Below are positions 1 to 64,000 of a DNA stretch of 64,000 nt, one piece after another. A model generated the notes under the pieces. The model was not told where the DNA came from and did not search any database. It saw nothing but the letters and a program-made list of their open reading frames with translations. This DNA is from a marine gamma proteobacterium HTCC2148 (lineage in GTDB: Bacteria > Pseudomonadota > Gammaproteobacteria > Pseudomonadales > Halieaceae), in NCBI GenBank assembly GCA_000156295.1, contig DS999227.1:32171-96170 (forward strand). Direction: 5' to 3'. Positions within the stretch are counted from its first letter, which is position 1; every line of letters starts with the position of its first letter. A program made the translations under genes and the position numbers.

Positions 1-809
1 TCGCTCTCATGCCGGAACACTACAATCGAATTCATCGACTGCTAAACCGCGGTGTCCCGGTGACAGTGGAAGTGGACGTCGATGCAGAAATTTATGAAGA
101 CGTCGATGGTCTTAATATCATTGCAGAATTGCCGGGCACTGACCGCAAAAATGAAGTGGTTATGTTGGGAGCGCATTTTGACTCATGGCACGGCGCTACC
201 GGCGCTACTGATAATGCTGCAGGCAGTGCGATAGTCATGGAAGCAATGCGCATTTTGAAAAAGCTTAAGCTACCTATGAAGCGTAACGTCAGAGCCGCGC
301 TTTGGGGTGAAGAGGAAACCTGTTTTTGTGGCTCCCGTGGTTACGTGGAAGACCATTTCGCCGACCCCATCACAATGAAACTCAAACCCGAGCACGACAA
401 GCTCTCAGTCTATTTCAACCTTGACGGTGGCGGCGGAAAGATCCGCGGTATTTATCTGCAACAAAATGATATGGCGCGACCTGTCCTGGAGGCTTGGCTT
501 GCGCCTTTCGCTGATCAGGAGGTCGACATGTTCACCATCACCAACACGACCGGCACGGATCACTTGTCCTTCGATGCAGTGGGTTTACCGGGATTTTCTT
601 TTGTCCAAGATTCCCTGGATTACTACGTGAACACTCATCACAGCAACGTGGATCACGCCGACCACTTAATCCCGGGAGACTTGATGCAAGCCGCGGCTGT
701 CATGGCAACAGCTGTATACCATGCTGCCAACAGCGACGAATTGATGCCCCGTAAAACGCTGCCCCGTTCATTGCCACCGAAAAATAAGCTACCCGATATA
801 CTGCAATAA
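1..809 (+). CDS. M28 family zinc peptidase, 5' end cut by the window
   Basis: The reading frame is open to the first base, so this is the C-terminal part of a longer protein. M28 enzymes are aminopeptidases or carboxypeptidases with two zinc ions. The expected ligands are visible in order: the His of GAHFDS, the Asp of TDNAAG, the Glu pair in WGEEE (catalytic base plus ligand), the Asp of FNLDGGGG and the His of NTHHSNVDH. Family members are usually exported and about 450 residues or more; the signal peptide would lie outside the window. The ATG at position 9 is only the first Met in the visible frame. The substrate cannot be read. Nothing links it to the catabolic genes downstream. Confidence 0.85.
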   Translation, partial: ALMPEHYNRIHRLLNRGVPVTVEVDVDAEIYEDVDGLNIIAELPGTDRKNEVVMLGAHFDSWHGATGATDNAAGSAIVMEAMRILKKLKLPMKRNVRAALWGEEETCFCGSRGYVEDHFADPITMKLKPEHDKLSVYFNLDGGGGKIRGIYLQQNDMARPVLEAWLAPFADQEVDMFTITNTTGTDHLSFDAVGLPGFSFVQDSLDYYVNTHHSNVDHADHLIPGDLMQAAAVMATAVYHAANSDELMPRKTLPRSLPPKNKLPDILQ

Positions 810-846
810 TGAGAGCACAGTCTTGCCTATGGAGTTTGCGGCCTGA

Positions 847-1080
847 ATGAATAACCGGGACTTGGTAGACGCCATTAACCAGGTGATGCCCTATGGCAAA
901 TATAAGGGCCGACCGCTGCTTACCTTACCCGAACCCTATTTGGTCTGGTACCACGCCAAGGGATTTCCCCAGGGTAAGTTGGGCAGCCAAATGGCGTTAA
1001 TCTATGAAGTTAAACTTAACGGCTTGGAAGGAATGCTGAAGCATTTTGTGAGGGACAATAAAGCCAAGCACCGACCTTAG
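847..1080 (+). CDS. DUF3820 (QSregVF-type) small protein
   Basis: This 77-residue protein carries the block MPYGKYKGR, LPEPYLVWYHAKGFP, GKLG and YEVKLNGLE, which is the hallmark of DUF3820, described as a putative quorum-sensing-regulated virulence factor family. Members are short soluble proteins without assigned biochemical activity; the fold is thought to be nuclease-related. It starts 37 bases after the peptidase stop on the same strand, so the two may be co-transcribed. The length matches the family and no residue of the core motif is missing. Confidence 0.85.
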   Translation: MNNRDLVDAINQVMPYGKYKGRPLLTLPEPYLVWYHAKGFPQGKLGSQMALIYEVKLNGLEGMLKHFVRDNKAKHRP

Positions 1081-1416
1081 GGACTATTCGCCTGCAGGTG
1101 GCTTCCTAAGTGTCTATTGTCCATGGTCGCCATGAACTCCTGGCGGGCGCCAGGCAGCACCACAGACCTATCGACTTGGGCAATACACTTGGGTTTACGC
1201 CCTACTCTATAGCCAGATCTGGTGCCGCAGACTCGTTGTGCCAGAGGATTGGGTCTCGGTCAATTCCACCATAGACAAAAGCGGGATGACTCCCCCGGCC
1301 GAAGCCGGAATCTCGCCCTGATCGACCTTGCGAATCCGAGTTATCACGCTCGTCAATGTCTACCACCGTCCAGGTGGGAGATGTTCTATCCAACCCGCCA
1401 TGGGTAAACGCCGCGC
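1081..1416. other. gap between DUF3820 gene and csrA
   Basis: I see no convincing gene in these 336 bases. A 72-codon minus-strand frame (1202-1420) overlaps the csrA stop as ATGA. Its translation contains two similar pieces, FTHGGLDR and FVYGGIDR. I recognise no family in it, and it may be a decayed repeat or a chance frame. No tRNA fold was found, although csrA often lies near a tRNA gene in gammaproteobacteria. Confidence 0.5.
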
Positions 1417-1680
1417 TCATACTCGTTCGCCTGCCTTTCTTCTTCGTAACTGATTCTTGGTGCGCAACTCTCTGTGAACCTGGTCAAGTGTTGGCATCTC
1501 TGCTGGGGTCCTAAAACCTTCAGCGGCAATACGCTCGTACACTTCTTCTCTGTGCACTTCTACTTCACGAGGTGCACTGACTCCGATTCGGATTTGTTGG
1601 CCTTTGATCTCCAGTACAGTGACGACTACGTCGTCTCCTATGATCAGGGATTCCCCTACTTTTCGCGACAGTACTAGCAT
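1417..1680 (-). CDS. csrA: CsrA carbon storage regulator with long C-terminal tail
   Basis: CsrA is a homodimeric RNA-binding protein that represses or stabilises mRNAs by binding GGA motifs. The canonical core [16 protein letters not shown]...[22 protein letters not shown] is complete, including the RNA-binding start (LVLSRK) and the VHREEVY segment. The start at 1680 has a GGAG six bases upstream; an upstream Met at 1710 only adds ten non-family residues. The protein is 87 residues, whereas most CsrA proteins are about 61-65. The extra tail (from [17 protein letters not shown]) is basic at its end. A small frame of unknown value overlaps the stop codon as ATGA. Confidence 0.95.
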
Positions 1681-2022
1681 AATGAACTCCGTTCGTTTTT
1701 TGTTATTCACAGGCGATTCGGCAATAGTCCGAATTCCTCCCCGCGCTTAAACTCATGCATAATGTGTGCCATCAAAGAAACCCTTATACTTTAGGGTTAT
1801 TAAGAGGCCCTGGCGCTCCATATACGCACTGCCTCGCATCTCGAATCGCATATTAAGTTGCATTTTGCAATTTATTCTGAGGTGCTTCGATGGGTCACTC
1901 ATCAAACTGGCAACGGCAGGAGCACAGTTACATCGTGTTTATGCCTATAATCCCAAGCTTGCTGACGGCATGTTTGCCATGGGTGAGTTTGGCTGGACAG
2001 TCTTTACAAAGGGAGCAGAAAT
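1681..2022. other. divergent intergenic region between csrA and flavoprotein gene
   Basis: This 342-base stretch separates two divergent genes and should hold promoters for both. A plus-strand frame at 1766-2026 (86 codons) overlaps the flavoprotein start. It has no recognisable family and an unusually Arg/Leu-rich composition, so I do not call it a gene. No repeat or RNA structure was obvious. Confidence 0.5.
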
Positions 2023-3726
2023 TTGAACGCTGGGGACGTAAAAACGTGGAATCATGAATTCGATGTCGTTGTCGTGGGTTCTGGCAACGGCGCACTCACC
2101 GCTGCTATTGCCGCAGCGGATGGTGGTGCAGAAACACTTGTTATCGAAAAATCCGAGAAGTTCGGTGGCACCAGCGCGAGTTCCGGTGGTGGGGTCTGGA
2201 TTCCAAACAATCGCTATGCTGTAGCGGAAAAAGCAGACGACTCTCTAGAGGATGCCAGGGCTTATCTGGATCACGTGACTCCGTCGAACACAATTAATCA
2301 CGCCCTGCTGGAAGCTTATCTTGCGAGAGGCCCGGCAGTGATTGATTACCTGCACGAACACACCGACTGGGTGCGTTATCGTAATCTCGCTTATTATCCA
2401 GATTATTTTCCCGATGGCCCCGGAGGCAAGACTGGCAATCGCTCTATGGAACCAGAGCCATTGCATGCCAGCGCAATGGGTGAAGACTTTTATAACCTTG
2501 CGCCTCAACACCCGCAGACACAAATGCCTGGGGGCATCAACTTTACCCAGGTAGAGGGAGCTGTTGTCCTGGCGGCGACGCGAGGCTGGTTTAGTCTGGC
2601 CGCCAAATTGGTTCTCAAATACCTGATTGATTTCCCGACTCGACTAAAGACCCTGCGAGATGCCAGGCTCACCATGGGCAATGCAGGCGTGGCGCGCCTT
2701 TTCCTGGCGTTGCGGGATCGACAGATTCCCCTGTGGCGCGGCACCACCATGCTTGATCTTGTGCAGGAGGATGGGCGTGTAATTGGAATCGTCATAGAAC
2801 GTAACAATCAACGTGAGTTCGTGCGAGCCCGCAAGGGCGTGGTGCTCGCAGCTGGCGGGTTTGAGCGTAACCAGGCGATGCGAGAGCAATACCTACCCTC
2901 CCCCACCAATACACAATGGAGTGCAGGCAACCTGCAAAATACCGGCGATGCAATAATTGCCGCCCAGAAATTAGGCGCAGACACTGCCCAGATGGACTGG
3001 GGCTGGTGGTTTACCACTGCCACAGTACCCGGCAAGCCAAAGGCCTATCTGAGCCAGGTAGAAAAAGGCATGGCCGGCTCCATTACCGTAAACAGGAAGG
3101 GAGCGCGCTTCAGTAATGAATCGCAGAATTATGTGAGCTTTGTTGCCGATATGATCAAGGACGAAGCAAACACCCCCAGTTACATGATTTTCGATGCCGA
3201 CTTCCGACAGCAGCGTCCGGTCGCTTCCGTTCTTATTCAGGGGAAGTTTTTCCCCGACTGGATGATTCCCAAAGCCTGGTGGACGCCGGAGTTTCTTAGC
3301 AAAGCAGACAGCCTGGAAGAGTTAGCGAGCAAGGTCGGCATCGACTCGAGTGGCTTAGAAAATACCGTTGCGGGTTTTAATCAATATGCTGTTGATGGCA
3401 AAGACGCTGACTATCAGCGAGGTGACTCTAGCTATGACCGCTACTACGCCGACCCAGAGGTGAAGCCCAACCCCTGTCTTGCGCCTTTGCTAAAACCACC
3501 CTTCTACGCCCTCGCTCTTTATCCTGGAGAAATGGGAACAGCGGGAGGCCTGGTCATCGACGACAACGCTCAAGTATTGAATGAGGATGGCGCAGTCATA
3601 GCTGGGCTCTATGCCTGCGGGAACACTACTGCTGCTCTGCTGCCCGCCTATCCGGGTCCGGGTGCCACTTTAGGACCTGCCATGGTGTTTGGCTTCATCG
3701 CAGGGGAGCGTGCGGCTCAAGGTTAA
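2023..3726 (+). CDS. FAD-dependent 3-ketosteroid delta-1-dehydrogenase-like flavoprotein
   Basis: The protein (567 residues) belongs to the fumarate reductase/KstD flavoprotein family, which oxidises or reduces C-C bonds next to a carbonyl. An N-terminal FAD-binding segment VVVGSGNGALTAAIAAADGG is followed by GGTSASSGGGVWIPNN. The C-terminal signature YPGPGATLGPAMVFGFIAG matches KstD-type enzymes. The start is a TTG at 2023 with GGGAG about seven bases upstream; an ATG about 30 bases further in is the alternative. It is probably soluble or membrane-associated through its partners. The substrate is unknown: steroid, fumarate-like acid or another enone are all possible. It is monocistronic and convergent with the TonB receptor gene. 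Confidence 0.75.
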   Translation: MNAGDVKTWNHEFDVVVVGSGNGALTAAIAAADGGAETLVIEKSEKFGGTSASSGGGVWIPNNRYAVAEKADDSLEDARAYLDHVTPSNTINHALLEAYLARGPAVIDYLHEHTDWVRYRNLAYYPDYFPDGPGGKTGNRSMEPEPLHASAMGEDFYNLAPQHPQTQMPGGINFTQVEGAVVLAATRGWFSLAAKLVLKYLIDFPTRLKTLRDARLTMGNAGVARLFLALRDRQIPLWRGTTMLDLVQEDGRVIGIVIERNNQREFVRARKGVVLAAGGFERNQAMREQYLPSPTNTQWSAGNLQNTGDAIIAAQKLGADTAQMDWGWWFTTATVPGKPKAYLSQVEKGMAGSITVNRKGARFSNESQNYVSFVADMIKDEANTPSYMIFDADFRQQRPVASVLIQGKFFPDWMIPKAWWTPEFLSKADSLEELASKVGIDSSGLENTVAGFNQYAVDGKDADYQRGDSSYDRYYADPEVKPNPCLAPLLKPPFYALALYPGEMGTAGGLVIDDNAQVLNEDGAVIAGLYACGNTTAALLPAYPGPGATLGPAMVFGFIAGERAAQG

Positions 3727-3852
3727 GGCGCAACGCGAGCCGCAAATCTGCTTTCCACCGTGAGCTGCGCAGACTTGCACCGGCTAACGACTCCAATGCA
3801 CTAGGTCGCAGAGTCTGCATGCGGCGACATTGTAGTTATGCCATGAACTGGC

Positions 3853-6510
3853 TCAGAACCGATAACGGAAGCGCGCGCCGAACGTTCTGGGATTAGGTAA
3901 TACCAGGTTGGCACCAAAGGGAGGCACCTGACCCAGGGGCATGAACCCAAAGTTCACATTACCAAGCCCACTGCGCACCTTGTCCTCGTCAGTAAAATTG
4001 TTCACGTAAGCAACGAGTGACCACTTTTCACCGTCCAGCCCTGCGGAAAAATCTGCGATCAGCACGGAGTCGAGATAAGTCAGGTTACCTGCATCGAGGT
4101 ACCTTTTGGATTGGTAGTTACCAAACAATTCAGTGAAGTAACCCCAACCATTGTTAAACTGACCGTCATAGCGAATGGAGGCCACTGCCACGTCTTCAGG
4201 TGTATTGGGGAAGGATGTGCCACTGAAATCACCCTCCGCGTTGCCCGATTGAACTTTGTCATAAGTGCCCGGGTCGCCCACATCACTGATATTGAAATCG
4301 AGGTATTCGGTCTCAACATGGGTGTAGCCCAAAAAGAAGGTCCAGTTCGCTGACGGTCGATAGGTAGCCTCGACCTCAGCGCCGTAAACTTCACTTTCAC
4401 CAGCGTTGGTAATCGACACCTTATTGATGCCCAGCTCATTTCTGACAAAGTAAGGAACTTGTTGGTTGGTATAGTCGTTATAGAAAATGGCACCATTCAG
4501 TCGCAGCCGGTTTCCCATCAAATCAGTCTTACCGCCTAATTCATAGGCCCAAAGCTCTTCCGGCTCGTAATGGCCGGTAGTAATGTCGCCATTGCCGTCG
4601 GTAGTGGCAATGCCACCCGGCTTAAAACCTTTACCTGCTGACACATATGCAAAGATGTCATCGGTCGCCTGCCAGTCGGCGCTGAACCTCGGCACGAACG
4701 CGGTTTCTTTAATAGTGTCTTTCTGCATTTCAGGATCAACTACTTCAAGATCGTCATTGAAATACGGCATATTTAACAGGCCGTTAACATAGGTATCCCT
4801 TGGTAATCCCTCATAATCGATCGTCTCTTCAAGGTAGCGACCTTCGGCAGTGAGTCGCCATGCATCGCCGAGGTTGTAAACCATGGACCCTGCCACTGAC
4901 CAGTGCTCAGTGTCTCGGTTAATTGGCGTTCGGTTGGGCAACATTTCTGTTTGAACGCCGGTAAAAAGCTCGCAGGTAGTGACGTCACCCGGCACTGTGC
5001 AAGTGGGATCCGCGATGAGAGACAATTTTGAGTTGTAGTAGTCCGTATCGATATAGCTGGAGACCCACCACATTTGGTTCATCACGGAATCCATGTCCTC
5101 TGCCCAATAGAGCACGTCACCCATCCACTCAATATCGCCTACGGCCCCCTGGAAACGAAATTCCTGAGAAATCTGGTCGTAGTCAAAAGATGTATCGGAG
5201 TTGGTTTCTACACCGAACTGTGTAAGCACAGCTCCCGCTGGACCAATGTATGTGGGATCGAGGGCTGCCGAGCCCGGGAAAAATCCGTCGAGGGTGTAAT
5301 TTGTCTTATCAAAGTCCTCTTCGACACTGGTTTCGTTTTTTGTATAGCCAGTCAAAGACTGCAGCTGTATTTCACCTATTTGCCAGTCCAGTTCCAGAGA
5401 CAAGCGCGTGTTTTCGATTTTGGTGCCGACAAAATCTTTGCCGGTAGAGGGATCTGGCGAGAGATCAAGGTCATCCTCGCCGAAATCGCTGATATCACCT
5501 GTGAGCATAGTGGCACACGCCGGAGTAAATCCGGCCAAGTGCCGCCAGGCAGCATTGTCATCACACTCCGCCTGAGTGGCTTCGGGGAGGCCCCGATCGC
5601 CTCCAGGTATTGGCACTTTCATGCTGTTGTCTGTCACGCTGCCCAACAAGAAAAAGTCGCTGGGTGCACTACCCAGCGGCCTCACCGAGGCTGCCATCAC
5701 AACTGGCCTGGGTGTCGATTCATCCTTTATGTACTCACCCCGAAAATAAGCAGAAAAATCACTTTCACCCTCAAAATTCAGGGCAATACTACCCCCGGTT
5801 TGCTCGTTAGCCCCCAAATCGCCGCCCGTTACCGGGTTTTCATAATGACCGTCAAAGTCAGAAGTGAGACCGGCGACATTCATCGCCAGTTGATCACTCA
5901 ACGGGAAAGAAACTGCGCCTAAGCCGCGCCAGTAACCGTGTTCATCGACCTCTCCTTCCACATAGCCAACTACGCCTTCGTCCGCTACAGGCCTCTTGGT
6001 CACATAGTTTACCGCCCCGGCAAAAGCCGACCGTCCATAAGTCACGCTCTGGGGCCCTTTGATAATCTCGATACGCTGTAGCTCTAGCAACCCCATGTTT
6101 GCATAAGCACCACCGCCCGCCACAGTCAGGGTTTCCGAGGAAATATCTACGCCATCGACCAGGATCGCCACGTTGGGTCGACCACGAGTAATATTCATGC
6201 CGCGTATCGTTGGCCTTGTATCGTTCGGCAGTACGCCAGTCTCAAAGGTCAGGCTGGATGAATACTTAGCGACATCCGCTAAACTGCTAATGGCCTTCTC
6301 TTGCAATTCAGCAGCTCCGATGGCGTCAATCGCTACAGGAACTGACTGCAGGTTTTCGACTTTTTTACGAGCAGTGACCAGTACTTCCTCTAGCTGAAAA
6401 TTTTCACCTCGTAATGACTCTACCTCGCGCTGTTTACTTTCCTGCGCTTGAGTCAGGTTGGCGACAGCGAGCGCAGCAATTACCAGCGCCAGGTTATGTT
6501 TCTTAAACAT
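3853..6510 (-). CDS. TonB-dependent outer-membrane receptor
   Basis: This 885-residue protein has a signal peptide (MFKKHNLALVIAALAVANLTQAQ). A plug domain follows with the TonB-box-like LEEVLVTARKKVENLQSVPVAI and the ADVAKYSSSLTFETG stretch. A long beta-barrel ends in FGARFRYRF with the terminal Phe needed for outer-membrane insertion. Such receptors import siderophores, haem or other bulky ligands using TonB energy. It is the last gene of the long minus-strand run of catabolic genes, which suggests that it brings in the substrate of that pathway, perhaps a tetrapyrrole. That is inference from position only; no haem-receptor FRAP/NPNL box was seen. Confidence 0.9.
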   Translation of the reverse strand: MFKKHNLALVIAALAVANLTQAQESKQREVESLRGENFQLEEVLVTARKKVENLQSVPVAIDAIGAAELQEKAISSLADVAKYSSSLTFETGVLPNDTRPTIRGMNITRGRPNVAILVDGVDISSETLTVAGGGAYANMGLLELQRIEIIKGPQSVTYGRSAFAGAVNYVTKRPVADEGVVGYVEGEVDEHGYWRGLGAVSFPLSDQLAMNVAGLTSDFDGHYENPVTGGDLGANEQTGGSIALNFEGESDFSAYFRGEYIKDESTPRPVVMAASVRPLGSAPSDFFLLGSVTDNSMKVPIPGGDRGLPEATQAECDDNAAWRHLAGFTPACATMLTGDISDFGEDDLDLSPDPSTGKDFVGTKIENTRLSLELDWQIGEIQLQSLTGYTKNETSVEEDFDKTNYTLDGFFPGSAALDPTYIGPAGAVLTQFGVETNSDTSFDYDQISQEFRFQGAVGDIEWMGDVLYWAEDMDSVMNQMWWVSSYIDTDYYNSKLSLIADPTCTVPGDVTTCELFTGVQTEMLPNRTPINRDTEHWSVAGSMVYNLGDAWRLTAEGRYLEETIDYEGLPRDTYVNGLLNMPYFNDDLEVVDPEMQKDTIKETAFVPRFSADWQATDDIFAYVSAGKGFKPGGIATTDGNGDITTGHYEPEELWAYELGGKTDLMGNRLRLNGAIFYNDYTNQQVPYFVRNELGINKVSITNAGESEVYGAEVEATYRPSANWTFFLGYTHVETEYLDFNISDVGDPGTYDKVQSGNAEGDFSGTSFPNTPEDVAVASIRYDGQFNNGWGYFTELFGNYQSKRYLDAGNLTYLDSVLIADFSAGLDGEKWSLVAYVNNFTDEDKVRSGLGNVNFGFMPLGQVPPFGANLVLPNPRTFGARFRYRF

Positions 6511-6573
6511 TTGTCACTCCGGTATTATTCATATTTTTATACTCTCAAGACTACCATCGCTGGAAGTTTTCGT

Positions 6574-7350
6574 CTAAAACTCTTCCAACAATCGTCCCTT
6601 GCCAATTACTTTGTCTGCCACACCACAGGCGCGCAGTGCATGCCATGCAGTTGCCACGTTAATAGGAATTAAAGGCTTCTCGAGCACGTGCTCCAGCGTT
6701 GGAAAAAGATCTACAGTGGATAGATTGGTTCCGGCCTGAACGATCACATCGACGTCGTCACCATCCACTTCGTGGACAGCGGAAATCACATCCTGGATAT
6801 CGGTTTCTGCGATAGCGGTTGCCGAGGGCCTGTTCAAGCCTTTCACCTGTTTTACTGTGTATCCCAACTCCTCGAAATATTGGCGCACGTTCGCATCACC
6901 GACAGGTGGGTAAGGCGTGATCACCGACAGCGACTTGGCGCCAAAGCATTCCAGAGCGTCGCGGGTGGCCTGGGCACCAGTAGTGAGACCCAAATCGCCA
7001 ATGTGCTCGCGAATGCCTGCTTCGAACTGCACACTTCCCTCCACGCCTCCCCAGAAGGTTTCCGCGGACATCCCCAGCATAATGTGACTGACCTTGGCGG
7101 AAATTACGTTGCGCAGGGAGATCGGAATTTCTCCCCGCATTATGTCCAAAAAGCGCTCAAACACAGTATCTGTATCATCGCCCGTGCTCTCGACCTCATC
7201 CGCCCAATTGCGCAGCTCGATCCAAAATCGAGAGGGATGCCATGTGACTCCGTCCAGATTCAGTTTTTGCAGGTCGTACTCGACTCCGGTATTCGTAGAG
7301 GGAATGATCACCCCTATCTGGGCTCGCCTGGCAATCTGATAGTTATCCAT
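6574..7350 (-). CDS. maleate isomerase/arylmalonate decarboxylase-like protein, copy 2
   Basis: This 258-residue protein has the Asp/Glu racemase-superfamily pattern of maleate isomerases and arylmalonate decarboxylases. It starts with QIGVIIPSTNTGVEYD, then has HIMLGMSAETFWGG, SVITPYPPVGDANVRQYFEELGY and VIVQAGTNLSTVD. Family members use one or two cysteines in the two half-sites. Here the first half-site reads GMSAE and the second reads AGTNL, so neither has the usual Cys. The cysteines present (residues 135 and 242) lie elsewhere. A close paralogue lies at 8610-9443. The start has AGGGA upstream. With the amidase genes nearby, it probably acts on a substituted maleate, malonate or similar diacid; the reaction is not known. 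Confidence 0.8.
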   Translation of the reverse strand: MDNYQIARRAQIGVIIPSTNTGVEYDLQKLNLDGVTWHPSRFWIELRNWADEVESTGDDTDTVFERFLDIMRGEIPISLRNVISAKVSHIMLGMSAETFWGGVEGSVQFEAGIREHIGDLGLTTGAQATRDALECFGAKSLSVITPYPPVGDANVRQYFEELGYTVKQVKGLNRPSATAIAETDIQDVISAVHEVDGDDVDVIVQAGTNLSTVDLFPTLEHVLEKPLIPINVATAWHALRACGVADKVIGKGRLLEEF

Positions 7351-7361
7351 TACACAATTCC

Positions 7362-7841
7362 CTACTTCACGAATCCCAGATAATACAGTGGCAACGCACT
7401 AAACCCTGACAGCATCATCAATGCCATTCCCATGCGCCCCCAGAATCGATGCCTGGGTCCGAATGCACCTGGCACAGGGGGATTGCCAAAACGTTTCAAT
7501 GAAACAACGATCAACGGCACCCACACCAACACCGAGGCGACAGCCACCAGGGTATGGCCGTAGATAATGCTATTGAGCAGATCAGTACCGGAATAAGCGC
7601 TACCCCGGGTCAACTCAAATATTCCTCCAGACAACCTCAAGTCCAATTCAAACAGACCAACGGCCACAGCCAGTATCACCGCAAGACCAATTTGCAAGTG
7701 ACGGTGATGGGCGTAATGCTTGTTTCTGGCATATCTCCAGGAAATCACCAGAAGCGGGAGAATGGCGATAAAAGACAGGATGACCAGATCGATCAACACG
7801 TCTCCTCTCGAGCCCAAAAAACCCTCAGGCAACATCAACAA
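7362..7841 (-). CDS. four-helix membrane protein, DUF420-like
   Basis: The 159-residue protein has four clear hydrophobic helices: around ILSFIAILPLLVISW, LAVILAVAVGLF, LLNSIIYGHTLVAVASVLVW and MGMALMMLSGFSALPLYYLG. It has His residues at HHRHLQ, YGHTLV and PRHRFWGR. This resembles DUF420/YozB-type membrane proteins, which are small His-containing proteins sometimes linked to haem-copper oxidase assembly. I cannot assign a function. It ends 12 bases before the isomerase-like gene and shares its strand, so the two are likely co-transcribed. A Crp/Fnr-type box lies 52 bases upstream of its start. Confidence 0.6.
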   Translation of the reverse strand: MLMLPEGFLGSRGDVLIDLVILSFIAILPLLVISWRYARNKHYAHHRHLQIGLAVILAVAVGLFELDLRLSGGIFELTRGSAYSGTDLLNSIIYGHTLVAVASVLVWVPLIVVSLKRFGNPPVPGAFGPRHRFWGRMGMALMMLSGFSALPLYYLGFVK

Positions 7842-7892
7842 AACCGCCAGTAATCAAAGCTATTTTTATAACCCGACTAGAGCCGCCGGTTG

Positions 7893-7906
7893 ATGACATT
7901 TATCAA
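7893..7906. promoter_or_regulatory. Crp/Fnr-type box ATGAC-ATTT-ATCAA
   Basis: This 14-base palindrome matches TTGAY-N4-RTCAA at nine of ten defined positions. It lies in the gap upstream of the DUF420-like gene. It shares the centre ACATTTRTCAA with the box at 17455-17468. The E-x-x-S-R helix of the regulator encoded at 24450-25133 fits this kind of site. Confidence 0.55.
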
Positions 7907-7929
7907 GTTTCAAACCAAAGTGCTGTGGT

Positions 7930-8613
7930 CTAGGGAAACTTAACCATTCCGCGTACCATAGCCTCCAGGTATTGCGGACTCACCAGATGGCAATAGTAAT
8001 TACCTAAGAAGCGCTCAGGCATTGGAACCCACCACGCATGGGGTGCGTACAAGGCCCTGGTATGCAACCGATACAGGCCACCTTGGTCTCGACTGACAGG
8101 GTTGAAAGGCCAGGGCTTCAACCACCTGGGGCCAATGAATCGCATGTCTTCAGGCTCCACTATCCAGTCTGCAGTATCCAGCGCACGCTCGGGCACAGGA
8201 ACCGACGCGACAGTTCCAGCTAACACCAGGCGGTGAACCTCGTCACAGCTGAATTCAGCTTCTGCAACCGGTACAGCGCCCGCCTCGTTATCGTGGGCGG
8301 CATTGATGCGTTCAGCCGTTCGCAACTTACAGGAAACAACCGTATTAATAGCCATTGTAGAATGCAGGGGAGCGCTATCGTATCGGTGAATAACAAAAGG
8401 TTGATCCGTAGGCTTTGACGCTACAAAAGCCTCGTAATTAGTGTGGCGCATCACTTCGGGCTCAAGCTCAGTGCCGGCTATAATCTTCTGCGCCTGCGAA
8501 CAGTAATCGCCTGCTCCCGGTGTATAGTCGCTGGCCCAGGCCCAGGTAGGACTCAATAACAGCAGTGCGCAGGCCCTATAAAAGCTGGCTGAAACTTGCA
8601 TAATCGGCTTCAA
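7930..8613 (-). CDS. exported protein of unknown function with four cysteines
   Basis: The 227-residue protein has a signal peptide (hydrophobic stretch ACALLLLSPTWAWAS, probable cleavage after WAS). The mature part has four cysteines (in DYCSQ, VSCKL, FSCDE, YYCHL) that could form two disulfides in the periplasm. I recognise no family. The start overlaps the stop of the upstream isomerase-like gene as ATGA, so translation is probably coupled and the protein should belong to the same pathway. It may be a periplasmic binding or processing factor acting after the TonB receptor; this is a guess from location. Confidence 0.6.
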   Translation of the reverse strand: MKPIMQVSASFYRACALLLLSPTWAWASDYTPGAGDYCSQAQKIIAGTELEPEVMRHTNYEAFVASKPTDQPFVIHRYDSAPLHSTMAINTVVSCKLRTAERINAAHDNEAGAVPVAEAEFSCDEVHRLVLAGTVASVPVPERALDTADWIVEPEDMRFIGPRWLKPWPFNPVSRDQGGLYRLHTRALYAPHAWWVPMPERFLGNYYCHLVSPQYLEAMVRGMVKFP

Positions 8614-9443
8614 TGCTCCTCGAACAAACGCCCCAAATGATCATATTGATCCCGCACCCCGCAACTGCGCAATGCGTGCCAGGCGGTTGCAACGTTAATA
8701 GGCAGCACCGGTTTTTCAAGCCATTTTTCAATCACCGGGAATGAGGTGGCAGTCGAGAGATTAGTGCCTACCTGAATAATGGCGTCGATGTCATCGGCGT
8801 CAACCTGTCGCACCATATCCATGACCTGATGATCAGGGACCAAAGCAATAGCGTCGTGCGCATTCTCGCAACGCAGGCCAAGCACCTGCTTCACGTTGTA
8901 ACCGGAATCCTCAAAAAACAAGTGAACATTTTTGTCACCGATCGGCTGATAAGGTGTGATCACGGCGATATTTTTACCCACGTTGCCCGGCACATCCAAC
9001 GCTTCAAGAGCCGCAATGACCGCGTTGGCACCCGTTGTCAGACCAACGTCACCCACCGCTTCCTGAATTTTTTCCACAAAGCCATCGTTTCCCTCTATGC
9101 CACCCCAGAACGTTTCTGCTGACATACCCATCATCACGTGATCAGGCTTACAGGTCATCAGGCTTTCGATCGAAGCGCCTATGGTTTGGCGTAACATTTC
9201 CAAAAAGCGAATAAAATTATCATCGTCGCTCAGGTCGGCATGCTCGATCATAAAGCGACTGAAGTGCCAACTGACACCGCGGGGAATAAGCCGCTGGCAA
9301 TCATACTCAACCGAGGTATTGGTCGACGGAATGATCACGCCTATCTTGGCACGATGACCAATATAATTGTCGAGGTGGCCGTCGGTTCGCTGATCCCGAT
9401 CGCGGGTTCTGGATAAATCTATAGTCGCGTGAGTCAGACTCAT
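8610..9443 (-). CDS. maleate isomerase/arylmalonate decarboxylase-like protein, copy 1
   Basis: This 277-residue paralogue of the 6574-7350 protein contains KIGVIIPSTNTSVEYD, HVMMGMSAETFWGG, AVITPYQPIGDKNVHLFFEDSGY and IQVGTNLSTATSFPVIEKW. It has about 25 extra N-terminal residues. As in copy 2, the two half-site positions that usually carry catalytic cysteines read Met-Ser and Gly-Thr. The start at 9443 has AAGGAG six bases upstream. It sits just downstream of the FAD monooxygenase, amidase and hydrolase genes. That order recalls the nicotinate NicC/NicF/NicD/NicE set, where the last member is maleate isomerase. The analogy supports action on a diacid, but the missing cysteines argue for a different mechanism or substrate. 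Confidence 0.8.
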   Translation of the reverse strand: MSLTHATIDLSRTRDRDQRTDGHLDNYIGHRAKIGVIIPSTNTSVEYDCQRLIPRGVSWHFSRFMIEHADLSDDDNFIRFLEMLRQTIGASIESLMTCKPDHVMMGMSAETFWGGIEGNDGFVEKIQEAVGDVGLTTGANAVIAALEALDVPGNVGKNIAVITPYQPIGDKNVHLFFEDSGYNVKQVLGLRCENAHDAIALVPDHQVMDMVRQVDADDIDAIIQVGTNLSTATSFPVIEKWLEKPVLPINVATAWHALRSCGVRDQYDHLGRLFEEH

Positions 9444-9467
9444 TTTACTCTCCTTATTAATGTTCGC

Positions 9468-10684
9468 TCAGGCAACTTGCAGGCTATCGCGAACACAGTT
9501 GATCATTGCGCGCTCAAGTAGAAAGGCCTTTGCCTTAACAGGATCAGCGGCTGAATCCATTAGCATTGTTTGCCGCGATTGCTGCGTTTCCTCGTCCGTC
9601 GCTTCCATAAGTTTTTTGTTAGCAATGGTATGGTCTTGGACAAACTTCACTGCAAGATCTCGCCGCTGGCGGTTGTAGCGTTCAAATAGTGGCTGGTATG
9701 GCGCACCGTCACGAACAATATGCACAAGTTTTTCTCCCAGGTTATTGGCATCGTGCAGCCCACCATTCATTCCCATGCCGCCCAGTGGATTATTGATATG
9801 ACAGGCGTCTCCAACCAACAACACCCTGCCCTTGAAATAAGTCTCAGCGACTCTTTGATTAACGTTATATAGCGTGCGGTGCCCAATATCATAGGCGCCC
9901 TCTTTGTCCAGAGATGATGCAGACGCTGTTGAATAAATTCGTCCGACAACAAGTAAGCTTCGTCTTCGACATTCTCTGGCCGTGTGGGAAACAGCACCCG
10001 CCATATTTTTTCGGTGCGCAAAATGACGCACCATTCGTCCGGGTCCGACACGTAGTTCACCCAGGAAAGGTCATCAAACACTTCTTCAAAAGGAAATTGG
10101 GTACTCACCACGAGGAATTTTTCGTCATAGGTAAACCCCAGGTAGTCAATCCCTGCGGCTTTGCGAATCTGGCTGCGGGCGCCTTCAGCAGTGACCAAAA
10201 AAGATGCCGGGAGCTGTTCCTCTCCTGTCGCTGTATCCAATTGAACGATGACCTGGCCTGCAGTTTCAGTGAAGCCCTTGGCTTCTACATTAAAACGCAG
10301 GTCTGCACAGTCGATACCCTCAAGCACAGCGGCCACCAGCCGCGTGAACTCGTACTGTTCGAGTTGCAAGCGAAACGGATAGCGTGTGCTATCGGCCAAT
10401 AAATCCATTTCAAAGTTGGCCACCTCACCACTGCGGCGATCACGATACTGATAGCGGTCAGCGATCAGGCCTTTGTGTAACATTTCATCAATAATCCCAA
10501 AGCCAAGATCGGCAATCATTTCTAGGCTGGGCGGATGAAAAGTAGATGCGCGCAGGTCGACCGGCAGTTCTGGCTCTTTTTCTAACAGAACCACAGACAC
10601 ATCTCTGCTCGCCAGGTATAGCGCCAACAGACAGCCGGCCGGGCCAGCGCCTGCAATAACGATGGGAGCTTGCGAATTACTCAC
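9468..10684 (-). pseudogene. FAD-dependent monooxygenase with a frameshift
   Basis: Two frames together make one aromatic-hydroxylase-type flavoprotein. The N-terminal frame (from GTG 10684) has the FAD motif IVIAGAGPAGCLLALYLASR and runs in family register to about FIQQRLHHL. The C-terminal frame carries DKEGAYDIGH and the second FAD motif GRVLLVGDACHINNPLGGMGMNGG. The register changes near 9910-9914, where one base appears to be missing on the coding strand. Such enzymes hydroxylate or cleave phenolic and heterocyclic rings with NAD(P)H and oxygen. Flanking genes in the run are intact, so this could be a recent mutation or a sequencing error. Resequencing this short region would settle it. 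Confidence 0.8.
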
Positions 10685-10687
10685 GGG

Positions 10688-11284
10688 TCAACTCACCCCT
10701 TCGAGCGCAGTTAAAACATCCGCCAGATTCCAAACATCTGCGTATTTTGCGTGCATGTCAAAAAGGTTCGCCTCGTGCGCGTCACTATTGCGATCACCTA
10801 CCGCCTCTCGTGGAACCACCACCCGGTAGTCGTACTGCAATCCGTCGACCACGGTGGCTCGCACGCATCCACTTGTTGTAAGTCCGGTAACCACCAGAGA
10901 GTCGACCCCCTTTGCCCTTAACATGCTATCGATATCAGTTGCTCTGAAAGCGCTTGCCCAGTGTTTCTCAATCACCGGCTCGCCAGGCTCAGGGCTCAAG
11001 CGCTGATCCACTTTCACCCAGCGGGAGTCAGCAGTCAGTACGTTCAATGCTGGCACACGATCCCGAAAAACACGCGCCTGGCTCTCGTTGTGGTAGACCA
11101 CAGAAGTAAAAAACACCGGGCGCTGCTGCCGCCGAAATGTCTCCAACAACATTTTATTGGCAGCCACCACCTCGGGGCAGGCGCACCCGAGAGGGCAGTC
11201 AGGGTTGGTAAAACCCTCGATCATATCCACTAGCAAGAGTGCTGGACTTTTGCCCAAGCCAAGAGACTCCCTGTTAAGATCCAT
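10688..11284 (-). CDS. isochorismatase-family amidohydrolase (maleamate amidase-like)
   Basis: The 198-residue protein has the full catalytic triad of the cysteine hydrolases of this family: Asp in LLVDMIEGF, Lys in VIEKHWASAF and Cys in LTTSGCVRATVVD. Members hydrolyse N-carbamoylsarcosine, nicotinamide, isochorismate or maleamate. The spacing and the GCVRATVVD box fit the N-carbamoylsarcosine/maleamate amidase branch. It is followed after three bases by the FAD monooxygenase frame and preceded by an alpha/beta hydrolase, as in nicotinate-type pathways. A second family member lies at 31625-32290. I infer that it releases ammonia from an acid amide formed by ring opening of an imide. Confidence 0.85.
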   Translation of the reverse strand: MDLNRESLGLGKSPALLLVDMIEGFTNPDCPLGCACPEVVAANKMLLETFRRQQRPVFFTSVVYHNESQARVFRDRVPALNVLTADSRWVKVDQRLSPEPGEPVIEKHWASAFRATDIDSMLRAKGVDSLVVTGLTTSGCVRATVVDGLQYDYRVVVPREAVGDRNSDAHEANLFDMHAKYADVWNLADVLTALEGVS

Positions 11285-11287
11285 GCT

Positions 11288-12100
11288 CTAGTACTCCCTG
11301 GATTTATTTCGAGTGCTAAAAAATTCACGAAGAATCACTGCCATTTCTGGCGCATGCTGCTCACAAGCATAAGTGCCCGCACCTTGCGGCAACGTCGCCG
11401 TATGCCCATCACGCAACAGCGCAAGGGTTGGGGCTACTGCGGTTTTCAGCAAGTCCTCATCACCCGCAAAAGCGAGTACCGGGCAGGTAACGGCAGCCAC
11501 CTGCCCAGCGAAATCCTGGGCGCATACCGCGCGGTACGAGGCCTGGTAGGCGTCTCCACAGGACAATGCACTGAGCACTTCCCGCTGGATAAGCTGCACA
11601 GGCACACAGCGCTCCTTGCCTGAAATTCGTTGCCACATCGCCAACAAATGACTGCCGTCAACCTGCGCCGGCAAAGTGCTGGCTTTTGCAGGTAATGCCT
11701 GACGTTGCGATTCGCTCAACAATGTAGGTCCACAAAGGGCGAGCGCAGCAAAACGCTGGGGTTGTTCCACCGCCATCTGTACGCCGATAGCAGCGCCAGT
11801 GTGGTGACCAAAGAGCATGCACTCCTCGACGCCCACTGCCTGCAGGAACTCCAGCAATTGATTGGCAAAAGCAGCGACAGTGCACTCTTGCGTCAGAGCA
11901 TCGCTCAGGCCAAAACCCGGTGTATCGGGGGCGATAAGATGAAATTGATCGGCCAATTGCGACATCAACGAAAGATACATTGCCGAGTGGCTAGGCGTCT
12001 GGTGCAATAAAACCAGCCGCGGACTGCGCGGGTCACCCGCATAACGATAATGAACCTGCCCACTACCGGTTTGCGCGTAGGCTCGCCCGATAGATTTCAC
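11288..12100 (-). CDS. alpha/beta hydrolase with His at the nucleophile position
   Basis: The 270-residue protein has the alpha/beta hydrolase layout: oxyanion region VLLHQTPSHSAMY, APDTPGFGLSD, nucleophile elbow and a late acidic strand (FAGDEDLL). The elbow reads G-H-H-T-G (residues 98-102), so the usual Ser, Asp or Cys nucleophile at residue 100 is His. The C-terminal catalytic His is also not obvious. The enzyme may work by an unusual mechanism or may not be a classical hydrolase. Its start overlaps the stop of the aldehyde dehydrogenase as ATGA, so the two are coupled. Position suggests a role like NicD (deformylase), but this is inference. Confidence 0.75.
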   Translation of the reverse strand: MKSIGRAYAQTGSGQVHYRYAGDPRSPRLVLLHQTPSHSAMYLSLMSQLADQFHLIAPDTPGFGLSDALTQECTVAAFANQLLEFLQAVGVEECMLFGHHTGAAIGVQMAVEQPQRFAALALCGPTLLSESQRQALPAKASTLPAQVDGSHLLAMWQRISGKERCVPVQLIQREVLSALSCGDAYQASYRAVCAQDFAGQVAAVTCPVLAFAGDEDLLKTAVAPTLALLRDGHTATLPQGAGTYACEQHAPEMAVILREFFSTRNKSREY

Positions 12101-13536
12101 TGTTCTTCCAGCGCCAGGCTAACCCACTTGAGCTCAGTAAATTCTTCTGTGCTGTATTTACCGCCGCTGCGGCCAATACCTGACATCCCATAACCTCCTA
12201 TGGGTGCCAGGGCATTGCTCTGGAAAGAGTGCATGCCTATGTGCACGCTGCCCGCGCGAATCTGTTTTGCTGCGGTGAATCCCCACTGCACGTTATGGGT
12301 CAGCACCGCTGCAGATAATCCGAAGTCGCTGTCATTGGCGACAGCAATAGCTTGTTCGAGGTCATCAACCGCCACCACCGATGCCAGCGGACCAAAGCTT
12401 TCATCGCGCCACAAAGTGCTGTCTCTCGCGGGTTCCAGCACCACGGTAGGTTGCAAGGTCAAACCATGCTCAACCTCACCTCCGGTAAGTAGCGTCGCCC
12501 CTGAGGCCAGAGCAGACTCGATATGCGCTAACACCTTCTCCAGCGCGCTTCGGTTTATCAGCGGGCCGTAACGGCTTTTTTCGTCACGAAGATCACCCAG
12601 TTGGATATTTTCACAATGAGCTTTGAGCGCCGCCAGGAAAGCCTGCTCAATCTCTCGTTCAACGACGATCCTCGAATTGGCCATGCATATTTGTCCGGCA
12701 TGGGTAAAAATTCCCTGGGCTGCTATTTCTGCGGCCTTCACCGGATCCGCATCACGCAACACCAACAGCGCACTCTTGCCACCCAGTTCGAGCTGGCAGC
12801 GACGCATATGTTTCATGGACTGAGCACCAATGGCAATTCCCGTCTGCGTTGATCCCGTAAGGGCAATGCAATCAACCTGCGGATGATCTACCAGAGGTGC
12901 GCCGCACTCCTCGCCGAAACCAGTGATCACACTCACTGCTGCAGAAGGCACTCCCGCATCGAGCAGTAATTGCCCAAAAGCCAAGGCGGTGAGCGGCGTT
13001 TCCTCAGAGGGTTTAATTACCACACTGTTGCCAGCCGCCAGCGGGAATGCCGTCATTTTAGTAAGCAGCGACAAGGGGGCATTGTAAGGGGAAATAACAG
13101 CGACAACTCCCATTGGCTCACGAAACACCATGGAAATGCGCCCAGGACTATCATTGGGAAAAGTGTCACCGTAAAGGCGCCGGGCCTCCCCCGCCGCTGT
13201 TCGCAACAAATCGATCGTGTAGGCAATCTCTCCCTTCGCCTTAAGAATAACGCTACCACTCTCATCGATCAGCTTATCAAGAAATCGACCTTCGCCCTCA
13301 GCTGCTACGATATCGGCAGCTCGCAAAAGGCATGCTTCGCGTTCTCGTGGTGCCAATGCTGACCAGGACTCGAAACCCCGTCGAGCGCAGGTAACCGCAG
13401 CGCTTACATCATCGGTCGCAGCCTGCGCCACACGAGCCATCGGTGTCTCGGTTGCGGGAGCCAATACATCAAAATACAGTCCAGATGCTGAAGGCTGCGT
13501 TATTCCGCCGATAATCAGATCATGTTGATCCATCAA
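12097..13536 (-). CDS. NAD(P)-dependent aldehyde dehydrogenase
   Basis: The 479-residue protein is a standard ALDH. It has the cofactor-fold segment VISPYNAPLSL, the VIKPSEETPL block, GSTQTG, catalytic Glu in LELGGKSA and catalytic Cys in HAGQICMAN. The residue pattern SPYNAP (not PWNFP) and QICMANSR resembles the vanillin/salicylaldehyde/benzaldehyde dehydrogenase branch. It would oxidise an aldehyde made by the flavin enzymes in the same run. It is cytoplasmic and coupled to the following hydrolase gene. The actual substrate, perhaps a formyl group on a pyrrole or phytyl aldehyde, cannot be read. Confidence 0.85.
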   Translation of the reverse strand: MMDQHDLIIGGITQPSASGLYFDVLAPATETPMARVAQAATDDVSAAVTCARRGFESWSALAPREREACLLRAADIVAAEGEGRFLDKLIDESGSVILKAKGEIAYTIDLLRTAAGEARRLYGDTFPNDSPGRISMVFREPMGVVAVISPYNAPLSLLTKMTAFPLAAGNSVVIKPSEETPLTALAFGQLLLDAGVPSAAVSVITGFGEECGAPLVDHPQVDCIALTGSTQTGIAIGAQSMKHMRRCQLELGGKSALLVLRDADPVKAAEIAAQGIFTHAGQICMANSRIVVEREIEQAFLAALKAHCENIQLGDLRDEKSRYGPLINRSALEKVLAHIESALASGATLLTGGEVEHGLTLQPTVVLEPARDSTLWRDESFGPLASVVAVDDLEQAIAVANDSDFGLSAAVLTHNVQWGFTAAKQIRAGSVHIGMHSFQSNALAPIGGYGMSGIGRSGGKYSTEEFTELKWVSLALEEQ

Positions 13537-13549
13537 AGTAATGCCTTAC

Positions 13550-14821
13550 TTAACGTGTGCCGAATTGTGCCTGCTCGCTGCCTTCAATTTCCATCTGGGC
13601 AGCCATTAGTCTACCGCGTTCCGCTGGAAAAGCCTGAACCAGTCCCATACACAGATCTCGCAAGGCACGAGCGGGCACGCCATGGTTCCCAGTACCTCCA
13701 CCTGTGCCGTTGGCCTTGACGCAATAGGTTGCCAACTTAAAGGCTGACTCCGCCACCACGCCTTTGCATAGGCGCCAACGCTTGACCACTTCTTCCTTAG
13801 AAAGAATCGGAGAATCGCTGCTCTCTAGGTCAACCTGACGACGCAGCCAGATAGAGGCGGTCTCGAGCTCGACCAACATATGCCCTATAAGCTCTTGCTG
13901 GAATGGCGCTGTACCCACCGGTTTGTCGCTGTCAGCAAATGTTTTAGTGCGCAGTTGATCAATTGTGTAATTGTAAAGGCTATGTGCCGCTCCAAGATAG
14001 CAGGCGATTCCCGCTACCTGGTTGCCCACAAAGCTACCCCGGCTCATTTGCATGCAGCGCGTAAATGCCGCCGGTATTGCCAGCGCATCAACTGCAGCAA
14101 CAAAAACGTCCTCGAGGATAATGCCGTGAGTCGCGGTACCACGCATTCCAATGGCATCCCAGTGTTCTCTCTCGCTGACGCCCTGGGCATCCTTGTCCAC
14201 AAAAAATGTGCACAAACCCGCCGCCGTATCATGTCCCTCGAGCGAGGCAGTGACCAGATATCGATCCGCCACTCCGGTTGCGCAGCCAAAAGACTTCACG
14301 CCCGTAAGGCGGTATCCGCCCTCTACGGGCTTGGCGCGAGTACCAATGGTGATCGCCGCATTTTCTGACTTTACTGATTCACTGGCAAAATTAGCCAACC
14401 ACTTGCCCTCGGTTCCCATGGTGTGCAGTACCTGTTCTGCAAACGCGCGTACCGCAGGAGCTTCCTCTTCGTTAAAAAGGCCTTCATCAAGTGCCTCCAG
14501 CGCCAGAAGGCCCCGCGAAGCAGAGCTGCAATGAAAGAAGAATGTTAATGCCGTTGAGGGACAGGCGGTTGCGATGGCAAATGTGGCTGCACACAAGTCT
14601 CGCAAGCCGCCGCCAAGGCCGCCATAAGATTCAGGCACAATAAGCCCAAGCAACCCCGCCTCACTCAGCGTTTTAATATGAGGCACATGGAACTCACCCT
14701 CTGCATCCACCGCGGCAGCCTGTTGCGCCAGTGCGGGCAATACGCTCTCGACTCGCTGCGCCCTGGCGAGTTCCTCCGCTGACATGTTTTCAATAAATGC
14801 CTGACCGGTAAGTTGCTGCAT
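13550..14821 (-). CDS. acyl-CoA dehydrogenase-fold flavoprotein, probably not a classical dehydrogenase
   Basis: This 423-residue protein has the acyl-CoA dehydrogenase fold: helical N-terminus, LSEAGLLGLIVPESYGGLGGG, the beta domain with GYRLTGVKSFGCATGVADRYLV and the C-terminal helical domain. The C-terminal segment around TGGGTGNHGVPARALRDL lacks the Glu usually found near the GG-Y-T site. This places it nearer the flavin monooxygenase members (DszC/HpaH-like) or a dehydrogenase with another base. It lies in the same run as the bilin-reductase-like gene, 18 bases downstream of it. A role in oxidising a heterocyclic intermediate is plausible. A reduced-flavin supplier was not seen in the window. 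Confidence 0.75.
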   Translation of the reverse strand: MQQLTGQAFIENMSAEELARAQRVESVLPALAQQAAAVDAEGEFHVPHIKTLSEAGLLGLIVPESYGGLGGGLRDLCAATFAIATACPSTALTFFFHCSSASRGLLALEALDEGLFNEEEAPAVRAFAEQVLHTMGTEGKWLANFASESVKSENAAITIGTRAKPVEGGYRLTGVKSFGCATGVADRYLVTASLEGHDTAAGLCTFFVDKDAQGVSEREHWDAIGMRGTATHGIILEDVFVAAVDALAIPAAFTRCMQMSRGSFVGNQVAGIACYLGAAHSLYNYTIDQLRTKTFADSDKPVGTAPFQQELIGHMLVELETASIWLRRQVDLESSDSPILSKEEVVKRWRLCKGVVAESAFKLATYCVKANGTGGGTGNHGVPARALRDLCMGLVQAFPAERGRLMAAQMEIEGSEQAQFGTR

Positions 14822-14839
14822 AGCCTAATTCTCCTTGGC

Positions 14840-15592
14840 TTACTCGTCTTCGCCGATGAGCAGTGCCCGCTGCGCGGCCACAGCATCTTCACCGATCATG
14901 GATGTAATACGCTCCCAAACTGGATCTACGTCCGGGTTGAAAATAATCTGCTTGTTCGCCAGGTTGCGAGCTCGCAACTGTGCGGTATTGATACCGGCAC
15001 ATGCCGACTCCGACACGCCCTTATTCAACACGTTAAACCAGTGTTTCATATAGGCTTGTACCGTCGATTCAATACCACTAAAGGCTTCTTCTGTTGCTCG
15101 CTTTGCCAGCATCCAGGGCGACATGATTGCATTCTGCCGCGGCGAAAGATGCGCCACGCTCAGGCCATCTATGGCACCTCCTGTTTCAAAGGCATCGGTG
15201 AGCGGTGCAAATACCTCGTCCATATAGGCAAGGTTGCTACCTAAATCCAGCCGCGGAATAAGGTCGAGGTGAAAAGCGAAATGCTCTCCTGCTTTTACCG
15301 AGTCCAGTGTGAAGTGAGGTACTGCACTGTCTCCCGGCGTAAACGCAAACAGCATGTGGCTGTCCAACTGAATAGGCTCCACTGCCAAGGAACAGGTCAC
15401 CACTCGAAACAGGGGACTGCCGGTAAACAAACGCACATTGCCAACCTCTCCCTGCACCATAGGCAATTGACTCAACAGAGGCATCCACGGCCTGTCTCCC
15501 TCGCTTTTGCACTCAGTCAGGCCCAGCTCGGTCACCACGCTGTGCAGCGTATCGCTGAACAACTTTTCCGGCAGAGATCGCTTATCACTCAT
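14840..15592 (-). CDS. ferredoxin-dependent bilin reductase-like protein
   Basis: I read this 250-residue protein as a distant member of the FDBR superfamily (PcyA/PebA/PebB/HY2, related in fold to RCCR). Matching blocks are an FRVVTC strand, the central VPHFTLDSVK (Asp97, where family members have a conserved Asp in FP-x-L-G-x-D), FHLDLIPRLD, the SPWMLAKRATEEAF and AYMKHWFNVL helices, and a C-terminal DPVWERITSMIGED. FDBRs reduce linear tetrapyrroles with electrons from ferredoxin. The start at 15592 has GGAG six bases upstream and is preferred over 15604. A Crp/Fnr-type box lies 79 bases upstream. The sequence match is weak in absolute terms. Structure prediction against PcyA and RCCR would be decisive. 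Confidence 0.65.
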   Translation of the reverse strand: MSDKRSLPEKLFSDTLHSVVTELGLTECKSEGDRPWMPLLSQLPMVQGEVGNVRLFTGSPLFRVVTCSLAVEPIQLDSHMLFAFTPGDSAVPHFTLDSVKAGEHFAFHLDLIPRLDLGSNLAYMDEVFAPLTDAFETGGAIDGLSVAHLSPRQNAIMSPWMLAKRATEEAFSGIESTVQAYMKHWFNVLNKGVSESACAGINTAQLRARNLANKQIIFNPDVDPVWERITSMIGEDAVAAQRALLIGEDE

Positions 15593-15670
15593 TATTTTCT
15601 CCATTGAGGGGGCACTGGAAACAGTAACTAATATTGCCGTTCAGTCTGAACCGGGCAGCGTTATGCAGCC

Positions 15671-15684
15671 TTGATATTTCTCAA
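15671..15684. promoter_or_regulatory. Crp/Fnr-type box TTGAT-ATTT-CTCAA
   Basis: Nine of the ten positions of TTGAY-N4-RTCAA match. It lies just after the nitrilase stop and 79 bases before the bilin-reductase-like start, a distance similar to that of the box before the RCCR-like gene. It could give the lower part of the run its own promoter. Confidence 0.55.
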
Positions 15685-15696
15685 TTGTGCTGCGCG

Positions 15697-17394
15697 CTAT
15701 GGACAGCGCACTATTGCTGAAGCCAGGTCCCAGGGACGATTGGCCAGCAAGTCTGTATTTTGTGAAACCACTTTATGCGCAGCGTTTGCCGGACGCAGGG
15801 TCACTGCATTAACACCGGCCGCGCTATCACAGCGATGCCAGATTGGCTGGCTCAGCAAACCGTCAAACTCTCGTTCTTGCCACTCTGTCATCACTGTAAA
15901 ATCTGTTTGCAACTCGGTAGCAAAACCCGGGCCGTGCACCAAGCTGTCAGCAGCTACCAGCAAGTTAATGCGATTCTCGGCGGAGCGTTCCAACAAACCA
16001 TTGTGTAACTCCCAGTCTTCCAGCGGCGACAGCGGCACTGCCGCAACTTCCACCCCCGACATCGCCAGCAAACGGAAAGTCTCAGGGTAAATCGAATCAT
16101 CGCTGGTAAGCACTGCCAACCGCCCAAAAGGCAATTCAAGAGAAATAAACTCATCTGCCAACTCGCTCCAGGCAAAGCGCTGTGAATGATGCACCTGACC
16201 CTGGCGCAGCAGTAAGCCGTCGCTACCCAGAACCACTGCACAGTGTTGCCAACCATCGTTATTTGCGGGTAACACCAGGGACGTAGTAAGGAAAGCCTCC
16301 CCACAAAGCAACGGCAATGTGGCCAGCACTTTTAAAGAAAAATCTGCAGCACGCTCAGGGTCTGAGGGATCTGGAATCATAGGCGGCAAAGCGATCAGTT
16401 GCGCACCCTGCGCGCGGGCAGTAGCAATATGTTCCATTGTTTCATCAAGGTTTATAGCACTGTGCGACGTCACCACGGCAGCGTGTAATACACTCACCCC
16501 GTTCATTGCTGGCAGTGACTGCCCAGCCGGATCCTCGGCGATGGCGATATATAATTCTGGTCGACGGCTGGCAAAAACATCCGTCCCATCGGGCCTGCGC
16601 TTGTTATCGGCCAACGCAGGCTCGATATCAGCGAACACAAAACCTTCCTCGTCAGGTGACGCCATTGCGAGCACTGTTCCATCCGGCGCAACAATCTGAC
16701 TCTCGCCGGCACCGTTTAAAAACTGCGGTGGAATACCGGTGCCCGCACTAATGGCACCCACCATCGCTTCCGGCACCAGCGGTCCCACCTTGTTTGCTGC
16801 AACCACAAACACCTTGTTTTCGCCAGCTCTAACCGGAATATGCAGGGAGGCCTCGTCGGTAGCAAAGGAATTAAGGCTGTTAAGAATGAGCTGAGCACCT
16901 TCGAGAGCGAGGCAGCGCGGAGTTTCGTTAATAACCCCATCCATACAGGCGTAAAGACCTACTCTGCCTACAGCAGTTTCAACGACTGGACCCTCACTGC
17001 TCGCACGTTGAAGAAAATCATTTTCGTGCCCGATATAAATCTGCTTGGTATTGTCTGCGAGCAATTTTCCGGTATCGGAATACAAAAGACTGGAACCGGT
17101 CGCTTCACCGTGCTCTCGCTGCACGGTACAGTTAACCACTACGTGAATTTTTAGCTCTGCCGCTTTGCTAGCGATCGCTTCAAGAAAAGATCCATCCAAG
17201 GGCACTGACACATCGAAGCAATGCTGTTTATCGTCATACCAGGATAAGTGGTTACAAAATTCGGGCAGCACCACCAAATCAGGATCGCAGCTCTTAGTTT
17301 GCTCCAGCCAATGCAGGCAGCTTGCCAGGTTGGTCTCAAGATTTGCCCCAATATGAAATTGCGCCACTGCAACACGCACGCTCTTTGCCTTCAC
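15697..17394 (-). CDS. double-domain nitrilase/amidohydrolase, second domain degenerate
   Basis: The protein contains two carbon-nitrogen hydrolase domains in tandem (about 565 residues; single-domain members have about 270-300). In domain 1 the catalytic Glu (VVLPEF) and Cys (LYACMDGVINETPR) are visible, with the Lys probably in DNTKQIYIG. In domain 2 the equivalent region reads VLTSDDSIYPETFR, with no Cys, and the Glu region reads LIALPPM, so this half is probably structural. The family cleaves nitriles, amides or ureido groups. The start is taken as GTG 17394 (AAGGAT upstream, directly before VRVAVAQF); the longer frame from 17499 has no family homology at its N-terminus. It is the first gene of the minus-strand run. 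Confidence 0.8.
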   Translation of the reverse strand: MKAKSVRVAVAQFHIGANLETNLASCLHWLEQTKSCDPDLVVLPEFCNHLSWYDDKQHCFDVSVPLDGSFLEAIASKAAELKIHVVVNCTVQREHGEATGSSLLYSDTGKLLADNTKQIYIGHENDFLQRASSEGPVVETAVGRVGLYACMDGVINETPRCLALEGAQLILNSLNSFATDEASLHIPVRAGENKVFVVAANKVGPLVPEAMVGAISAGTGIPPQFLNGAGESQIVAPDGTVLAMASPDEEGFVFADIEPALADNKRRPDGTDVFASRRPELYIAIAEDPAGQSLPAMNGVSVLHAAVVTSHSAINLDETMEHIATARAQGAQLIALPPMIPDPSDPERAADFSLKVLATLPLLCGEAFLTTSLVLPANNDGWQHCAVVLGSDGLLLRQGQVHHSQRFAWSELADEFISLELPFGRLAVLTSDDSIYPETFRLLAMSGVEVAAVPLSPLEDWELHNGLLERSAENRINLLVAADSLVHGPGFATELQTDFTVMTEWQEREFDGLLSQPIWHRCDSAAGVNAVTLRPANAAHKVVSQNTDLLANRPWDLASAIVRCP

Positions 17395-17454
17395 CCTCTG
17401 ATATCCTTTTATGCCTATTAAACGCCAGCTTAATGGGGCCCGACACCGTCCCGA

Positions 17455-17468
17455 ATGACATTTGTCAA
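17455..17468. promoter_or_regulatory. Crp/Fnr-type box ATGAC-ATTT-GTCAA
   Basis: Nine of ten positions match TTGAY-N4-RTCAA. The box is centred in the divergent region between the nitrilase gene (start 17394) and the membrane-protein gene (start 17545), 61 and 77 bases away, so it could serve both directions. It is nearly identical to the box at 7893. Confidence 0.6.
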
Positions 17469-17544
17469 AAGCACCGGAGGCGCCAGGGCTATAATCCATT
17501 GACGAGAATAAAAGGGCCGCCCAAGGCCTGCAACCGGAATCCGG

Positions 17545-18207
17545 ATGAACGAGTACCTGCTGTTAAAATTTGCCCACATCCTGGCCTTTGTCTACTGGCT
17601 TGGTGGCGACCTGGGTACCTTCCTGGCGAGCCGTCAGGTCGTTAACCGCGAGAACTCCCCAGAGGCCCGCCATGTAGCCCTGAAGATCATGTTGGCCTGC
17701 GACATGGGACCAAAACTTTCCATGCCTTTGATACTGCCCCTAGGCATTCACCTGGCAGCCTACGGCGGATGGCTACCGATTTCGTTCGCTGCGCTGTCGG
17801 CTATCTGGCTGCTGGGTCTTTATTGGTTCACAGTGGTACTGGTGCTATACCTTAACGAAGGCAAGTCGTTTACCGCTCGTTTATCCCGTGCGGACTTCTG
17901 GTTTCGTATCGTTTTTGCCAGTTCCCTGGGTCTATGGACTCTGGTCTCCCTCGCTTCTAGTCTGGGCATGGCGCCCTGGATCGCTACAAAACTATTAATT
18001 TTTGTAGCTCTGGTTGCCTGTGGTGTATTTATCCGCATTAACCTTGCCCCCTTTGTCAGCGCATTTGCTGATTTGATGACTCATGGCCCCAGTGAAGACA
18101 ACAACAGCACCATGGAGCGGTCTATCGCCCGCTGCCGACCCTGGGTTTGGTGCATCTGGGGTGGCCTGTTCATTAATGCCGCTCTAGGCCTGCGTATCGT
18201 CGGTTGA
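17545..18207 (+). CDS. polytopic membrane protein, HemJ/CopD-like in layout
   Basis: The 220-residue protein has about six hydrophobic helices. His residues sit in the first two (KFAHILAFVYWLGGDLG and PLGIHLAAYGG). This pattern recalls HemJ and CopD-type membrane proteins, which can bind b-type haem, but the sequence similarity is too slight for a firm assignment. It is transcribed divergently from the nitrilase gene, with a Crp/Fnr-type box between them, and is followed by an MFS transporter gene 52 bases later. A redox or transport role in the same pathway is inferred from position. Confidence 0.6.
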   Translation: MNEYLLLKFAHILAFVYWLGGDLGTFLASRQVVNRENSPEARHVALKIMLACDMGPKLSMPLILPLGIHLAAYGGWLPISFAALSAIWLLGLYWFTVVLVLYLNEGKSFTARLSRADFWFRIVFASSLGLWTLVSLASSLGMAPWIATKLLIFVALVACGVFIRINLAPFVSAFADLMTHGPSEDNNSTMERSIARCRPWVWCIWGGLFINAALGLRIVG

Positions 18208-18258
18208 TCCAAGCCAATACACAGGGCGTAGCAACAACAAAACCAGTTGGACAATAAT

Positions 18259-19578
18259 ATGACAAGTATCAGTGCTGGCACGGTTGCACAGTCCCGCTTT
18301 CTCGGCATCGCACTCAATGACGGCGTAGCCCGCGGCCATATGCAAAGCTTCTACCTTGCCTGCTATGCAGCGATCATGCTCGCTACCTTCATACCGCAAA
18401 CACAACCCTTCCTCCTCGACGAGGTACTGGGTCTGGAGCGCTCTCGCCAGGGTGTTGTTAGCGGCAACCTGAATTTCTGGGGTGAAATTGTCATCATCCT
18501 GACGGTAGGATTGTGGGGCGGACTTTCCGATCGAATAGGACGCAGGGCCGTCACCGGTATGGGCTTTATGCTGATCGCAGCAGGAATTCTTCTCTATGGT
18601 TTGGTAGAGGATATTCCCAGCCTACTTCTGGCAAGGGTGGTGTATTCGGCCGGGATTGCCGCAGTCAGTACCATGATTATCACTCTGATGGCGGATTACG
18701 CTAGTAATGCAAGCCGTGGCAAAGCCACCGGTTATCTGGGCATTATGAACGGGCTGGGCGCTATGACTGCAGCCCTCTTCTTGTTGAAATTGCCCGCCAT
18801 CTTTAAGGGACGCGGCCTGGATGCAAGTGAGTCGGCCCTGGCTACGTATGGCAGCATGGCCATTGTGACCTTGCTCATCGGACTGGTGATGTTCATCGGT
18901 CTACGCAAAGGTAAAACCCATGCGTCTGAAGAAAGAGCTCCGCTACTGAAGCAAATGCGTGAAGGCCTGGCGGAAGCCCGCCGGCCATTGATTGCCCTCG
19001 CTTATGCTGCATCATTCGTTTCCCGGGGAAACCTGGCGGTAGTCGGTACCTTTTTTACCCTGTGGGCATCGGTTTATGGCACTCAGGAATTGGGCATGAG
19101 CTCCGCTGAGGCTCTGAGTAAAGGTGGTGGCGTGCTGGCGATTTCCTATATGGCATCGCTGCTCTCAGCACCCATATTTGGCATTATGTCAGATCGCATA
19201 AAGCGCACCAGCGCGCTGGCGATCACACTGCTGATTGGAGCTGTAGGCTACGGCAGTACTTTCTTTTTACAAGATCCGTTCAGTGTCGCAACGATTGCCT
19301 GCCTGATTCTGATCGGCATGGCGGAAGTCGGCTGTATCATCACCAGTGGCGTACTTATTGCCGAACAAGCCCCGGACAGACTCCGCGGTTCAATAGTGGG
19401 TTTGTTCACGCTCTGCGGCGCGGTGGGCATTCTGGTCGCCAGCATTGTGGGTGGCTACCTGTTCGACCACTGGATGAAAACTGGACCCTTTGTCTTCTTC
19501 GGTGCCATTTCAGCCCTGGTACTGGTCTGGACCTTAGCTCTGCAATTTCGTCATCCAGACGCAGCGCCCAGCACCTGA
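18259..19578 (+). CDS. MFS transporter
   Basis: This is a major facilitator superfamily protein with about 12 membrane helices. The loop 2-3 motif A is present as GGLSDRIGRRAV, and a related loop appears in the second half (GIMSDRIKRTS). MFS carriers move small molecules by proton symport or antiport across the inner membrane. The start at ATG 18259 is preferred over TTG 18247 because only the former has a TTGGA element at reasonable spacing. The substrate is not readable; the location suggests uptake or export of a pathway compound. It is convergent with the SDR gene. Confidence 0.85.
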   Translation: MTSISAGTVAQSRFLGIALNDGVARGHMQSFYLACYAAIMLATFIPQTQPFLLDEVLGLERSRQGVVSGNLNFWGEIVIILTVGLWGGLSDRIGRRAVTGMGFMLIAAGILLYGLVEDIPSLLLARVVYSAGIAAVSTMIITLMADYASNASRGKATGYLGIMNGLGAMTAALFLLKLPAIFKGRGLDASESALATYGSMAIVTLLIGLVMFIGLRKGKTHASEERAPLLKQMREGLAEARRPLIALAYAASFVSRGNLAVVGTFFTLWASVYGTQELGMSSAEALSKGGGVLAISYMASLLSAPIFGIMSDRIKRTSALAITLLIGAVGYGSTFFLQDPFSVATIACLILIGMAEVGCIITSGVLIAEQAPDRLRGSIVGLFTLCGAVGILVASIVGGYLFDHWMKTGPFVFFGAISALVLVWTLALQFRHPDAAPST

Positions 19579-19584
19579 AGCAGG

Positions 19585-20379
19585 CTAGAGATCAGCGAAC
19601 AAATCCCGTTTGTTGAAACCGGCGGTCATAAAGCGAGAGAACGCTTTGCCACCGGTTAACCAGACTACCTTAGCGCCGCTTTTATCGGCGTTGAGAATCC
19701 CATCCACCAAATAAGGTGTCACCGTTGCGACCGTGTCACCAAGGATGTTAAATATCTTTTTGCTCTTCTCCCACTCCGGGGAGGATGTGTCGTAATCTCC
19801 AAGTAACAGATCAGTAATCACAATACCCGGACTGAGGGTACAAACTTGCACCTCAGTACCCTTCACCTCTTTCTGCAGTGCTTTATTGACATAATTCACT
19901 GCTCGTTTGGTAGCACCATAGGCGCACATTCCGGGCTGCACCTGGTTACCGCTGCCAAAGCCTTCCATGTTCCAGATCTGTCCATTACCCTGGGAAAACA
20001 TACCCGCCAACGCTACTCGATTGGCCAGTAACAGGCCCGTTAAATTAACGCCAACAATGGCTTCCAGATCTGCAGAGCTTGTTTCTGCCAGATTTTTCCG
20101 GGGAATACTCATACCCGCGTTATTGACCCAGACGTCGATCTGGCCAAATTTAGCCACCCCCATGTCCCAGAGGTTTTGCAGTTGACCGGCATCAGTGATC
20201 TCGCAAGCAACGCCCAACAGCTTGTCAGCGCCGCCAGCGACAGACAACTGCGTTACTACCTCATCAACACTTTCCTGCTTCCTGCCCGACACCACGACGT
20301 TGCAGCCACGCTGCAAAAACTGTTGAGCAAGCCCCCTGCCGATCCCCCGGGTACTGCCAGTAACAACCACTGTTTTCAT
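19585..20379 (-). CDS. SDR resembling chlorophyll b reductase (NYC1/NOL type)
   Basis: The 264-residue short-chain dehydrogenase has the NAD(P) motif VTGSTRGIGRGLA (residues 6-18), NNAG (86-89) and the catalytic pair Y154-K158 in CAYGATK. Beyond these generic motifs it shares details with plant NYC1/NOL: the ESVDEVV segment after the cofactor-fold Arg, GVACEITD, IDVWVNNAG, the unusual IWNMEGFGSG (plant FNMDGAGSG), LSPGIVITDLLL, and FNILGDTVA before the C-terminal helix. NYC1/NOL reduce the C7 formyl group of chlorophyll b. The comparison is from memory. A generic SDR function remains possible, but the neighbouring RCCR homologue makes a tetrapyrrole substrate more likely. Confidence 0.75.
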   Translation of the reverse strand: MKTVVVTGSTRGIGRGLAQQFLQRGCNVVVSGRKQESVDEVVTQLSVAGGADKLLGVACEITDAGQLQNLWDMGVAKFGQIDVWVNNAGMSIPRKNLAETSSADLEAIVGVNLTGLLLANRVALAGMFSQGNGQIWNMEGFGSGNQVQPGMCAYGATKRAVNYVNKALQKEVKGTEVQVCTLSPGIVITDLLLGDYDTSSPEWEKSKKIFNILGDTVATVTPYLVDGILNADKSGAKVVWLTGGKAFSRFMTAGFNKRDLFADL

Positions 20380-20468
20380 TTTTTGACCTCACCTGAATAA
20401 TCTAACTGCAAGCCAGTTTTAACCTGTTATGATCCTGCTCAAGTCGCGCAAACTACAAGGATTGAACC

Positions 20469-21089
20469 ATGAGCACCCCCTTTCCGGTTTTCCCCGTCGG
20501 TTCGGTTGGCCACAACTTGATGCTGCTGCGCGGCACCTGGCACGATCATATCGAACTCTATAACCTTGATGGCACACCACTGGAAGATGACTCTTGCGCC
20601 GGCAGCGGCTCGCCAGGACCCGGTCCTTTCGACAACCTGGTGTACATCGACTTTGATGGTCACAAACTCTCTCTTACCAACGTGCACATTCGCGGCCGCG
20701 AACCGGCAGCAAAAACGTTCACCGGAAAAATCCGGGGCGACCTCCTTGTCTTTGACCCCCTTGGACCCGGTGCCTATGAAAACGTCGGCATGTCAGGGGG
20801 GCCTGGCATTTTAACCTTCAATGCCCGCAAGCTTGATGCCGCCAGCGAAGTTTACATGGAGCCCGACTTCATTATGCTCACTGCACCCGGAGAGCGAGTG
20901 CGCCACACGGTGCTTTATCGACACGGAGAAGCCGTGCGTACACTCACCGCTAAAGGCACTCGACTTTGGCCGACTTGCGACCAACGACATCCCCTGGACC
21001 CTAGGGGCAGTGACGGCCTGGTTCATGAACCCCCCTTTTCTTCGTCAATCTGGGCGCACCTCGCAGACAAGGCCAATGTAGAGGAATGA
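20469..21089 (+). CDS. calycin-like (lipocalin-fold) protein, unknown function
   Basis: The 206-residue soluble protein starts after AAGGA. It looks beta-rich, opening with LLRGTWHDHIELYNLDGTPL followed by alternating strands (VYIDFDGHKLSLTNVHIRG, TGKIRGDLLVFD). This G-x-W opening and strand pattern recall the calycin/lipocalin-like DUF3598 and CpeS/CpeT families, which handle chromophores in phycobiliprotein assembly. No signal peptide is present. The RCCR-like gene follows 102 bases later. I suggest a carrier or chaperone for a hydrophobic tetrapyrrole, or possibly an enzyme such as a dechelatase. There is no direct evidence for either. Confidence 0.55.
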   Translation: MSTPFPVFPVGSVGHNLMLLRGTWHDHIELYNLDGTPLEDDSCAGSGSPGPGPFDNLVYIDFDGHKLSLTNVHIRGREPAAKTFTGKIRGDLLVFDPLGPGAYENVGMSGGPGILTFNARKLDAASEVYMEPDFIMLTAPGERVRHTVLYRHGEAVRTLTAKGTRLWPTCDQRHPLDPRGSDGLVHEPPFSSSIWAHLADKANVEE

Positions 21090-21102
21090 GCGACAATCCA
21101 AT

Positions 21103-21116
21103 TTGATTTTAGTCAA
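21103..21116. promoter_or_regulatory. perfect Crp/Fnr-type box TTGAT-TTTA-GTCAA
   Basis: All ten positions of TTGAY-N4-RTCAA match. It lies 76 bases upstream of the RCCR-like start, just after the calycin-like gene. This is the best site in the window and the one on which I base the consensus. Confidence 0.65.
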
Positions 21117-21191
21117 GCGGCAGTGTTTGGCTGTAACCTATGATGCGATCAACAATTTTAATAGTGCCGCCCAGGCCACTTGGACGAATTT

Positions 21192-22013
21192 ATGAGCGAA
21201 CGCATTCTCACCCCCATCATTGATCTGGTGGAGGCTAGTCCCGACGTCGATAACCGAGAGGTCTTCAACCATCTCTGGGAAATACTGGGCGAGATGAATG
21301 AGCGCATCCAATCTCGATTCGAGCTTACCAGGGACCCCTGCAGTGAGCGCTTCGATGATTACAGCAATCTCGGTGGCACAGGAACAGGGGCAGAGGGCTC
21401 CCTGAAAGCCTACTCCGGTCCAGAGATAGACTGGTATGTGCACTCCTATATCGGCTCTCCGGAATCCAGTTTCACCAATATGCACATCACCATTAGCTTG
21501 GGTCCCCAGTACCTGGTGCCTAATTTTGGATTCGCCCTGGGCACGGTTCCAGATTTATTTATGTACATGGACTACATTCCTCGCGTCGAACTCATGGCCA
21601 ACGCCCAGTACACGGACAAGTATTACGCCGAGGTCAACGATGAGTTTCTCGACCTGCAGGAAGACGATCGCTTTAATCCCTTCATCAGCCGTGATCTCTA
21701 TACTCGAGTGGCCATGACGCCGACTGCAGTAGGCTACACAGCCAAAGCCGAGGAAGATGTGCTCCATAAGGTCAAGGGGATTGCCCTGTCTCGACTGGAT
21801 CGGTGGTTAAAATGGGTCGACGAGGCAGTCCCAACTCCCGCTGCCGAACGAGCTGCCATCGCGGCCAGAGATGAATTGATTCGCAAAACCATCTGCCAAA
21901 GAGACCCTGCCAACAACCTGGGGGACAAACTGTTTGGCAAAGAAGCAGCCGAGGCCATGGTCGCTACCCTGTGGGGCGGCAGCCGCACCCTACCAAGGCC
22001 GATGGGAGACTAA
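21192..22013 (+). CDS. red chlorophyll catabolite reductase (RCCR) homologue
   Basis: This 273-residue protein aligns over most of its length with plant RCCR (ACD2), as I remember that sequence. Matching segments in order are NERIQSR (37-42), GAEGSL (66-71), IDWYVHSYI (79-87), the MHITIS to LVPNFGFAL stretch (97-116), NPFISRDLYTRVAMTPTAV (162-180; plant NPYVSPSLFVRSAFSPTA), LDRWLKWV, and the C-terminal RDELIRK to KLFGKEAAEAM (226-256; plant RDKSFRRK to RMFGEEVSSRV). Plant RCCR reduces the C20/C1 bond of red chlorophyll catabolite using ferredoxin. The plant substrate-site Glu154 falls on Ala115 here, and Asp291 lies next to Asp238. The substrate may therefore differ. The start at 21192 has GGA spacing 7; TTG 21180 is the alternative. 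Confidence 0.82.
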   Translation: MSERILTPIIDLVEASPDVDNREVFNHLWEILGEMNERIQSRFELTRDPCSERFDDYSNLGGTGTGAEGSLKAYSGPEIDWYVHSYIGSPESSFTNMHITISLGPQYLVPNFGFALGTVPDLFMYMDYIPRVELMANAQYTDKYYAEVNDEFLDLQEDDRFNPFISRDLYTRVAMTPTAVGYTAKAEEDVLHKVKGIALSRLDRWLKWVDEAVPTPAAERAAIAARDELIRKTICQRDPANNLGDKLFGKEAAEAMVATLWGGSRTLPRPMGD

Positions 22014-22045
22014 CCGGTCGCATCATAAGAATCCTCAGATCGCGG

Positions 22046-22189
22046 TTAGGAACTGCCTCTGCAATCGTTCAGCCTTGTTCGTTCTTCGTCAAGAAACAGA
22101 ACAGAGCGTTGGCCCAGCATGTTGACCCGCACGGGGTCCTTATCCAGCTTTGCCGCCCACTCAGCTACATACCAAATATTAATGAGCAA
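22046..22189 (-). pseudogene. 5' relic of a second Rieske oxygenase gene
   Basis: A 47-codon minus-strand frame begins with TTG 22189 (AAAGGA upstream). It translates as MLINIWYVAEWAAKL, DKDPV and MLGQRSVLF, then ends at a stop (22046). The intact Rieske protein at 29707-30873 starts MLVNLWYVAEWANKV with QPV and LLGQNFVLF at the same places. About 20 of the first 36 residues are identical, so this is a diverged paralogue rather than a recent copy. The remaining residues (LNDCRGSS) look like a collapsed remnant of the LSDICIHRGGS Rieske cluster site. The rest of the gene is gone. It lies between the RCCR-like and chlorophyllase-like genes. Confidence 0.75.
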
Positions 22190-22260
22190 CCACGTTATCC
22201 TTTAACACTACAGCGATGACTATTGATACCGTATTATTCTGAGAATGCAGCCTCAGGTTG

Positions 22261-22274
22261 GTGATATAAATCAA
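22261..22274. promoter_or_regulatory. Crp/Fnr-type box GTGAT-ATAA-ATCAA
   Basis: Nine of ten positions match TTGAY-N4-RTCAA. It lies 64 bases upstream of the chlorophyllase-like hydrolase start, and upstream of the Rieske relic in the other direction. Confidence 0.55.
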
Positions 22275-22337
22275 ATTTTTCTGAGCCATTGATGGCAGCA
22301 TTGTTCAACCTTCAGCAGTTAATGGAACAAAGCCATT

Positions 22338-23321
22338 ATGATACCTAGAGCCATTTATCGGGCCACCTCACTCCCCGGGGCAAAACCACCCTATGACAGG
22401 GTTTCTTTAAAAATTTTCTACCCGGCAAACTATGGCGACAGCGAGGAAGAGCGTAACGCGGGCGTCGTGCCCGCAGATACGTCTGGGGCACCCTTCCCAG
22501 TCGTTATCATACTGCCCGGTATCAACCTGGGTCCTGAAGCCTATACCTGGCTAGCGAGAGAACTTGCCTGCGCGGGTATCGCCAGCGTCACCTACACACT
22601 GGTTGCAGAAGAAATGCCTGGGTATATCAGTCAAACTCCAGGACTTGACCTAACAGCCCTAAGCAGCGACGAATATGGTCGGCACCCTTCAGCGACCGCT
22701 ATAGGTCCGATCCTGGAGGAGTTACACAAGCTCAACAAGGAAGGCCTGCTAGCGGGTGCCCTGGATATGAACAGCGTCATTCTGGCAGGCCATTCCGCGG
22801 GGGGCACAGTTGCTTTGCTCAACGCACAACCACAGTGGTTCGCGGGTGTTTGCGGCGCACTGGCCTATGGCGCTCACACCGGAGCGGCAACTGCACTGGG
22901 GTATCCGGAGGACTCGATGTTTACGTTACCCAACCAGCTGCCGCTGCTGGTTATGGGCGGTACTCGGGACGGTTGCATTGCCAACAGCAGTGCTCGCTAT
23001 GGTGAAGCAAACGGCTCCCCCACCGCCCGGGTGGAGCGCACCTTCGACGAGGCACTGGATAGCAATCGCGGCGATTGCTATTTGGCAATAATAGAAGGCG
23101 CCAACCATTTCTCATTCGCTCATCCGCTGGATGACAGCACAGGCCGACCATTCATTGATATGACGACCACTGAGCCAGACGAGGAACTGCGGAGTATGCT
23201 TGCAAGCCTGGTCAAAAATTTCACTCTGGCTGTGGCTCGAAACCATCCAGAGTCTCGAGATCAACTCAATGCTTTGTTGCTTGGAGAAAACCCGCTGATA
23301 AAACGGGGAGCGAGACGTTGA
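22338..23321 (+). CDS. alpha/beta hydrolase, chlorophyllase-like
   Basis: The 327-residue protein has a chlorophyllase/PAF-acetylhydrolase-type layout: FPVVIILPGINLGPEAYTWLARELACAGIASVTYTLV (strand plus oxyanion region), nucleophile elbow GHSAGG within VILAGHSAGGTVAL, a late Asp in GGTRDGC and a His in EGANHFSF. Plant chlorophyllases have GHSRGG in the same context and remove phytol from chlorophyll. No signal peptide is seen. The gene has its own Crp/Fnr-type box and is followed after 95 bases by a calycin-like gene. The family also contains dienelactone hydrolases and other esterases, so dephytylation is an inference from the RCCR context. Confidence 0.7.
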   Translation: MIPRAIYRATSLPGAKPPYDRVSLKIFYPANYGDSEEERNAGVVPADTSGAPFPVVIILPGINLGPEAYTWLARELACAGIASVTYTLVAEEMPGYISQTPGLDLTALSSDEYGRHPSATAIGPILEELHKLNKEGLLAGALDMNSVILAGHSAGGTVALLNAQPQWFAGVCGALAYGAHTGAATALGYPEDSMFTLPNQLPLLVMGGTRDGCIANSSARYGEANGSPTARVERTFDEALDSNRGDCYLAIIEGANHFSFAHPLDDSTGRPFIDMTTTEPDEELRSMLASLVKNFTLAVARNHPESRDQLNALLLGENPLIKRGARR

Positions 23322-23331
23322 AGGCCTCGAT

Positions 23332-23345
23332 TTGACAAAAAGCAA
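23332..23345. promoter_or_regulatory. Crp/Fnr-type box TTGAC-AAAA-AGCAA
   Basis: Nine of ten positions match TTGAY-N4-RTCAA. It is 71 bases upstream of the second calycin-like gene, a distance similar to that of the boxes before the RCCR-like and hydrolase genes. Confidence 0.5.
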
Positions 23346-23416
23346 GGCTGTCCCCACGCTTTTAGCCACAATAGGCCGCTGCCGCACCAATAACAGACAT
23401 TTTCAAGGAATTATGC

Positions 23417-24385
23417 ATGTCAGACCAGCAACCCAGTAACTGGCAACAGGCAATCAATGGCGAATGGCATGGTTGCCCATCCCTGTTTGAACACGATGGC
23501 ACCCACGTGGGCACCAATAAAGTCAGCCGAGCAAGCGAATTCAAAGATGGTCGCACCACCTACTGGATGGATACCTGCTTTGATGCGACCGGCCCGCTTA
23601 TGGATCGCTTTGAAATTGGCGCTCGAATGGAATTTGGCGTCATTGACTCAGACCAGGACCGAATATACACCGGGCCAGATTTTGTTGGCTCTGGCAGACC
23701 TTTCGGCTTACTCGTAGACTCAAACTATTACTCGCCAGGCTGGAACGTCAACCTGCGCACAGTGAACCATGTTGTGCCCGAACTCGGCATGCAGGTCTAC
23801 AGCTCGCAGCTCTTTGAAGCCGACACTCTGGTAGGCGTTTTCAATGGACTTTATGTCGTCACCCAGGACCACGAAAGTAATCCGGAGACCCAGAAAATGG
23901 TCGCCGAGTGGCTGGCTAAAGAAAAACAAGAGGGCAAAAAACCCTACAACCTACCAGTCAAGCACGAAGGTGTTTTTCGAGGGGAATTCGAGGTTTATGA
24001 TGCGAATCAGCAGCGCGTAGGAATCAATACGGTGACTGTTACGCACAGGCCGATCAACCTACTGCACTCCGAGCAAACCATCGAGATTGAAGGCGTTATC
24101 AATCGCAAGTGGACATCCATGCGAACTCGCAATGGCAATAGCCACCAGTACCATGGGCCCGATATGTTCGGCAACGGCAAATCTTATGGCCGCTACCTCT
24201 ATTCCGTTCGCCATGTGTTCGGTGAGGCCCTCAAAATGTGGTCCCGCGAGGCAGTGGTGGACGATAACGGCACTCAAGTGTGCGTATGGCAGTTTCTTGA
24301 ATCCCAGAAAGAACAATACACCACATTTGGCGTGCTTCGCTTTGAGGCGGGTGAAAACGTGCTGGCGCCAACTTACGTTGAGTAG
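23417..24385 (+). CDS. two-repeat calycin-like protein, unknown function
   Basis: The 322-residue cytoplasmic protein appears to contain two related beta-barrel-like halves. The first opens with INGEWHGCPSLFEHDGTHVGTNKV and the second with GVFRGEFEVYDANQQRVGINTVTV, both followed by alternating strands. This is the pattern of a tandem calycin (DUF3598-like) protein. The second half ends in CVWQFLESQ and FGVLRFEAG. It shares the opening style of the 20469-21089 protein. The start is ATG 23417 after CAAGGAA. Together the two flank the RCCR-like and hydrolase genes, which suggests binding of a hydrophobic pigment or catalysis on it. The family assignment is tentative. Confidence 0.55.
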   Translation: MSDQQPSNWQQAINGEWHGCPSLFEHDGTHVGTNKVSRASEFKDGRTTYWMDTCFDATGPLMDRFEIGARMEFGVIDSDQDRIYTGPDFVGSGRPFGLLVDSNYYSPGWNVNLRTVNHVVPELGMQVYSSQLFEADTLVGVFNGLYVVTQDHESNPETQKMVAEWLAKEKQEGKKPYNLPVKHEGVFRGEFEVYDANQQRVGINTVTVTHRPINLLHSEQTIEIEGVINRKWTSMRTRNGNSHQYHGPDMFGNGKSYGRYLYSVRHVFGEALKMWSREAVVDDNGTQVCVWQFLESQKEQYTTFGVLRFEAGENVLAPTYVE

Positions 24386-24449
24386 CCATTAGCTCAGTAC
24401 GGGGGTGGCCATCACCGTCCCGACTCTTTAACATGAGGGCTTACTTCTA

Positions 24450-25133
24450 TTGGTATGCCCCTTGAACCCTGAACATAAGCAACCACTGACCATTTACTCT
24501 GGCCTCTGCCCGAGTGACATGCAGCGGCTGGATGCTATGGTGATCTATCGCAACCTGGACTCAGGGGACTACCTGTTTCACCAGCACACCCCCGCCCGCT
24601 CTGTCTATGTACTGGAAGAAGGGATCATGATGATGGAGCGATCGTCATCCACGGGGCGACGCCAGGTCATGGCGTTTATGCAACCTGGAAATTTTATCGG
24701 TATTCCACACAATCAGCACTACGACTACACGGTATCAGCCCTGCAAACCTCTCGCGTCCAGGAAATGGCGTTAAAACCCTTCGTCGAGTTACAGGACGAC
24801 ATCAGCCAACTGAAAGAAAATGTTAGAGGGATTGGTGGCAATATTCTGGCGCATACCCTGGACCAGGTGTTTGCACTGGGACAGAAGAAAGCCCACGAAC
24901 GGGTCTGCTTTCTGCTCAAGCAGCTGTCCGACCGCGCTCTGGTGCCGGGTTCAAGAAGTATCGAATTAGTGATGACCCGTCAGGACATCGCTGACTACCT
25001 CGGGCTCACCATTGAGACTGTGAGCCGGGCCTTCGGCAAGCTCAAACGCGAGAAAGTTATCGACATCTTCTCTGCACATACCGTGGAAATAATCGACATG
25101 GAAGCCGTCGAAGAGATGGCTCTCGCTGACTAA
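24450..25133 (+). CDS. Crp/Fnr-family transcription regulator
   Basis: The 227-residue protein has an N-terminal cyclic-nucleotide-binding-type beta-roll (LDSGDYLFHQHTPARSVYVLEEG, RRQVMAFMQPGNFIGI), a dimer helix and a C-terminal winged helix (MTRQDIADYLGLTIETVSRAFGKLKREKVI). The recognition helix contains E-T-V-S-R, the E-x-x-S-R pattern of Fnr, which reads TTGAT half-sites. The four-cysteine Fe-S cluster of Fnr is absent, so it is more like Dnr/FixK or a haem- or ligand-sensing member. The frame starts with TTG 24450; another TTG at 24462 is possible and neither has a strong Shine-Dalgarno sequence. Six matching boxes occur in front of genes of this cluster, so I propose it as their activator. 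Confidence 0.85.
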   Translation: MVCPLNPEHKQPLTIYSGLCPSDMQRLDAMVIYRNLDSGDYLFHQHTPARSVYVLEEGIMMMERSSSTGRRQVMAFMQPGNFIGIPHNQHYDYTVSALQTSRVQEMALKPFVELQDDISQLKENVRGIGGNILAHTLDQVFALGQKKAHERVCFLLKQLSDRALVPGSRSIELVMTRQDIADYLGLTIETVSRAFGKLKREKVIDIFSAHTVEIIDMEAVEEMALAD

Positions 25134-25774
25134 GAGCCAAACAATTTAGCCACGGCATCGCACATTTCGCTGGAACTTCCCGCCACAGCAGGATCCTCTT
25201 TGGCCCAGTTAAACCATCCTTCGCTCATTGGGTATTTTGACAGTGGCGCAGGTTCGCCAAAAAGCGGCCCCAGCAGAAGAACAAAGTCCATATGTGGCAC
25301 CAGCGCCATATCACCAAGATGAATCGCCCGTTCGCGAAAGTCCGGCAACACAGTCAATATCCGCTCTAGACGCGCCAACTCTGCATGCAGGGCTGCCAAC
25401 TCTTCCTCTGCCGAATGCGCACCGCCACCCTGGCCGACCAGCTTAAACAGCCCAAACAGGCCGCCCGGAGAAAGGTAAGTATCTGCGTAACGGGCGAACA
25501 TCTGCATTTGAGCGCGTTCGAGTGGATTTTCTGGGCTATTGCTACCACCGCAGGCAGTCTCGTTCAGGTACTCCATAATGACCCACGAGTCAGGCAACTG
25601 TGAGCCGTCAGCCAATTCCAACACGGGAATTTTCCCCATGGGGAAATGGTCTACAAACTCGGGCGTACGCAGGGCCTCCTCTGGATGACAAATCTCAATA
25701 TCCAATGCCGCTTTAGCAATTAAAGTGCGAACACGGGTAGCGTACGGTGAGTGGGCAAGACTGTAGAGTTTCAT
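25130..25774 (-). CDS. glutathione S-transferase
   Basis: The 214-residue protein has the thioredoxin-like N-domain with the active-site region MKLYSLAHSPYATRVR, the glutathione-contacting KIPVLELADGSQLPDSWVIMEYL (cis-Pro and the Asp-Ser pair) and an all-helical C-domain. GSTs conjugate glutathione or isomerise maleyl compounds such as maleylacetoacetate and maleylpyruvate. The latter is interesting next to genes for maleate-type intermediates, but the sequence does not tell which. It overlaps the end of the regulator gene by four bases in convergent orientation and is divergent from the lyase gene. Confidence 0.85.
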   Translation of the reverse strand: MKLYSLAHSPYATRVRTLIAKAALDIEICHPEEALRTPEFVDHFPMGKIPVLELADGSQLPDSWVIMEYLNETACGGSNSPENPLERAQMQMFARYADTYLSPGGLFGLFKLVGQGGGAHSAEEELAALHAELARLERILTVLPDFRERAIHLGDMALVPHMDFVLLLGPLFGEPAPLSKYPMSEGWFNWAKEDPAVAGSSSEMCDAVAKLFGS

Positions 25775-25855
25775 TAATGGTCCTTAAACAGTGACTTCAG
25801 CAACTCGCAGGATAGAATGAATCCAAAGAATAAAAAACCGCACAACGGGGTATAA

Positions 25856-26725
25856 ATGATTGAAAGCCTGAAACAACGTCTTACAAGGCCGTCAATAGTG
25901 CAGGCGCCCGGGGTTTACGACGGCCTTTCTGCACTGTTAGTCGAGCAAGCGGGATTTGAAGCTGCCTTCCTGTCCGGGGCCTGCCTTTCATTTGCTCGTT
26001 TTGGACGGCCCGACATGGGGCTGGTGACCGCTGCCGAAGTGTCTGAGACCGTTGCCGTTATCCGCGACCGGATCAGCCTGCCGCTGATTGTCGATATAGA
26101 CACTGGCTTTGGCAACGCCCTCAACGTTCAACGCACAGTCAGGGACTTTGAACGTGCGGGCGCCAGCGCCCTGCAACTGGAAGACCAGCAAGCACCTAAA
26201 CGCTGTGGCCATATGTCAGGAAAGTCTGTCATCAGCTCACAGGAAATGGTTGGCAAAATTAAAGCTGCGCTAGACAGTCGGCACTCAGACGAAACCCTGC
26301 TTTTCGCCCGAACTGACGCCCTGGGAGTTAACGGCTTTGATGATGCTATGGAACGGGCACAACGCTACCTGGAGGCGGGCGCAGACGCATTGTTCATAGA
26401 AGCCCCGCAGAATCGCGAGCAAATGGAAAAAATCTCAGCTCAGTTCGCAGCAGAGGCCCCATTGATTCACAACCTCGTAGAAGGCGGCGATACCCCGATT
26501 GAAAAGCCCGCCGAACTCGAAGCGCTGGGCTATCGGATTGCATTGTATCCGGCCGCGCTGCTTCACCAGTTCACGCCTCAGGCCCAGCGCCTGCTTACAC
26601 ACATCCGTAAAGAAGGGGATACCCGCAAATATCGCAACGAAATGTATAGCTTGTCAGACATGAACAGAGTGCTGGGCGCAGATGCTCTGTTAAAGGATGG
26701 CCAACATTACGACGCCAAGAGCTGA
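25856..26725 (+). CDS. isocitrate lyase/PEP mutase-family C-C lyase (dimethylmalate lyase candidate)
   Basis: The 289-residue protein has the signature of the family's lyases: APGVYDGLSALLVEQAGF, the metal-binding IVDIDTGFGN, LQLEDQ and the catalytic KRCGHMSGK loop, then ARTDA, the alpha/beta-barrel Glu (FIEAP) and a helix-swapped C-terminus. A Cys in the K-x-C-G-H loop marks true lyases (isocitrate, 2-methylisocitrate, 2,3-dimethylmalate, oxaloacetate), not PEP mutases. 2,3-Dimethylmalate lyase of nicotinate-fermenting clostridia splits its substrate to pyruvate and propionate after a LeuCD-like hydratase. A LeuCD pair lies at 37-39 kb, so the same chemistry is likely here. The gene is followed after three bases by an alpha/beta hydrolase. 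Confidence 0.85.
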   Translation: MIESLKQRLTRPSIVQAPGVYDGLSALLVEQAGFEAAFLSGACLSFARFGRPDMGLVTAAEVSETVAVIRDRISLPLIVDIDTGFGNALNVQRTVRDFERAGASALQLEDQQAPKRCGHMSGKSVISSQEMVGKIKAALDSRHSDETLLFARTDALGVNGFDDAMERAQRYLEAGADALFIEAPQNREQMEKISAQFAAEAPLIHNLVEGGDTPIEKPAELEALGYRIALYPAALLHQFTPQAQRLLTHIRKEGDTRKYRNEMYSLSDMNRVLGADALLKDGQHYDAKS

Positions 26726-26728
26726 ATC

Positions 26729-27682
26729 GTGAGGACTGCGCTGCGACTATTAACGCGTGTCTTGAGCGCCATACTGCTCTTAACCCTCGTCGGTATCAGT
26801 TGGCTTTGGTGGGCTAATCGCGACATTCCTGTGGAGACTCTCGAGCTTCGTTATGGCGGCGATAATTTACAGCAGCTAAATATCGACGGCGTCCAGTTAC
26901 GCTACAAAGTCGAGGGAACAGGCCCGCCGCTGGTATTGATTCACTCTCACTTTTACAACATGCGCCAGTGGCAACCCTGGGTAGACAAACTCTCAGAAAA
27001 ATTCACCCTGATACGCTATGACCTTACCAGTCATGGATTAACAGGCCCCGACCCCAGCGAAGACTACTCCCGTCAGCGCGGAACAGACCTTCTGGATGCG
27101 CTTCTACAGCACCTCGAAGTCGATCGTGCCGCTATTGTCGGCTCGTCCACTGGCGGCGCGTTGGCGTGGTACTACGCAGCAAGATTTCCAGACAAGGTAT
27201 CGCATCTGGTGCTAATCAATGCGCCGGGAATGCCCAGGGTCACCAACAAGTATATGGAAACTCCCCTACCTGACTGGTTCGGATATGTACTTTACCTGCT
27301 GCCCGAATCATTATTTCGGCCATTTCTACAAGCACCGGTGGTCGATAACACCCTCATCACTGCCAAACTACTGGAAGAATTTCACAGGATGTATCGCCGC
27401 CAGGGAAATCGCATGGCAGAATTCCATCGACTCCGGGCCTGGGAACGCGGTGATATCACCACTACGCTGGAAAGGATTACCGCACCGGTGCTGATTCTGT
27501 GGGGTGAGGAGAACCCACAACTACCTGTAGAACATGCCGAGCAATATGCACAGGCCCTGAAAAATGCTGATCGCATAAAAATTCATATTTATCCCGAAAT
27601 AGGCCATGTCATTCCCCTGGAAGCGCCGGCCCGATCCGCCGCCGATACCGCTGTTTTTATCGAAGGGAGCTATCTTGAATAA
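26729..27682 (+). CDS. membrane-anchored alpha/beta hydrolase
   Basis: The 317-residue protein begins with one hydrophobic helix (LSAILLLTLVGISWLWWA), so it is probably anchored in the inner membrane with the catalytic domain in the periplasm. The hydrolase core is complete: oxyanion region LVLIHSHFYNMRQW, nucleophile Ser in VGSSTGGALA, Asp in LWGEENPQLP and His in EIGHVIPLE. It resembles MhpC-type esterases and C-C hydrolases, and in layout also plant pheophytinase. The start is GTG 26729. It sits three bases after the lyase gene and overlaps the next hydrolase gene by eight bases, so the three form an operon. The substrate is unknown. Confidence 0.75.
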   Translation: MRTALRLLTRVLSAILLLTLVGISWLWWANRDIPVETLELRYGGDNLQQLNIDGVQLRYKVEGTGPPLVLIHSHFYNMRQWQPWVDKLSEKFTLIRYDLTSHGLTGPDPSEDYSRQRGTDLLDALLQHLEVDRAAIVGSSTGGALAWYYAARFPDKVSHLVLINAPGMPRVTNKYMETPLPDWFGYVLYLLPESLFRPFLQAPVVDNTLITAKLLEEFHRMYRRQGNRMAEFHRLRAWERGDITTTLERITAPVLILWGEENPQLPVEHAEQYAQALKNADRIKIHIYPEIGHVIPLEAPARSAADTAVFIEGSYLE

Positions 27683-28685
27683 GTACCTGTTAACGTTGTT
27701 ATGTTTGTTGGTAACAGCTTGCGGCCCAGACCCGGAGCTACCTGCCGCGCAACCACTGACCGTCGCACCGGAGGTTATTAATGACGTGCACGGCGCAGTG
27801 CCCGGCCCCTACTCAGTGATCGCCCATAAAGTGCTTAGCATTGAGGGTGAGGATGGGGCAGCATTGGCGACAAGTCTCTACTACCCGGCTGAAGATTCAC
27901 AACACCCGCTGCTACTGTTCTCTCACGGCAATTGGTCTGATCGACTCAGCTACGACCGCCTGATTGAACATTGGGTCAGCCACGGTTATGTGGTGCTTGC
28001 GGCAAATCACTCAGATTGCTGCAGCCCGGTAAAAGGTATTTTTAATAGCCTTCGCTTCGGGCAGTTAGGGTTGATCAACCGACGAGTGAGGGATCTGGAA
28101 CTGCTGCTGGCGAACGTGACAACATTGGAGGGCCAAATTCCCGCATTCGCCGGCAAAGCAGATGTGTCGAAAGTGGCCGCTACAGGCCACTCATTCGGAG
28201 CGTTCAGCGCGCAGCAACTCGGTGGCGCCAGTGCCCTCAACCCCGATAACGATGAATATCAGTACCATCCAAACCCCCGGGTGTCGGCCGTTGTGGCTCT
28301 GAACCCACCCGGCCCCATGTTCGACACCATTACTGCCGACAGTTGGCGCGGAATGACAGCACCTACGCTTATCAGCACCGGCACCTGGGATGTTCAAAAA
28401 GGATTTTGGGAAGACTGGAAAATGCACTTAATGTCCTGGGAAAACAGCCCAGCCGGCAATAAGTACGCTCTGGTTGTGAACGGTGCTGATCACTACCTGG
28501 GGAACCTGATATGTCGCACCGAACGTGAGCATCCGCCACAGGAGGACGCGCTGAAAATGGTGCAACTGACCACCACGGCCTTTCTCGACACAATACTCAA
28601 AAACGACAAAGGCGCAGGTTTAATTTTTGCGGACAACTACCTGGCGGAAAAGACACAGGGTTATGCCAAAATTTTACGCCGTTAA
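27675..28685 (+). CDS. lipoprotein alpha/beta hydrolase, chlorophyllase/PAF-acetylhydrolase-like
   Basis: Starting at TTG 27675 (GGGAG upstream), the protein has a lipoprotein signal peptide with lipobox LVTAC and a mature length of about 320 residues. The core resembles chlorophyllase and PAF-acetylhydrolase: SLYYPAEDSQHPLLLFSHGNWSDRLSYDRLIEHWVSHGYVV, nucleophile elbow GHSFGA, Asp in STGTWDVQK and His in GADHYLG. A frame open further upstream to 27606 would lose the lipobox. The protein is probably attached to a membrane facing the periplasm, which fits an enzyme cutting a lipophilic ester such as a phytyl ester after import. This is inference; other esters are equally possible from sequence alone. 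Confidence 0.7.
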   Translation: MNKYLLTLLCLLVTACGPDPELPAAQPLTVAPEVINDVHGAVPGPYSVIAHKVLSIEGEDGAALATSLYYPAEDSQHPLLLFSHGNWSDRLSYDRLIEHWVSHGYVVLAANHSDCCSPVKGIFNSLRFGQLGLINRRVRDLELLLANVTTLEGQIPAFAGKADVSKVAATGHSFGAFSAQQLGGASALNPDNDEYQYHPNPRVSAVVALNPPGPMFDTITADSWRGMTAPTLISTGTWDVQKGFWEDWKMHLMSWENSPAGNKYALVVNGADHYLGNLICRTEREHPPQEDALKMVQLTTTAFLDTILKNDKGAGLIFADNYLAEKTQGYAKILRR

Positions 28686-28742
28686 CTTTCACCCTCGAGA
28701 TGGCGATAGCTGTCATTGGACGTCTGCCAGAGGCACCGCCCC

Positions 28743-29705
28743 TTGACGATTTCGTCTCACTTGTGGGGCATTCTGGGATGCCTGCTGGTCATGGCGTTTA
28801 TCGTCGCCGTCGGTCCCTACAGCCACCCGGGCATGTTTCTTGAAGACCAGGGTTTCAGTTGGTACTACTGGAAACTCCCGTCGCCGGATTTCTGGACTCG
28901 GTTCAGTGCATGGGGACTTTACGGGTTACACCAGCTAGGGCTTTGGGGCCTGATCGCCTGGGCTCAGCATCAGCGTCTTCAATATGCCAAGACCCTGCAC
29001 CCCGTAAATCTGCTCGCACTGGCATTCAATCTGTTGTTTGTCATGCTGCATATACTTCAAACCCGCGTTTTCTATGATGGGCTCGCCCAGGATACCTCGG
29101 TATTTTCATCCCAATTTTCGGTCATCTTCATGTTGGTGTTTGTGCTGATTATGGAGAACCGGCGCCGAGGACTGTTGTTCGGCTATCGTGCGGGCTTCAT
29201 GGAACCTGCCGGGGGTTTCCTGCGCCGATATCACGGCTACTACTTCAGCTGGGCCATAATTTACACATTCTGGTTCCATCCCATAGAAGACAACGTCGGC
29301 CACTTACTGGGCACCTTTTATATTTTATTGCTGTTGTTACAGGGCAGCCTGTTTCTTACACGATTTCATCGAGACCGTGCCTGGACGATGCTGCTCGAGG
29401 TGTTCGTACTGTTTCACGGTGCGATGGTGGCTTGGCTTTCCTTCCAGAACGACCACTGGCAAATGTTTGCCTTCGGCTTTTTAACCTTGTTCATTGTGAC
29501 TCAAATGCACGGCATCGGGCTGGGCAGGCGTTCAAAAATACTACTAATCGCCCTATACACACTGGCGGTGTTGGTCAATTACTGGGGCAGGGAGTGGGAA
29601 GTGCTGGAGGTGCTGCGCATACCCTCTGCTGAATTGGGATTGGCTGTGCTGATTGGCTTAGCGAGCTGGCTGGCCCTGCGATTACGCAAGGCCAGACAGG
29701 CATAA
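28743..29705 (+). CDS. polytopic membrane protein of unknown function
   Basis: About 320 residues with roughly nine hydrophobic helices (for example WGILGCLLVMAFIVAV, LLALAFNLLFVMLHIL, VIFMLVFVLI, LLGTFYILLLLLQGSLFL, AELGLAVLIGLASWLAL). Conserved-looking charged or His residues occur inside or near helices: MLHILQTR, FWFHPIEDN, LFHGAMVAW and TQMHGIGLG. I recognise no family. The start is taken as TTG 28743 because CAGAGG lies nine bases upstream; TTG 28716 in frame is the alternative. It follows the lipoprotein hydrolase gene and ends one base before the stop of the Rieske gene on the other strand. The His pattern could hold a haem or a metal, but this is speculation. Confidence 0.6.
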   Translation: MTISSHLWGILGCLLVMAFIVAVGPYSHPGMFLEDQGFSWYYWKLPSPDFWTRFSAWGLYGLHQLGLWGLIAWAQHQRLQYAKTLHPVNLLALAFNLLFVMLHILQTRVFYDGLAQDTSVFSSQFSVIFMLVFVLIMENRRRGLLFGYRAGFMEPAGGFLRRYHGYYFSWAIIYTFWFHPIEDNVGHLLGTFYILLLLLQGSLFLTRFHRDRAWTMLLEVFVLFHGAMVAWLSFQNDHWQMFAFGFLTLFIVTQMHGIGLGRRSKILLIALYTLAVLVNYWGREWEVLEVLRIPSAELGLAVLIGLASWLALRLRKARQA

Positions 29706-29706
29706 A

Positions 29707-30873
29707 TCAGGCGGTACGGTCGTCATTATCAACCACATTGAGAGGATTACTCGTAGGGGCAACCAGCGGCACAGAATCCAGCGCCCACCTCAACTCTGGA
29801 TTAGTGCGCCGTGCGGGCGATGGGATCGTAAAAACCTTCTCCCCTGCAAACGGCAGCATGGCCTTTGAATCGATCTTCCAGCCTTTTTCTTCCACATGAG
29901 TCTTACGAACTTTCCGCCATGCACCCATAAACTTATCCTGCTCCACAGACACCTCATTCTCGAGGCTCTCTGGCAGATAATGCGGCGATATGGCCTCGAC
30001 AATATTAGCGTCCTCCTGAAACACTTTCAGAGTACGCTTGACGGAGCCCGCATCGAACATGCCCCACTTGAAGAAATTCCTCACTTGCACCACAAATGAT
30101 CGGGTGGTGTGTTCGTCAATGGGCGTATTGGCATCAAATATAATCATCTCCATCCAGGAATTCACCTGAATGTGCAAACGCACTGTATGGCCCGACAGAT
30201 AAAAGCCCGGGTGAACATGAGTCTCCGCTTTATCCCTGCGCGCAAACTTCATCAATCCTAAATTACCTTCCATTGGTGGCGGGTAAAGCACGCAAGAGGA
30301 TGAACCAGAGTGTTCGTCGCGTTGGATTTTGACGATATGGTTCTTGTCTGCCATTTCCTTGTAGCCGAAGCCAGGGTGAACAAAAGAGGTGTGCGCAATG
30401 TCTATACCATTTTCGACCACCCGACTTACGTCCGCATCCCAGGTAAATTCCGTATAAATCGGCCTCCAGTTCTCCCTATCATCATACTCAGGGAATGGTG
30501 GAATCGGATATCGCCGAGACTCCTCGAGGTCGCCCATGAACACCCAAATCATGCCGTACCGTTCTTCCGTGGGATAAGCGTCAATGCGGGCTCGTTCCGG
30601 AACATCCGCACCCTCTCCCCGTGAGGGTATGAACTGTACTTTACCGTCCGGGTCGAATTCCCATCCATGGTAAGGGCAGGCGACGCAATCGCGTTCCGTT
30701 GTCCACCCACCGGACAAGGATCCTCCTCGATGGATACAGATGTCGGATAAACAATGAACTTCGCCTTTGCTATCGCGAAACAACACGAAGTTTTGCCCCA
30801 ACAGCTTTGCTTTTACCGGTTGATCCTTAACCTTGTTTGCCCATTCGGCCACATACCAGAGGTTTACCAGCAT
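29707..30873 (-). CDS. Rieske non-haem iron oxygenase, VanA/PaO-like
   Basis: The 388-residue protein has the Rieske cluster ligands C46-x-H48 and C66-x2-H69 (C-x-H-x17-C-x2-H) and the mononuclear iron site N155-x2-D158-x2-H161-x4-H166 in VENGIDIAHTSFVHPG. The latter resembles the VENLMDPAHVPYAH of plant pheophorbide a oxygenase (PaO). PaO opens the chlorophyll macrocycle; related bacterial enzymes demethylate vanillate or hydroxylate aromatics. The start has AAGGAG eight bases upstream. A TTGAT-N5-GTCAA element lies 53 bases upstream, one base longer than the Crp/Fnr-type boxes. No reductase or ferredoxin gene is adjacent. The PaO role is inferred from the RCCR homologue nearby and the relic beside it. 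Confidence 0.8.
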   Translation of the reverse strand: MLVNLWYVAEWANKVKDQPVKAKLLGQNFVLFRDSKGEVHCLSDICIHRGGSLSGGWTTERDCVACPYHGWEFDPDGKVQFIPSRGEGADVPERARIDAYPTEERYGMIWVFMGDLEESRRYPIPPFPEYDDRENWRPIYTEFTWDADVSRVVENGIDIAHTSFVHPGFGYKEMADKNHIVKIQRDEHSGSSSCVLYPPPMEGNLGLMKFARRDKAETHVHPGFYLSGHTVRLHIQVNSWMEMIIFDANTPIDEHTTRSFVVQVRNFFKWGMFDAGSVKRTLKVFQEDANIVEAISPHYLPESLENEVSVEQDKFMGAWRKVRKTHVEEKGWKIDSKAMLPFAGEKVFTIPSPARRTNPELRWALDSVPLVAPTSNPLNVVDNDDRTA

Positions 30874-31031
30874 CCTTTTATTCTCCTTATTTTCTACTTT
30901 CTTACGTAAAAGCGCTGTTCATAGATTGATAGTAGGTCAAATTCTGGACAAAACGAAAATTATCCACACAAACTGAACCGCTAGTCGCACTCCGTCGTAC
31001 AAATCATCAAACCACCGCTTTGGAGCTTAAT

Positions 31032-31448
31032 ATGAAACGCGCCCTGATCAAATCTACCCTCGCCTTGATTGTTATGACTACGTCATTTTGGGCAGCTGCG
31101 GGGTCTCCGCAGGCAGCAGACGAAGCCACCATTGTTGTGTACCGCGCCGATGAGTCATTCAAAACACAGCGGGTCAACTTGGACGTGCACGTTGATACAG
31201 CCAGTTTGGGACGGCTCGATGCCCAGGATGTGCTGCTCGCGTCCGGCAAACCAGGAACGTACACGCTCGCGACCAGTCTTCCGGGCGATGTGTCCCTGCA
31301 ACTAGAGTTGCAGCCTGGCTCTACACACTATGTACACACTCGGCTGCGGATGATCGGCAACCGCGTCGTCGTTGAACTCGTCGAGGTTGAAGAGCAAGTT
31401 GCTAAACTCCACCAGGCAGGCGCTGCCGGGGAGTTGATCGCTATCTAA
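31032..31448 (+). CDS. small exported DUF2846-like protein
   Basis: The 138-residue protein has a signal peptide (MKRALIKSTLALIVMTTSFWAAAG). The mature domain opens with ATIVVYRADE and ends its strand-rich part with LRMIGNRVVVELVEVEEQVAKL. This resembles DUF2846/PEGA-like periplasmic domains of unknown role. The start at 31032 has GGAG six bases upstream; the upstream TTG at 31020 is less likely. It is monocistronic, followed by a strong terminator, and nothing ties it to the pathway. Confidence 0.65.
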   Translation: MKRALIKSTLALIVMTTSFWAAAGSPQAADEATIVVYRADESFKTQRVNLDVHVDTASLGRLDAQDVLLASGKPGTYTLATSLPGDVSLQLELQPGSTHYVHTRLRMIGNRVVVELVEVEEQVAKLHQAGAAGELIAI

Positions 31449-31472
31449 CCTCGAGGTCCACCTCATCCTTAG

Positions 31473-31495
31473 GGGCGCTCCGGCGCCCTTTTTTT
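31473..31495 (+). terminator. rho-independent terminator
   Basis: A GGGCGC stem, TCCG loop and GCGCCC stem are followed by seven T, directly after the DUF2846-like gene. It insulates the amidase operon that starts at 31625. Confidence 0.85.
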
Positions 31496-31571
31496 GTGCC
31501 CGCTGAATTCGGTTGCACACTGCTCAAGCCTCGTTTTCGGCCTCGCTTGACTAAAATTTCCTCACCTGTTG

Positions 31572-31586
31572 GTTATAATGACATAA
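31572..31586. promoter_or_regulatory. possible GntR operator, weak copy
   Basis: GTTATAATGACATAA agrees with GTTATATTGATATAT of the operator at 35944-35967 at 12 of 15 positions. It lies 39 bases upstream of the amidase-imidase-gntR operon, where autoregulation by the GntR protein would be expected. Confidence 0.35.
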
Positions 31587-31624
31587 TGTTATACCTTTTG
31601 CAGTGATGGTACTGAGGAACCACT

Positions 31625-32290
31625 ATGGAAATGTCTAGTAAAACCGCACGGCAAATCTACCAGGATGTCATCAACAATCCTGCTCGCAAGAAATTTGGGT
31701 TCGGCAACAAAGCTGTATTGGTCAACATTGACCTGCAAAAGTCATATACCCGCACTGACTTGTTCGCCACCGCTTATGAGACTGACCCTTTGCAACTTAA
31801 GTATGTGAACGAGCTAGCCAGTGAGTTCCGCCGATTGAATTGGCCGGTTGTATGGACACAAGTCGCCTATATGAATTCCGGTGAAGACGCGGGCATCTGG
31901 GGCACCAGAACGGACACCCCCGATTCATTGCAAAACATCAAGTTCGGCTCCGAGCGCGGCGAGTTCGACGACCGCCTGACTATCCTGAAAGACCAGGACG
32001 TGATCTATCTGAAAAAAATGCCCTCTGCCTTCTTCGAAACTCAGTTGCAGTCTCTGCTGGTCTGGCATCAGGTGGATACAGTCATTTTGACCGGCGGTTC
32101 TACATCAGGGTGTATTCGCGCAACCGCGGTCGAGAGTCTGTCGCGCGGCTACAGGACGATCGTGCCCGAGGAGTGCGTCGCGGATAAGCACGAGAGCTAT
32201 CATTTCTCTAATCTCACTGATCTGTCTCTAAAATACGCTGACGTTCTCAAAGTAGCCGAGGTTAAGCACTGGCTGGGCCAGCAAAAATGA
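31625..32290 (+). CDS. isochorismatase-family amidohydrolase
   Basis: The 221-residue cysteine hydrolase has catalytic Asp in LVNIDLQKSYT, Lys in YLKKMPSAFFET and Cys in GSTSGCIRATAVES, followed by the VPEECVADKHESYH segment of N-carbamoylsarcosine/maleamate amidases. It is the second member of the family in the window and heads an operon with two imidase-type genes and a GntR regulator. Its stop overlaps the next start as ATGA. The order amidase-imidase-imidase suggests that it hydrolyses the half-amide produced by imide opening, releasing ammonia and a diacid. The start at 31625 has GAGGA seven bases upstream. Confidence 0.85.
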   Translation: MEMSSKTARQIYQDVINNPARKKFGFGNKAVLVNIDLQKSYTRTDLFATAYETDPLQLKYVNELASEFRRLNWPVVWTQVAYMNSGEDAGIWGTRTDTPDSLQNIKFGSERGEFDDRLTILKDQDVIYLKKMPSAFFETQLQSLLVWHQVDTVILTGGSTSGCIRATAVESLSRGYRTIVPEECVADKHESYHFSNLTDLSLKYADVLKVAEVKHWLGQQK

Positions 32291-33228
32291 AGTCGGATCC
32301 GGGATTCTACGACTACTGGCCCTACGAAAAAAGGCCGAATATTCAATGGCCGGGGGGTGCCCGTCTAGCATTCTGGGTTGCGCCAAACATCGAGTTTTAT
32401 GAACTGGACCCGCCAGCTAACCCACAAAGAAAAGCATGGCCGCAGCCTTATCCAGCATTGCCGGGGTACGGAATTCGTGACTATGGCAATCGGGTAGGCC
32501 ACGTCAGACAAATGGAAGTGCTGGACCGGTATGGCATTCGCGGTTCCATATCCCTGTCTACGGCCCTTTGCGACCACCATCCTGAAATCATTGCCCAATG
32601 TGCACAGCGCGACTGGGAGTTCTTTAGCCACGGCATCTACAACACGCGCTATACCTATGGCATGAGTGAAGAACAGGAAAAAGAAATGATCCTGGATTCG
32701 CTAAGCAGCATCAAAAAGCATACCGGTCAACATTGCGCTGGCTATCTCGCTCCCGCTTTGTCTCATTCGGAGAACACACTGGACTTGTTTGCAGAAGCAG
32801 GCTCTGAGCTGGCGGGCGACGAGGCGGGCTTTTACACCTGCGATCTTTTTCATGACGACCAGCCCACTCCCATTCGATTACGCAGCGGTAAACGCTTCGT
32901 ATCTATTCCATACTCACTGGAAATGAACGACACCATTGCCTACGTCGTCAATAAAGTCGAACCAAGACGTTATGGCCAAATGCTCAGAGACAACTTTGAC
33001 AGGCTATATGCAGAGGGAGCCCAATCGGGCACAGTAATGTGCATCCCTACCCACAATTACCAAGTTAGCTGTCCTCACCGATTGAAAGCGTTTGAAGAAG
33101 CGCTGGAATACATTACTGGCCACAGTGACGTATGGGTCACCACTGGCCGGGAAATTGCCAGCCACTTCCTGGACACCCAATACGATACGGCGCTTGCCAA
33201 CATCGCTTCCAAACAGGGAGCTTGCTAA
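32287..33228 (+). CDS. polysaccharide-deacetylase-fold hydrolase, PuuE/cyclic imidase type
   Basis: The 313-residue protein belongs to the NodB-like branch of PuuE allantoinases and bacterial cyclic imidases. It has the RDYGNRVGHVRQMEVLDRYGIRGSIS block, WEFFSHGIYNT, GYLAPALSHSENTLDLFAEAG and the C-terminal HNYQVSCPHRLKAFEEALEYI. These enzymes open allantoin, succinimide or maleimide rings. Translation is coupled to the preceding amidase. Substituted maleimides are typical oxidation fragments of chlorophyll and haem pyrrole rings, so an imidase here fits the tetrapyrrole hypothesis. Allantoin or hydantoin substrates cannot be excluded. Confidence 0.8.
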   Translation: MKSDPGFYDYWPYEKRPNIQWPGGARLAFWVAPNIEFYELDPPANPQRKAWPQPYPALPGYGIRDYGNRVGHVRQMEVLDRYGIRGSISLSTALCDHHPEIIAQCAQRDWEFFSHGIYNTRYTYGMSEEQEKEMILDSLSSIKKHTGQHCAGYLAPALSHSENTLDLFAEAGSELAGDEAGFYTCDLFHDDQPTPIRLRSGKRFVSIPYSLEMNDTIAYVVNKVEPRRYGQMLRDNFDRLYAEGAQSGTVMCIPTHNYQVSCPHRLKAFEEALEYITGHSDVWVTTGREIASHFLDTQYDTALANIASKQGAC

Positions 33229-33230
33229 AT

Positions 33231-34160
33231 ATGGCCCTGGACCCCGAGCATCTGCAATACCCGAATCGCACCTATGGTATGGACCACGATCGTTACGAAT
33301 GGAGCATGCTTAGCGATCGTCGCCCGGTACAATGGCCCGGAAGCGCAAAGCTCGCCGTTTGGGTGAACGTAAGTTTGCAGTTCTACCCACTCAACCAAGA
33401 GGGCAAGCCCTTTGCCGTTCCTGGTGGCATGACCATGCCCTACCCTGATCTAAGGCATTATTCCCTGCGCGACTATGGCAATCGAGTAGGCATTTATCGA
33501 TTCCTGAATGCGTTCGATCAGTACGGAATCAGGCCAAGCTTCGCAATCAGCACTGAACTTGCAGAGCGCGCACCCTATCTACTGCAGCGTATTTGTGAGC
33601 GCGAAGATGAGCTCATCTGTCATGGGTGGAATATGGATAGCCTGCACTACGGCGGCCAGCCACTTGCGGAAGAGTCTGAACTGGTGGAGCGCTCCATCAC
33701 TCGCCTGCGGGAGCTCAGTGGTCAGGAGATTAGCGGCTGGATTAGCCCCGCGCGCAATGAAAGTGAAAACACACCCGAATTGCTGGTTCAGAATGGAATT
33801 CGCTATTTCTGCGATTGGGTCAACGATGACATGCCCTACTCATTTCACACCAAGTCCGGCGACCTGACCGCAATGCCGCTGTCAAACGAATTGGAGGACC
33901 GTTTTGTACTAATGAACAATTTGCATTCAGAACAGTCATGGCTGGAGCAAGTGTGTGATGCATGCGATTTCCTGCTACAGGAAGCGGAATCCAGCGGCGG
34001 GCGAATCCTTGCCCTTAATATCCATCCCTGGGTGCTCGGGCAGCCTCATCGCATTGCCAGGCTGGAGCAGGCACTGGCATACATCAGTTCATGCGCCGGC
34101 GTGTGGAACGCTCCTGCCGGTGAAATATTGCAACACTGGATGGCCCAGCAGGGAGGGTAG
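33231..34160 (+). CDS. second PuuE/cyclic imidase-type hydrolase
   Basis: The 309-residue protein is a diverged paralogue of its neighbour. It has SLRDYGNRVGIYRFLNAFDQYGIRPSFA, DELICHGWNMDS, GWISPARNESENTPELLVQNGI, WVNDDMPY and HPWVLGQPHRIARLEQALAYI. The pattern, including WVNDDMPY, is closer to the standard PuuE form than in the first copy. The start is ATG 33231 with GGGAG ten bases upstream; a frame open to 33132 overlaps the first gene and is not needed. Two different imidases side by side could handle two differently substituted imides (for example from vinyl/ethyl and propionate rings); this is a hypothesis. Confidence 0.8.
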   Translation: MALDPEHLQYPNRTYGMDHDRYEWSMLSDRRPVQWPGSAKLAVWVNVSLQFYPLNQEGKPFAVPGGMTMPYPDLRHYSLRDYGNRVGIYRFLNAFDQYGIRPSFAISTELAERAPYLLQRICEREDELICHGWNMDSLHYGGQPLAEESELVERSITRLRELSGQEISGWISPARNESENTPELLVQNGIRYFCDWVNDDMPYSFHTKSGDLTAMPLSNELEDRFVLMNNLHSEQSWLEQVCDACDFLLQEAESSGGRILALNIHPWVLGQPHRIARLEQALAYISSCAGVWNAPAGEILQHWMAQQGG

Positions 34161-34163
34161 ATC

Positions 34164-34946
34164 ATGGAATCACTCGCAGAAATTTTCCCCGACGCCCAAT
34201 TGCAGACAAGGGATAGGGAAGCACCTACCCCACTCTACTTTCGCCTTTATAGTCTGCTCAGGGCCGCCATTCTTGATGGCACTATTATTCACCGCGCTCA
34301 AATGCCGACGGAACAGCAGCTTTCTGAATACTTCAAGGTCTCTCGCATTACCGCTAAACGCGCTATGGATGAGTTGGCGAGCGAGAGCCTGGTAGAACGA
34401 CAACGCGGTCGCGGTAGTCATGTGATCTACCAGTACCGGCCACAGCCGGTGAAAGCGCCGCTGGTCGGCATGCTCGAAGAAATAGAAAGTATGGCGAGAC
34501 ATTCTGAAGTAATGGTTCTGGCGTGCAAGCGCTTGTTACCGCCGGCTAATATTCGCTCTGCCCTGGGGCTAGCCGAGGGCGAGAAAGCCCTGTTACTGCA
34601 GCGGGTGCGCTCTCGTAGCGGACAGCCCTTCGCGTATTACAACAGCTGGACAGCGGGCCTGACCAAAACAGTTTCACGTCGTCAATTCACTCGTTCCACG
34701 CGTTTGGAGATATTTCGCAAACAGGGTCTGGATATCACCCATGTCACCCAAACCATTACCGCTGTAGCCGCCACAACTGAGCTAGCAAACCACTTGAACA
34801 CCCACGTTAATGCGCCCGTTCTCAACCTGATTCGACAATCATTCATTACCAAGGCTAAGACTGAAAAACTAGTGGATGTGCTGGAGGTGTTCTACCACCC
34901 AGAGCGATTCCAATATCAAATGGATCTGCAGTTGGATAACAAATAA
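34164..34946 (+). CDS. GntR-family (HutC-type) transcription regulator
   Basis: The 260-residue protein has an N-terminal winged helix (PLYFRLYSLLRAAILDG, MPTEQQLSEYFKVSRITAKRAMDELASESLVERQRGRGSHV) and a C-terminal UTRA ligand-binding domain with EKALLLQRVRSRSGQPFAYYNSW. HutC-type members sense small carboxylates or amino-acid-like effectors. It begins three bases after the second imidase gene and is convergent with the lyase gene. A palindrome in front of the CoA-transferase and LeuC-like genes is the most likely binding site. Confidence 0.9.
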   Translation: MESLAEIFPDAQLQTRDREAPTPLYFRLYSLLRAAILDGTIIHRAQMPTEQQLSEYFKVSRITAKRAMDELASESLVERQRGRGSHVIYQYRPQPVKAPLVGMLEEIESMARHSEVMVLACKRLLPPANIRSALGLAEGEKALLLQRVRSRSGQPFAYYNSWTAGLTKTVSRRQFTRSTRLEIFRKQGLDITHVTQTITAVAATTELANHLNTHVNAPVLNLIRQSFITKAKTEKLVDVLEVFYHPERFQYQMDLQLDNK

Positions 34947-34948
34947 TT

Positions 34949-35887
34949 TTATTGTAGCGTCGCTGCGGAAAACCCTTTGGGTAAGCCTGCTTCAGGCGTA
35001 AACCCGTAAAGCTCAACATTAGGGAGCGCCTCCGCCAGCACCTGGCGGGCAGTAAACATCGCTTCAAAATTGACGCCGGTGGACAAGCCCATGCTCTCCA
35101 GCAAGAACACCAGGTCTTCAGTAACGATATTGCCGCTAGCACCCGGGGCAAACGGACAACCACCAATACCGCCCATCGAAGAGTCAATGGTGGTCAGACC
35201 CGCGTCCAGTGCCGCCATTACATTAGCAAGGCCCTGCCCACGAGTATTATGAAGATGAATCCCTGTGAGTTTATCCTTGCCCAGCAGTCGATGAATTTCG
35301 CGAGTGTATTGACCCACCTGAGTTGGACTGGCAAAACCGGTGGTATCCGATAGCCCGACCTCATCGCAGCCAGCGGCCAGCAATTTCTCAGCCATTTCCA
35401 TCACCTTGCTCTGCGGTACTGCACCTTCCAGCGTGCAGCCAAAAGCAGTCGACAGCGAACCTTCAAGTTTGGGCCTATCCTTATTTGGAAGTCCGTTAAT
35501 TGCAGCACGAATTCCCCTTACCTCCGCCAGCAACTGCTCATGCGTTCGCTTGAGATTTTTAAGACAGTGACTTTCGCTGACCGACAGCGGTACCGTCATT
35601 TTGTTTGGTCGAACAGCCAGCGCATTTTCGGCGCCTCGCAGGTTTGGCACCAACACAGCCACAGAAAGCCCACTGATTGACTTGGCGTGAGACACTAATT
35701 CTGCCGTGTCAGCCAGCTGCGGTAACACGGAGGCTGGCACAAAAGACCCTACCTCGATTTCGGGAATACCGGCCGCAGCGAGCGCGCTTATCCACGCCAT
35801 TTTGGCTGCTGTGGGCATAATGGGAGATATACTTTGCAAACCATCTCGCGGTCCCACCTCACTGATTTCAATATCGACACCTGGCAA
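34949..35887 (-). CDS. HMG-CoA lyase-family C-C lyase
   Basis: The protein (about 312 residues from TTG 35887, which has GGAG upstream) shows the HMGL TIM barrel: SEVGPRDGLQ, EVGSFVPASVLPQLAD, the metal-binding HLHNTRG and the active-site loop GGIGGCPFAPGASGNIVTEDLV with its catalytic Cys. Such enzymes split 3-hydroxy-3-methylglutaryl-CoA or related 3-hydroxyacyl-CoA thioesters into acetyl-CoA or pyruvate plus an acid. The frame can be extended to 36271, but the added N-terminal residues have no homology. It is divergent from a CoA-transferase gene, with a palindromic operator between them; the two probably work in sequence on a branched dicarboxylate. Confidence 0.85.
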   Translation of the reverse strand: MPGVDIEISEVGPRDGLQSISPIMPTAAKMAWISALAAAGIPEIEVGSFVPASVLPQLADTAELVSHAKSISGLSVAVLVPNLRGAENALAVRPNKMTVPLSVSESHCLKNLKRTHEQLLAEVRGIRAAINGLPNKDRPKLEGSLSTAFGCTLEGAVPQSKVMEMAEKLLAAGCDEVGLSDTTGFASPTQVGQYTREIHRLLGKDKLTGIHLHNTRGQGLANVMAALDAGLTTIDSSMGGIGGCPFAPGASGNIVTEDLVFLLESMGLSTGVNFEAMFTARQVLAEALPNVELYGFTPEAGLPKGFSAATLQ

Positions 35888-35943
35888 AATTAGCTCTCCG
35901 GTTACGGTCACGCAGTATTCTGATATTCCGCGCTTTTTTCTAT

Positions 35944-35967
35944 ATATGTTATATTGATATATCATAT
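35944..35967. promoter_or_regulatory. palindromic operator between HMGL-type and CoA-transferase genes
   Basis: The 24-base sequence has the form ATATG-n-TATAT-nn-ATATA-n-CATAT, a near-perfect dyad. A sequence sharing TCTATAT-n-TGTTATATT and ATATCAT lies upstream of the LeuC-like gene (39264-39281). Both are probably bound by the GntR protein encoded at 34164-34946. Confidence 0.6.
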
Positions 35968-36002
35968 TATCATTTAAAGCATCATTAAGGAATCTGATCA
36001 CC

Positions 36003-37187
36003 ATGGCAGAAGCAGCCAGACCTCTCGCCGGCCTTAAAGTCGCAGAATTCACCCATATGGTCATGGGACCTACCGCCGGACTGCTGCTCGCTGACCTGGG
36101 AGCGGACGTTATCAAGATAGAACCGCTGGCAGGAGACAATACCCGCCGACTAAAAGGCTCTGGCGGCGGATATTTCGCGATGTACAATCGCAATAAGTCT
36201 AGCGTCTGCCTGGACTTGAAATCCCCCCAAGGCATCAACCTGGCAAAAGACATCGTCACCAGCAGTGACATCCTGATAGAAAATTTTCGCCCTGGTGCGA
36301 TGGATAAGCTGGGACTGGGATACGCAACGCTGAGCGAATCAAACCCTGGCCTGATCTACCTTTCACTGAAGGGTTTTTTATCTGGGCCCTATGAGCATCG
36401 CACCGCCCTAGATGAAGTCGCACAAATGATGGGGGGGCTCGCTTATATGACAGGACTGCCAGACCGGCCAATGCGTGCTGGAAGCTCAGTGATTGATATT
36501 AGCGGCGGAATGTTTGGCGTCATAGGTGTGCTCTCCGCGTTGCAAGAACGTCATAGCACCGGCAAGGGAAAACATGTCACCAGTTCATTGTTCGAAACGA
36601 CAGCATTTATGGTTGGGCAGCACATTGCACAGCAGGGAGTGCTGGGCGAAGAACCCCCGCCGATGTCGGTGCGGCGCAGCGCCTGGTCAATCTACGATAT
36701 TTTTACTGCCGGGGACGGCGCTCGAATTTTCGTGGGCGTAGTCAGCGATTCGCTGTGGCAGCGCTTCTGTGCAGAATTTCATTTTATAGAATGGGCTGCC
36801 GACCCCCAGCTAAAAAGCAATAACCAAAGAGTGCTTCACAGAGACAGCTTGATACCGACTATTCAGGCCCTGTTCGATACCCTGAATAAAGACCAGTTGA
36901 TGCAACGACTGGATAATGCCGGGGTTCCTTTCGCTCCCATCAATAAGCCCATAGACCTGACTGACGACCCGCACATGAATGCAGGTGGCCTGCTAAGTAT
37001 CACATTGAGCAATGGTGAAAAAATCAAACTGCCAGCCTTGCCGATAGAGTTCGATGGGGAGAAGCCCGACCTACAACGAGACCTGCCAGCACCCGGTGCC
37101 GGTGCCAGGGAGTACCTTGAAAAACTTGGCCTGCAAAAAGACCAGATAACGCAACTAATAGCCGACGGCGTGATGATCGCCGATTGA
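36003..37187 (+). CDS. family III CoA-transferase (CaiB/BaiF)
   Basis: The 394-residue protein has the family III pattern: PLAGLKVAEFTHMVMGPTAGLLLADLGADVIKIEP, the NKSSVCLDLKS block, ENFRPGAMDKLGLGY and the nucleophilic Asp in AGSSVIDISGGMFG. These enzymes move CoA between carboxylic acids through an aspartyl-CoA intermediate. Substrates in this branch include mesaconate, citramalate, itaconate and succinate. Placed opposite an HMG-CoA-lyase-type gene, it would activate the diacid that the lyase then splits. The start has AAGGAATCTGATCACC upstream. Confidence 0.9.
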   Translation: MAEAARPLAGLKVAEFTHMVMGPTAGLLLADLGADVIKIEPLAGDNTRRLKGSGGGYFAMYNRNKSSVCLDLKSPQGINLAKDIVTSSDILIENFRPGAMDKLGLGYATLSESNPGLIYLSLKGFLSGPYEHRTALDEVAQMMGGLAYMTGLPDRPMRAGSSVIDISGGMFGVIGVLSALQERHSTGKGKHVTSSLFETTAFMVGQHIAQQGVLGEEPPPMSVRRSAWSIYDIFTAGDGARIFVGVVSDSLWQRFCAEFHFIEWAADPQLKSNNQRVLHRDSLIPTIQALFDTLNKDQLMQRLDNAGVPFAPINKPIDLTDDPHMNAGGLLSITLSNGEKIKLPALPIEFDGEKPDLQRDLPAPGAGAREYLEKLGLQKDQITQLIADGVMIAD

Positions 37188-37188
37188 G

Positions 37189-37809
37189 TCAATGCTGATA
37201 AAGCCAGGGGCGCAAACTCTGCCGGTGCCGGTGAAAACGATCAATGGTTTGCCATCGCGTCTGAGTCAGGGAAATTGCATCCAGACCTTCCACCAACATG
37301 CGTTTTGCCCAGGGTTCGATTTCAAAATTGAATGCCTCACCGGACGCCTGCAGCTGTTGCTCGGGAAGATCGACTAAAACTTTATTTTGACATGGGTCCT
37401 GCGCAACCCAAGCAGCAATTTCAGCAATAATATTTGCCCCCAACACCAACGGAAGCAGACCATTTCTAATGCAATTGTTGGCGAAAATTGTCCCAAAACT
37501 TGGCGCTACTACAACCCGTATACCGTACTCCGCCAGGGCCCAAACCGCATGTTCACGCGAAGAACCACAACCGAAATTTGGGCCAGACAGAATAATGCTC
37601 GCATCGCGATAGGCATCCTGGTTAAGAACAAACTCGGGAGCGGCATCGCGGCCACCAGCTTGTAGATAGCGCCAGCCGGCAAAAAGCCCCTCCCCCAGCC
37701 CCTGCTTGGAAACCCGTTTCATCTCACGGGAGGGAATTATGGCATCGGTATCCACATTCGACCTTATCAGCGGCGCCGCTACTCCCAGGTGCTGTATAAA
37801 CTTATCCAT
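37189..37809 (-). CDS. LeuD-type hydratase small subunit
   Basis: The 206-residue protein matches the swivelling small subunit of isopropylmalate isomerase: DAIIPSREMKRVSKQGLGEGLFAGWRY and GPNFGCGSSREHAVWALAEYGI. It pairs with the LeuC-type gene three bases upstream. In most bacteria leuCD sits with leuA or leuB; here it sits among CoA-transferases and lyases, so a catabolic hydratase such as dimethylmaleate or citraconate hydratase is more likely than leucine synthesis. The C-terminus (WQTIDRFHRHRQSLRPWLYQH) extends a little past the usual end. Confidence 0.85.
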   Translation of the reverse strand: MDKFIQHLGVAAPLIRSNVDTDAIIPSREMKRVSKQGLGEGLFAGWRYLQAGGRDAAPEFVLNQDAYRDASIILSGPNFGCGSSREHAVWALAEYGIRVVVAPSFGTIFANNCIRNGLLPLVLGANIIAEIAAWVAQDPCQNKVLVDLPEQQLQASGEAFNFEIEPWAKRMLVEGLDAISLTQTRWQTIDRFHRHRQSLRPWLYQH

Positions 37810-37812
37810 CGC

Positions 37813-39210
37813 CTACAGCATCTCCCGCGGGTCGGTAATAACACCGGTTACGGCAGATGCGGCTACTGTCGCCGGGCTGGCCAGGTGCGTACGAGTCTGC
37901 GGCCCCTGCCGGGACTCAAAGTTACGGTTGGTAGTACTCACGACTCGCTGCTGAAAATCAAAATGTTCGCCGCCTGCGAAGAAACACATAGAGCAACCGG
38001 AGGCGCGCCACTCAAAGCCAGCGTCAATAAAAATCCGATCCAAGCCCTCTGTTTCAGCCTGTGCTTTTACTTGCATAGAGCCCGGCACACAGATCGCTCG
38101 CATGCCAGGTCTGATCTTATTCCCTCGTAGGATGCTCGCTGCCAAACGCAGGTCACTTATCCGGGCATTTGTGCAAGAACCGATGAAGACACAATCAATG
38201 GGCTGCCCAGCAATAGGCTGACCCGCAGTCAGGCCCATATATTCCAATGCCTTGTCGTACCCTGAGGCCTGCGCCTCATGCCCGAAGGCGGTAGCAATCA
38301 ATCCATTAATGGGTATTGCATGCTCCGGGCTGGTACCCCAGGTCACCTGCGGCTCAATATCGGTGCAATCAATGACAATCTCGCGATCAAAAGTAGCATC
38401 CTTATCAGTCGATAATTGCTGCCAGTATTGAACCGCGTCATCCCACAGTGTACCTACGGGCGCATAAGGTTTTCCCCGTAGATAGTCGATGGTCTGATGG
38501 TCCGGTGCTATCAGCCCGGTGAAGGCAGAGAATTCCACCGCCATATTGCACAAGGTCATTCTGCCCTCCATGCACAGATCAGCTACCGCAGATCCCGAAA
38601 ACTCAAGCACGTAACCACTGCCACCACTGGCACCGAACCGGGCTATCAGATGAAGAATCATGTCCTTGGCGCTGACACCAGCTGCCAACACTCCCTCAAA
38701 AGACACCCGCATACTCTTCGGCTTACTAACCCGCAGGGTCTTGGTTACCAGGGCATGCTCTGCCTCACTGGAGCCAATGCCCCAGGCAAGTGCGCCAAAA
38801 GCTCCCTGCGTGCAAGTGTGACTGTCTGGACACACCAATGTGATACCCGGCTGGACAATGCCCTGTTCCGGGGACACGACGTGGACGATACCCTGGCGTG
38901 GATCGTCCAGGTCAAAAAGAGTGAGTCCCGCTTCGTGCGCTCCTTCACGAGTGGCAACAATAAAGTCGCGGCCACTGGGCATAGTGGTCTCGTCACTGCG
39001 ATCCGGATAGGTATCGACAATATGATCCATGCAACAGAACACCTGCTCGGGACAGAATATTTCCCGGCCATCAGCTCGCAGACTGGACAAAGCAATAGAC
39101 CCTGTGCGCTCGTGAAGAAACACGCGATCGATATAAATCAGGTCGGTTCCGTCACTTTGCTTCTCTACCAGGTGTTCTTGCCAGAGCTTTTCAAAAAGAG
39201 TTTGCGCCAT
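37813..39210 (-). CDS. LeuC-type [4Fe-4S] hydratase large subunit
   Basis: The 465-residue aconitase-family protein has the three cluster cysteines in GSCTNAR and GCSMC, the VCPDSHTCTQGAFGALAWGIGSSEAEHAL block and VRVSFEG-type strands. It forms a heterodimer with the LeuD-type subunit and adds or removes water across a branched unsaturated diacid. An operator-like palindrome lies 54 bases before the start. Eubacterium barkeri 2,3-dimethylmaleate hydratase is built from the same two subunits and is followed by an isocitrate-lyase-family lyase, which this window also has (25856-26725). The exact substrate remains inferred. Confidence 0.87.
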   Translation of the reverse strand: MAQTLFEKLWQEHLVEKQSDGTDLIYIDRVFLHERTGSIALSSLRADGREIFCPEQVFCCMDHIVDTYPDRSDETTMPSGRDFIVATREGAHEAGLTLFDLDDPRQGIVHVVSPEQGIVQPGITLVCPDSHTCTQGAFGALAWGIGSSEAEHALVTKTLRVSKPKSMRVSFEGVLAAGVSAKDMILHLIARFGASGGSGYVLEFSGSAVADLCMEGRMTLCNMAVEFSAFTGLIAPDHQTIDYLRGKPYAPVGTLWDDAVQYWQQLSTDKDATFDREIVIDCTDIEPQVTWGTSPEHAIPINGLIATAFGHEAQASGYDKALEYMGLTAGQPIAGQPIDCVFIGSCTNARISDLRLAASILRGNKIRPGMRAICVPGSMQVKAQAETEGLDRIFIDAGFEWRASGCSMCFFAGGEHFDFQQRVVSTTNRNFESRQGPQTRTHLASPATVAASAVTGVITDPREML

Positions 39211-39263
39211 TAGTACCAGCCATCACAGTTGCGACACATGCACAGGTCGCGTCGTTCTATATT

Positions 39264-39281
39264 TGTTATATTAACATATCA
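39264..39281. promoter_or_regulatory. second copy of the GntR-type operator
   Basis: TGTTATATTAACATATCA is an 18-base imperfect dyad in the gap between the LeuC-type start and the LysR stop. It agrees with the core TGTTATATTGATATATCA at 35947-35964 in 16 of 18 positions, and the flank TCTATAT also matches. Confidence 0.6.
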
Positions 39282-39288
39282 TTATATT

Positions 39289-40257
39289 TTATTTGACCGC
39301 GTGTTTTAGCCGCTCTCGAATTTTTTTCATCGGCAAATGTGCCTCTGCCTCCTCAAGAATGAAGTCCAAAAAGCTGCGAGCTACCTGCGACAACTGTTTC
39401 TGGCGCAAGTGAATAACATTCCATTGGGTCATGATGGGAAAACCACTTACACGCAGCTGTACCAGTTCATCTGCCTGCTCATTGACCAGCGCATAGGCCG
39501 ACAGTATGCCTACGCCCATATCCGCCATGATAGACAGCCTGATCGCCTCGCTACTGGCCAGCGCAAGAGAGCGAGGAATGCTCTGTCCGCTGTCACTCAG
39601 GTATTCATCAAGCGCCAGGCGCGACCCAGAGCCCGGCTCACGAATAATGAGTAGCTCCGCCGCCAAGTCCTGCCACTGCAATTTTCGACGTCTTGCCAAC
39701 GCGTGATCCGAACGCGCCGCAACAACCAGAGGATTAGGCAAAAACGGGTGATGAATAATATCCATGTCTTGAGGCACATGATTGAAGATATAAAGATCGT
39801 CACGATTCTCGTTCAACCGTTCAATCAGATCGCTGCGCTTGCCCTCGGTAAATTCAAGCTCTACTCCCGGATAACGCCGCAAGAAAGGCGCCAGTAGCTG
39901 GGGCAGGAAATACTTGGCACTGCTGTCCACTGCCAGGCGAAGACGCCCTGCTTTCAAGCCCTTCAGATCGTTGATATCTCCATCGAGCCGCTGGAGCGTA
40001 TCCGCCACCTCTCTGCCGGCCGCAACAACCCGGTGACCCGCATCGGTCAGCTGGAGTCGTCGTCCGATAATTTCATACAGAGGGATACCGACCGCTTCGG
40101 CCAATTTACGCACCTGAATAGAGACGCTCGGTTGTGCCAGGTGCAATTGCTCTGCCGCCTGGGCAATACCACCTACCTCTGCAACCTTCATGAAAATTTC
40201 CAGTTGCCTCAGCGTTCCCAAACGGACTGATGCTTGAATTCCATCCCTGTCTGGCAT
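39289..40257 (-). CDS. LysR-family transcription regulator
   Basis: The 322-residue protein has the LysR helix-turn-helix (LRQLEIFMKVAEVGGIAQAAEQLHLAQPSVSIQVRKL) and the periplasmic-binding-type effector domain, in the CbbR/CysB-like branch (LKGLKAGRLRLAVDSSAKYFLPQLL). It is divergent from the cupin gene across an AT-rich stretch of about 140 bases and probably controls that gene or the LeuCD genes downstream of it. It would sense a small carboxylate. Confidence 0.9.
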   Translation of the reverse strand: MPDRDGIQASVRLGTLRQLEIFMKVAEVGGIAQAAEQLHLAQPSVSIQVRKLAEAVGIPLYEIIGRRLQLTDAGHRVVAAGREVADTLQRLDGDINDLKGLKAGRLRLAVDSSAKYFLPQLLAPFLRRYPGVELEFTEGKRSDLIERLNENRDDLYIFNHVPQDMDIIHHPFLPNPLVVAARSDHALARRRKLQWQDLAAELLIIREPGSGSRLALDEYLSDSGQSIPRSLALASSEAIRLSIMADMGVGILSAYALVNEQADELVQLRVSGFPIMTQWNVIHLRQKQLSQVARSFLDFILEEAEAHLPMKKIRERLKHAVK

Positions 40258-40400
40258 GAAAATTTACCTTTATTTATATATAGCTATTAGTCTATGTATA
40301 TATATTATATTTTCAATTTTTACTTATAGTTTATTTTCTCTACTCTGAGCACTCCTGACCACCACGAACAACCAAAAACTCACTGTTGAGGATAGTAATA

Positions 40401-41300
40401 ATGCGAGCACATGTTGAGCTGGTCGACGAAAGAGACTTGATCTGGCATCCGGCCGAGTTTTCTCATTGCAGCGGCGATGCTCGGCAACAAAACCTGAGCT
40501 ATGACGAAGAGGATGGCTCCGCCTCCCTGCGTATTGAGTTCACCTCAGACTGGAGCCGCCCCGCTGGCCTGCATAGCGCTTTCACCGAGTGGTACGTTCT
40601 ACAGGGCGAGATGAACCTGGGCGATACGAAGCTGGTGGCCAATGACTACTGGGCAGCTCCAAAGGGAATTCTCACTCCCGAAATCACGGTAAAAGCAGGC
40701 ACCATCATTCTGTTATTCCGTGAGTATGGAGATTGGTCGTTTAGCCCTGCAACTGAAAATGGTCCTCAAGCAAGAGACTTCGATGAACTGACGATATGCC
40801 GCGCTGATGCCCAGGATTGGTTTGATGTAACAGACCCGGAGCATGGCAGCCCCATGGACTTTGAACGCGGCGGTACGCCGGTGCCGGGGTTGTTCATCAA
40901 AATGCTTTACCACGATGTCGAGACCGGGTTTTACACTCGGCTAATCAAAGCCAAACCAGGCTGGAGAGAACACCCACTCGCCCATCACCCCTGCTTTGAG
41001 GAAGCTTACTGTCTGGATGGTACTTTCGACTATAACTTTGGTGAGATGGTCAAAGGCCAATATTTTTTTCGCCCAAAAGGCATCCGTCACGGAGACTTCA
41101 CCGCCGGGGAAAATGGCACTGTATGGATTTTGCGCTGTGACGGACAGCTGGTCGACTGGTATACAGATAACGCCAGCGTAGAGATGAAAGGGGATCCCGT
41201 AAACTGGGGTGAGGGCTACCCGGAAACAGAGCCGCCCGAATTTGTCCTACCCGTCAGATCAACTTCAGTGGGGCCGATGAAGCGGCCAGACTATATGTGA
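40401..41300 (+). CDS. ChrR-like double-cupin protein (DUF4437-like)
   Basis: The protein (299 residues from ATG 40401, GAGG upstream) has two related cupin halves. The first contains FTEWYVLQGEMNLGDTKLVANDYWAAPKGI and the second contains EEAYCLDGTFDYNFGEMVKGQYFFRPKGIRHGDF. In the second half, His and Glu residues typical of metal binding remain (HHPCFEEAYC, RHGDF); the first half looks poorer in ligands. Such proteins act as metal-dependent oxygenases, isomerases or sensors. It is divergent from a LysR gene. Its place in the pathway is unknown. Confidence 0.7.
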   Translation: MRAHVELVDERDLIWHPAEFSHCSGDARQQNLSYDEEDGSASLRIEFTSDWSRPAGLHSAFTEWYVLQGEMNLGDTKLVANDYWAAPKGILTPEITVKAGTIILLFREYGDWSFSPATENGPQARDFDELTICRADAQDWFDVTDPEHGSPMDFERGGTPVPGLFIKMLYHDVETGFYTRLIKAKPGWREHPLAHHPCFEEAYCLDGTFDYNFGEMVKGQYFFRPKGIRHGDFTAGENGTVWILRCDGQLVDWYTDNASVEMKGDPVNWGEGYPETEPPEFVLPVRSTSVGPMKRPDYM

Positions 41301-41475
41301 GAAAACGCCGAAGGTCTGCAGAACCAGGCAGCAAACCTAGGCCCCCTGCAGCGCCTGCTATCAATCAACGCGCAGATGCACAATTAGATGGACAACTGTC
41401 TTTAGTCACTTGCTGCAGACGCTTATACGTGCAAGCGCGCTGTGCCTGCTTTGGCAAATGCCGACCCCGGGTTCT

Positions 41476-42690
41476 TTATTCTGGCTGTGCAGTAATAACC
41501 CCCGCTTCCAGCAACTGGGCCAGATCCTCGTCACCCAACTGCAGGATCCCTTTCAAAACTTCATCATTGTGGCTGCCAATCTCGCCGCCGGGCCAGTCGG
41601 TGCGGCCAGGCGTCGACGACATCTTCGGCAGGATAGCGGGGATTTTCAATGGTTCACCGTTAATTTCAACGCTCTCGAACATGCCACGAGCATTGTAGTG
41701 CTCGTCCTCCACCATATCTTCCACGCTGTAAATAGGCCCGACGGGAACTCTCACCTCTTCCAACGCCCCAATCACGTGGGCCGATGAATGTACTGCACAC
41801 CAATCAGACAACGCCTTGTCGATTTCCTCCTGATGTATAACGCGACCGGCGTTATCCGCCATTTGCGGGTTTTCGGCCATGTCTGAGCGACCCGCCACAA
41901 CCATCAGGCGCTTGAATATTGAGTCTCCATTGCCACCAATCACCACGTGCTTGCCGTCATCGCAGAGGTAGGTGTTGGTAGGCACGATGCCAGTTACTGT
42001 GGTTCCGGAGGGCCCGCGAATCGCAGCGCCGCCGTCGTATTCGGGCACAATGCCTTCCATCAGGTTGAAGATAGATTCGTATAAAGCCACATCAATAACC
42101 TGCCCTTCCCCTCCGGGTTTACTGCGCTGAATAATCGCCAGGGCAATACCCAGGGCAGCGTGAATAGCCGACAGCGTATCCCCCATACTGATGTTAGTGC
42201 GAATCGGTGGTTTACCGGGTTCACCGTTAATGTAGCGAAAGCCTCCAAACCCTTCAGTTACCGAGGCATATCCGGGCTTGCTTGCGTAGGGGCCATCCTG
42301 GCCATAGCCCGAAATACGCGCATAAATCAGCCCGGGCTTTTCGGCCCGCATTTCGTCGGGCCCAATACCCCACGTCTCGATCAGGCCCGGGCGAAAATTC
42401 TCCACCACGACATCAGCCGTCTTAATGAGCTCTTTGGCGAGCTGTTGCCCGCGCTCAGACTTAAGATCCAGGCTAACGCTTTTTTTGTTGCGCCCCAGGC
42501 TGCGCCACCAAAAAGAGGTGCCACTCTCATCCAGCAAGCGCCAACCTCGAATGGGGTCGCCGGTGGGTGGCTCGACCTTAATCACTTCTGCACCAAAATA
42601 AGACAGAATTGTGCCGGTGAAAGGCCCCGCCAATAGCTGCCCCATTTCTATGACCCTTATTCCCTCTAACGGTCTCTGTCCGTCCGACAT
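41476..42690 (-). CDS. family III CoA-transferase (citramalate/mesaconate type)
   Basis: This second CaiB/BaiF protein, about 404 residues, has PLEGIRVIEMGQLLAGPFTGTILSYFGAEVIKVEPP, LGRNKKSVSLDLKS, ENFRPGLIETWGIGP, YGQDGPYASKPGY and the nucleophilic Asp in NISMGDTLSAIHA. The start at 42690 has GGAG six bases upstream and is preferred over 42705. It resembles succinyl-CoA:citramalate and mesaconyl-CoA C1-C4 transferases. It is divergent from the sodium symporter gene, and the two may be a transport-activation pair for one diacid. Confidence 0.88.
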   Translation of the reverse strand: MSDGQRPLEGIRVIEMGQLLAGPFTGTILSYFGAEVIKVEPPTGDPIRGWRLLDESGTSFWWRSLGRNKKSVSLDLKSERGQQLAKELIKTADVVVENFRPGLIETWGIGPDEMRAEKPGLIYARISGYGQDGPYASKPGYASVTEGFGGFRYINGEPGKPPIRTNISMGDTLSAIHAALGIALAIIQRSKPGGEGQVIDVALYESIFNLMEGIVPEYDGGAAIRGPSGTTVTGIVPTNTYLCDDGKHVVIGGNGDSIFKRLMVVAGRSDMAENPQMADNAGRVIHQEEIDKALSDWCAVHSSAHVIGALEEVRVPVGPIYSVEDMVEDEHYNARGMFESVEINGEPLKIPAILPKMSSTPGRTDWPGGEIGSHNDEVLKGILQLGDEDLAQLLEAGVITAQPE

Positions 42691-42848
42691 ATTCTTCTCC
42701 ATCAATAACTGAAATCAGCGACAGCCTGGCCTGGGCGCATCTTTGACCAATGCATTGGCTACCTCCCCGCCGCCTGTGATATGTATACAGCATGACATGA
42801 GGTGCCAGCCAGCCCTTTGAGAAACATCAATCCCATGAAGGAGTCACC

Positions 42849-44255
42849 TTGCTCGATACCCGTGTAGTGCTTACTACCCTGATCGTTTACAAAGTTGTAT
42901 TAATCCTGATCGGTTTCTGGGCACAGCGCAGGGTCAACAGCGAACAGGATTTTTTCCTCGCCGGCAGGCAACTAGGGCCCTGGGTTGCGGCGATCAGTTA
43001 CGCGGCGAGTGCCGCCTCCGCCTGGACCCTATTGGGGATGAGCGGCCTTGCCTACAGCATCGGCTTTTCGGCGCTATGGGTGGCACTGGGGGCTGTCCTG
43101 GGTTGCGCTGCGTCCTGGTTTGTACTTGCTCCCCGAATAATGCGTGAGGGCGAACAACAAAGCCTCCTGTCCGCTACAGAATTAATCGCCGGGAACACCC
43201 AGGGCACCGAGCGTAACCGCTTAATAGCGCTCGTATCACTGATTATTCTGTTTTGTTTTGTGGTTTACATAGCCTCCCAGTTCCAGGGTGCAGGGAACAC
43301 CTTCGCCTCCACTTTTAACCTCGATGCCAGCCAAAGCATTCTGCTGGGCGGCTCCATCATTTTGATCTATACCTTGCTCGGGGGGTTCTGGGCAGTAAGT
43401 ATCACCGACACCTTGCAGGGGATGCTGATGATTTTCACTGCCATCCTGCTACCCGCAGCTGCAGTGCTCCATCTGGGCGGCCCCGCGCAGTTCTACCAAG
43501 CTCTGCTGGCAACAGACAGCAGCAATTTTGCAGCTCCTCTGGGCGGCAATGTTGGCCTTATTGCCGCGGGAACAATAGCAGGCTCCCTGTCCGTTGGCCT
43601 GTCGTCCCTGGGCCAACCTCATCTGGTGGCGAGGTTTCTTGCCTTGCGGGACGAGCGCGCCTTGAAGCAAGGACAGCTGATCGCCACCGCCTGGTATACC
43701 GTGGTGTTTTTTGGCATGTGTGTAGTAGGGTTTGCCGGTAAAGTCCTGCTTCCGGAGCTGGAGAATAGTGAGCAAGTGTTCTTCGCACTCAATAGCGCCC
43801 TCTTTCCTTCCGTGGTCGCCGCCGTCTTGCTGGCGGCCGTGCTGTCAGCAATCATGTCAACTGCGGACAGCATGTTACTGGTGACAGGAACAACCGTAGC
43901 CCACGACCTGGGGCTTACCCGACACTACCCGCAGCATGCGCTATTGGCATCTCGACTGACCATTGCAGTCATATCCTTATTGGCAATGGCGGTAGCCATT
44001 TACCTACCGTCGACCATTTTCCAGCGAGTTCTGTTTGCCTGGGTCGCCATAGGCTCCGCGCTGGGCCCAGCGATTGTTTGTCACGCCCTCGGTGCCAGCA
44101 TCCCTGCCGGCAGGCTATTGCCTGCAGTGGGCTGCGGCTTCCTCGCGGCAGTGGTCTGCTACTTGCTGCCCAACACCCCTGGCGACATCCTCGAGCGCAC
44201 CGGTCCCTTTATGCTCGGGCTCGCTATATTATTGCTTGGACGCCCCAGGGGCTAA
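42849..44255 (+). CDS. sodium:solute symporter (SSS family)
   Basis: The 468-residue protein has about 13 membrane helices and the SSS hallmarks: DFFLAGRQLGPWVAAISYAASAASAWTLLGMSGLAY near the N-terminus and SVGLSSLGQPHLVARFLALRDE in the middle. SSS carriers use the sodium gradient to import proline, acetate, pantothenate or other small solutes. The start is TTG 42849 with AAGGAG five bases upstream. A bidirectional terminator follows. Uptake of a carboxylate for the neighbouring CoA-transferases is plausible. Confidence 0.88.
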   Translation: MLDTRVVLTTLIVYKVVLILIGFWAQRRVNSEQDFFLAGRQLGPWVAAISYAASAASAWTLLGMSGLAYSIGFSALWVALGAVLGCAASWFVLAPRIMREGEQQSLLSATELIAGNTQGTERNRLIALVSLIILFCFVVYIASQFQGAGNTFASTFNLDASQSILLGGSIILIYTLLGGFWAVSITDTLQGMLMIFTAILLPAAAVLHLGGPAQFYQALLATDSSNFAAPLGGNVGLIAAGTIAGSLSVGLSSLGQPHLVARFLALRDERALKQGQLIATAWYTVVFFGMCVVGFAGKVLLPELENSEQVFFALNSALFPSVVAAVLLAAVLSAIMSTADSMLLVTGTTVAHDLGLTRHYPQHALLASRLTIAVISLLAMAVAIYLPSTIFQRVLFAWVAIGSALGPAIVCHALGASIPAGRLLPAVGCGFLAAVVCYLLPNTPGDILERTGPFMLGLAILLLGRPRG

Positions 44256-44267
44256 CCGCGTCAGCAC

Positions 44268-44296
44268 AAAAAAGGCCGCCTGATGGGCGGCCTTTT
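44268..44296. terminator. bidirectional terminator between symporter and rpoS
   Basis: An A tract, stem GGCCGCC, loop TGATG, stem GGCGGCC and a T tract lie between the two convergent genes. The tracts on both sides allow it to stop transcription from both directions. Confidence 0.85.
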
Positions 44297-44313
44297 CATG
44301 TCAGGGTAAAGTC

Positions 44314-45375
44314 TCAACTAAACAGCGATTCTCCACTGAGACCCTGCGTCTCCATAATGCCACGCAAGCGTTTGAGCGCCTCCACCTGAATTTGCCTCAC
44401 TCGCTCACGGGTCAGGCCAATTTCCCGGCCCACTTCTTCAAGAGTGCTACTTTCGTACCCTCGCAGTCCAAAACGGCGCGCAACCACCTCCCGTTGCTTT
44501 TCAGACAACTCATCCAGCCACGAACCGATGCTGTCCTTGATGTCCGAATCCTGCAATAACTGTGACGGGTCGCTCTCATGAGTATCGGCAATAGTATCGA
44601 CTACCGCCTTGTCAGAGTCCGGACCCACCGGCGTGTCCATCGAGGTCACTCGCTCATTGAGGCCCAGCATACGTTTTACGTCGGCCGCTGGCCTGTCGAG
44701 CATGTCAGCTATTTCTTCGGCCGTAGGCTCATGATCCAGTTTCTGGGTTAATTCACGGGCGGCACGTAAATAAACATTGAGTTCTTTCACGACGTGGATG
44801 GGTAGGCGGATGGTGCGAGTCTGGTTCATGATGCCCCGTTCAATCGTCTGTCGGATCCACCAGGTGGCATAGGTTGAAAAACGAAACCCTCGCTCGGGAT
44901 CGAACTTCTCAACCGCTCGAATCAGGCCAAGATTCCCCTCTTCGATCAGGTCCAATAGGGTCAAGCCGCGATTGATGTACCGTCGGGATATTTTGACGAC
45001 TAACCGCAGATTGCTTTCGATCATGCGCTTACGACCAGACTCGTCACCCTTGATGGCAAGACGGGCATAGTACTTTTCTTCGTCCGCTGTCAGCAGTGGC
45101 GAATAGCCAATTTCATTCAGGTAAAGTTGAGTGACGTCCAGCGACTTTCCGACTTTGCGTGCGGTGGCAGTTCGAGCCTTGGCTCGATCAAACTGAGCCT
45201 CTTCTGTCACCTGAGTGTCAACACCGGAGGCCTCAACCGCTGGCTTTACCTTGTTTGCATTCGCTGCATCCTTGGTGCCGCAAGCTCGAGTCTTGGGCTT
45301 AGTGTTCGTCGCTGCTCTTGATTTTCGTCCCGATTTCGAATTCCGTTTCGGGCTGGCAGTGCTTTCCAGTTCCAT
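44314..45375 (-). CDS. rpoS: stationary-phase sigma factor RpoS
   Basis: The 353-residue sigma-70-family protein has region 1.2 ([20 protein letters not shown]), region 2 ([40 protein letters not shown]), region 3 and a region 4 helix-turn-helix ([27 protein letters not shown]). The [14 protein letters not shown] stretch is typical of RpoS rather than RpoD. A Lys/Arg/Ala-rich N-terminal extension of about 80 residues precedes region 1.2. It lies directly after nlpD, the conserved gammaproteobacterial order, so an nlpD-internal promoter is likely. Confidence 0.96.
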
Positions 45376-45533
45376 GGCTATACCTCAAATCTTCTATTAG
45401 GTGTAGAGAGTATTTCCCGCCGGGCCGATCAGATTACCTCATCCTAAAGAACAATTACAAGCAGCTATGCAAAAAATTGCATCAACCGGCTTTCGGTCAA
45501 AATCGGGCGCCCGTGAATACTTTGCAACACCTG

Positions 45534-46334
45534 TTAGCGCTTGGGCAATAACCGAAGAGGGTCAATCGGCTTGCCCTCCTTGCGGATCTCAAAGTGCAAC
45601 CTCACAGTATCAGTGCCACTGCTGCCCTTCTCTGCAATCTGCTGCCCGGCTTTCACCCCATCGCCTTCTGAGACCAGCAGGCGACTGTTGTGCCCATAGG
45701 CACTGAGGTAAACTTCGTTGTGTTTGACAATGATTAGTTCACCGAGTCCGACAATGCCCGTGCCGGCGTACACCACCTGCCCTGCTGCGACGGCTTGCAC
45801 CGAATCACCCCGGCTACCACCGATATCAATGCCTTTGTGCAAAGTGGATGAATAGCTACGCACAACCTTTCCTGAAGTAGGCCAGCGCCAGGCCTTTACA
45901 GGACCAACCGACGAACTGCTTGCCGCAGTCGGGCGAGATGAGGGCGTTGTAGCCTTTGTTGATGAAGAGTGAGTGACCGTCGTGTTTGGTTTGGGCGCAG
46001 GGGTTTGCGACGTGGGCTTTGATGGTGCTGTCGCACTTTTAGTGCTACTGCTCGCACGGGTGACCTTCAGCGGCTTAGCCTCTTTCAGCTTCAGAGCTTG
46101 TCCCGGGAAGATGGTATAGGGGGCGGGAATACTATTCGCCGCGGCGAGGCCACGGTAATCGAGACCATATCGGAATGCTATGGAATACAACGTATCGCCC
46201 TTCTGTACTCTGTACGCCGACCCTCCCGCAGCCGCGCCTGCCCTGGACTGACGATCCTCCACAGGCGCAGGCGGATTGCCACCACAGGCAACCACCAGGA
46301 GCAGAAGCAGTACACTGCAAATAAGCGCCCTGAT
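45534..46334 (-). CDS. nlpD: NlpD lipoprotein, LysM plus LytM domain; apparent ATC start
   Basis: NlpD is an outer-membrane lipoprotein that activates the amidase AmiC at the division septum. The frame has a LysM domain (YRVQKGDTLYSIAFRYGLDYRGLAAANSI), a Ser/Thr/Pro-rich linker and a LytM (M23) domain with HKGIDIGG and LHFEIRKEG. The first His of the H-x-H pair is Arg, fitting a non-catalytic activator. The nearest standard start (GTG 46295) cuts the signal peptide. Extending to ATC 46334 gives a normal lipoprotein signal (residues RALICSVLLLLLVVAC after the start) with GGAG eight bases upstream, so the start codon is either ATC or a mutated or misread ATG. Confidence 0.88.
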   Translation of the reverse strand: MRALICSVLLLLLVVACGGNPPAPVEDRQSRAGAAAGGSAYRVQKGDTLYSIAFRYGLDYRGLAAANSIPAPYTIFPGQALKLKEAKPLKVTRASSSTKSATAPSKPTSQTPAPKPNTTVTHSSSTKATTPSSRPTAASSSSVGPVKAWRWPTSGKVVRSYSSTLHKGIDIGGSRGDSVQAVAAGQVVYAGTGIVGLGELIIVKHNEVYLSAYGHNSRLLVSEGDGVKAGQQIAEKGSSGTDTVRLHFEIRKEGKPIDPLRLLPKR

Positions 46335-46380
46335 AGCGCACTCTCCTTTTCAATGCCCGTCAAGCGGGCGAGTATCCGCC

Positions 46381-47316
46381 TTACTGTTCGGCGGGGTTCT
46401 CTTGCTTCCCACCCCAACGGGCATCGATGAGCCATACAAGGGCAAAGCCGACCACCATCAGGGACAGGCACAAGACCAGTTGCGAAGACTCCCCCGTGAG
46501 CACGGTAAATTCCAAGGGCATAACAGGAACTTGCTGCGCTGGTTTAAGCTGGCCATGACTGCCCTCAATCCAAACCAGCACATGTTTCCAGGGCCAGACT
46601 ACCAAAAGGGATCCAAACAGGAATCCCGTCAGTAACGCCATAGTAGCTTCATGAAAACGGTGCAACAGAAAATGCAGCAGGCGAGAGAAGGTCAGCAAGC
46701 CTATTGCCGCGCCCATGGCAAACACCAGGATGAAGCCCAGGTCTAGCGACTTGAGCGCGCTCAGGACTGTGCCGTACATGCCCAGCAGTACTAATATGAA
46801 ACTACCGGAAATGCCGGGCAGAATCATGGCACAAATAGCCAGGAAGCCTGAGAGGAATATACCCGCCATGCCGAAATGCATGTTCACCGTAGGGGAAAGC
46901 GCTATCGTTGCCGCAATCCCAAGACCAGCAACAAGACACAGGGTTCGGGCAATACTCCAGCCCTGTACCTGACGCAATAACACCAGGGCCGATGCCAATA
47001 TCAGGCCAAAGAAAAACGCCCACAAAGGTACGGGATGATTTTCCAACAGCCAGGAGATAAGCCTGGCCAAAGACAGTATGCTGGTGGCAATCCCAGCCAA
47101 CAGCGCGAGCAAAAAACTGCCGTTAACATGATCCCATGCACCGCGAATATCGAATTTCAATAACAGGCGAAGACAGTCCAGATCTACCGAGCGAATACTC
47201 GTTAAGAGGGTGTCATAAATGCCGGTAATAAACGCCATAGTGCCACCGGAGACACCGGGAACAATGTCCGCAGCTCCCATCAGCATGCCACGCAAAAAAA
47301 TGCCAAAATGATTCAA
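46381..47316 (-). CDS. DUF368 membrane protein (PopT-type polyprenyl-phosphate transporter)
   Basis: The 311-residue protein has about nine membrane helices and the DUF368 signature GMLMGAADIVPGVSGGTMAFITGIYD, with a matching second element AICAMILPGISGSFILVLLGMYGTVL. DUF368 proteins have been described as translocases recycling undecaprenyl phosphate for wall synthesis. It is inserted between nlpD and pcm, which is not the usual content of this locus, and starts two bases before the pcm stop-side boundary, suggesting co-transcription. Confidence 0.88.
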   Translation of the reverse strand: MNHFGIFLRGMLMGAADIVPGVSGGTMAFITGIYDTLLTSIRSVDLDCLRLLLKFDIRGAWDHVNGSFLLALLAGIATSILSLARLISWLLENHPVPLWAFFFGLILASALVLLRQVQGWSIARTLCLVAGLGIAATIALSPTVNMHFGMAGIFLSGFLAICAMILPGISGSFILVLLGMYGTVLSALKSLDLGFILVFAMGAAIGLLTFSRLLHFLLHRFHEATMALLTGFLFGSLLVVWPWKHVLVWIEGSHGQLKPAQQVPVMPLEFTVLTGESSQLVLCLSLMVVGFALVWLIDARWGGKQENPAEQ

Positions 47317-47318
47317 AA

Positions 47319-47951
47319 TTATCTCACCGTTCCGGGGCGCAGCGGGACAAAGTAAACCGCTTCGACCACCGTCGTTTCAAATCCCTCGTGGGTATGATCC
47401 ACAACGTGCAGATGCTGGGTTTCTCCACCCACCGGAATCACCAGCCGTCCACCGGGCGCCAACTGCTGCAACAATTCCTGCGGGATACTTTCGGGCGCCG
47501 CAGCGGCCAGAATGCCATCGAAGGGACCTCTCTCAGCCCATCCCATACCGCCATCGGCATGATTCATCTGAACATTGCGCAACTTTAATTGGCGAATACG
47601 CTGCCGGGCCTTTTGCTGCAGGGGCTTGATGCGCTCGACGCTATACACTTCGTCGACCAGCTGCGCGAGAATCGCTGTTTGGTAACCAGAACCCGTGCCT
47701 ATTTCAAGCACCCGCTCAGGAGCGCCGCCTTCAAGTAGCAGCTCTGTCATGCGAGCCACGATATAGGGCTGGGAAAGGGTTTGCTGAAAACCAATTGGCA
47801 GAGCCACGTCTTCATAGGCCCGGTGAGCCATGGCCTCATCGAGGAACAGATGTCTGGGCGTTGTGCGGATGACGTCAAGCACTTGTTGGTTGTCGATACC
47901 CTGGTCAACCAGGCGCTGAATCAAGCGCTCACGAGTGCGCTGTGACGTCAT
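47319..47951 (-). CDS. pcm: protein-L-isoaspartate O-methyltransferase
   Basis: Pcm repairs isoaspartyl residues in aged proteins using S-adenosylmethionine. The 210-residue frame has [16 protein letters not shown], the SAM motif [23 protein letters not shown] and [15 protein letters not shown] set the start at ATG 47951 ([10 protein letters not shown]) by comparison with pseudomonad Pcm; the frame is open with a GTG to 47993. surE, normally just upstream of pcm, is missing. Confidence 0.93.
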
Positions 47952-48032
47952 CCCGATACCATTGAGATCTACCCTGTTCACGCCCGTTACCACTCCGTAA
48001 ACGCCCCTAAACTCTTTTTGCGCCGCATTGAA

Positions 48033-49055
48033 TTACCCATACTGGACAAACTCAGCCAATAAAGCCGTAGCATAATTGCCGGCAGCCAGACGAAACTCGA
48101 GTTGCAGGCTGCCATCATCACAAAACTGCCAGCAAAAGTCATCCGCGATAAGCCGTGTCGGCCGCTGGCCCAGCTCCAAACCCTGGTGAATTAGAAAATC
48201 GCCAATCGCTGCCTGTTGTTCAAGAACATCAGACCAACGCTCCAACAGACTCGCCGACAGTTGCTCCACGCCGAGGCCCCAGAGCGGCAACGCCGGATGC
48301 AGATCACCGACAAAACAGCGCTGCACAATGTCTGCATCAGCTTGCTCGCAGGTAAACTGACTGCGAGTTCCCTGCAGTACGCAGGTATCACCGGGCAAAA
48401 CCTGATTCCAATCACCCGCACTGACACGATCCGCCAACAGGGTATTAAACATCTGGGACCGCAGGACTGACAGGTAAATACTGCGTTTATTGCGGGAGAT
48501 GCGCCGACCCCCTGAGGCCATCCAGGTCTTGGCCTGCGCCAGAGTTGAGCCGTTGCGTCCAAAGCGCTGCTCACCAAAATAATTCGGTGCGCCATGCAAG
48601 CTAAGATGCCTCAATCGAGATTCGATGGCCTCACGCTCGCCTGTCAATTCTCGCAGCACCAGCACAAAACGATTGCCCCTGTGCACACCTCGCTTTAACT
48701 TGCGGCGATGCCGTGCGACCGCCAAAACCGCGACATCACTCTGATGAGCCAGCTGTTGCCAATCGGGCTCAACCCTGCCCGCCATCCTGACGCTGAACCA
48801 CTGGCGGGTAACTGCGTTGCGGTCCTTCATACCACTAAAACTGATGTCCCGCAGATGGATGCCACTGAGGCTGGAAAGGCGCTGGGCCAGATCAGCGGTG
48901 TTAAGTTCGCGCTTTTCCAGATGTAGAAATACATGCTCGCCATCACCGTCTGGTTCAAAGCCCAAGTCCTCGTAGACTCGAAAGTCCTCAGGCGAGCTGC
49001 GCAACTTGCCACTAGCAACAAGCTCAGCTGAGACGGTTGGCCACGGGCCGCTCAC
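48033..49055 (-). CDS. truD: tRNA pseudouridine(13) synthase TruD
   Basis: TruD modifies U13 of tRNA-Glu. The 340-residue protein shows the TruD motifs, with the catalytic Asp in [17 protein letters not shown], then [10 protein letters not shown] and SVLRSQMFN. It overlaps the ispF stop by four bases, so the two are translationally coupled as in other gammaproteobacteria. The next gene downstream is pcm after 81 bases. Confidence 0.95.
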
Positions 49056-49537
49056 GCAGAGTTAGTCTCCAGTAGCACCACGGCGTGGGCGGCAATGCCT
49101 TCCTCCCTGCCGGCGAACCCCAGCTTTTCTGTGGTGGTCGCTTTAACGTTGACCTGTCCTACTTGTAACAACAAATCAGCCGCCAGGTTGCTGCGCATTT
49201 GTTCAATATGTGGCGACATCTGCGGTGTCTGGGCGATCACGGTCGAATCCAGATTGCTCAGCACATAGCCTTTATCGGCGACCAACTGCATGACTTTTCG
49301 TAATAATATTCTGCTGTCTATATTTGCATTTGCTGAATCGGAATCGGGAAAATGCCGCCCAATATCGCCCGCCGCGATTGCCCCTAACAGCGCATCACAA
49401 ATGGCGTGAATCAGTACGTCTCCATCGGAGTGAGCAGCCAGCCCGCGGTGGTGCTCAATACGCACGCCACCCAATACGACAGCGTCACCCGCCTCAAAGC
49501 GGTGAACATCGTAACCATGCCCAACACGAACACTCAT
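49052..49537 (-). CDS. ispF: 2-C-methyl-D-erythritol 2,4-cyclodiphosphate synthase
   Basis: IspF makes MEcPP in the non-mevalonate isoprenoid pathway as a zinc-dependent trimer. The 161-residue protein has GHGYDVHRF (zinc Asp and His), [29 protein letters not shown] and [25 protein letters not shown]. The start at ATG 49537 has AAGGGG upstream and overlaps the ispD stop by one base. Confidence 0.96.
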
Positions 49538-50232
49538 CAAGATTCCCCTTGCCGGGATAGATACCAGGCAGCCAGTTCCAGGTCTTCAGGCACTGTGACT
49601 TTCAAGTTTGCAGGAGAGCCGGACACCAACTGTACCGGCTGGCCTGCGAGTTCCATAGCAGACGCTTCGTCGGTGACTGCAAGCCCACGCTGGCTCGCCG
49701 CCTCCAAAGCGGAGATCAACTCCCCTAACTGAAACATTTGCGGTGTCTGCGCACGCCACAGGGCACTGCGATCAAGCGTTTTCTCCACCCGCCCTACTGC
49801 GTCACCAAGTTTGACCGTATCTACCACCGGCTCGGCGAGAATCCCGCCCTCTCCTTTGGCAATCACCGCCGCGATCAAACGCTGAACGTCCGCGATACGC
49901 AGGCCAGGGCGAGCCGCGTCGTGCACCAGCACCCAGTCGCCCTCTTCTCCTGCCACGGCATACAGTGCGGCTAATACCGAATCAGCCCTTTCATCACCAC
50001 CGGCAACCCGGCTGACCCTGGGGTCTGTCAGTATCTGCAAATCTGCGGCAAAGGTATCATCGGGGTGCAAGGCGACCGTAATAGAAGTGATACCCGGCGT
50101 TCGCAACAGGGTATCTACGCTATATTCCAACAGCGTTTTACCAGCAATTTTCAGATACTGTTTGGGAGTGTCTGCCGTCATGCGTGAGCCTATGCCAGCG
50201 GCGGGAATAACAACGTGTAAGCGACGACTCAC
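49537..50232 (-). CDS. ispD: 2-C-methyl-D-erythritol 4-phosphate cytidylyltransferase
   Basis: IspD activates MEP with CTP. The 231-residue protein has the nucleotide-binding [44 protein letters not shown] and [11 protein letters not shown]. It sits in the ftsB-ispD-ispF-truD operon, overlapping the ftsB stop by four bases. Confidence 0.96.
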
Positions 50233-50543
50233 TGTTTGACCTTTTCGGGCGCGGATAGCGAGGCGCTAGCTTCCCCGTCCTCTACCTGAAAATAGGTTTC
50301 GCCCTCACGCACCAGGTTAAGCTGTTCGCGGGCACGCTGCTCAATACCGGCGTTTCCACTTTGCAGTTCCAGAACCTCTCGCTCCAGCACTGCATTGCGG
50401 GCCTGTAACGCCTCGTTAACCTGAATGAATTGTTCGACTTGTACTTGCAGACGCTGTTGTTCGGCGATGCTCCCCTCAGCAATCCACAGGCGATACTGCA
50501 GTATCACCAACAGGATTAGCAAAACACCGAACAGCCAGCGCAA
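50229..50543 (-). CDS. ftsB: cell division protein FtsB
   Basis: FtsB is a bitopic divisome protein that forms a complex with FtsL and FtsQ. The 104-residue protein has one membrane helix (WLFGVLLILLVILQYRLWI), a coiled coil (residues about 28-65, VEQFIQVNEALQARNAVLEREV) and the AREQLNLVREGETYFQVED end. It lies between eno and ispD as in most gammaproteobacteria. Confidence 0.94.
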   Translation of the reverse strand: MRWLFGVLLILLVILQYRLWIAEGSIAEQQRLQVQVEQFIQVNEALQARNAVLEREVLELQSGNAGIEQRAREQLNLVREGETYFQVEDGEASASLSAPEKVKQ

Positions 50544-50555
50544 GGTAATTACAGC

Positions 50556-52721
<2,166 letters not shown>

Positions 52722-52742
52722 TCATAGTGTGTCAACGACGTC

Positions 52743-54389
<1,647 letters not shown>

Positions 54390-54414
54390 TTAATTACGCT
54401 GTATTTCGGGATAC

Positions 54415-54453
54415 AAAAAACCTCCACGGTGCACGTTTCGGCGCGGTGGAAGT
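54415..54453 (-). terminator. probable terminator after tilS
   Basis: On the minus strand an imperfect stem (arms around CTTCCACC and GTGGAGG) ends in six T, between the tilS stop and the pyrG start. The stem has mismatches, so strength is uncertain. Confidence 0.45.
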
Positions 54454-54499
54454 CTTGTCAAATGATGGGAAACCAGACTAACAGAAAGGCAGAGGGAGC

Positions 54500-55855
54500 T
54501 CAATCGTATCCACTGGCAATAGTGGGTTCCCAAACCAGCTCCCAGGGAGCTTCTGCATCCTGGCCACTGACTCCCCAGCGGCTGCTTTGACAAGGGCCCA
54601 CGCTGCCCAGGCTAAGCAGCTCCTCTTCAAGGTACAGTAAGGGAACACGCTGTCGCCACCAGGGCGGTATTCCAGACTCCTGAAGGACTTTCTTGAGGCT
54701 TTTGCTCCGCTTATGCCCAGCCAAACGGCAGCGCTCGCCGCCATCTCGCCATTGCAGCGATAGGCTCTCATCTGCCGCCAGCCAGATGCCCTCGCTCTCG
54801 GTGCGCCGCAAGCTAATGCGGCCAACGCCGGGGATCTCAATAACCCCTCCGGGAGCTATTGCGAGCTCTTGATCAACCGGCCCTGGATCCTCTGGCAGCA
54901 GGTATATCGCCTCTTTGTAGCGCTGTAAGCGATAACTACCCGAATTCAACTGTGGCCTGGCGTCTCCAGTAGACGCCCGTAGCTGTCGTAAAAACTCATC
55001 CAGAACCGACTGATCCGGAGCCTGGTAGCCCCCTGATTTCAGCCACCCTCTCAATACCAGCGCCGCCTGTACCTGATCATCGACTTTCAGGACACCGCCT
55101 GGCAGACCCGGATCACCCAGCGCGCTGAAGCAGGTCTGGGGGATGGTCACCGCTGATTCCCTGGCCCCAGAAACCGATGCCAGGTGCCCTGCTGCCCGGG
55201 TGATTGTCTGACGATACCCAGGCCATCGACTGGCCAACACCGGCAGTACATCCTGGCGCAGATAATTACGGTCCAGGGACACATCCTGATTGGAAGGATC
55301 TTCAATATAACGAAGTCCCTGGGCCTCAACATAGGCTTCCAATTGTGCTCGGGAATAATCCAGCAACGGTCTCAGCAGCAAGCCCTTGCCCAGCCCTCGC
55401 TGCCGCGGCATAGCGGCCAGACCATCGACGCCTGCGCCCCGCAATAGTCGCAGGAAAAATGTCTCCACCTGATCATCCTGGTGATGACCAAAAAATAACA
55501 CTTCGCCCTCTTCCAGCTGTTCTTCGAAGCGAGCATAGCGCGCCTGTCTGGCGGCAGATTCCACGCCCCTGCCATCAGGATCAACATCAACATTCAAGGC
55601 AAGAAAGGGAACATCAAGAAAGCGGCAAATCCAGGCGCAGTGATTTTCCCAGTCTGCAGCCTGGGCCTGCAGACCATGATTAATGTGCAGCGCGGTGAGA
55701 GGTGGCGCTTGGCCGTTAGCTTTGCACCAGCTGTTAATCAGCTGCAATAGTGCGGTTGAATCAACCCCGCCGCTGTAAGCCACGTACCAGTGAGGCGCAT
55801 CACTGAATGCGGAGAGCTCCGCATTCAGATTGCTATGACTAATGGCCTTTGCCAT
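54500..55855 (-). CDS. tilS: tRNA(Ile)-lysidine synthase
   Basis: TilS converts the wobble C of the tRNA-Ile CAU anticodon to lysidine with ATP. The 451-residue protein has the PP-loop YSGGVDSTALLQL, HINHGLQ, ARYARFEE, FFGHHQDDQVETFFLRLLRGAG and the C-terminal TilS domain. It lies between accA and pyrG; the usual order in related genomes is accA-tilS-pyrG. Confidence 0.95.
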   Translation of the reverse strand: MAKAISHSNLNAELSAFSDAPHWYVAYSGGVDSTALLQLINSWCKANGQAPPLTALHINHGLQAQAADWENHCAWICRFLDVPFLALNVDVDPDGRGVESAARQARYARFEEQLEEGEVLFFGHHQDDQVETFFLRLLRGAGVDGLAAMPRQRGLGKGLLLRPLLDYSRAQLEAYVEAQGLRYIEDPSNQDVSLDRNYLRQDVLPVLASRWPGYRQTITRAAGHLASVSGARESAVTIPQTCFSALGDPGLPGGVLKVDDQVQAALVLRGWLKSGGYQAPDQSVLDEFLRQLRASTGDARPQLNSGSYRLQRYKEAIYLLPEDPGPVDQELAIAPGGVIEIPGVGRISLRRTESEGIWLAADESLSLQWRDGGERCRLAGHKRSKSLKKVLQESGIPPWWRQRVPLLYLEEELLSLGSVGPCQSSRWGVSGQDAEAPWELVWEPTIASGYD

Positions 55856-55875
55856 AAAACAGGTACATCTGTGCG

Positions 55876-56823
55876 TTAGTTACCGTAGGACATCAACCGC
55901 TGGTAGCGCTTGGCCAAAAGGTCTTCCAGAGGAAGTGCCTGCAGGACATCCAGCTGCTCAATAAGGTGAGTTTTAATGCGTTCAGCCATCAACGCAACAT
56001 CTCGGTGAGCTCCACCGAGGGGCTCCGCAATAGTCGCATCTACAATTTCCAAATCCTGCAGGATAGAGGACGTTACACCCATAGCCTCAGCGGCGTCAGG
56101 CGCATTAGCTGAATCTTTCCAGATGATATTGGCACAACCCTCAGGGGAAATAACGAAGTAGGTGGAATACTGGAGCATGGCTAAATGATCGCCGACGCCT
56201 ATGCCCAGCGCACCGCCTGAGCTGCCCTCACCTATCACAATGCAGATAATGGGTGTGGCCAGTCGCGACATTACCGCCAGGTTCTGAGCGATGGACTCAC
56301 TGATACCGCGTTCTTCTGAATCGATGCCCGGATAGGCTCCGGGCGTATCAATGAGCGTGACGACCGGCATCTTGAAACGCTCGGCCATCTCCATAAGACG
56401 TAAAGCCTTGCGATAGCCCTCGGGTTTGGGCATGCCAAAATTGCGCATCACCTTGTCTTTGACAGCACGGCCCTTCTCTTGACCAATAACCATCACGGGA
56501 CGTCCCTCCAGACGCGCCATACCCCCCACAATCGCGTTGTCATCCCCAAAGTGCCTATCGCCGTGCAGTTCATCAAATTCAGTGAATATCTGGGGGATGT
56601 AATCCAGGGTATAGGGACGCTGCGGGTGGCGCGCCACCTTAACAATATCCCAGGCACTTAAATTGGAAAATATTTTCTCGGTGAGCTTGGTGCTCTTGTC
56701 GCGTAAGGTCTCGATTTCTTCACCGATATTGAGCTCATTATCCGAGCCAACCAGCTGCAGTTCCTCGATCTTCACTTCGAGTTCTGCGATTGGTTGTTCA
56801 AAATCCAGGTAATTGGGATTCAT
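55876..56823 (-). CDS. accA: acetyl-CoA carboxylase carboxyltransferase subunit alpha
   Basis: AccA with AccD transfers the carboxyl group from biotin to acetyl-CoA at the start of fatty acid synthesis. The 315-residue protein shows [90 protein letters not shown] and [16 protein letters not shown]. Full length for the family. Confidence 0.97.
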
Positions 56824-56972
56824 GCGTCAGCAGTTCCTGATGTCTATGGCAGCGGCCAGTGTACAAAAAATCGTGCTGTCTCACCAATGCACATTGCTGC
56901 GCAAGGCAGCTTTTGATGCCAACCGGGAGTCGTTGTGTTGATTACCCTGCCAACGCTCCTGAATTACCCGCC

Positions 56973-57665
56973 TCAAACCAAGACCAAGGTTTCTTCCGTG
57001 CTTTGTGATCTGTCAGCCAGGTAAATTCGCACATCGCGAAATTCAGCAGATTCATCGAGGTCAGGCAGCGTACAGCTGTCCATCTGATCGATCTGGCTAA
57101 AAGGGGGATAGTCGAAATTTTTCACCCTGGAATCAGCAACGAGCACACGCGGAGCTCGTCTGGAAAACCTCTCCAACCAGACGAAGTTTTCGCTATCGTA
57201 AAGTACGTCAGCAACAATAATCAGGTCTACCTCGCCCTCGATATCGAAATAGTCATCGCATAACTGCAGGTCAATACCATTGAGTCTCGCATTCACCGCC
57301 GTCGCTTCCAGCGCCAACGGGTCGATATCGCAGGCGATAACCTCTCCTGCCCCGGCGATAGCCGCTGCGATAGCGACGACACCGGAGCCACAGCCAAAAT
57401 CCAGTATTCGCTTGCCACTCACCTGCTCTGGATGGTCTAACAGGTAGCGGGCGAGCACTTCGCCCGAGGCCCAGCAAAAAACCCAGTACAGCGGATTGTT
57501 CATCACCCGCTGCATTTCCTGCTCACTCAGCGCTCCCTGCGGATAGTTTTTCGCCAACAAGAAGAGCTTGAGCTCAGGCACATTTGGCAAAGTCATCACC
57601 TCCAGCTCTGCGCTGGGAATAATTTCCTTTAAACGAGAATTCAATTTTTTATGAGAGGAAGACAT
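56973..57665 (-). CDS. class I SAM-dependent methyltransferase (ETFB-lysine/NNT1-like)
   Basis: The 230-residue protein has a SAM-binding Rossmann core: ILDFGCGSGVVAIAAAIAGAGEVIACDIDPLALEATAVNARLNG, then DLIIVADVLYDSENF. The stretch NNPLYWVFCWASGEVLARYLLDHPE before motif I is typical of the eukaryotic-like ETFBKMT/NNT1 group, which methylates lysines on proteins. A protein or small-molecule substrate cannot be told apart here. It is divergent from rluA, 53 bases away. Confidence 0.8.
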   Translation of the reverse strand: MSSSHKKLNSRLKEIIPSAELEVMTLPNVPELKLFLLAKNYPQGALSEQEMQRVMNNPLYWVFCWASGEVLARYLLDHPEQVSGKRILDFGCGSGVVAIAAAIAGAGEVIACDIDPLALEATAVNARLNGIDLQLCDDYFDIEGEVDLIIVADVLYDSENFVWLERFSRRAPRVLVADSRVKNFDYPPFSQIDQMDSCTLPDLDESAEFRDVRIYLADRSQSTEETLVLV

Positions 57666-57718
57666 GGGCGGGCATTATAACGGTTGTGATAAAAACTGCG
57701 GCGATTACACTACGCGCC

Positions 57719-58381
57719 ATGTCAGACCTACCTCCCTACATTGTTCCCCATAGCCAGGAAGAGATACGCATTCTTTACGAAGATGCCGACCTACTGCTGG
57801 TGCGCAAGCCCGATCTCCTGCTGAGCATTCCCGGCAGGCACCCGCTCAACAAAGACTGTCTTATTACCCGACTGCAACAGGACTACCCCACGGCGAGTAT
57901 TGTTCATCGACTGGACCTTGATACCTCGGGCATCATGATCATTCCTTTGAACAAGCCCACCCATGCCCATATCAGCCGTCAGTTTCAGGAGCGCCTGGTA
58001 GAAAAGTGCTACCACGCTGTAGTGTTTGGATTGGTCGAGCAGGACTCAGGCGAAGTGGAACTTCCCATACGCTGTGACTGGGAAAATCGGCCTTTGCAGA
58101 TGATTGATCATGAACAAGGGAAGCACGCCCTGACCCGCTACGAGGTACTGGATCGACTCAGCGACCGCACTCGGCTGTTGTTAAAACCTGTCACTGGCCG
58201 CTCTCACCAGCTCCGTATTCATATGCGCGAGCTGGGGCATCCTATTCTGGGCTGTGATATGTATGCCCATCAGCAAGCCCTGGAAATGGCCGACCGGATG
58301 TTACTGCATGCAAGCTTCATCGGATTTGAGCACCCGACCAGTGGCGAGTGGTTAACAGGTGAGTGCGCACCAGACTTCTGA
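57719..58381 (+). CDS. rluA: 23S rRNA/tRNA pseudouridine synthase RluA
   Basis: RluA isomerises U746 of 23S rRNA and U32 of some tRNAs. The 220-residue protein has the catalytic Asp in VHRLDLDTSGIMI, LPIRCDWENRPLQ, LLLKPVTGRSHQLRIHMRELGHPILGCDMYA and LLHASFI, all matching E. coli RluA in order and length. The start is ATG 57719 (MSDLPPYIV); a GTG at 57686 would add 11 residues without homology. Confidence 0.92.
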   Translation: MSDLPPYIVPHSQEEIRILYEDADLLLVRKPDLLLSIPGRHPLNKDCLITRLQQDYPTASIVHRLDLDTSGIMIIPLNKPTHAHISRQFQERLVEKCYHAVVFGLVEQDSGEVELPIRCDWENRPLQMIDHEQGKHALTRYEVLDRLSDRTRLLLKPVTGRSHQLRIHMRELGHPILGCDMYAHQQALEMADRMLLHASFIGFEHPTSGEWLTGECAPDF

Positions 58382-58388
58382 TTGACCA

Positions 58389-59531
58389 TCAAAACTGATT
58401 GAGAATAAAGCCAATGACCATCACCTGTGGCACTGTAATCAGGGGCAGAAACAGTGCAATCTTCCATGACCGGGTGGTATCCCTGATCGACATGACCTCG
58501 GTATAGTCAGTCGCCACGCCCGCCATCAAGAATGTAAACGCGTTACCGGGCGCGTTGGCGCGATTCATCAGGTCGGCCGCAATGGGTGTAGAGCCCTCCG
58601 AGCAGACTTCAATGACGGTGGTAGCCAACAAGGTCAGCCAGAGTCCCGCAAATGTTGCACCAAACCAGACGGCGAAAGCATCTTCTGGCACCAAAGCGCG
58701 TATTGCGCCGGCCAAAATCAAGCCAAATAGTGACCAGCGAATCACAACCCTTGACCCCGCAAACCCCTCTTTGAGGATGTCAACGGTTCCCCCAAGCGAG
58801 AAACGCATGGAGCGGCGAACCTCGGACCACATTTCATCCAGCGGGCGTTCCTCGCCCAACTCTTCCCGCCAGGGATTGGAGGGCAAGGTGCCGCGAGAGA
58901 CCAGTGCGTCAAAAATCATTCCCGAAATTAAGCCAATCACCAATGACAGCAGAATGAAGAGCAAGGTCCAAACTACGCCAATCAGTCCAAACAAAATCAG
59001 AGTGAGAGAGAATGAGTTCCAGGGACTGGCCAGAAGAAAAGCCATCACCTGGCCCACCGTCGCGCCACGCTCGTAGAGCTTCATCCCAACCGCGAGAATG
59101 CCGTGACTGCAGAGGTCCAGAAACACCCCCGCGAGGGTGGCTCGAAACAGCCCGTGGATACCTCCATCACGCCCAAGAATACCCATCACCAATTCCCGTG
59201 GCACCCGACTCAGCAATCCGACGAAAATTATTCCCAGCGCGATACCCCACCACATGGCGTTAAACAACTCGAATATACCGCCGGTGAAAACGCCTAACAC
59301 GCCACCGTGATCGTGTTGGCTGAACGCCCCTATAGAGTAGGCAACAGCAACAACAAGCAGACAGACCCAGAAGAAATAGTCTCTGCTTGCCGGTGTTTCA
59401 CAGCAACTGTCGCCATCAGTTTCTGGAGCATGACAGCTGGCGGTTGGTGCCTCAGAACTCTCAGCGGCGCTGGCCGCCTCAGTGCCGCTCGCGCAACAGT
59501 GACTGTCTTTACTCTCGTGTTCTTTACTCAT
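58389..59531 (-). CDS. SO_0444-type Cu/Zn efflux permease (DUF318/ArsP-like)
   Basis: The 380-residue permease begins with a Cys/His-rich cytoplasmic segment (DSHCCASG, SCHAP, DSCCET) likely to bind metal. About eight helices follow with the family hallmarks GVFLDLCSHGILAVGMKLYERGATVGQVMAFLLASPWNSFSLT and VIEVCSEGSTPIAADLMNRANAPGNAFTFLMAG. It resembles the SO_0444 copper/zinc exporters. The start overlaps the stop of the MerR-family gene, so the regulator and pump are one operon. Confidence 0.82.
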   Translation of the reverse strand: MSKEHESKDSHCCASGTEAASAAESSEAPTASCHAPETDGDSCCETPASRDYFFWVCLLVVAVAYSIGAFSQHDHGGVLGVFTGGIFELFNAMWWGIALGIIFVGLLSRVPRELVMGILGRDGGIHGLFRATLAGVFLDLCSHGILAVGMKLYERGATVGQVMAFLLASPWNSFSLTLILFGLIGVVWTLLFILLSLVIGLISGMIFDALVSRGTLPSNPWREELGEERPLDEMWSEVRRSMRFSLGGTVDILKEGFAGSRVVIRWSLFGLILAGAIRALVPEDAFAVWFGATFAGLWLTLLATTVIEVCSEGSTPIAADLMNRANAPGNAFTFLMAGVATDYTEVMSIRDTTRSWKIALFLPLITVPQVMVIGFILNQF

Positions 59532-59932
59532 AGCGAGGAATCATCAGCGCTGGCAAGATCGTTCAGGATGGCACAATCGGGCCCCTCGTCCCCGTGACAA
59601 CGACTGGCCATGTCCCGCAAAACCTGCTGCATAGCCAACAGCGAATCGATCCGTTGCTGCAGCTGCTCAGTCTTCTCCAACACCAGGGCGCGAGCATGCC
59701 GACTCTGCCGGCCGCTGTCGCGATGTAAGCCCAAAAGTTGCCGACATTCGCTCAGGTCAAAACCCACATCCCTGGCACGACTTAGAAACTTTAATTCCTC
59801 CACCGCGCCATCTTCGTATACCCGGTAGCCGTTCTCTGTCCGATCGACAGGAGCGGTCAAGCCAATATCTTCGTAGTAACGAATTGTTTTACTGCTGAGC
59901 CCACTGCGTCGGGCGGCTTCCGAGATATTCAT
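59528..59932 (-). CDS. MerR-family copper-type regulator (CueR-like)
   Basis: The 134-residue protein has the MerR helix-turn-helix (MNISEAARRSGLSSKTIRYYEDIGL), a dimer coiled coil and a C-terminal metal loop C-H-G-D-E-G-P-D-C, a C-x7-C spacing as in CueR. CueR senses monovalent copper, silver or gold and twists its promoter to activate. The operon promoter has the 19-base spacer these regulators need. Confidence 0.88.
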   Translation of the reverse strand: MNISEAARRSGLSSKTIRYYEDIGLTAPVDRTENGYRVYEDGAVEELKFLSRARDVGFDLSECRQLLGLHRDSGRQSRHARALVLEKTEQLQQRIDSLLAMQQVLRDMASRCHGDEGPDCAILNDLASADDSSL

Positions 59933-59958
59933 TGTCGTCTCCGGGTTCCCATCACCCT

Positions 59959-59989
59959 AATGTAAACCTTCCAGTTACTAGAAGGTCAA
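59959..59989 (-). promoter_or_regulatory. MerR-type promoter with 19-base spacer
   Basis: On the minus strand a TTGACC -35 and a TACATT -10 are separated by 19 bases that carry the dyad ACCTTC...GAAGGT. This closely resembles the copA/CueR promoter of E. coli and lies 27 bases before the regulator start. Confidence 0.85.
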
Positions 59990-60016
59990 CCCTTTCGTGC
60001 ATCGATGTTCAATTCA

Positions 60017-60928
60017 TCAAGCAACTACTTCTTCCGTGACTTCCGTGCTCAGCGCTCGTCCTAGATATTCGGTGAAGATCTGGGCGCGGGCGCTCATTAC
60101 GCCCGGTTGTCCGGTCACCAGGTAATGGGAATGCTGAGCTTCTACGGTCTGACCGCCCAGTGCCACCAGGCTGCCGTTGCGTAAATCGGTGGAGACTTCT
60201 ACCCGATCGGCAAGGAACACGCCGCAGCCATCGCGAGCTGCGCATATCCCTAAATAGGAATCCTGCACGTAAAGGTTAGTACGAGCCTCTCTTTGCTCCA
60301 GCCCATTATTCGATAACCAACGCTGCCAGCGTCCATGACGGTCATGAATCAAGGGCAATCTGAGCAACTCCGAAGGCTCCAGAACGCTACCTCCAGTGGG
60401 CAACAGCGATGGACTCACGACCGGCCCATATTTCTCGCGAAACAGTTCTCGTACCACTTTTTTAGGCGCTATGGGTTCACCAAAACAAACGGCAACCTCT
60501 ATTTCTGCGGGCAAATCTCGTTGCATCGGCAGGATATTATCCAGACGAATTTCAATTTCAGGATAGCTCTGATTGAATTCACCGATCATCGCTAACAACC
60601 AGCAAGCAGATATGGAGGGCGGCGCGGCCAGCACGAGCTCGCCAGGCAAGGATGCTGGATCGACAGAAAGAGCTCCCTCCGTCAGCCGGTCCAGTGCCTC
60701 ACCCACCGCCTGCGCCAGGCGGTTGCCCTCTTGAGTCAGGGTCAACCGATTCCTGCTGCGATCAAAAAGCAGGATGCCTAACTGTTCCTCCAACTGGCGA
60801 ACCTGTCTGGAAACCGCACCGTGGGTGACCCCCAGTTCCGCCGCCGCTCGACGCAGATGACAGTGTCTGGCTGCGGCTTCAAAAGCACGCATAGCGTTAA
60901 GCGGCAAGTTGCGTCTCAATAGTTCCAC
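60017..60928 (-). CDS. LysR-family regulator, GcvA-like
   Basis: The 303-residue protein has the GcvA-type opening LRRNLPLNAMRAFEAAARHCHLRRAAAELGVTHGAVSRQVRQLEEQLGILLFDRSRNRLTLT and a standard effector-binding domain. It is divergent from the semialdehyde dehydrogenase gene with a 111-base gap, and probably controls the two following genes in response to an amino compound. Confidence 0.9.
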   Translation of the reverse strand: MELLRRNLPLNAMRAFEAAARHCHLRRAAAELGVTHGAVSRQVRQLEEQLGILLFDRSRNRLTLTQEGNRLAQAVGEALDRLTEGALSVDPASLPGELVLAAPPSISACWLLAMIGEFNQSYPEIEIRLDNILPMQRDLPAEIEVAVCFGEPIAPKKVVRELFREKYGPVVSPSLLPTGGSVLEPSELLRLPLIHDRHGRWQRWLSNNGLEQREARTNLYVQDSYLGICAARDGCGVFLADRVEVSTDLRNGSLVALGGQTVEAQHSHYLVTGQPGVMSARAQIFTEYLGRALSTEVTEEVVA

Positions 60929-61039
60929 GGCTACTCCTGTTTACTTTTAATCACCACATAGGTGCAAATATATCGATTGCAGTGACAAATACAATACATA
61001 AAATGCTCTACATCGCCATACTCTATCGGAATCAATACC

Positions 61040-62509
61040 ATGAAACTGCAGCTCAGCGACCCCACCCTGCTGAAGAGCATGGCTTACATTGACGGTGAGT
61101 GGCGCCCGGCGGCCAACGGGTCCAGTTTCACTGTGAAGAATCCGGCAACTGGCGAGGTGATTGCTGATGTGACGGATCTGGGTGCGGCAGAGACCCGCGC
61201 CGCCATTGCAGCAGCACAGCAGGCAATGATCAGCTGGCGACAGCAGCCAGCGAAAGAACGCAGCGCAATATTACGCCGCTGGTTCAACCTGATCATGGAC
61301 AACCAGGAAGACCTGGCGTGCCTGATGACGGCAGAGCAAGGCAAAGTACTTGCTGAGTCACGCCTGGAAATTACCTACGCCGCATCTTTTGTGGAATGGT
61401 TTGCTGAAGAAGCCAAACGAATTTACGGCGATGTGATTCCTGGCCCAAATGACAGACGCTCAATTGTCATCAAGCAGCCTGTCGGTGTGGTCGCAGCGAT
61501 CACACCCTGGAATTTTCCCAGTGCGATGATCACCCGCAAAGTGGGGCCCGCCCTCGCCGCAGGCTGCAGCGTGGTGCTCAAACCTGCAGCCGAGACTCCT
61601 CTGTCGGCTCTGGCGTTGGCCGAGTTGGCAGATAGAGCGGGCATACCCGGCGGTTTATTTAATGTCATCACCGGCACCGATGCTCCTGCAATTGGCGACG
61701 AACTCACCTCCAGTGACATCATTCGCAAGCTTACCTTCACTGGATCTACCCCCGTCGGCAAACATCTGCTCGCGCAGAGCGCCGCTACAGTAAAAAAGGT
61801 TTCCATGGAGCTGGGAGGCAACGCTCCTATTATCATTTTCGATGATGCAGACCTGGATACTGCGGTCCAGGGAGCCATTGACACCAAATACCGTAACGCA
61901 GGCCAGACCTGCGTCTGTGCCAATCGTCTGCTGGTTCAGGACACTATCTATGACGCCTTCATCGAGAAACTTACCCAAGAGGTGAGCAAGTTTCGCGTGG
62001 GCGATGGCATGAATGAAAGCAACACCCTTGGGCCATTGATAGAACCAAAGGCACTTTTGAAGGTAGACGCTATGGTGCAAGATGCTGTTGCCGACGGTGC
62101 TAGCCTGGCCCTGGGCGGTAGAGCGATGCCTGAACTGGGGCCAAACTTCTATCAGCCCACCATACTGGCGAATGTCACCAATGACATGCGGGTCTTTCGC
62201 GAGGAGATTTTTGGCCCCGTCGCCCCAGTGCTTCGCTTCAGCGATGAGACCGAGGCTATCGCTATGGCCAACGATACCGAGTACGGATTGGCTGCCTATC
62301 TCTATACTAATGATTTAGGCCGCGTCTGGCGGATCAGCGAAGCGATTGAGTACGGCATGGTGGGCGTCAACGAAGTAGCGATCACCTCCGAGCTGATCCC
62401 CTTTGGTGGCGTCAAGGAATCAGGCCTGGGACGGGAAGGTTCCCATTACGGTATCGACGATTATGTCGAAGTGAAATACATTTGTATGGGCGGCATCGCC
62501 CAAGCCTAA
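61040..62509 (+). CDS. succinate-semialdehyde dehydrogenase-type ALDH
   Basis: The 489-residue ALDH has AAITPWNFPSAMITRKVGPALAAGCSVVLKPA, FTGSTPVGK, catalytic Glu in MELGGNAP and Cys in NAGQTCVCANR, and the C-terminal GVKESGLGREGSHYGIDDYVEVKY of the GabD branch (succinate or glutarate semialdehyde). It is 24 bases before an aminotransferase gene, so together they would convert 4-aminobutyrate or 5-aminovalerate to the diacid. Confidence 0.88.
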   Translation: MKLQLSDPTLLKSMAYIDGEWRPAANGSSFTVKNPATGEVIADVTDLGAAETRAAIAAAQQAMISWRQQPAKERSAILRRWFNLIMDNQEDLACLMTAEQGKVLAESRLEITYAASFVEWFAEEAKRIYGDVIPGPNDRRSIVIKQPVGVVAAITPWNFPSAMITRKVGPALAAGCSVVLKPAAETPLSALALAELADRAGIPGGLFNVITGTDAPAIGDELTSSDIIRKLTFTGSTPVGKHLLAQSAATVKKVSMELGGNAPIIIFDDADLDTAVQGAIDTKYRNAGQTCVCANRLLVQDTIYDAFIEKLTQEVSKFRVGDGMNESNTLGPLIEPKALLKVDAMVQDAVADGASLALGGRAMPELGPNFYQPTILANVTNDMRVFREEIFGPVAPVLRFSDETEAIAMANDTEYGLAAYLYTNDLGRVWRISEAIEYGMVGVNEVAITSELIPFGGVKESGLGREGSHYGIDDYVEVKYICMGGIAQA

Positions 62510-62533
62510 AACGGACAATATAAGGTACTTATT

Positions 62534-63847
62534 ATGTCAGCAGTCATTTACCCCACAACTAACCTGGCCGCTACCGAGCAGCTCAAATTCGAGCGCGCAG
62601 ACGGTGTTTATGTTTATGACCAGGACGGCAAGCAGTACCTCGAGGGAATGGCAGGCCTCTGGTGCACCGGCCTCGGTTACGGTAACCGCGAGCTGATCGA
62701 TGCCATCAGTGACCAGCTGGGCAAGTTATCTTTCTCCCATACTTTTGGTGGCAAAACACATCAGCCAGTTATTGACCTGGGCGATAAACTCGCAGACATG
62801 GTGCCGGTAAAAGATGCGATGGTGTTCTTCGGTAATTCGGGCTCCGATGCCAACGACAGCCATATCAAAATGCTCCGCTACTATTTCAACGCTATTGGTA
62901 AACCCGAAAAGCGCAAAATTATTACCCGTGATCGCGCTTACCACGGCGTGACCGTAGCAGCAGGCTCACTCACCAGCTTGCCGGCTAACCTGGCGCATTT
63001 CGACGCTCCGCTGGAAGCACTGGGCGTTTTGCGCACAGACCACCCACACTACTATCGCGGAGCCCAGGGCGACGAGAGCGAAATGCAGTTCGTTGATCGC
63101 ATCACCAACAACCTGGAACAGCTCATTCTACAAGAAGACCCCGATACCATAGCGGCGTTTATCGCCGAACCTATTACCGGTGCGAGCGGCGTACTGGTGC
63201 CGCCACCGGGTTATTACGAAAAAGTACAAGCCATTCTGGAAAAGTATGACATTCTATTTTGGGCTGACGAGGTCATCACCGGTTTTGGCCGCACCGGTAA
63301 AGTATTCGGTTGTGAAACGGTCAACATACAGCAACCCTCGATGATGACTTTTGCCAAGCAAATGTCGTCCGCCTATTACCCTATTAGCGCCTCTGTTATC
63401 AGCGGCGAAATGTACGAGCCAATGATTGCGGCCAGCGAAGAAGTCGGTGTGTTCGGCCATGGCTATACCTACTCGGGGCATCCGGTAGCTTGTGCCTCGG
63501 CACTGAAAACCCTGGAAATCTATGAACGGGACGGTCTTTATGACAATGCAGCGACTCAGGGAGAACACCTGCAGTCACGGCTTGCCGAGCTTATGGAATA
63601 TGAACAAGTCGGCGAAGTACGCGGTGCGGGCCTGATCGGCGCTATCGAGCTGGTTGAGCACCGCGACAGTAAAGCACCTGATGCCGCTCTGGCAAAAAAG
63701 GTGACCCTGGCAGCACAGGAAAATGGTCTGATCGTGCGTAATGTGGCCGGCAATGCCATTGCGGTGTGTCCACCGTTAATTATTAATCGTGAGCAGGTTG
63801 ATGAGATGATAGATAAACTGAAACTCTCGCTTGAGCAGACTATTTGA
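62534..63847 (+). CDS. class III PLP-dependent omega-aminotransferase
   Basis: The 437-residue protein has the class III pattern GVYVYDQDGKQYLEGMAGLWC, FGNSGSDANDSHIKMLRYY, DRAYHGVTVAAGS, ILFWADEVITGFGRTGKVFG and the PLP Lys in MTFAKQMSSAYYP. These enzymes transaminate omega-amino acids or amines with pyruvate or 2-oxoglutarate. Its location after a GabD-type dehydrogenase suggests GABA, putrescine-derived amines or a similar substrate. A 15-codon frame with a good ribosome site follows (63860-63906) but is too short to judge. Confidence 0.88.
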   Translation: MSAVIYPTTNLAATEQLKFERADGVYVYDQDGKQYLEGMAGLWCTGLGYGNRELIDAISDQLGKLSFSHTFGGKTHQPVIDLGDKLADMVPVKDAMVFFGNSGSDANDSHIKMLRYYFNAIGKPEKRKIITRDRAYHGVTVAAGSLTSLPANLAHFDAPLEALGVLRTDHPHYYRGAQGDESEMQFVDRITNNLEQLILQEDPDTIAAFIAEPITGASGVLVPPPGYYEKVQAILEKYDILFWADEVITGFGRTGKVFGCETVNIQQPSMMTFAKQMSSAYYPISASVISGEMYEPMIAASEEVGVFGHGYTYSGHPVACASALKTLEIYERDGLYDNAATQGEHLQSRLAELMEYEQVGEVRGAGLIGAIELVEHRDSKAPDAALAKKVTLAAQENGLIVRNVAGNAIAVCPPLIINREQVDEMIDKLKLSLEQTI

Positions 63848-63907
63848 GGAAAATTTTCATGCGTTCTCTGGATTTCCGCCCGTCTGGGAATCCGGAGGAC
63901 AGCTAGG

Positions 63908-64000
63908 CTAGAGCGCCCGCAAGTACTCGACCATCAACTGCACACTGCGCTTACCTCGGAACTCGTTAACTTCCAACCGATAAGCCACCTCCACCTCGAG
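63908..64000 (-). CDS. recJ: RecJ exonuclease, C-terminal end only
   Basis: A minus-strand frame is open from the window edge to a TAG at 63908-63910. It translates to 30 residues with VAYRLEVNEFRGKRSVQLMVEYLRAL. The pattern AYRL-x-N-x-FRG-x2-S-x-QLMVE is the well-known C-terminus of the single-strand-specific exonuclease RecJ. The rest lies beyond the window. It converges with the aminotransferase gene. Confidence 0.8.
   Translation of the reverse strand, partial: LEVEVAYRLEVNEFRGKRSVQLMVEYLRAL

Follow-up and report, generated by a model that had tools for sequence, protein, structure and literature searches.

A gene cluster at positions 3853..44255 of a 64,000 nt window from the marine gamma proteobacterium HTCC2148 (Pseudomonadota; Pseudomonadales; Halieaceae; assembly GCA_000156295.1, contig DS999227.1, 32,171 to 96,170 of the forward strand) probably encodes a pathway that catabolizes chlorophyll-type pigments acquired from the surroundings, judging from its sequence. 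Relatives of the plant RCCR (RCC reductase) and NOL families lie with oxygenase, hydrolase and imidase-like genes within one 40-kb stretch; the prediction is that this gene set opens rings of the chlorophyll type. Chlorophyll is a well-supported candidate for the substrate, and breakdown down to central metabolites is plausible. If so, this is likely to be a new means by which bacteria feed on chlorophyll, the pieces being passed on to central metabolism.

The SDR (19585..20379, - strand) is a relative of the plant chlorophyll b reductases NOL and NYC1, as the first-pass annotation had claimed. Over 273 columns it shares 36% identity with grape NOL, and it is placed with the plant NOLs (98/95). 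In a whole-genome search, NOL-class SDRs score 118 to 141 bits and every other SDR scores 81 or less. This class was found in 10 of 10 RCCR-positive and 0 of 130 RCCR-negative genomes of the family sample, which was covered by whole-genome searches (Fisher 1.7e-15), and in 4 of 4 RCCR-positive genomes, HTCC2148 included, and 0 of 365 RCCR-negative genomes of a class-wide gammaproteobacterial sample (Fisher 1.3e-9); the Fisher values here and below count kindred genomes as independent. With both samples pooled, the figures are 13/13 and 0/495. In two whole-genome searches, gammaproteobacterial genomes with either the RCCR or the NOL-like relative always had both.

The RCCR-like protein (21192..22013, + strand) has the RCCR/FDBR fold and falls inside PF06405 (58 bits, cut-off 24.9), bearing out the homology first proposed. 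Its PDB sequence matches are to Arabidopsis RCCR (E 6e-9; by profile E 3e-17), which is also the top PDB match (2zxk, E 3e-13) of its AF2 model (pLDDT 86). It scores below the cut-off of the Fe_bilin_red model. One of the two active-site acids is retained. At the position of the active-site Glu of plant RCCR, presumably Glu154 in the plant numbering, it has Ala; this counts against the chlorophyll reading, and because of it the reaction may differ from that of plant RCCR.

The FDBR-like protein (14840..15604, - strand) has no match to Pfam or to the Fe_bilin_red model. It aligns with the RCCR alignment (hhalign E 1.7e-11), and its AlphaFold model (AF2, pLDDT 95) has RCCR 2zxk as its top PDB match (E 1.5e-10), the nearest structures being RCCR, PebA, PebB and HY2. 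Both active-site positions are acidic. As modelled, it is a distant second member of the RCCR fold, and the FDBR-like assignment stands. The gene was found in 41 of the 80 RCCR loci whose neighbourhoods were compared, and in 10/10 RCCR-positive genomes vs one partial case among 130 RCCR-negative genomes of the family sample (Fisher 1.9e-14).

The Rieske oxygenase (29707..30873, - strand), the candidate ring-opening enzyme, is VanA-type (PF00355 with the VanA_C domain PF19112), and a Rieske match is present in 51/80 RCCR loci. It had been described as PaO-like; it is a Rieske oxygenase, but its PaO identity was rejected, as PF19112 is present and the PaO domain PF08417 is absent. No PaO-domain protein was found in the HTCC2148 genome, which counts against the chlorophyll reading. 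The relic of a second Rieske is real: its N-terminal 35 residues persist at 22085..22189 (- strand; tblastn E 6e-10) and are 69% identical to L027:10847-12004. In relatives L025-L027 a full-length Rieske lies between RCCR and hydrolase 2, where HTCC2148 has the relic.

It is possible, if unlikely, that the cluster instead degrades bilins or haem-derived tetrapyrroles such as biliverdin, bilirubin and phycobilins, in which case the reductase-fold pair would reduce bilins and the Rieske would hydroxylate at a later step. RCCR has the same fold as FDBR, the best PDB sequence match of the FDBR-like profile is phytochromobilin synthase, the Rieske has no PaO domain, the imide module would suit haem fragments equally, and cyanobacteria have RCCR homologues too. 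Against this stand the distribution of the NOL-class SDR, a member of the plant chlorophyll b reductase family, and the haem oxygenase search (PF01126 only), which found none in HTCC2148 and matches in 7 of the 31 genomes searched.

The chlorophyll reading also draws on a block that recurs near RCCR: RCCR itself, a hydrolase, the Rieske, the FDBR-like gene, an orphan of about 320 aa and the SDR. At least four of the five core partners are present in 27/29 loci of Actinomycetota, 11/19 of Pseudomonadota, 3/6 of Chloroflexota and 1/1 of Myxococcota. The 24 Cyanobacteriota loci with RCCR homologues have one partner at most, which counts against the reading. The commonest partner (52/80 loci) is the orphan, in HTCC2148 a 322-aa protein (23417..24385, + strand; no Pfam match at E<=5) with an internal duplication, its halves aligning with each other (hhalign E 3e-6, prob 88). 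A 206-aa orphan without Pfam match adjoins RCCR (20469..21089, + strand) and is found in 16/80 loci, 14 of the 16 being Pseudomonadota. Calycin-like proteins had been named as well; no Pfam match was found for them even at E 5, and the label is unsupported. The first-pass annotation had tied its reading to the families of the RCCR-like protein, SDR and Rieske and to their co-occurrence in other genomes. The RCCR-like protein and the SDR belong where it placed them and co-occurrence is strong, with the block found in four phyla; the Rieske lies outside the PaO family.

The block's conserved hydrolase is alpha/beta hydrolase 2 (22338..23321, + strand; Abhydrolase_6 22 bits, under cut-off), found in 47/80 loci. 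Alpha/beta hydrolases 1 (11288..12100, - strand; PF00561) and 3 (26729..27682, + strand; PF00561 86 bits) and a chlorophyllase-family hydrolase (27606..28685, + strand; PF07224 32.6 bits, cut-off 26) complete the chlorophyllase/pheophytinase-like set that had been recognized. The last has a 56% copy in genome G395; it has no match at E<=1e-6 in the 80 RCCR loci, which counts against the chlorophyll reading.

No Photo_RC match was found in the 10 RCCR-positive family genomes vs 53 of the 130 others (p 0.013), and therefore the substrate is probably taken up from outside. A candidate for outer-membrane pigment uptake is the TonB-dependent receptor already noted at 3853..6510 (- strand; PF00593/PF07715). 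A 79% identical copy occupies the same place in genome G397, where the HTCC2148 genes from TonB through LeuC are all together. The receptor lies outside the wider block, since it has two remote matches only (25-27%) in the 80 RCCR loci. Other genes of the cluster are a Crp/FNR-type regulator (24450..25133, + strand; PF13545/PF00027; 9/80 loci), a LysR regulator (39289..40257, - strand; PF03466/PF00126), a DUF4437 cupin (40386..41300, + strand; PF14499 126 bits; 8/80 loci, 61-62% identical in Nocardia loci) and a sodium:solute symporter (42849..44255, + strand; PF00474 203 bits). L132, L133 and L135 likewise have SSF genes in the vicinity of the imide module.

The redox and hydrolytic genes near RCCR include an aldehyde dehydrogenase (12097..13536, - strand; PF00171 485 bits) with matches in 44/80 loci, many of them remote (28-35%), an acyl-CoA-dehydrogenase-fold flavoprotein (13550..14821, - strand; PF02771/PF02770/PF08028; 20/80) and a 600-aa carbon-nitrogen hydrolase of the amidase/nitrilase superfamily (15697..17499, - strand; PF00795 136 bits in two stretches; 47/80). 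An FAD_binding_3 monooxygenase (9468..10684, - strand; PF01494 in two ORFs) is split over two frames in HTCC2148; residues 2-266 of a 403-aa relative (L108:6913-8124) match one frame and 258-403 another. The split was counted against the chlorophyll reading.

The presence of an MFS transporter (18247..19578, + strand; PF07690 164 bits; 11/80 loci) and a glutathione S-transferase-like protein (25130..25774, - strand; PF13409) inside the cluster would suit detoxification, in which photosensitising chlorophyll derivatives are opened, reduced and exported with no use as food. The phototoxicity of catabolites in plants mutated in these steps, as given in the available part of PMC8219035, fits this too. 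It is nonetheless quite improbable: the cluster has a TonB receptor, CN-hydrolase, flavoproteins, aldehyde dehydrogenase, lyases and CoA-transferases, and several catabolic genes are found again close to RCCR in other phyla.

The half with the imidase/amidase/LeuCD/HMGL/CoA-transferase genes forms a module of its own. Imidase-like protein 1 (Imid1; 32287..33228, + strand) belongs to the PuuE/polysaccharide deacetylase family (PF01522; PuuE 3cl6, E 8e-24), as does its paralogue, protein 2 (33132..34160, + strand; PF01522), whose called ORF overlaps it, several relatives matching only from residue 25-34. Isochorismatase-type amidase 2 (31625..32290, + strand; PF00857 101 bits) directly adjoins the pair in 8/8 compared stretches with Imid1 at least 70% identical, and in L024, L026 and L027 too; amidase 1 lies at 10688..11284 (- strand; PF00857 123 bits). 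A GntR/UTRA regulator of the module (34164..34946, + strand; PF00392/PF07702) is followed by an HMG-CoA-lyase-family lyase (34949..35872, - strand; PF00682 137 bits; PRK05692 268 bits, above cut-off 246), its ORF called to 36271 and its family match beginning at residue 134. Next are family III CoA-transferase 1 (36003..37187, + strand; PF02515 365 bits) and LeuD-type (37189..37809, - strand; PF00694 117 bits; LeuD model 213 bits, above cut-off) and LeuC-type (37813..39210, - strand; PF00330 514 bits; PRK12466 692 bits, above cut-off 531) hydratase subunits, the latter with the Fe-S cysteine motifs SCTN and CSMC. CoA-transferase 2 is at 41476..42705 (- strand; PF02515 384 bits). An ICL/PEP-mutase-superfamily C-C lyase (25856..26725, + strand; PF13714 146 bits; 15/80 loci) carries a KRCGH motif; its prpB score of 279 bits is under the cut-off of 354, and 2,3-dimethylmalate lyase 3fa3 (E 4e-46) ranks 12 of 18 among its PDB matches. 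The imidase, amidase (the CN-hydrolase included), LeuCD hydratase, C-C lyase and CoA-transferase families of the first-pass annotation are thus all present. Its maleate-isomerase relatives hold as to family only. Amdase A (6574..7350, - strand; PF17645 49 bits), which has the Asp/Glu-racemase fold and is related to maleate isomerase and arylmalonate decarboxylase, has M and A at the cysteine positions, and in its paralogue Amdase B (8610..9443, - strand; PF17645 52 bits; nearest PDB maleate isomerase 2xed/2xec) both aligned cysteines are replaced. Maleate isomerase identity was rejected for both as the catalytic cysteines are missing, a point against the chlorophyll reading.

That all of this forms one pathway is supported for the RCCR/NOL/oxygenase/FDBR-like set, which recurs in four phyla, and less so for the imide module, which also occurs alone in RCCR-negative genomes. 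A tentative alternative is that two neighbouring units serve different substrates, one of them chlorophyll or another tetrapyrrole, the other (31.6-39.2 kb) cyclic imides in general. It departs from the best explanation only over the common end route, and the two are compatible in part. RCCR-negative G381 (L131) has the imide unit by itself, gene order kept, and 17/30 other RCCR genomes, all outside Gammaproteobacteria going by their titles, lack an Imid1 match at E 1e-20. In G395 it is 920 kb away from RCCR, which counts against the chlorophyll reading. Imid1 reaches at least 400 bits in 21/130 RCCR-negative family genomes vs 9/10 RCCR-positive ones (Fisher 2.8e-6), however, and is within 11 kb of RCCR in five of the latter. 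In Anaerolineae L047 the RCCR block is likewise followed by HMGL-LeuC-LeuD-CoA-transferase genes, and in L054 such genes come before RCCR.

In the pathway proposed for chlorophyll, the hydrolases would cleave off the phytyl tail, chlorophyll b-type formyl groups would be dealt with by the NOL-like reductase, and ring opening, the task of PaO in plants, would be done by the VanA-type Rieske. The linear product would be reduced by the RCCR-like and FDBR-like proteins and split into single rings by the flavoproteins, aldehyde dehydrogenase and CN-hydrolase. Oxidative chlorophyll products include maleimides and haematinic acid, according to the available part of PMC7318184. In HTCC2148 the adjoining imide module would complete the breakdown by acting on substituted maleimides. 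Opening of the imide would fall to the imidase-like pair and removal of ammonia to an isochorismatase-type amidase. LeuCD would then add water to the disubstituted maleate, giving a substituted citramalate, which would be activated by a CoA-transferase and cleaved by the HMGL-type lyase. Ethylmethylmaleimide, for example, would give pyruvate and butyryl-CoA, and haematinic acid pyruvate and glutaryl-CoA; the ICL-type lyase may be a route for the free acid.

The plant PaO/phyllobilin pathway includes NYC1/NOL, HCAR, SGR, PPH, PaO and RCCR. The cluster resembles it in having RCCR (PF06405) and a NOL-like SDR with a Rieske and alpha/beta hydrolases. It differs in that the Rieske is VanA-type, in the addition of a second RCCR/FDBR-fold protein, the ~320-aa orphan and a catabolic tail, and in being a bacterial gene cluster whose host lacks a reaction centre. 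Cyclic-imide catabolism (imidase, half-amidase) and nicotinate fermentation, with its dimethylmaleate/dimethylmalate steps, share with it an imidase-family pair, isochorismatase amidase, LeuCD-type hydratase and ICL-type lyase; the HTCC2148 module adds the HMGL lyase and CoA-transferase, and modules of its type are linked to RCCR in most, not all, family genomes. The ferredoxin-dependent bilin reductases (PcyA, PebA, PebB, HY2) and, in the part of PMC10151467 available, the heterotroph pre-PcyA proteins have the same fold, and the FDBR-like protein has the reductases' acids at both active-site positions. The Fe_bilin_red results and, as far as that part of PMC10151467 goes, the gene neighbourhood and the lack of PF01126 in HTCC2148 set the cluster apart from both. 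SGR was not found in a search of 50 RCCR genomes, HTCC2148 not among them, in which no control gave a signal; this differs from the plant pathway and from the Anaerolineae homologue of the SGR Mg-dechelatase described in the available part of PMC8531759. The cluster and, on the same partial source, that homologue are alike in placing a plant chlorophyll-breakdown family in non-photosynthetic bacteria.

The gene set around the RCCR-like gene (21192-22013, forward strand) is real, conserved and specific. The best 80 of 147 places with an RCCR gene in GTDB genomes, each taken with at most 10 kb on either side, were searched by tblastn with 40 window proteins. RCCR is present there by construction, the loci having been found with RCCR patterns. 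Among these best 80 of 147 loci, matches were found for the 322-aa orphan (23417-24385, forward strand) in 52, the Rieske protein (29707-30873, reverse strand) in 51, the CN-hydrolase and hydrolase 2 in 47 each, ALDH and the NOL-like SDR (19585-20379, reverse strand) in 44 each, the FDBR-like protein (14840-15604, reverse strand) in 41, an acyl-CoA-dehydrogenase-like protein and Amdase in 20 each, the FAD monooxygenase in 16, an ICL-type lyase in 15, CoA-transferase in 14, HMGL in 12, LeuC in 4 and the imidase-like protein in 3, with some of the matches in the large families (ALDH, SDR, CN-hydrolase, CoA-transferase) being remote. There was no tblastn match in these loci for the chlorophyllase (27606-28685), which is above the PF07224 cut-off (32.6 against 26 bits).

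At least four of the five core partners of RCCR (hydrolase 2, Rieske, FDBR-like, orphan and SDR) are present in 27 of 29 Actinomycetota, 11 of 19 Pseudomonadota, 3 of 6 Chloroflexota and the single Myxococcota locus of the best 80 of 147, and in none of the 24 cyanobacterial loci or the one unplaced locus. The order RCCR, hydrolase 2, Rieske, FDBR-like, orphan, SDR is identical in 14 of the 80 loci, with a variant in which the hydrolase has moved in another 13. At E 1e-10, RCCR, the FDBR-like protein, Rieske, hydrolase 2 and the orphan were unmatched in two other stretches of the window's contig (L104 and L106) and in ten stretches of related genomes, which are not a random sample, nine of them surrounding imidase-like genes and the tenth adjoining a stretch of that kind. 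Clustering of gene families from the longest ORFs was marred by antisense artefacts where genomes are GC-rich, and served solely as an aid to choosing proteins. The 24 cyanobacterial RCCR homologues (among loci L046-L100) are mostly of the Nostoc type and lie near CN-hydrolase (10) or ALDH (18) matches, without the core block.

The genome is 4.33 Mb in 31 contigs, with the window at C26:32171-96170. Of the called ORFs within 3853-44255, 40 were scanned against Pfam and 20 against NCBIfam, and nearly all of the families that the first-pass annotation had named for a chlorophyll-breakdown cluster are present. For the RCCR-like and FDBR-like proteins and two hydrolases, NCBIfam yielded no family at E<=1e-5. 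The calycin or lipocalin label for 23417-24385 and 20469-21089 has no Pfam match even at E<=5. That the 206-aa orphan is a copy of one half of the 322-aa orphan is unsupported (hhalign E 0.06 and 0.11). The FAD monooxygenase at 9468-10684 occupies two frames here, as against a single open frame in the related genome G395 (L108:6913-8124); the split is either a true break or a sequencing error.

The RCCR-like protein is a member of the RCCR family, scoring 58 bits against the PF06405 cut-off of 24.9. Membership of PF06405, which had been named beforehand as a test, thus holds above the curated cut-off; the score for the bilin reductase family, 16.5 bits, is under its cut-off. Arabidopsis RCCR is the only PDB match in a single-sequence search, is found by the profile at E 3e-17, and as 2zxk is the first PDB match of the AlphaFold model (pLDDT 86, E 3e-13). 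A protein named Halioglobus sp. is 92% identical, and near carriers are named Halieaceae, which makes the host a Halioglobus-like gammaproteobacterium. The active-site acids of plant RCCR, which we take to be Glu154 and Asp291 (chain residues E111 and D248, at an offset of 43), have different fates. The Glu154 position is occupied by Ala115 and so has no acid, and the Asp291 position is kept as Asp238; neither residue varies across the 23 sequences aligned. Because one acid is kept and the other replaced by Ala115, the chemistry may differ from that of plant RCCR.

The FDBR-like protein has no Pfam family, being above the cut-off of neither PF05996 nor PF06405. However labelled, it has the FDBR/RCCR fold and detectable homology, bearing out its initial description: a 22-row profile aligns with the RCCR profile over 224 columns (E 1.7e-11), and the model (pLDDT 95) is nearest to RCCR, then PebA, PebB, HY2 and PcyA. 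The FDBR-like profile A2 also picks up genes for RCCR, with E values from 1e-9 to 1e-6; its rows include the window and L024, L029 and L031 (contigs of G397, G415 and G502), and FDBR-like matches in these genomes are not independent of the profile. Both acid positions hold an invariant Asp, Asp96 (PHFTLD) and Asp222 (VDPVW), numbered within window:14843-15589. The plant RCCR Glu aligns with Asp96. Asp222 lines up with the RCCR-like Asp238 and with the Asp of the HY2 EKDP motif, and in a direct alignment with plant RCCR is placed two residues further on. Therefore, the cluster pairs two RCCR/FDBR-fold proteins, one of them with both acids.

The window SDR aligns with grape NOL (residues 78-345) at 36% identity across 273 columns, the C-terminal part included. 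A tree of 40 rows contained 5 plant NOLs, 17 cluster SDRs from three phyla, 2 second-locus SDRs and 16 other SDRs, the latter being the top grape NOL matches outside the upper score class from related genomes of the same bacterial family. A 98/95 branch sets plant NOLs, cluster SDRs and second-locus SDRs apart from the 16 others, in a tree where several of the other rows are long-branched and the plant rows are NOLs only. The NYC1/NOL-like assignment is thereby upheld. By homology the protein would belong to the chlorophyll b reductase class, with 7-formyl reduction as its predicted function.

A second, paralogous set, with ALDH, CN-hydrolase, NOL-like SDR and an MFS gene, lies upstream of the window in L105. 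The paralogous run of CN-hydrolase, NOL-like SDR and MFS gene is at L105:9339-13301 and L108:929-3850, in the latter with RCCR2, a second RCCR homologue (43 bits) between the second SDR and the MFS gene of G395. RCCR2 is missing from the corresponding place in the window's genome, which has one PF06405 match only; SDR2-RCCR2 pairs are also present in G415, G494 and G496. Some 10 kb before the window begins, in the vicinity of this second NOL-like SDR, is a gene (L105:7183-8223; C26:21182-22222) with DUF169 and PCP_red domains, the latter, from the protochlorophyllide reductase 57 kD subunit, at 41 bits against a cut-off of 32.5.

The Rieske protein had been called PaO-like, and this did not stand: it has Rieske and VanA_C (PF19112) domains instead of PF08417, and there is no PF08417 in the window's genome. 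Its nearest PDB entries are NdmA, SxtDIOX and SxtT, and three further Rieskes from clusters or their neighbourhoods also have VanA_C. Among 31 genomes (the window's and 30 behind RCCR loci), 5 have a PaO-domain match above the cut-off, and 9 at E 0.001. The suspected relic of a second Rieske is real, with 35 residues at 22189-22085; it is too short to type, and the nearest full-length relative among those used, in L027, is VanA_C. From its place in the block, the VanA-type Rieske would be the enzyme that opens the ring, and our verdict is that the plant-like steps would be replaced at ring opening. In Paraferrimonas, a rubredoxin and rubredoxin reductase fusion directly follows RCCR (L030:10896-12533), and might provide the Rieske or the reductases with electrons.

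The distribution of RCCR is rare and patchy: it is present in 10 of 140 family genomes, 3 of 8 in the genus, and 4 of 369 in a class-wide sample including the window's genome. With grape NOL as query, the scores fall into two distinct classes, an upper one of 118-141 bits in the family and a lower one of 81 or less. Co-occurrence in other genomes, proposed earlier as a check, is strong: the upper NOL class is in exactly 10/10 RCCR-positive and 0/130 other family genomes (Fisher 1.7e-15) and, class-wide at a limit of E 1e-26, in the same 4/4 RCCR genomes and 0/365 others (1.3e-9), while a full-length FDBR-like protein is in 10/10 RCCR-positive genomes and a half-length one in a single genome lacking RCCR (1.9e-14), all three Fisher values treating related genomes as independent. 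Since they are not, the better argument is patchiness within one genus (3/8) together with the matches in the unrelated families f134 and f183. The half-length match (G378:C4:519411-519794) may be what is left of a cluster since lost.

Turnover of the cell's own bacteriochlorophyll is ruled out for the family, with Photo_RC in none of the 10 RCCR-positive genomes and in 53 of the 130 others. The pigment would thus come from outside the cell. PF01126 haem oxygenase is absent from the window's genome and present in 7 of the 31 genomes searched. PF12638 (SGR, the Stay-green Mg-dechelatase) was found in none of 50 RCCR genomes, a set outside which the window's genome lies, and no control genome matched. 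Genomes reached through loci and through taxonomy may coincide, as for L024 and G397, and the sets of RCCR genomes searched for SGR, imidase-like protein 1, PaO and haem oxygenase overlap the family sets for RCCR, NOL, FDBR-like, imidase-like protein 1 and Photo_RC.

The imide half (31.6-39.2 kb) is a unit of its own that joins forces with the RCCR block, since it stands in RCCR-negative genomes and is far from RCCR or absent in some RCCR genomes. The window's order of amidase 2, the imidase-like pair, GntR, HMGL, CoA-transferase 1, LeuD and LeuC is repeated in RCCR-negative G381 (L131) and RCCR-positive G397 (L024, L141). Matches of at least 400 bits to imidase-like protein 1 are found in 9/10 RCCR-positive against 21/130 RCCR-negative family genomes (p 2.8e-6). 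The gene is less than 11 kb from RCCR in the window's genome, G397, G401, G494 and G496, 49 kb away in G415 and 920 kb away in G395; in G487 and G502 the two are on different contigs. Among 30 other RCCR genomes, it reaches 79-84% identity in seven, all titled as Gammaproteobacteria, and is matched only more weakly in six; the other 17, whose titles all place them outside that class, lack any match at E 1e-20.

The imidase-like (PuuE-like) protein matches PuuE 3cl6 at E 8e-24 and is under the NCBIfam cut-off, a family match only; on family membership, hydrolysis of a cyclic imide by the pair is putative. Hydration, CoA activation and C-C cleavage would follow, as deduced from the families. The suggested LeuCD hydratase has both subunits, with the Fe-S cysteines present. 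For the supposed maleate-isomerase relatives (6574-7350 and 8610-9443), the related family, Amdase A/B, stands, but the two catalytic cysteines are missing, their positions holding M and A/V. Both have lost the cysteine before GTN, which is retained by 17 of the 19 relatives at other loci. Maleate isomerase function is therefore unlikely. In PMC7318184, methyl ethyl, methyl vinyl and methyl maleimide and haematinic acid are listed among oxidative chlorophyll products; its authors did not succeed in detecting the maleimides in leaves.

A chlorophyll-type substrate is likely for the gene set, and complete degradation in the window's lineage is plausible. Among the open-access papers searched, none was found on a bacterial cluster of this kind or a bacterial chlorophyll-dismantling pathway; PMC10151467 has RCCRs as an outgroup and discusses heterotroph bilin reductases. 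According to PMC7318184, chlorophyll is made and destroyed yearly on a scale of 10^12 kg. If the proposal is true, the genes of bacterial chlorophyll dismantling are named, a return route of pigment carbon and nitrogen into food webs is suggested, and the pairing of RCCR with a NOL-class SDR, in genomes that lack a reaction centre, becomes a marker for pigment eaters in metagenomes. Carriers with strain names, Pseudohalioglobus sediminis NY5 and Parahaliea maris HSLHS9, make it directly testable.

The full proposal is tentative, its chances falling a little below even: that at least four bacterial phyla eat chlorophyll through a dedicated pathway of RCCR and NOL homologues in which a VanA-type Rieske replaces PaO, that Gammaproteobacteria carry substituted maleimides on to pyruvate and acyl-CoA, and that plant RCCR and NOL are related to, and were perhaps taken over from, a pathway on which bacteria feed. 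Were this so, the question of the origin of the two plant enzymes would be reopened.
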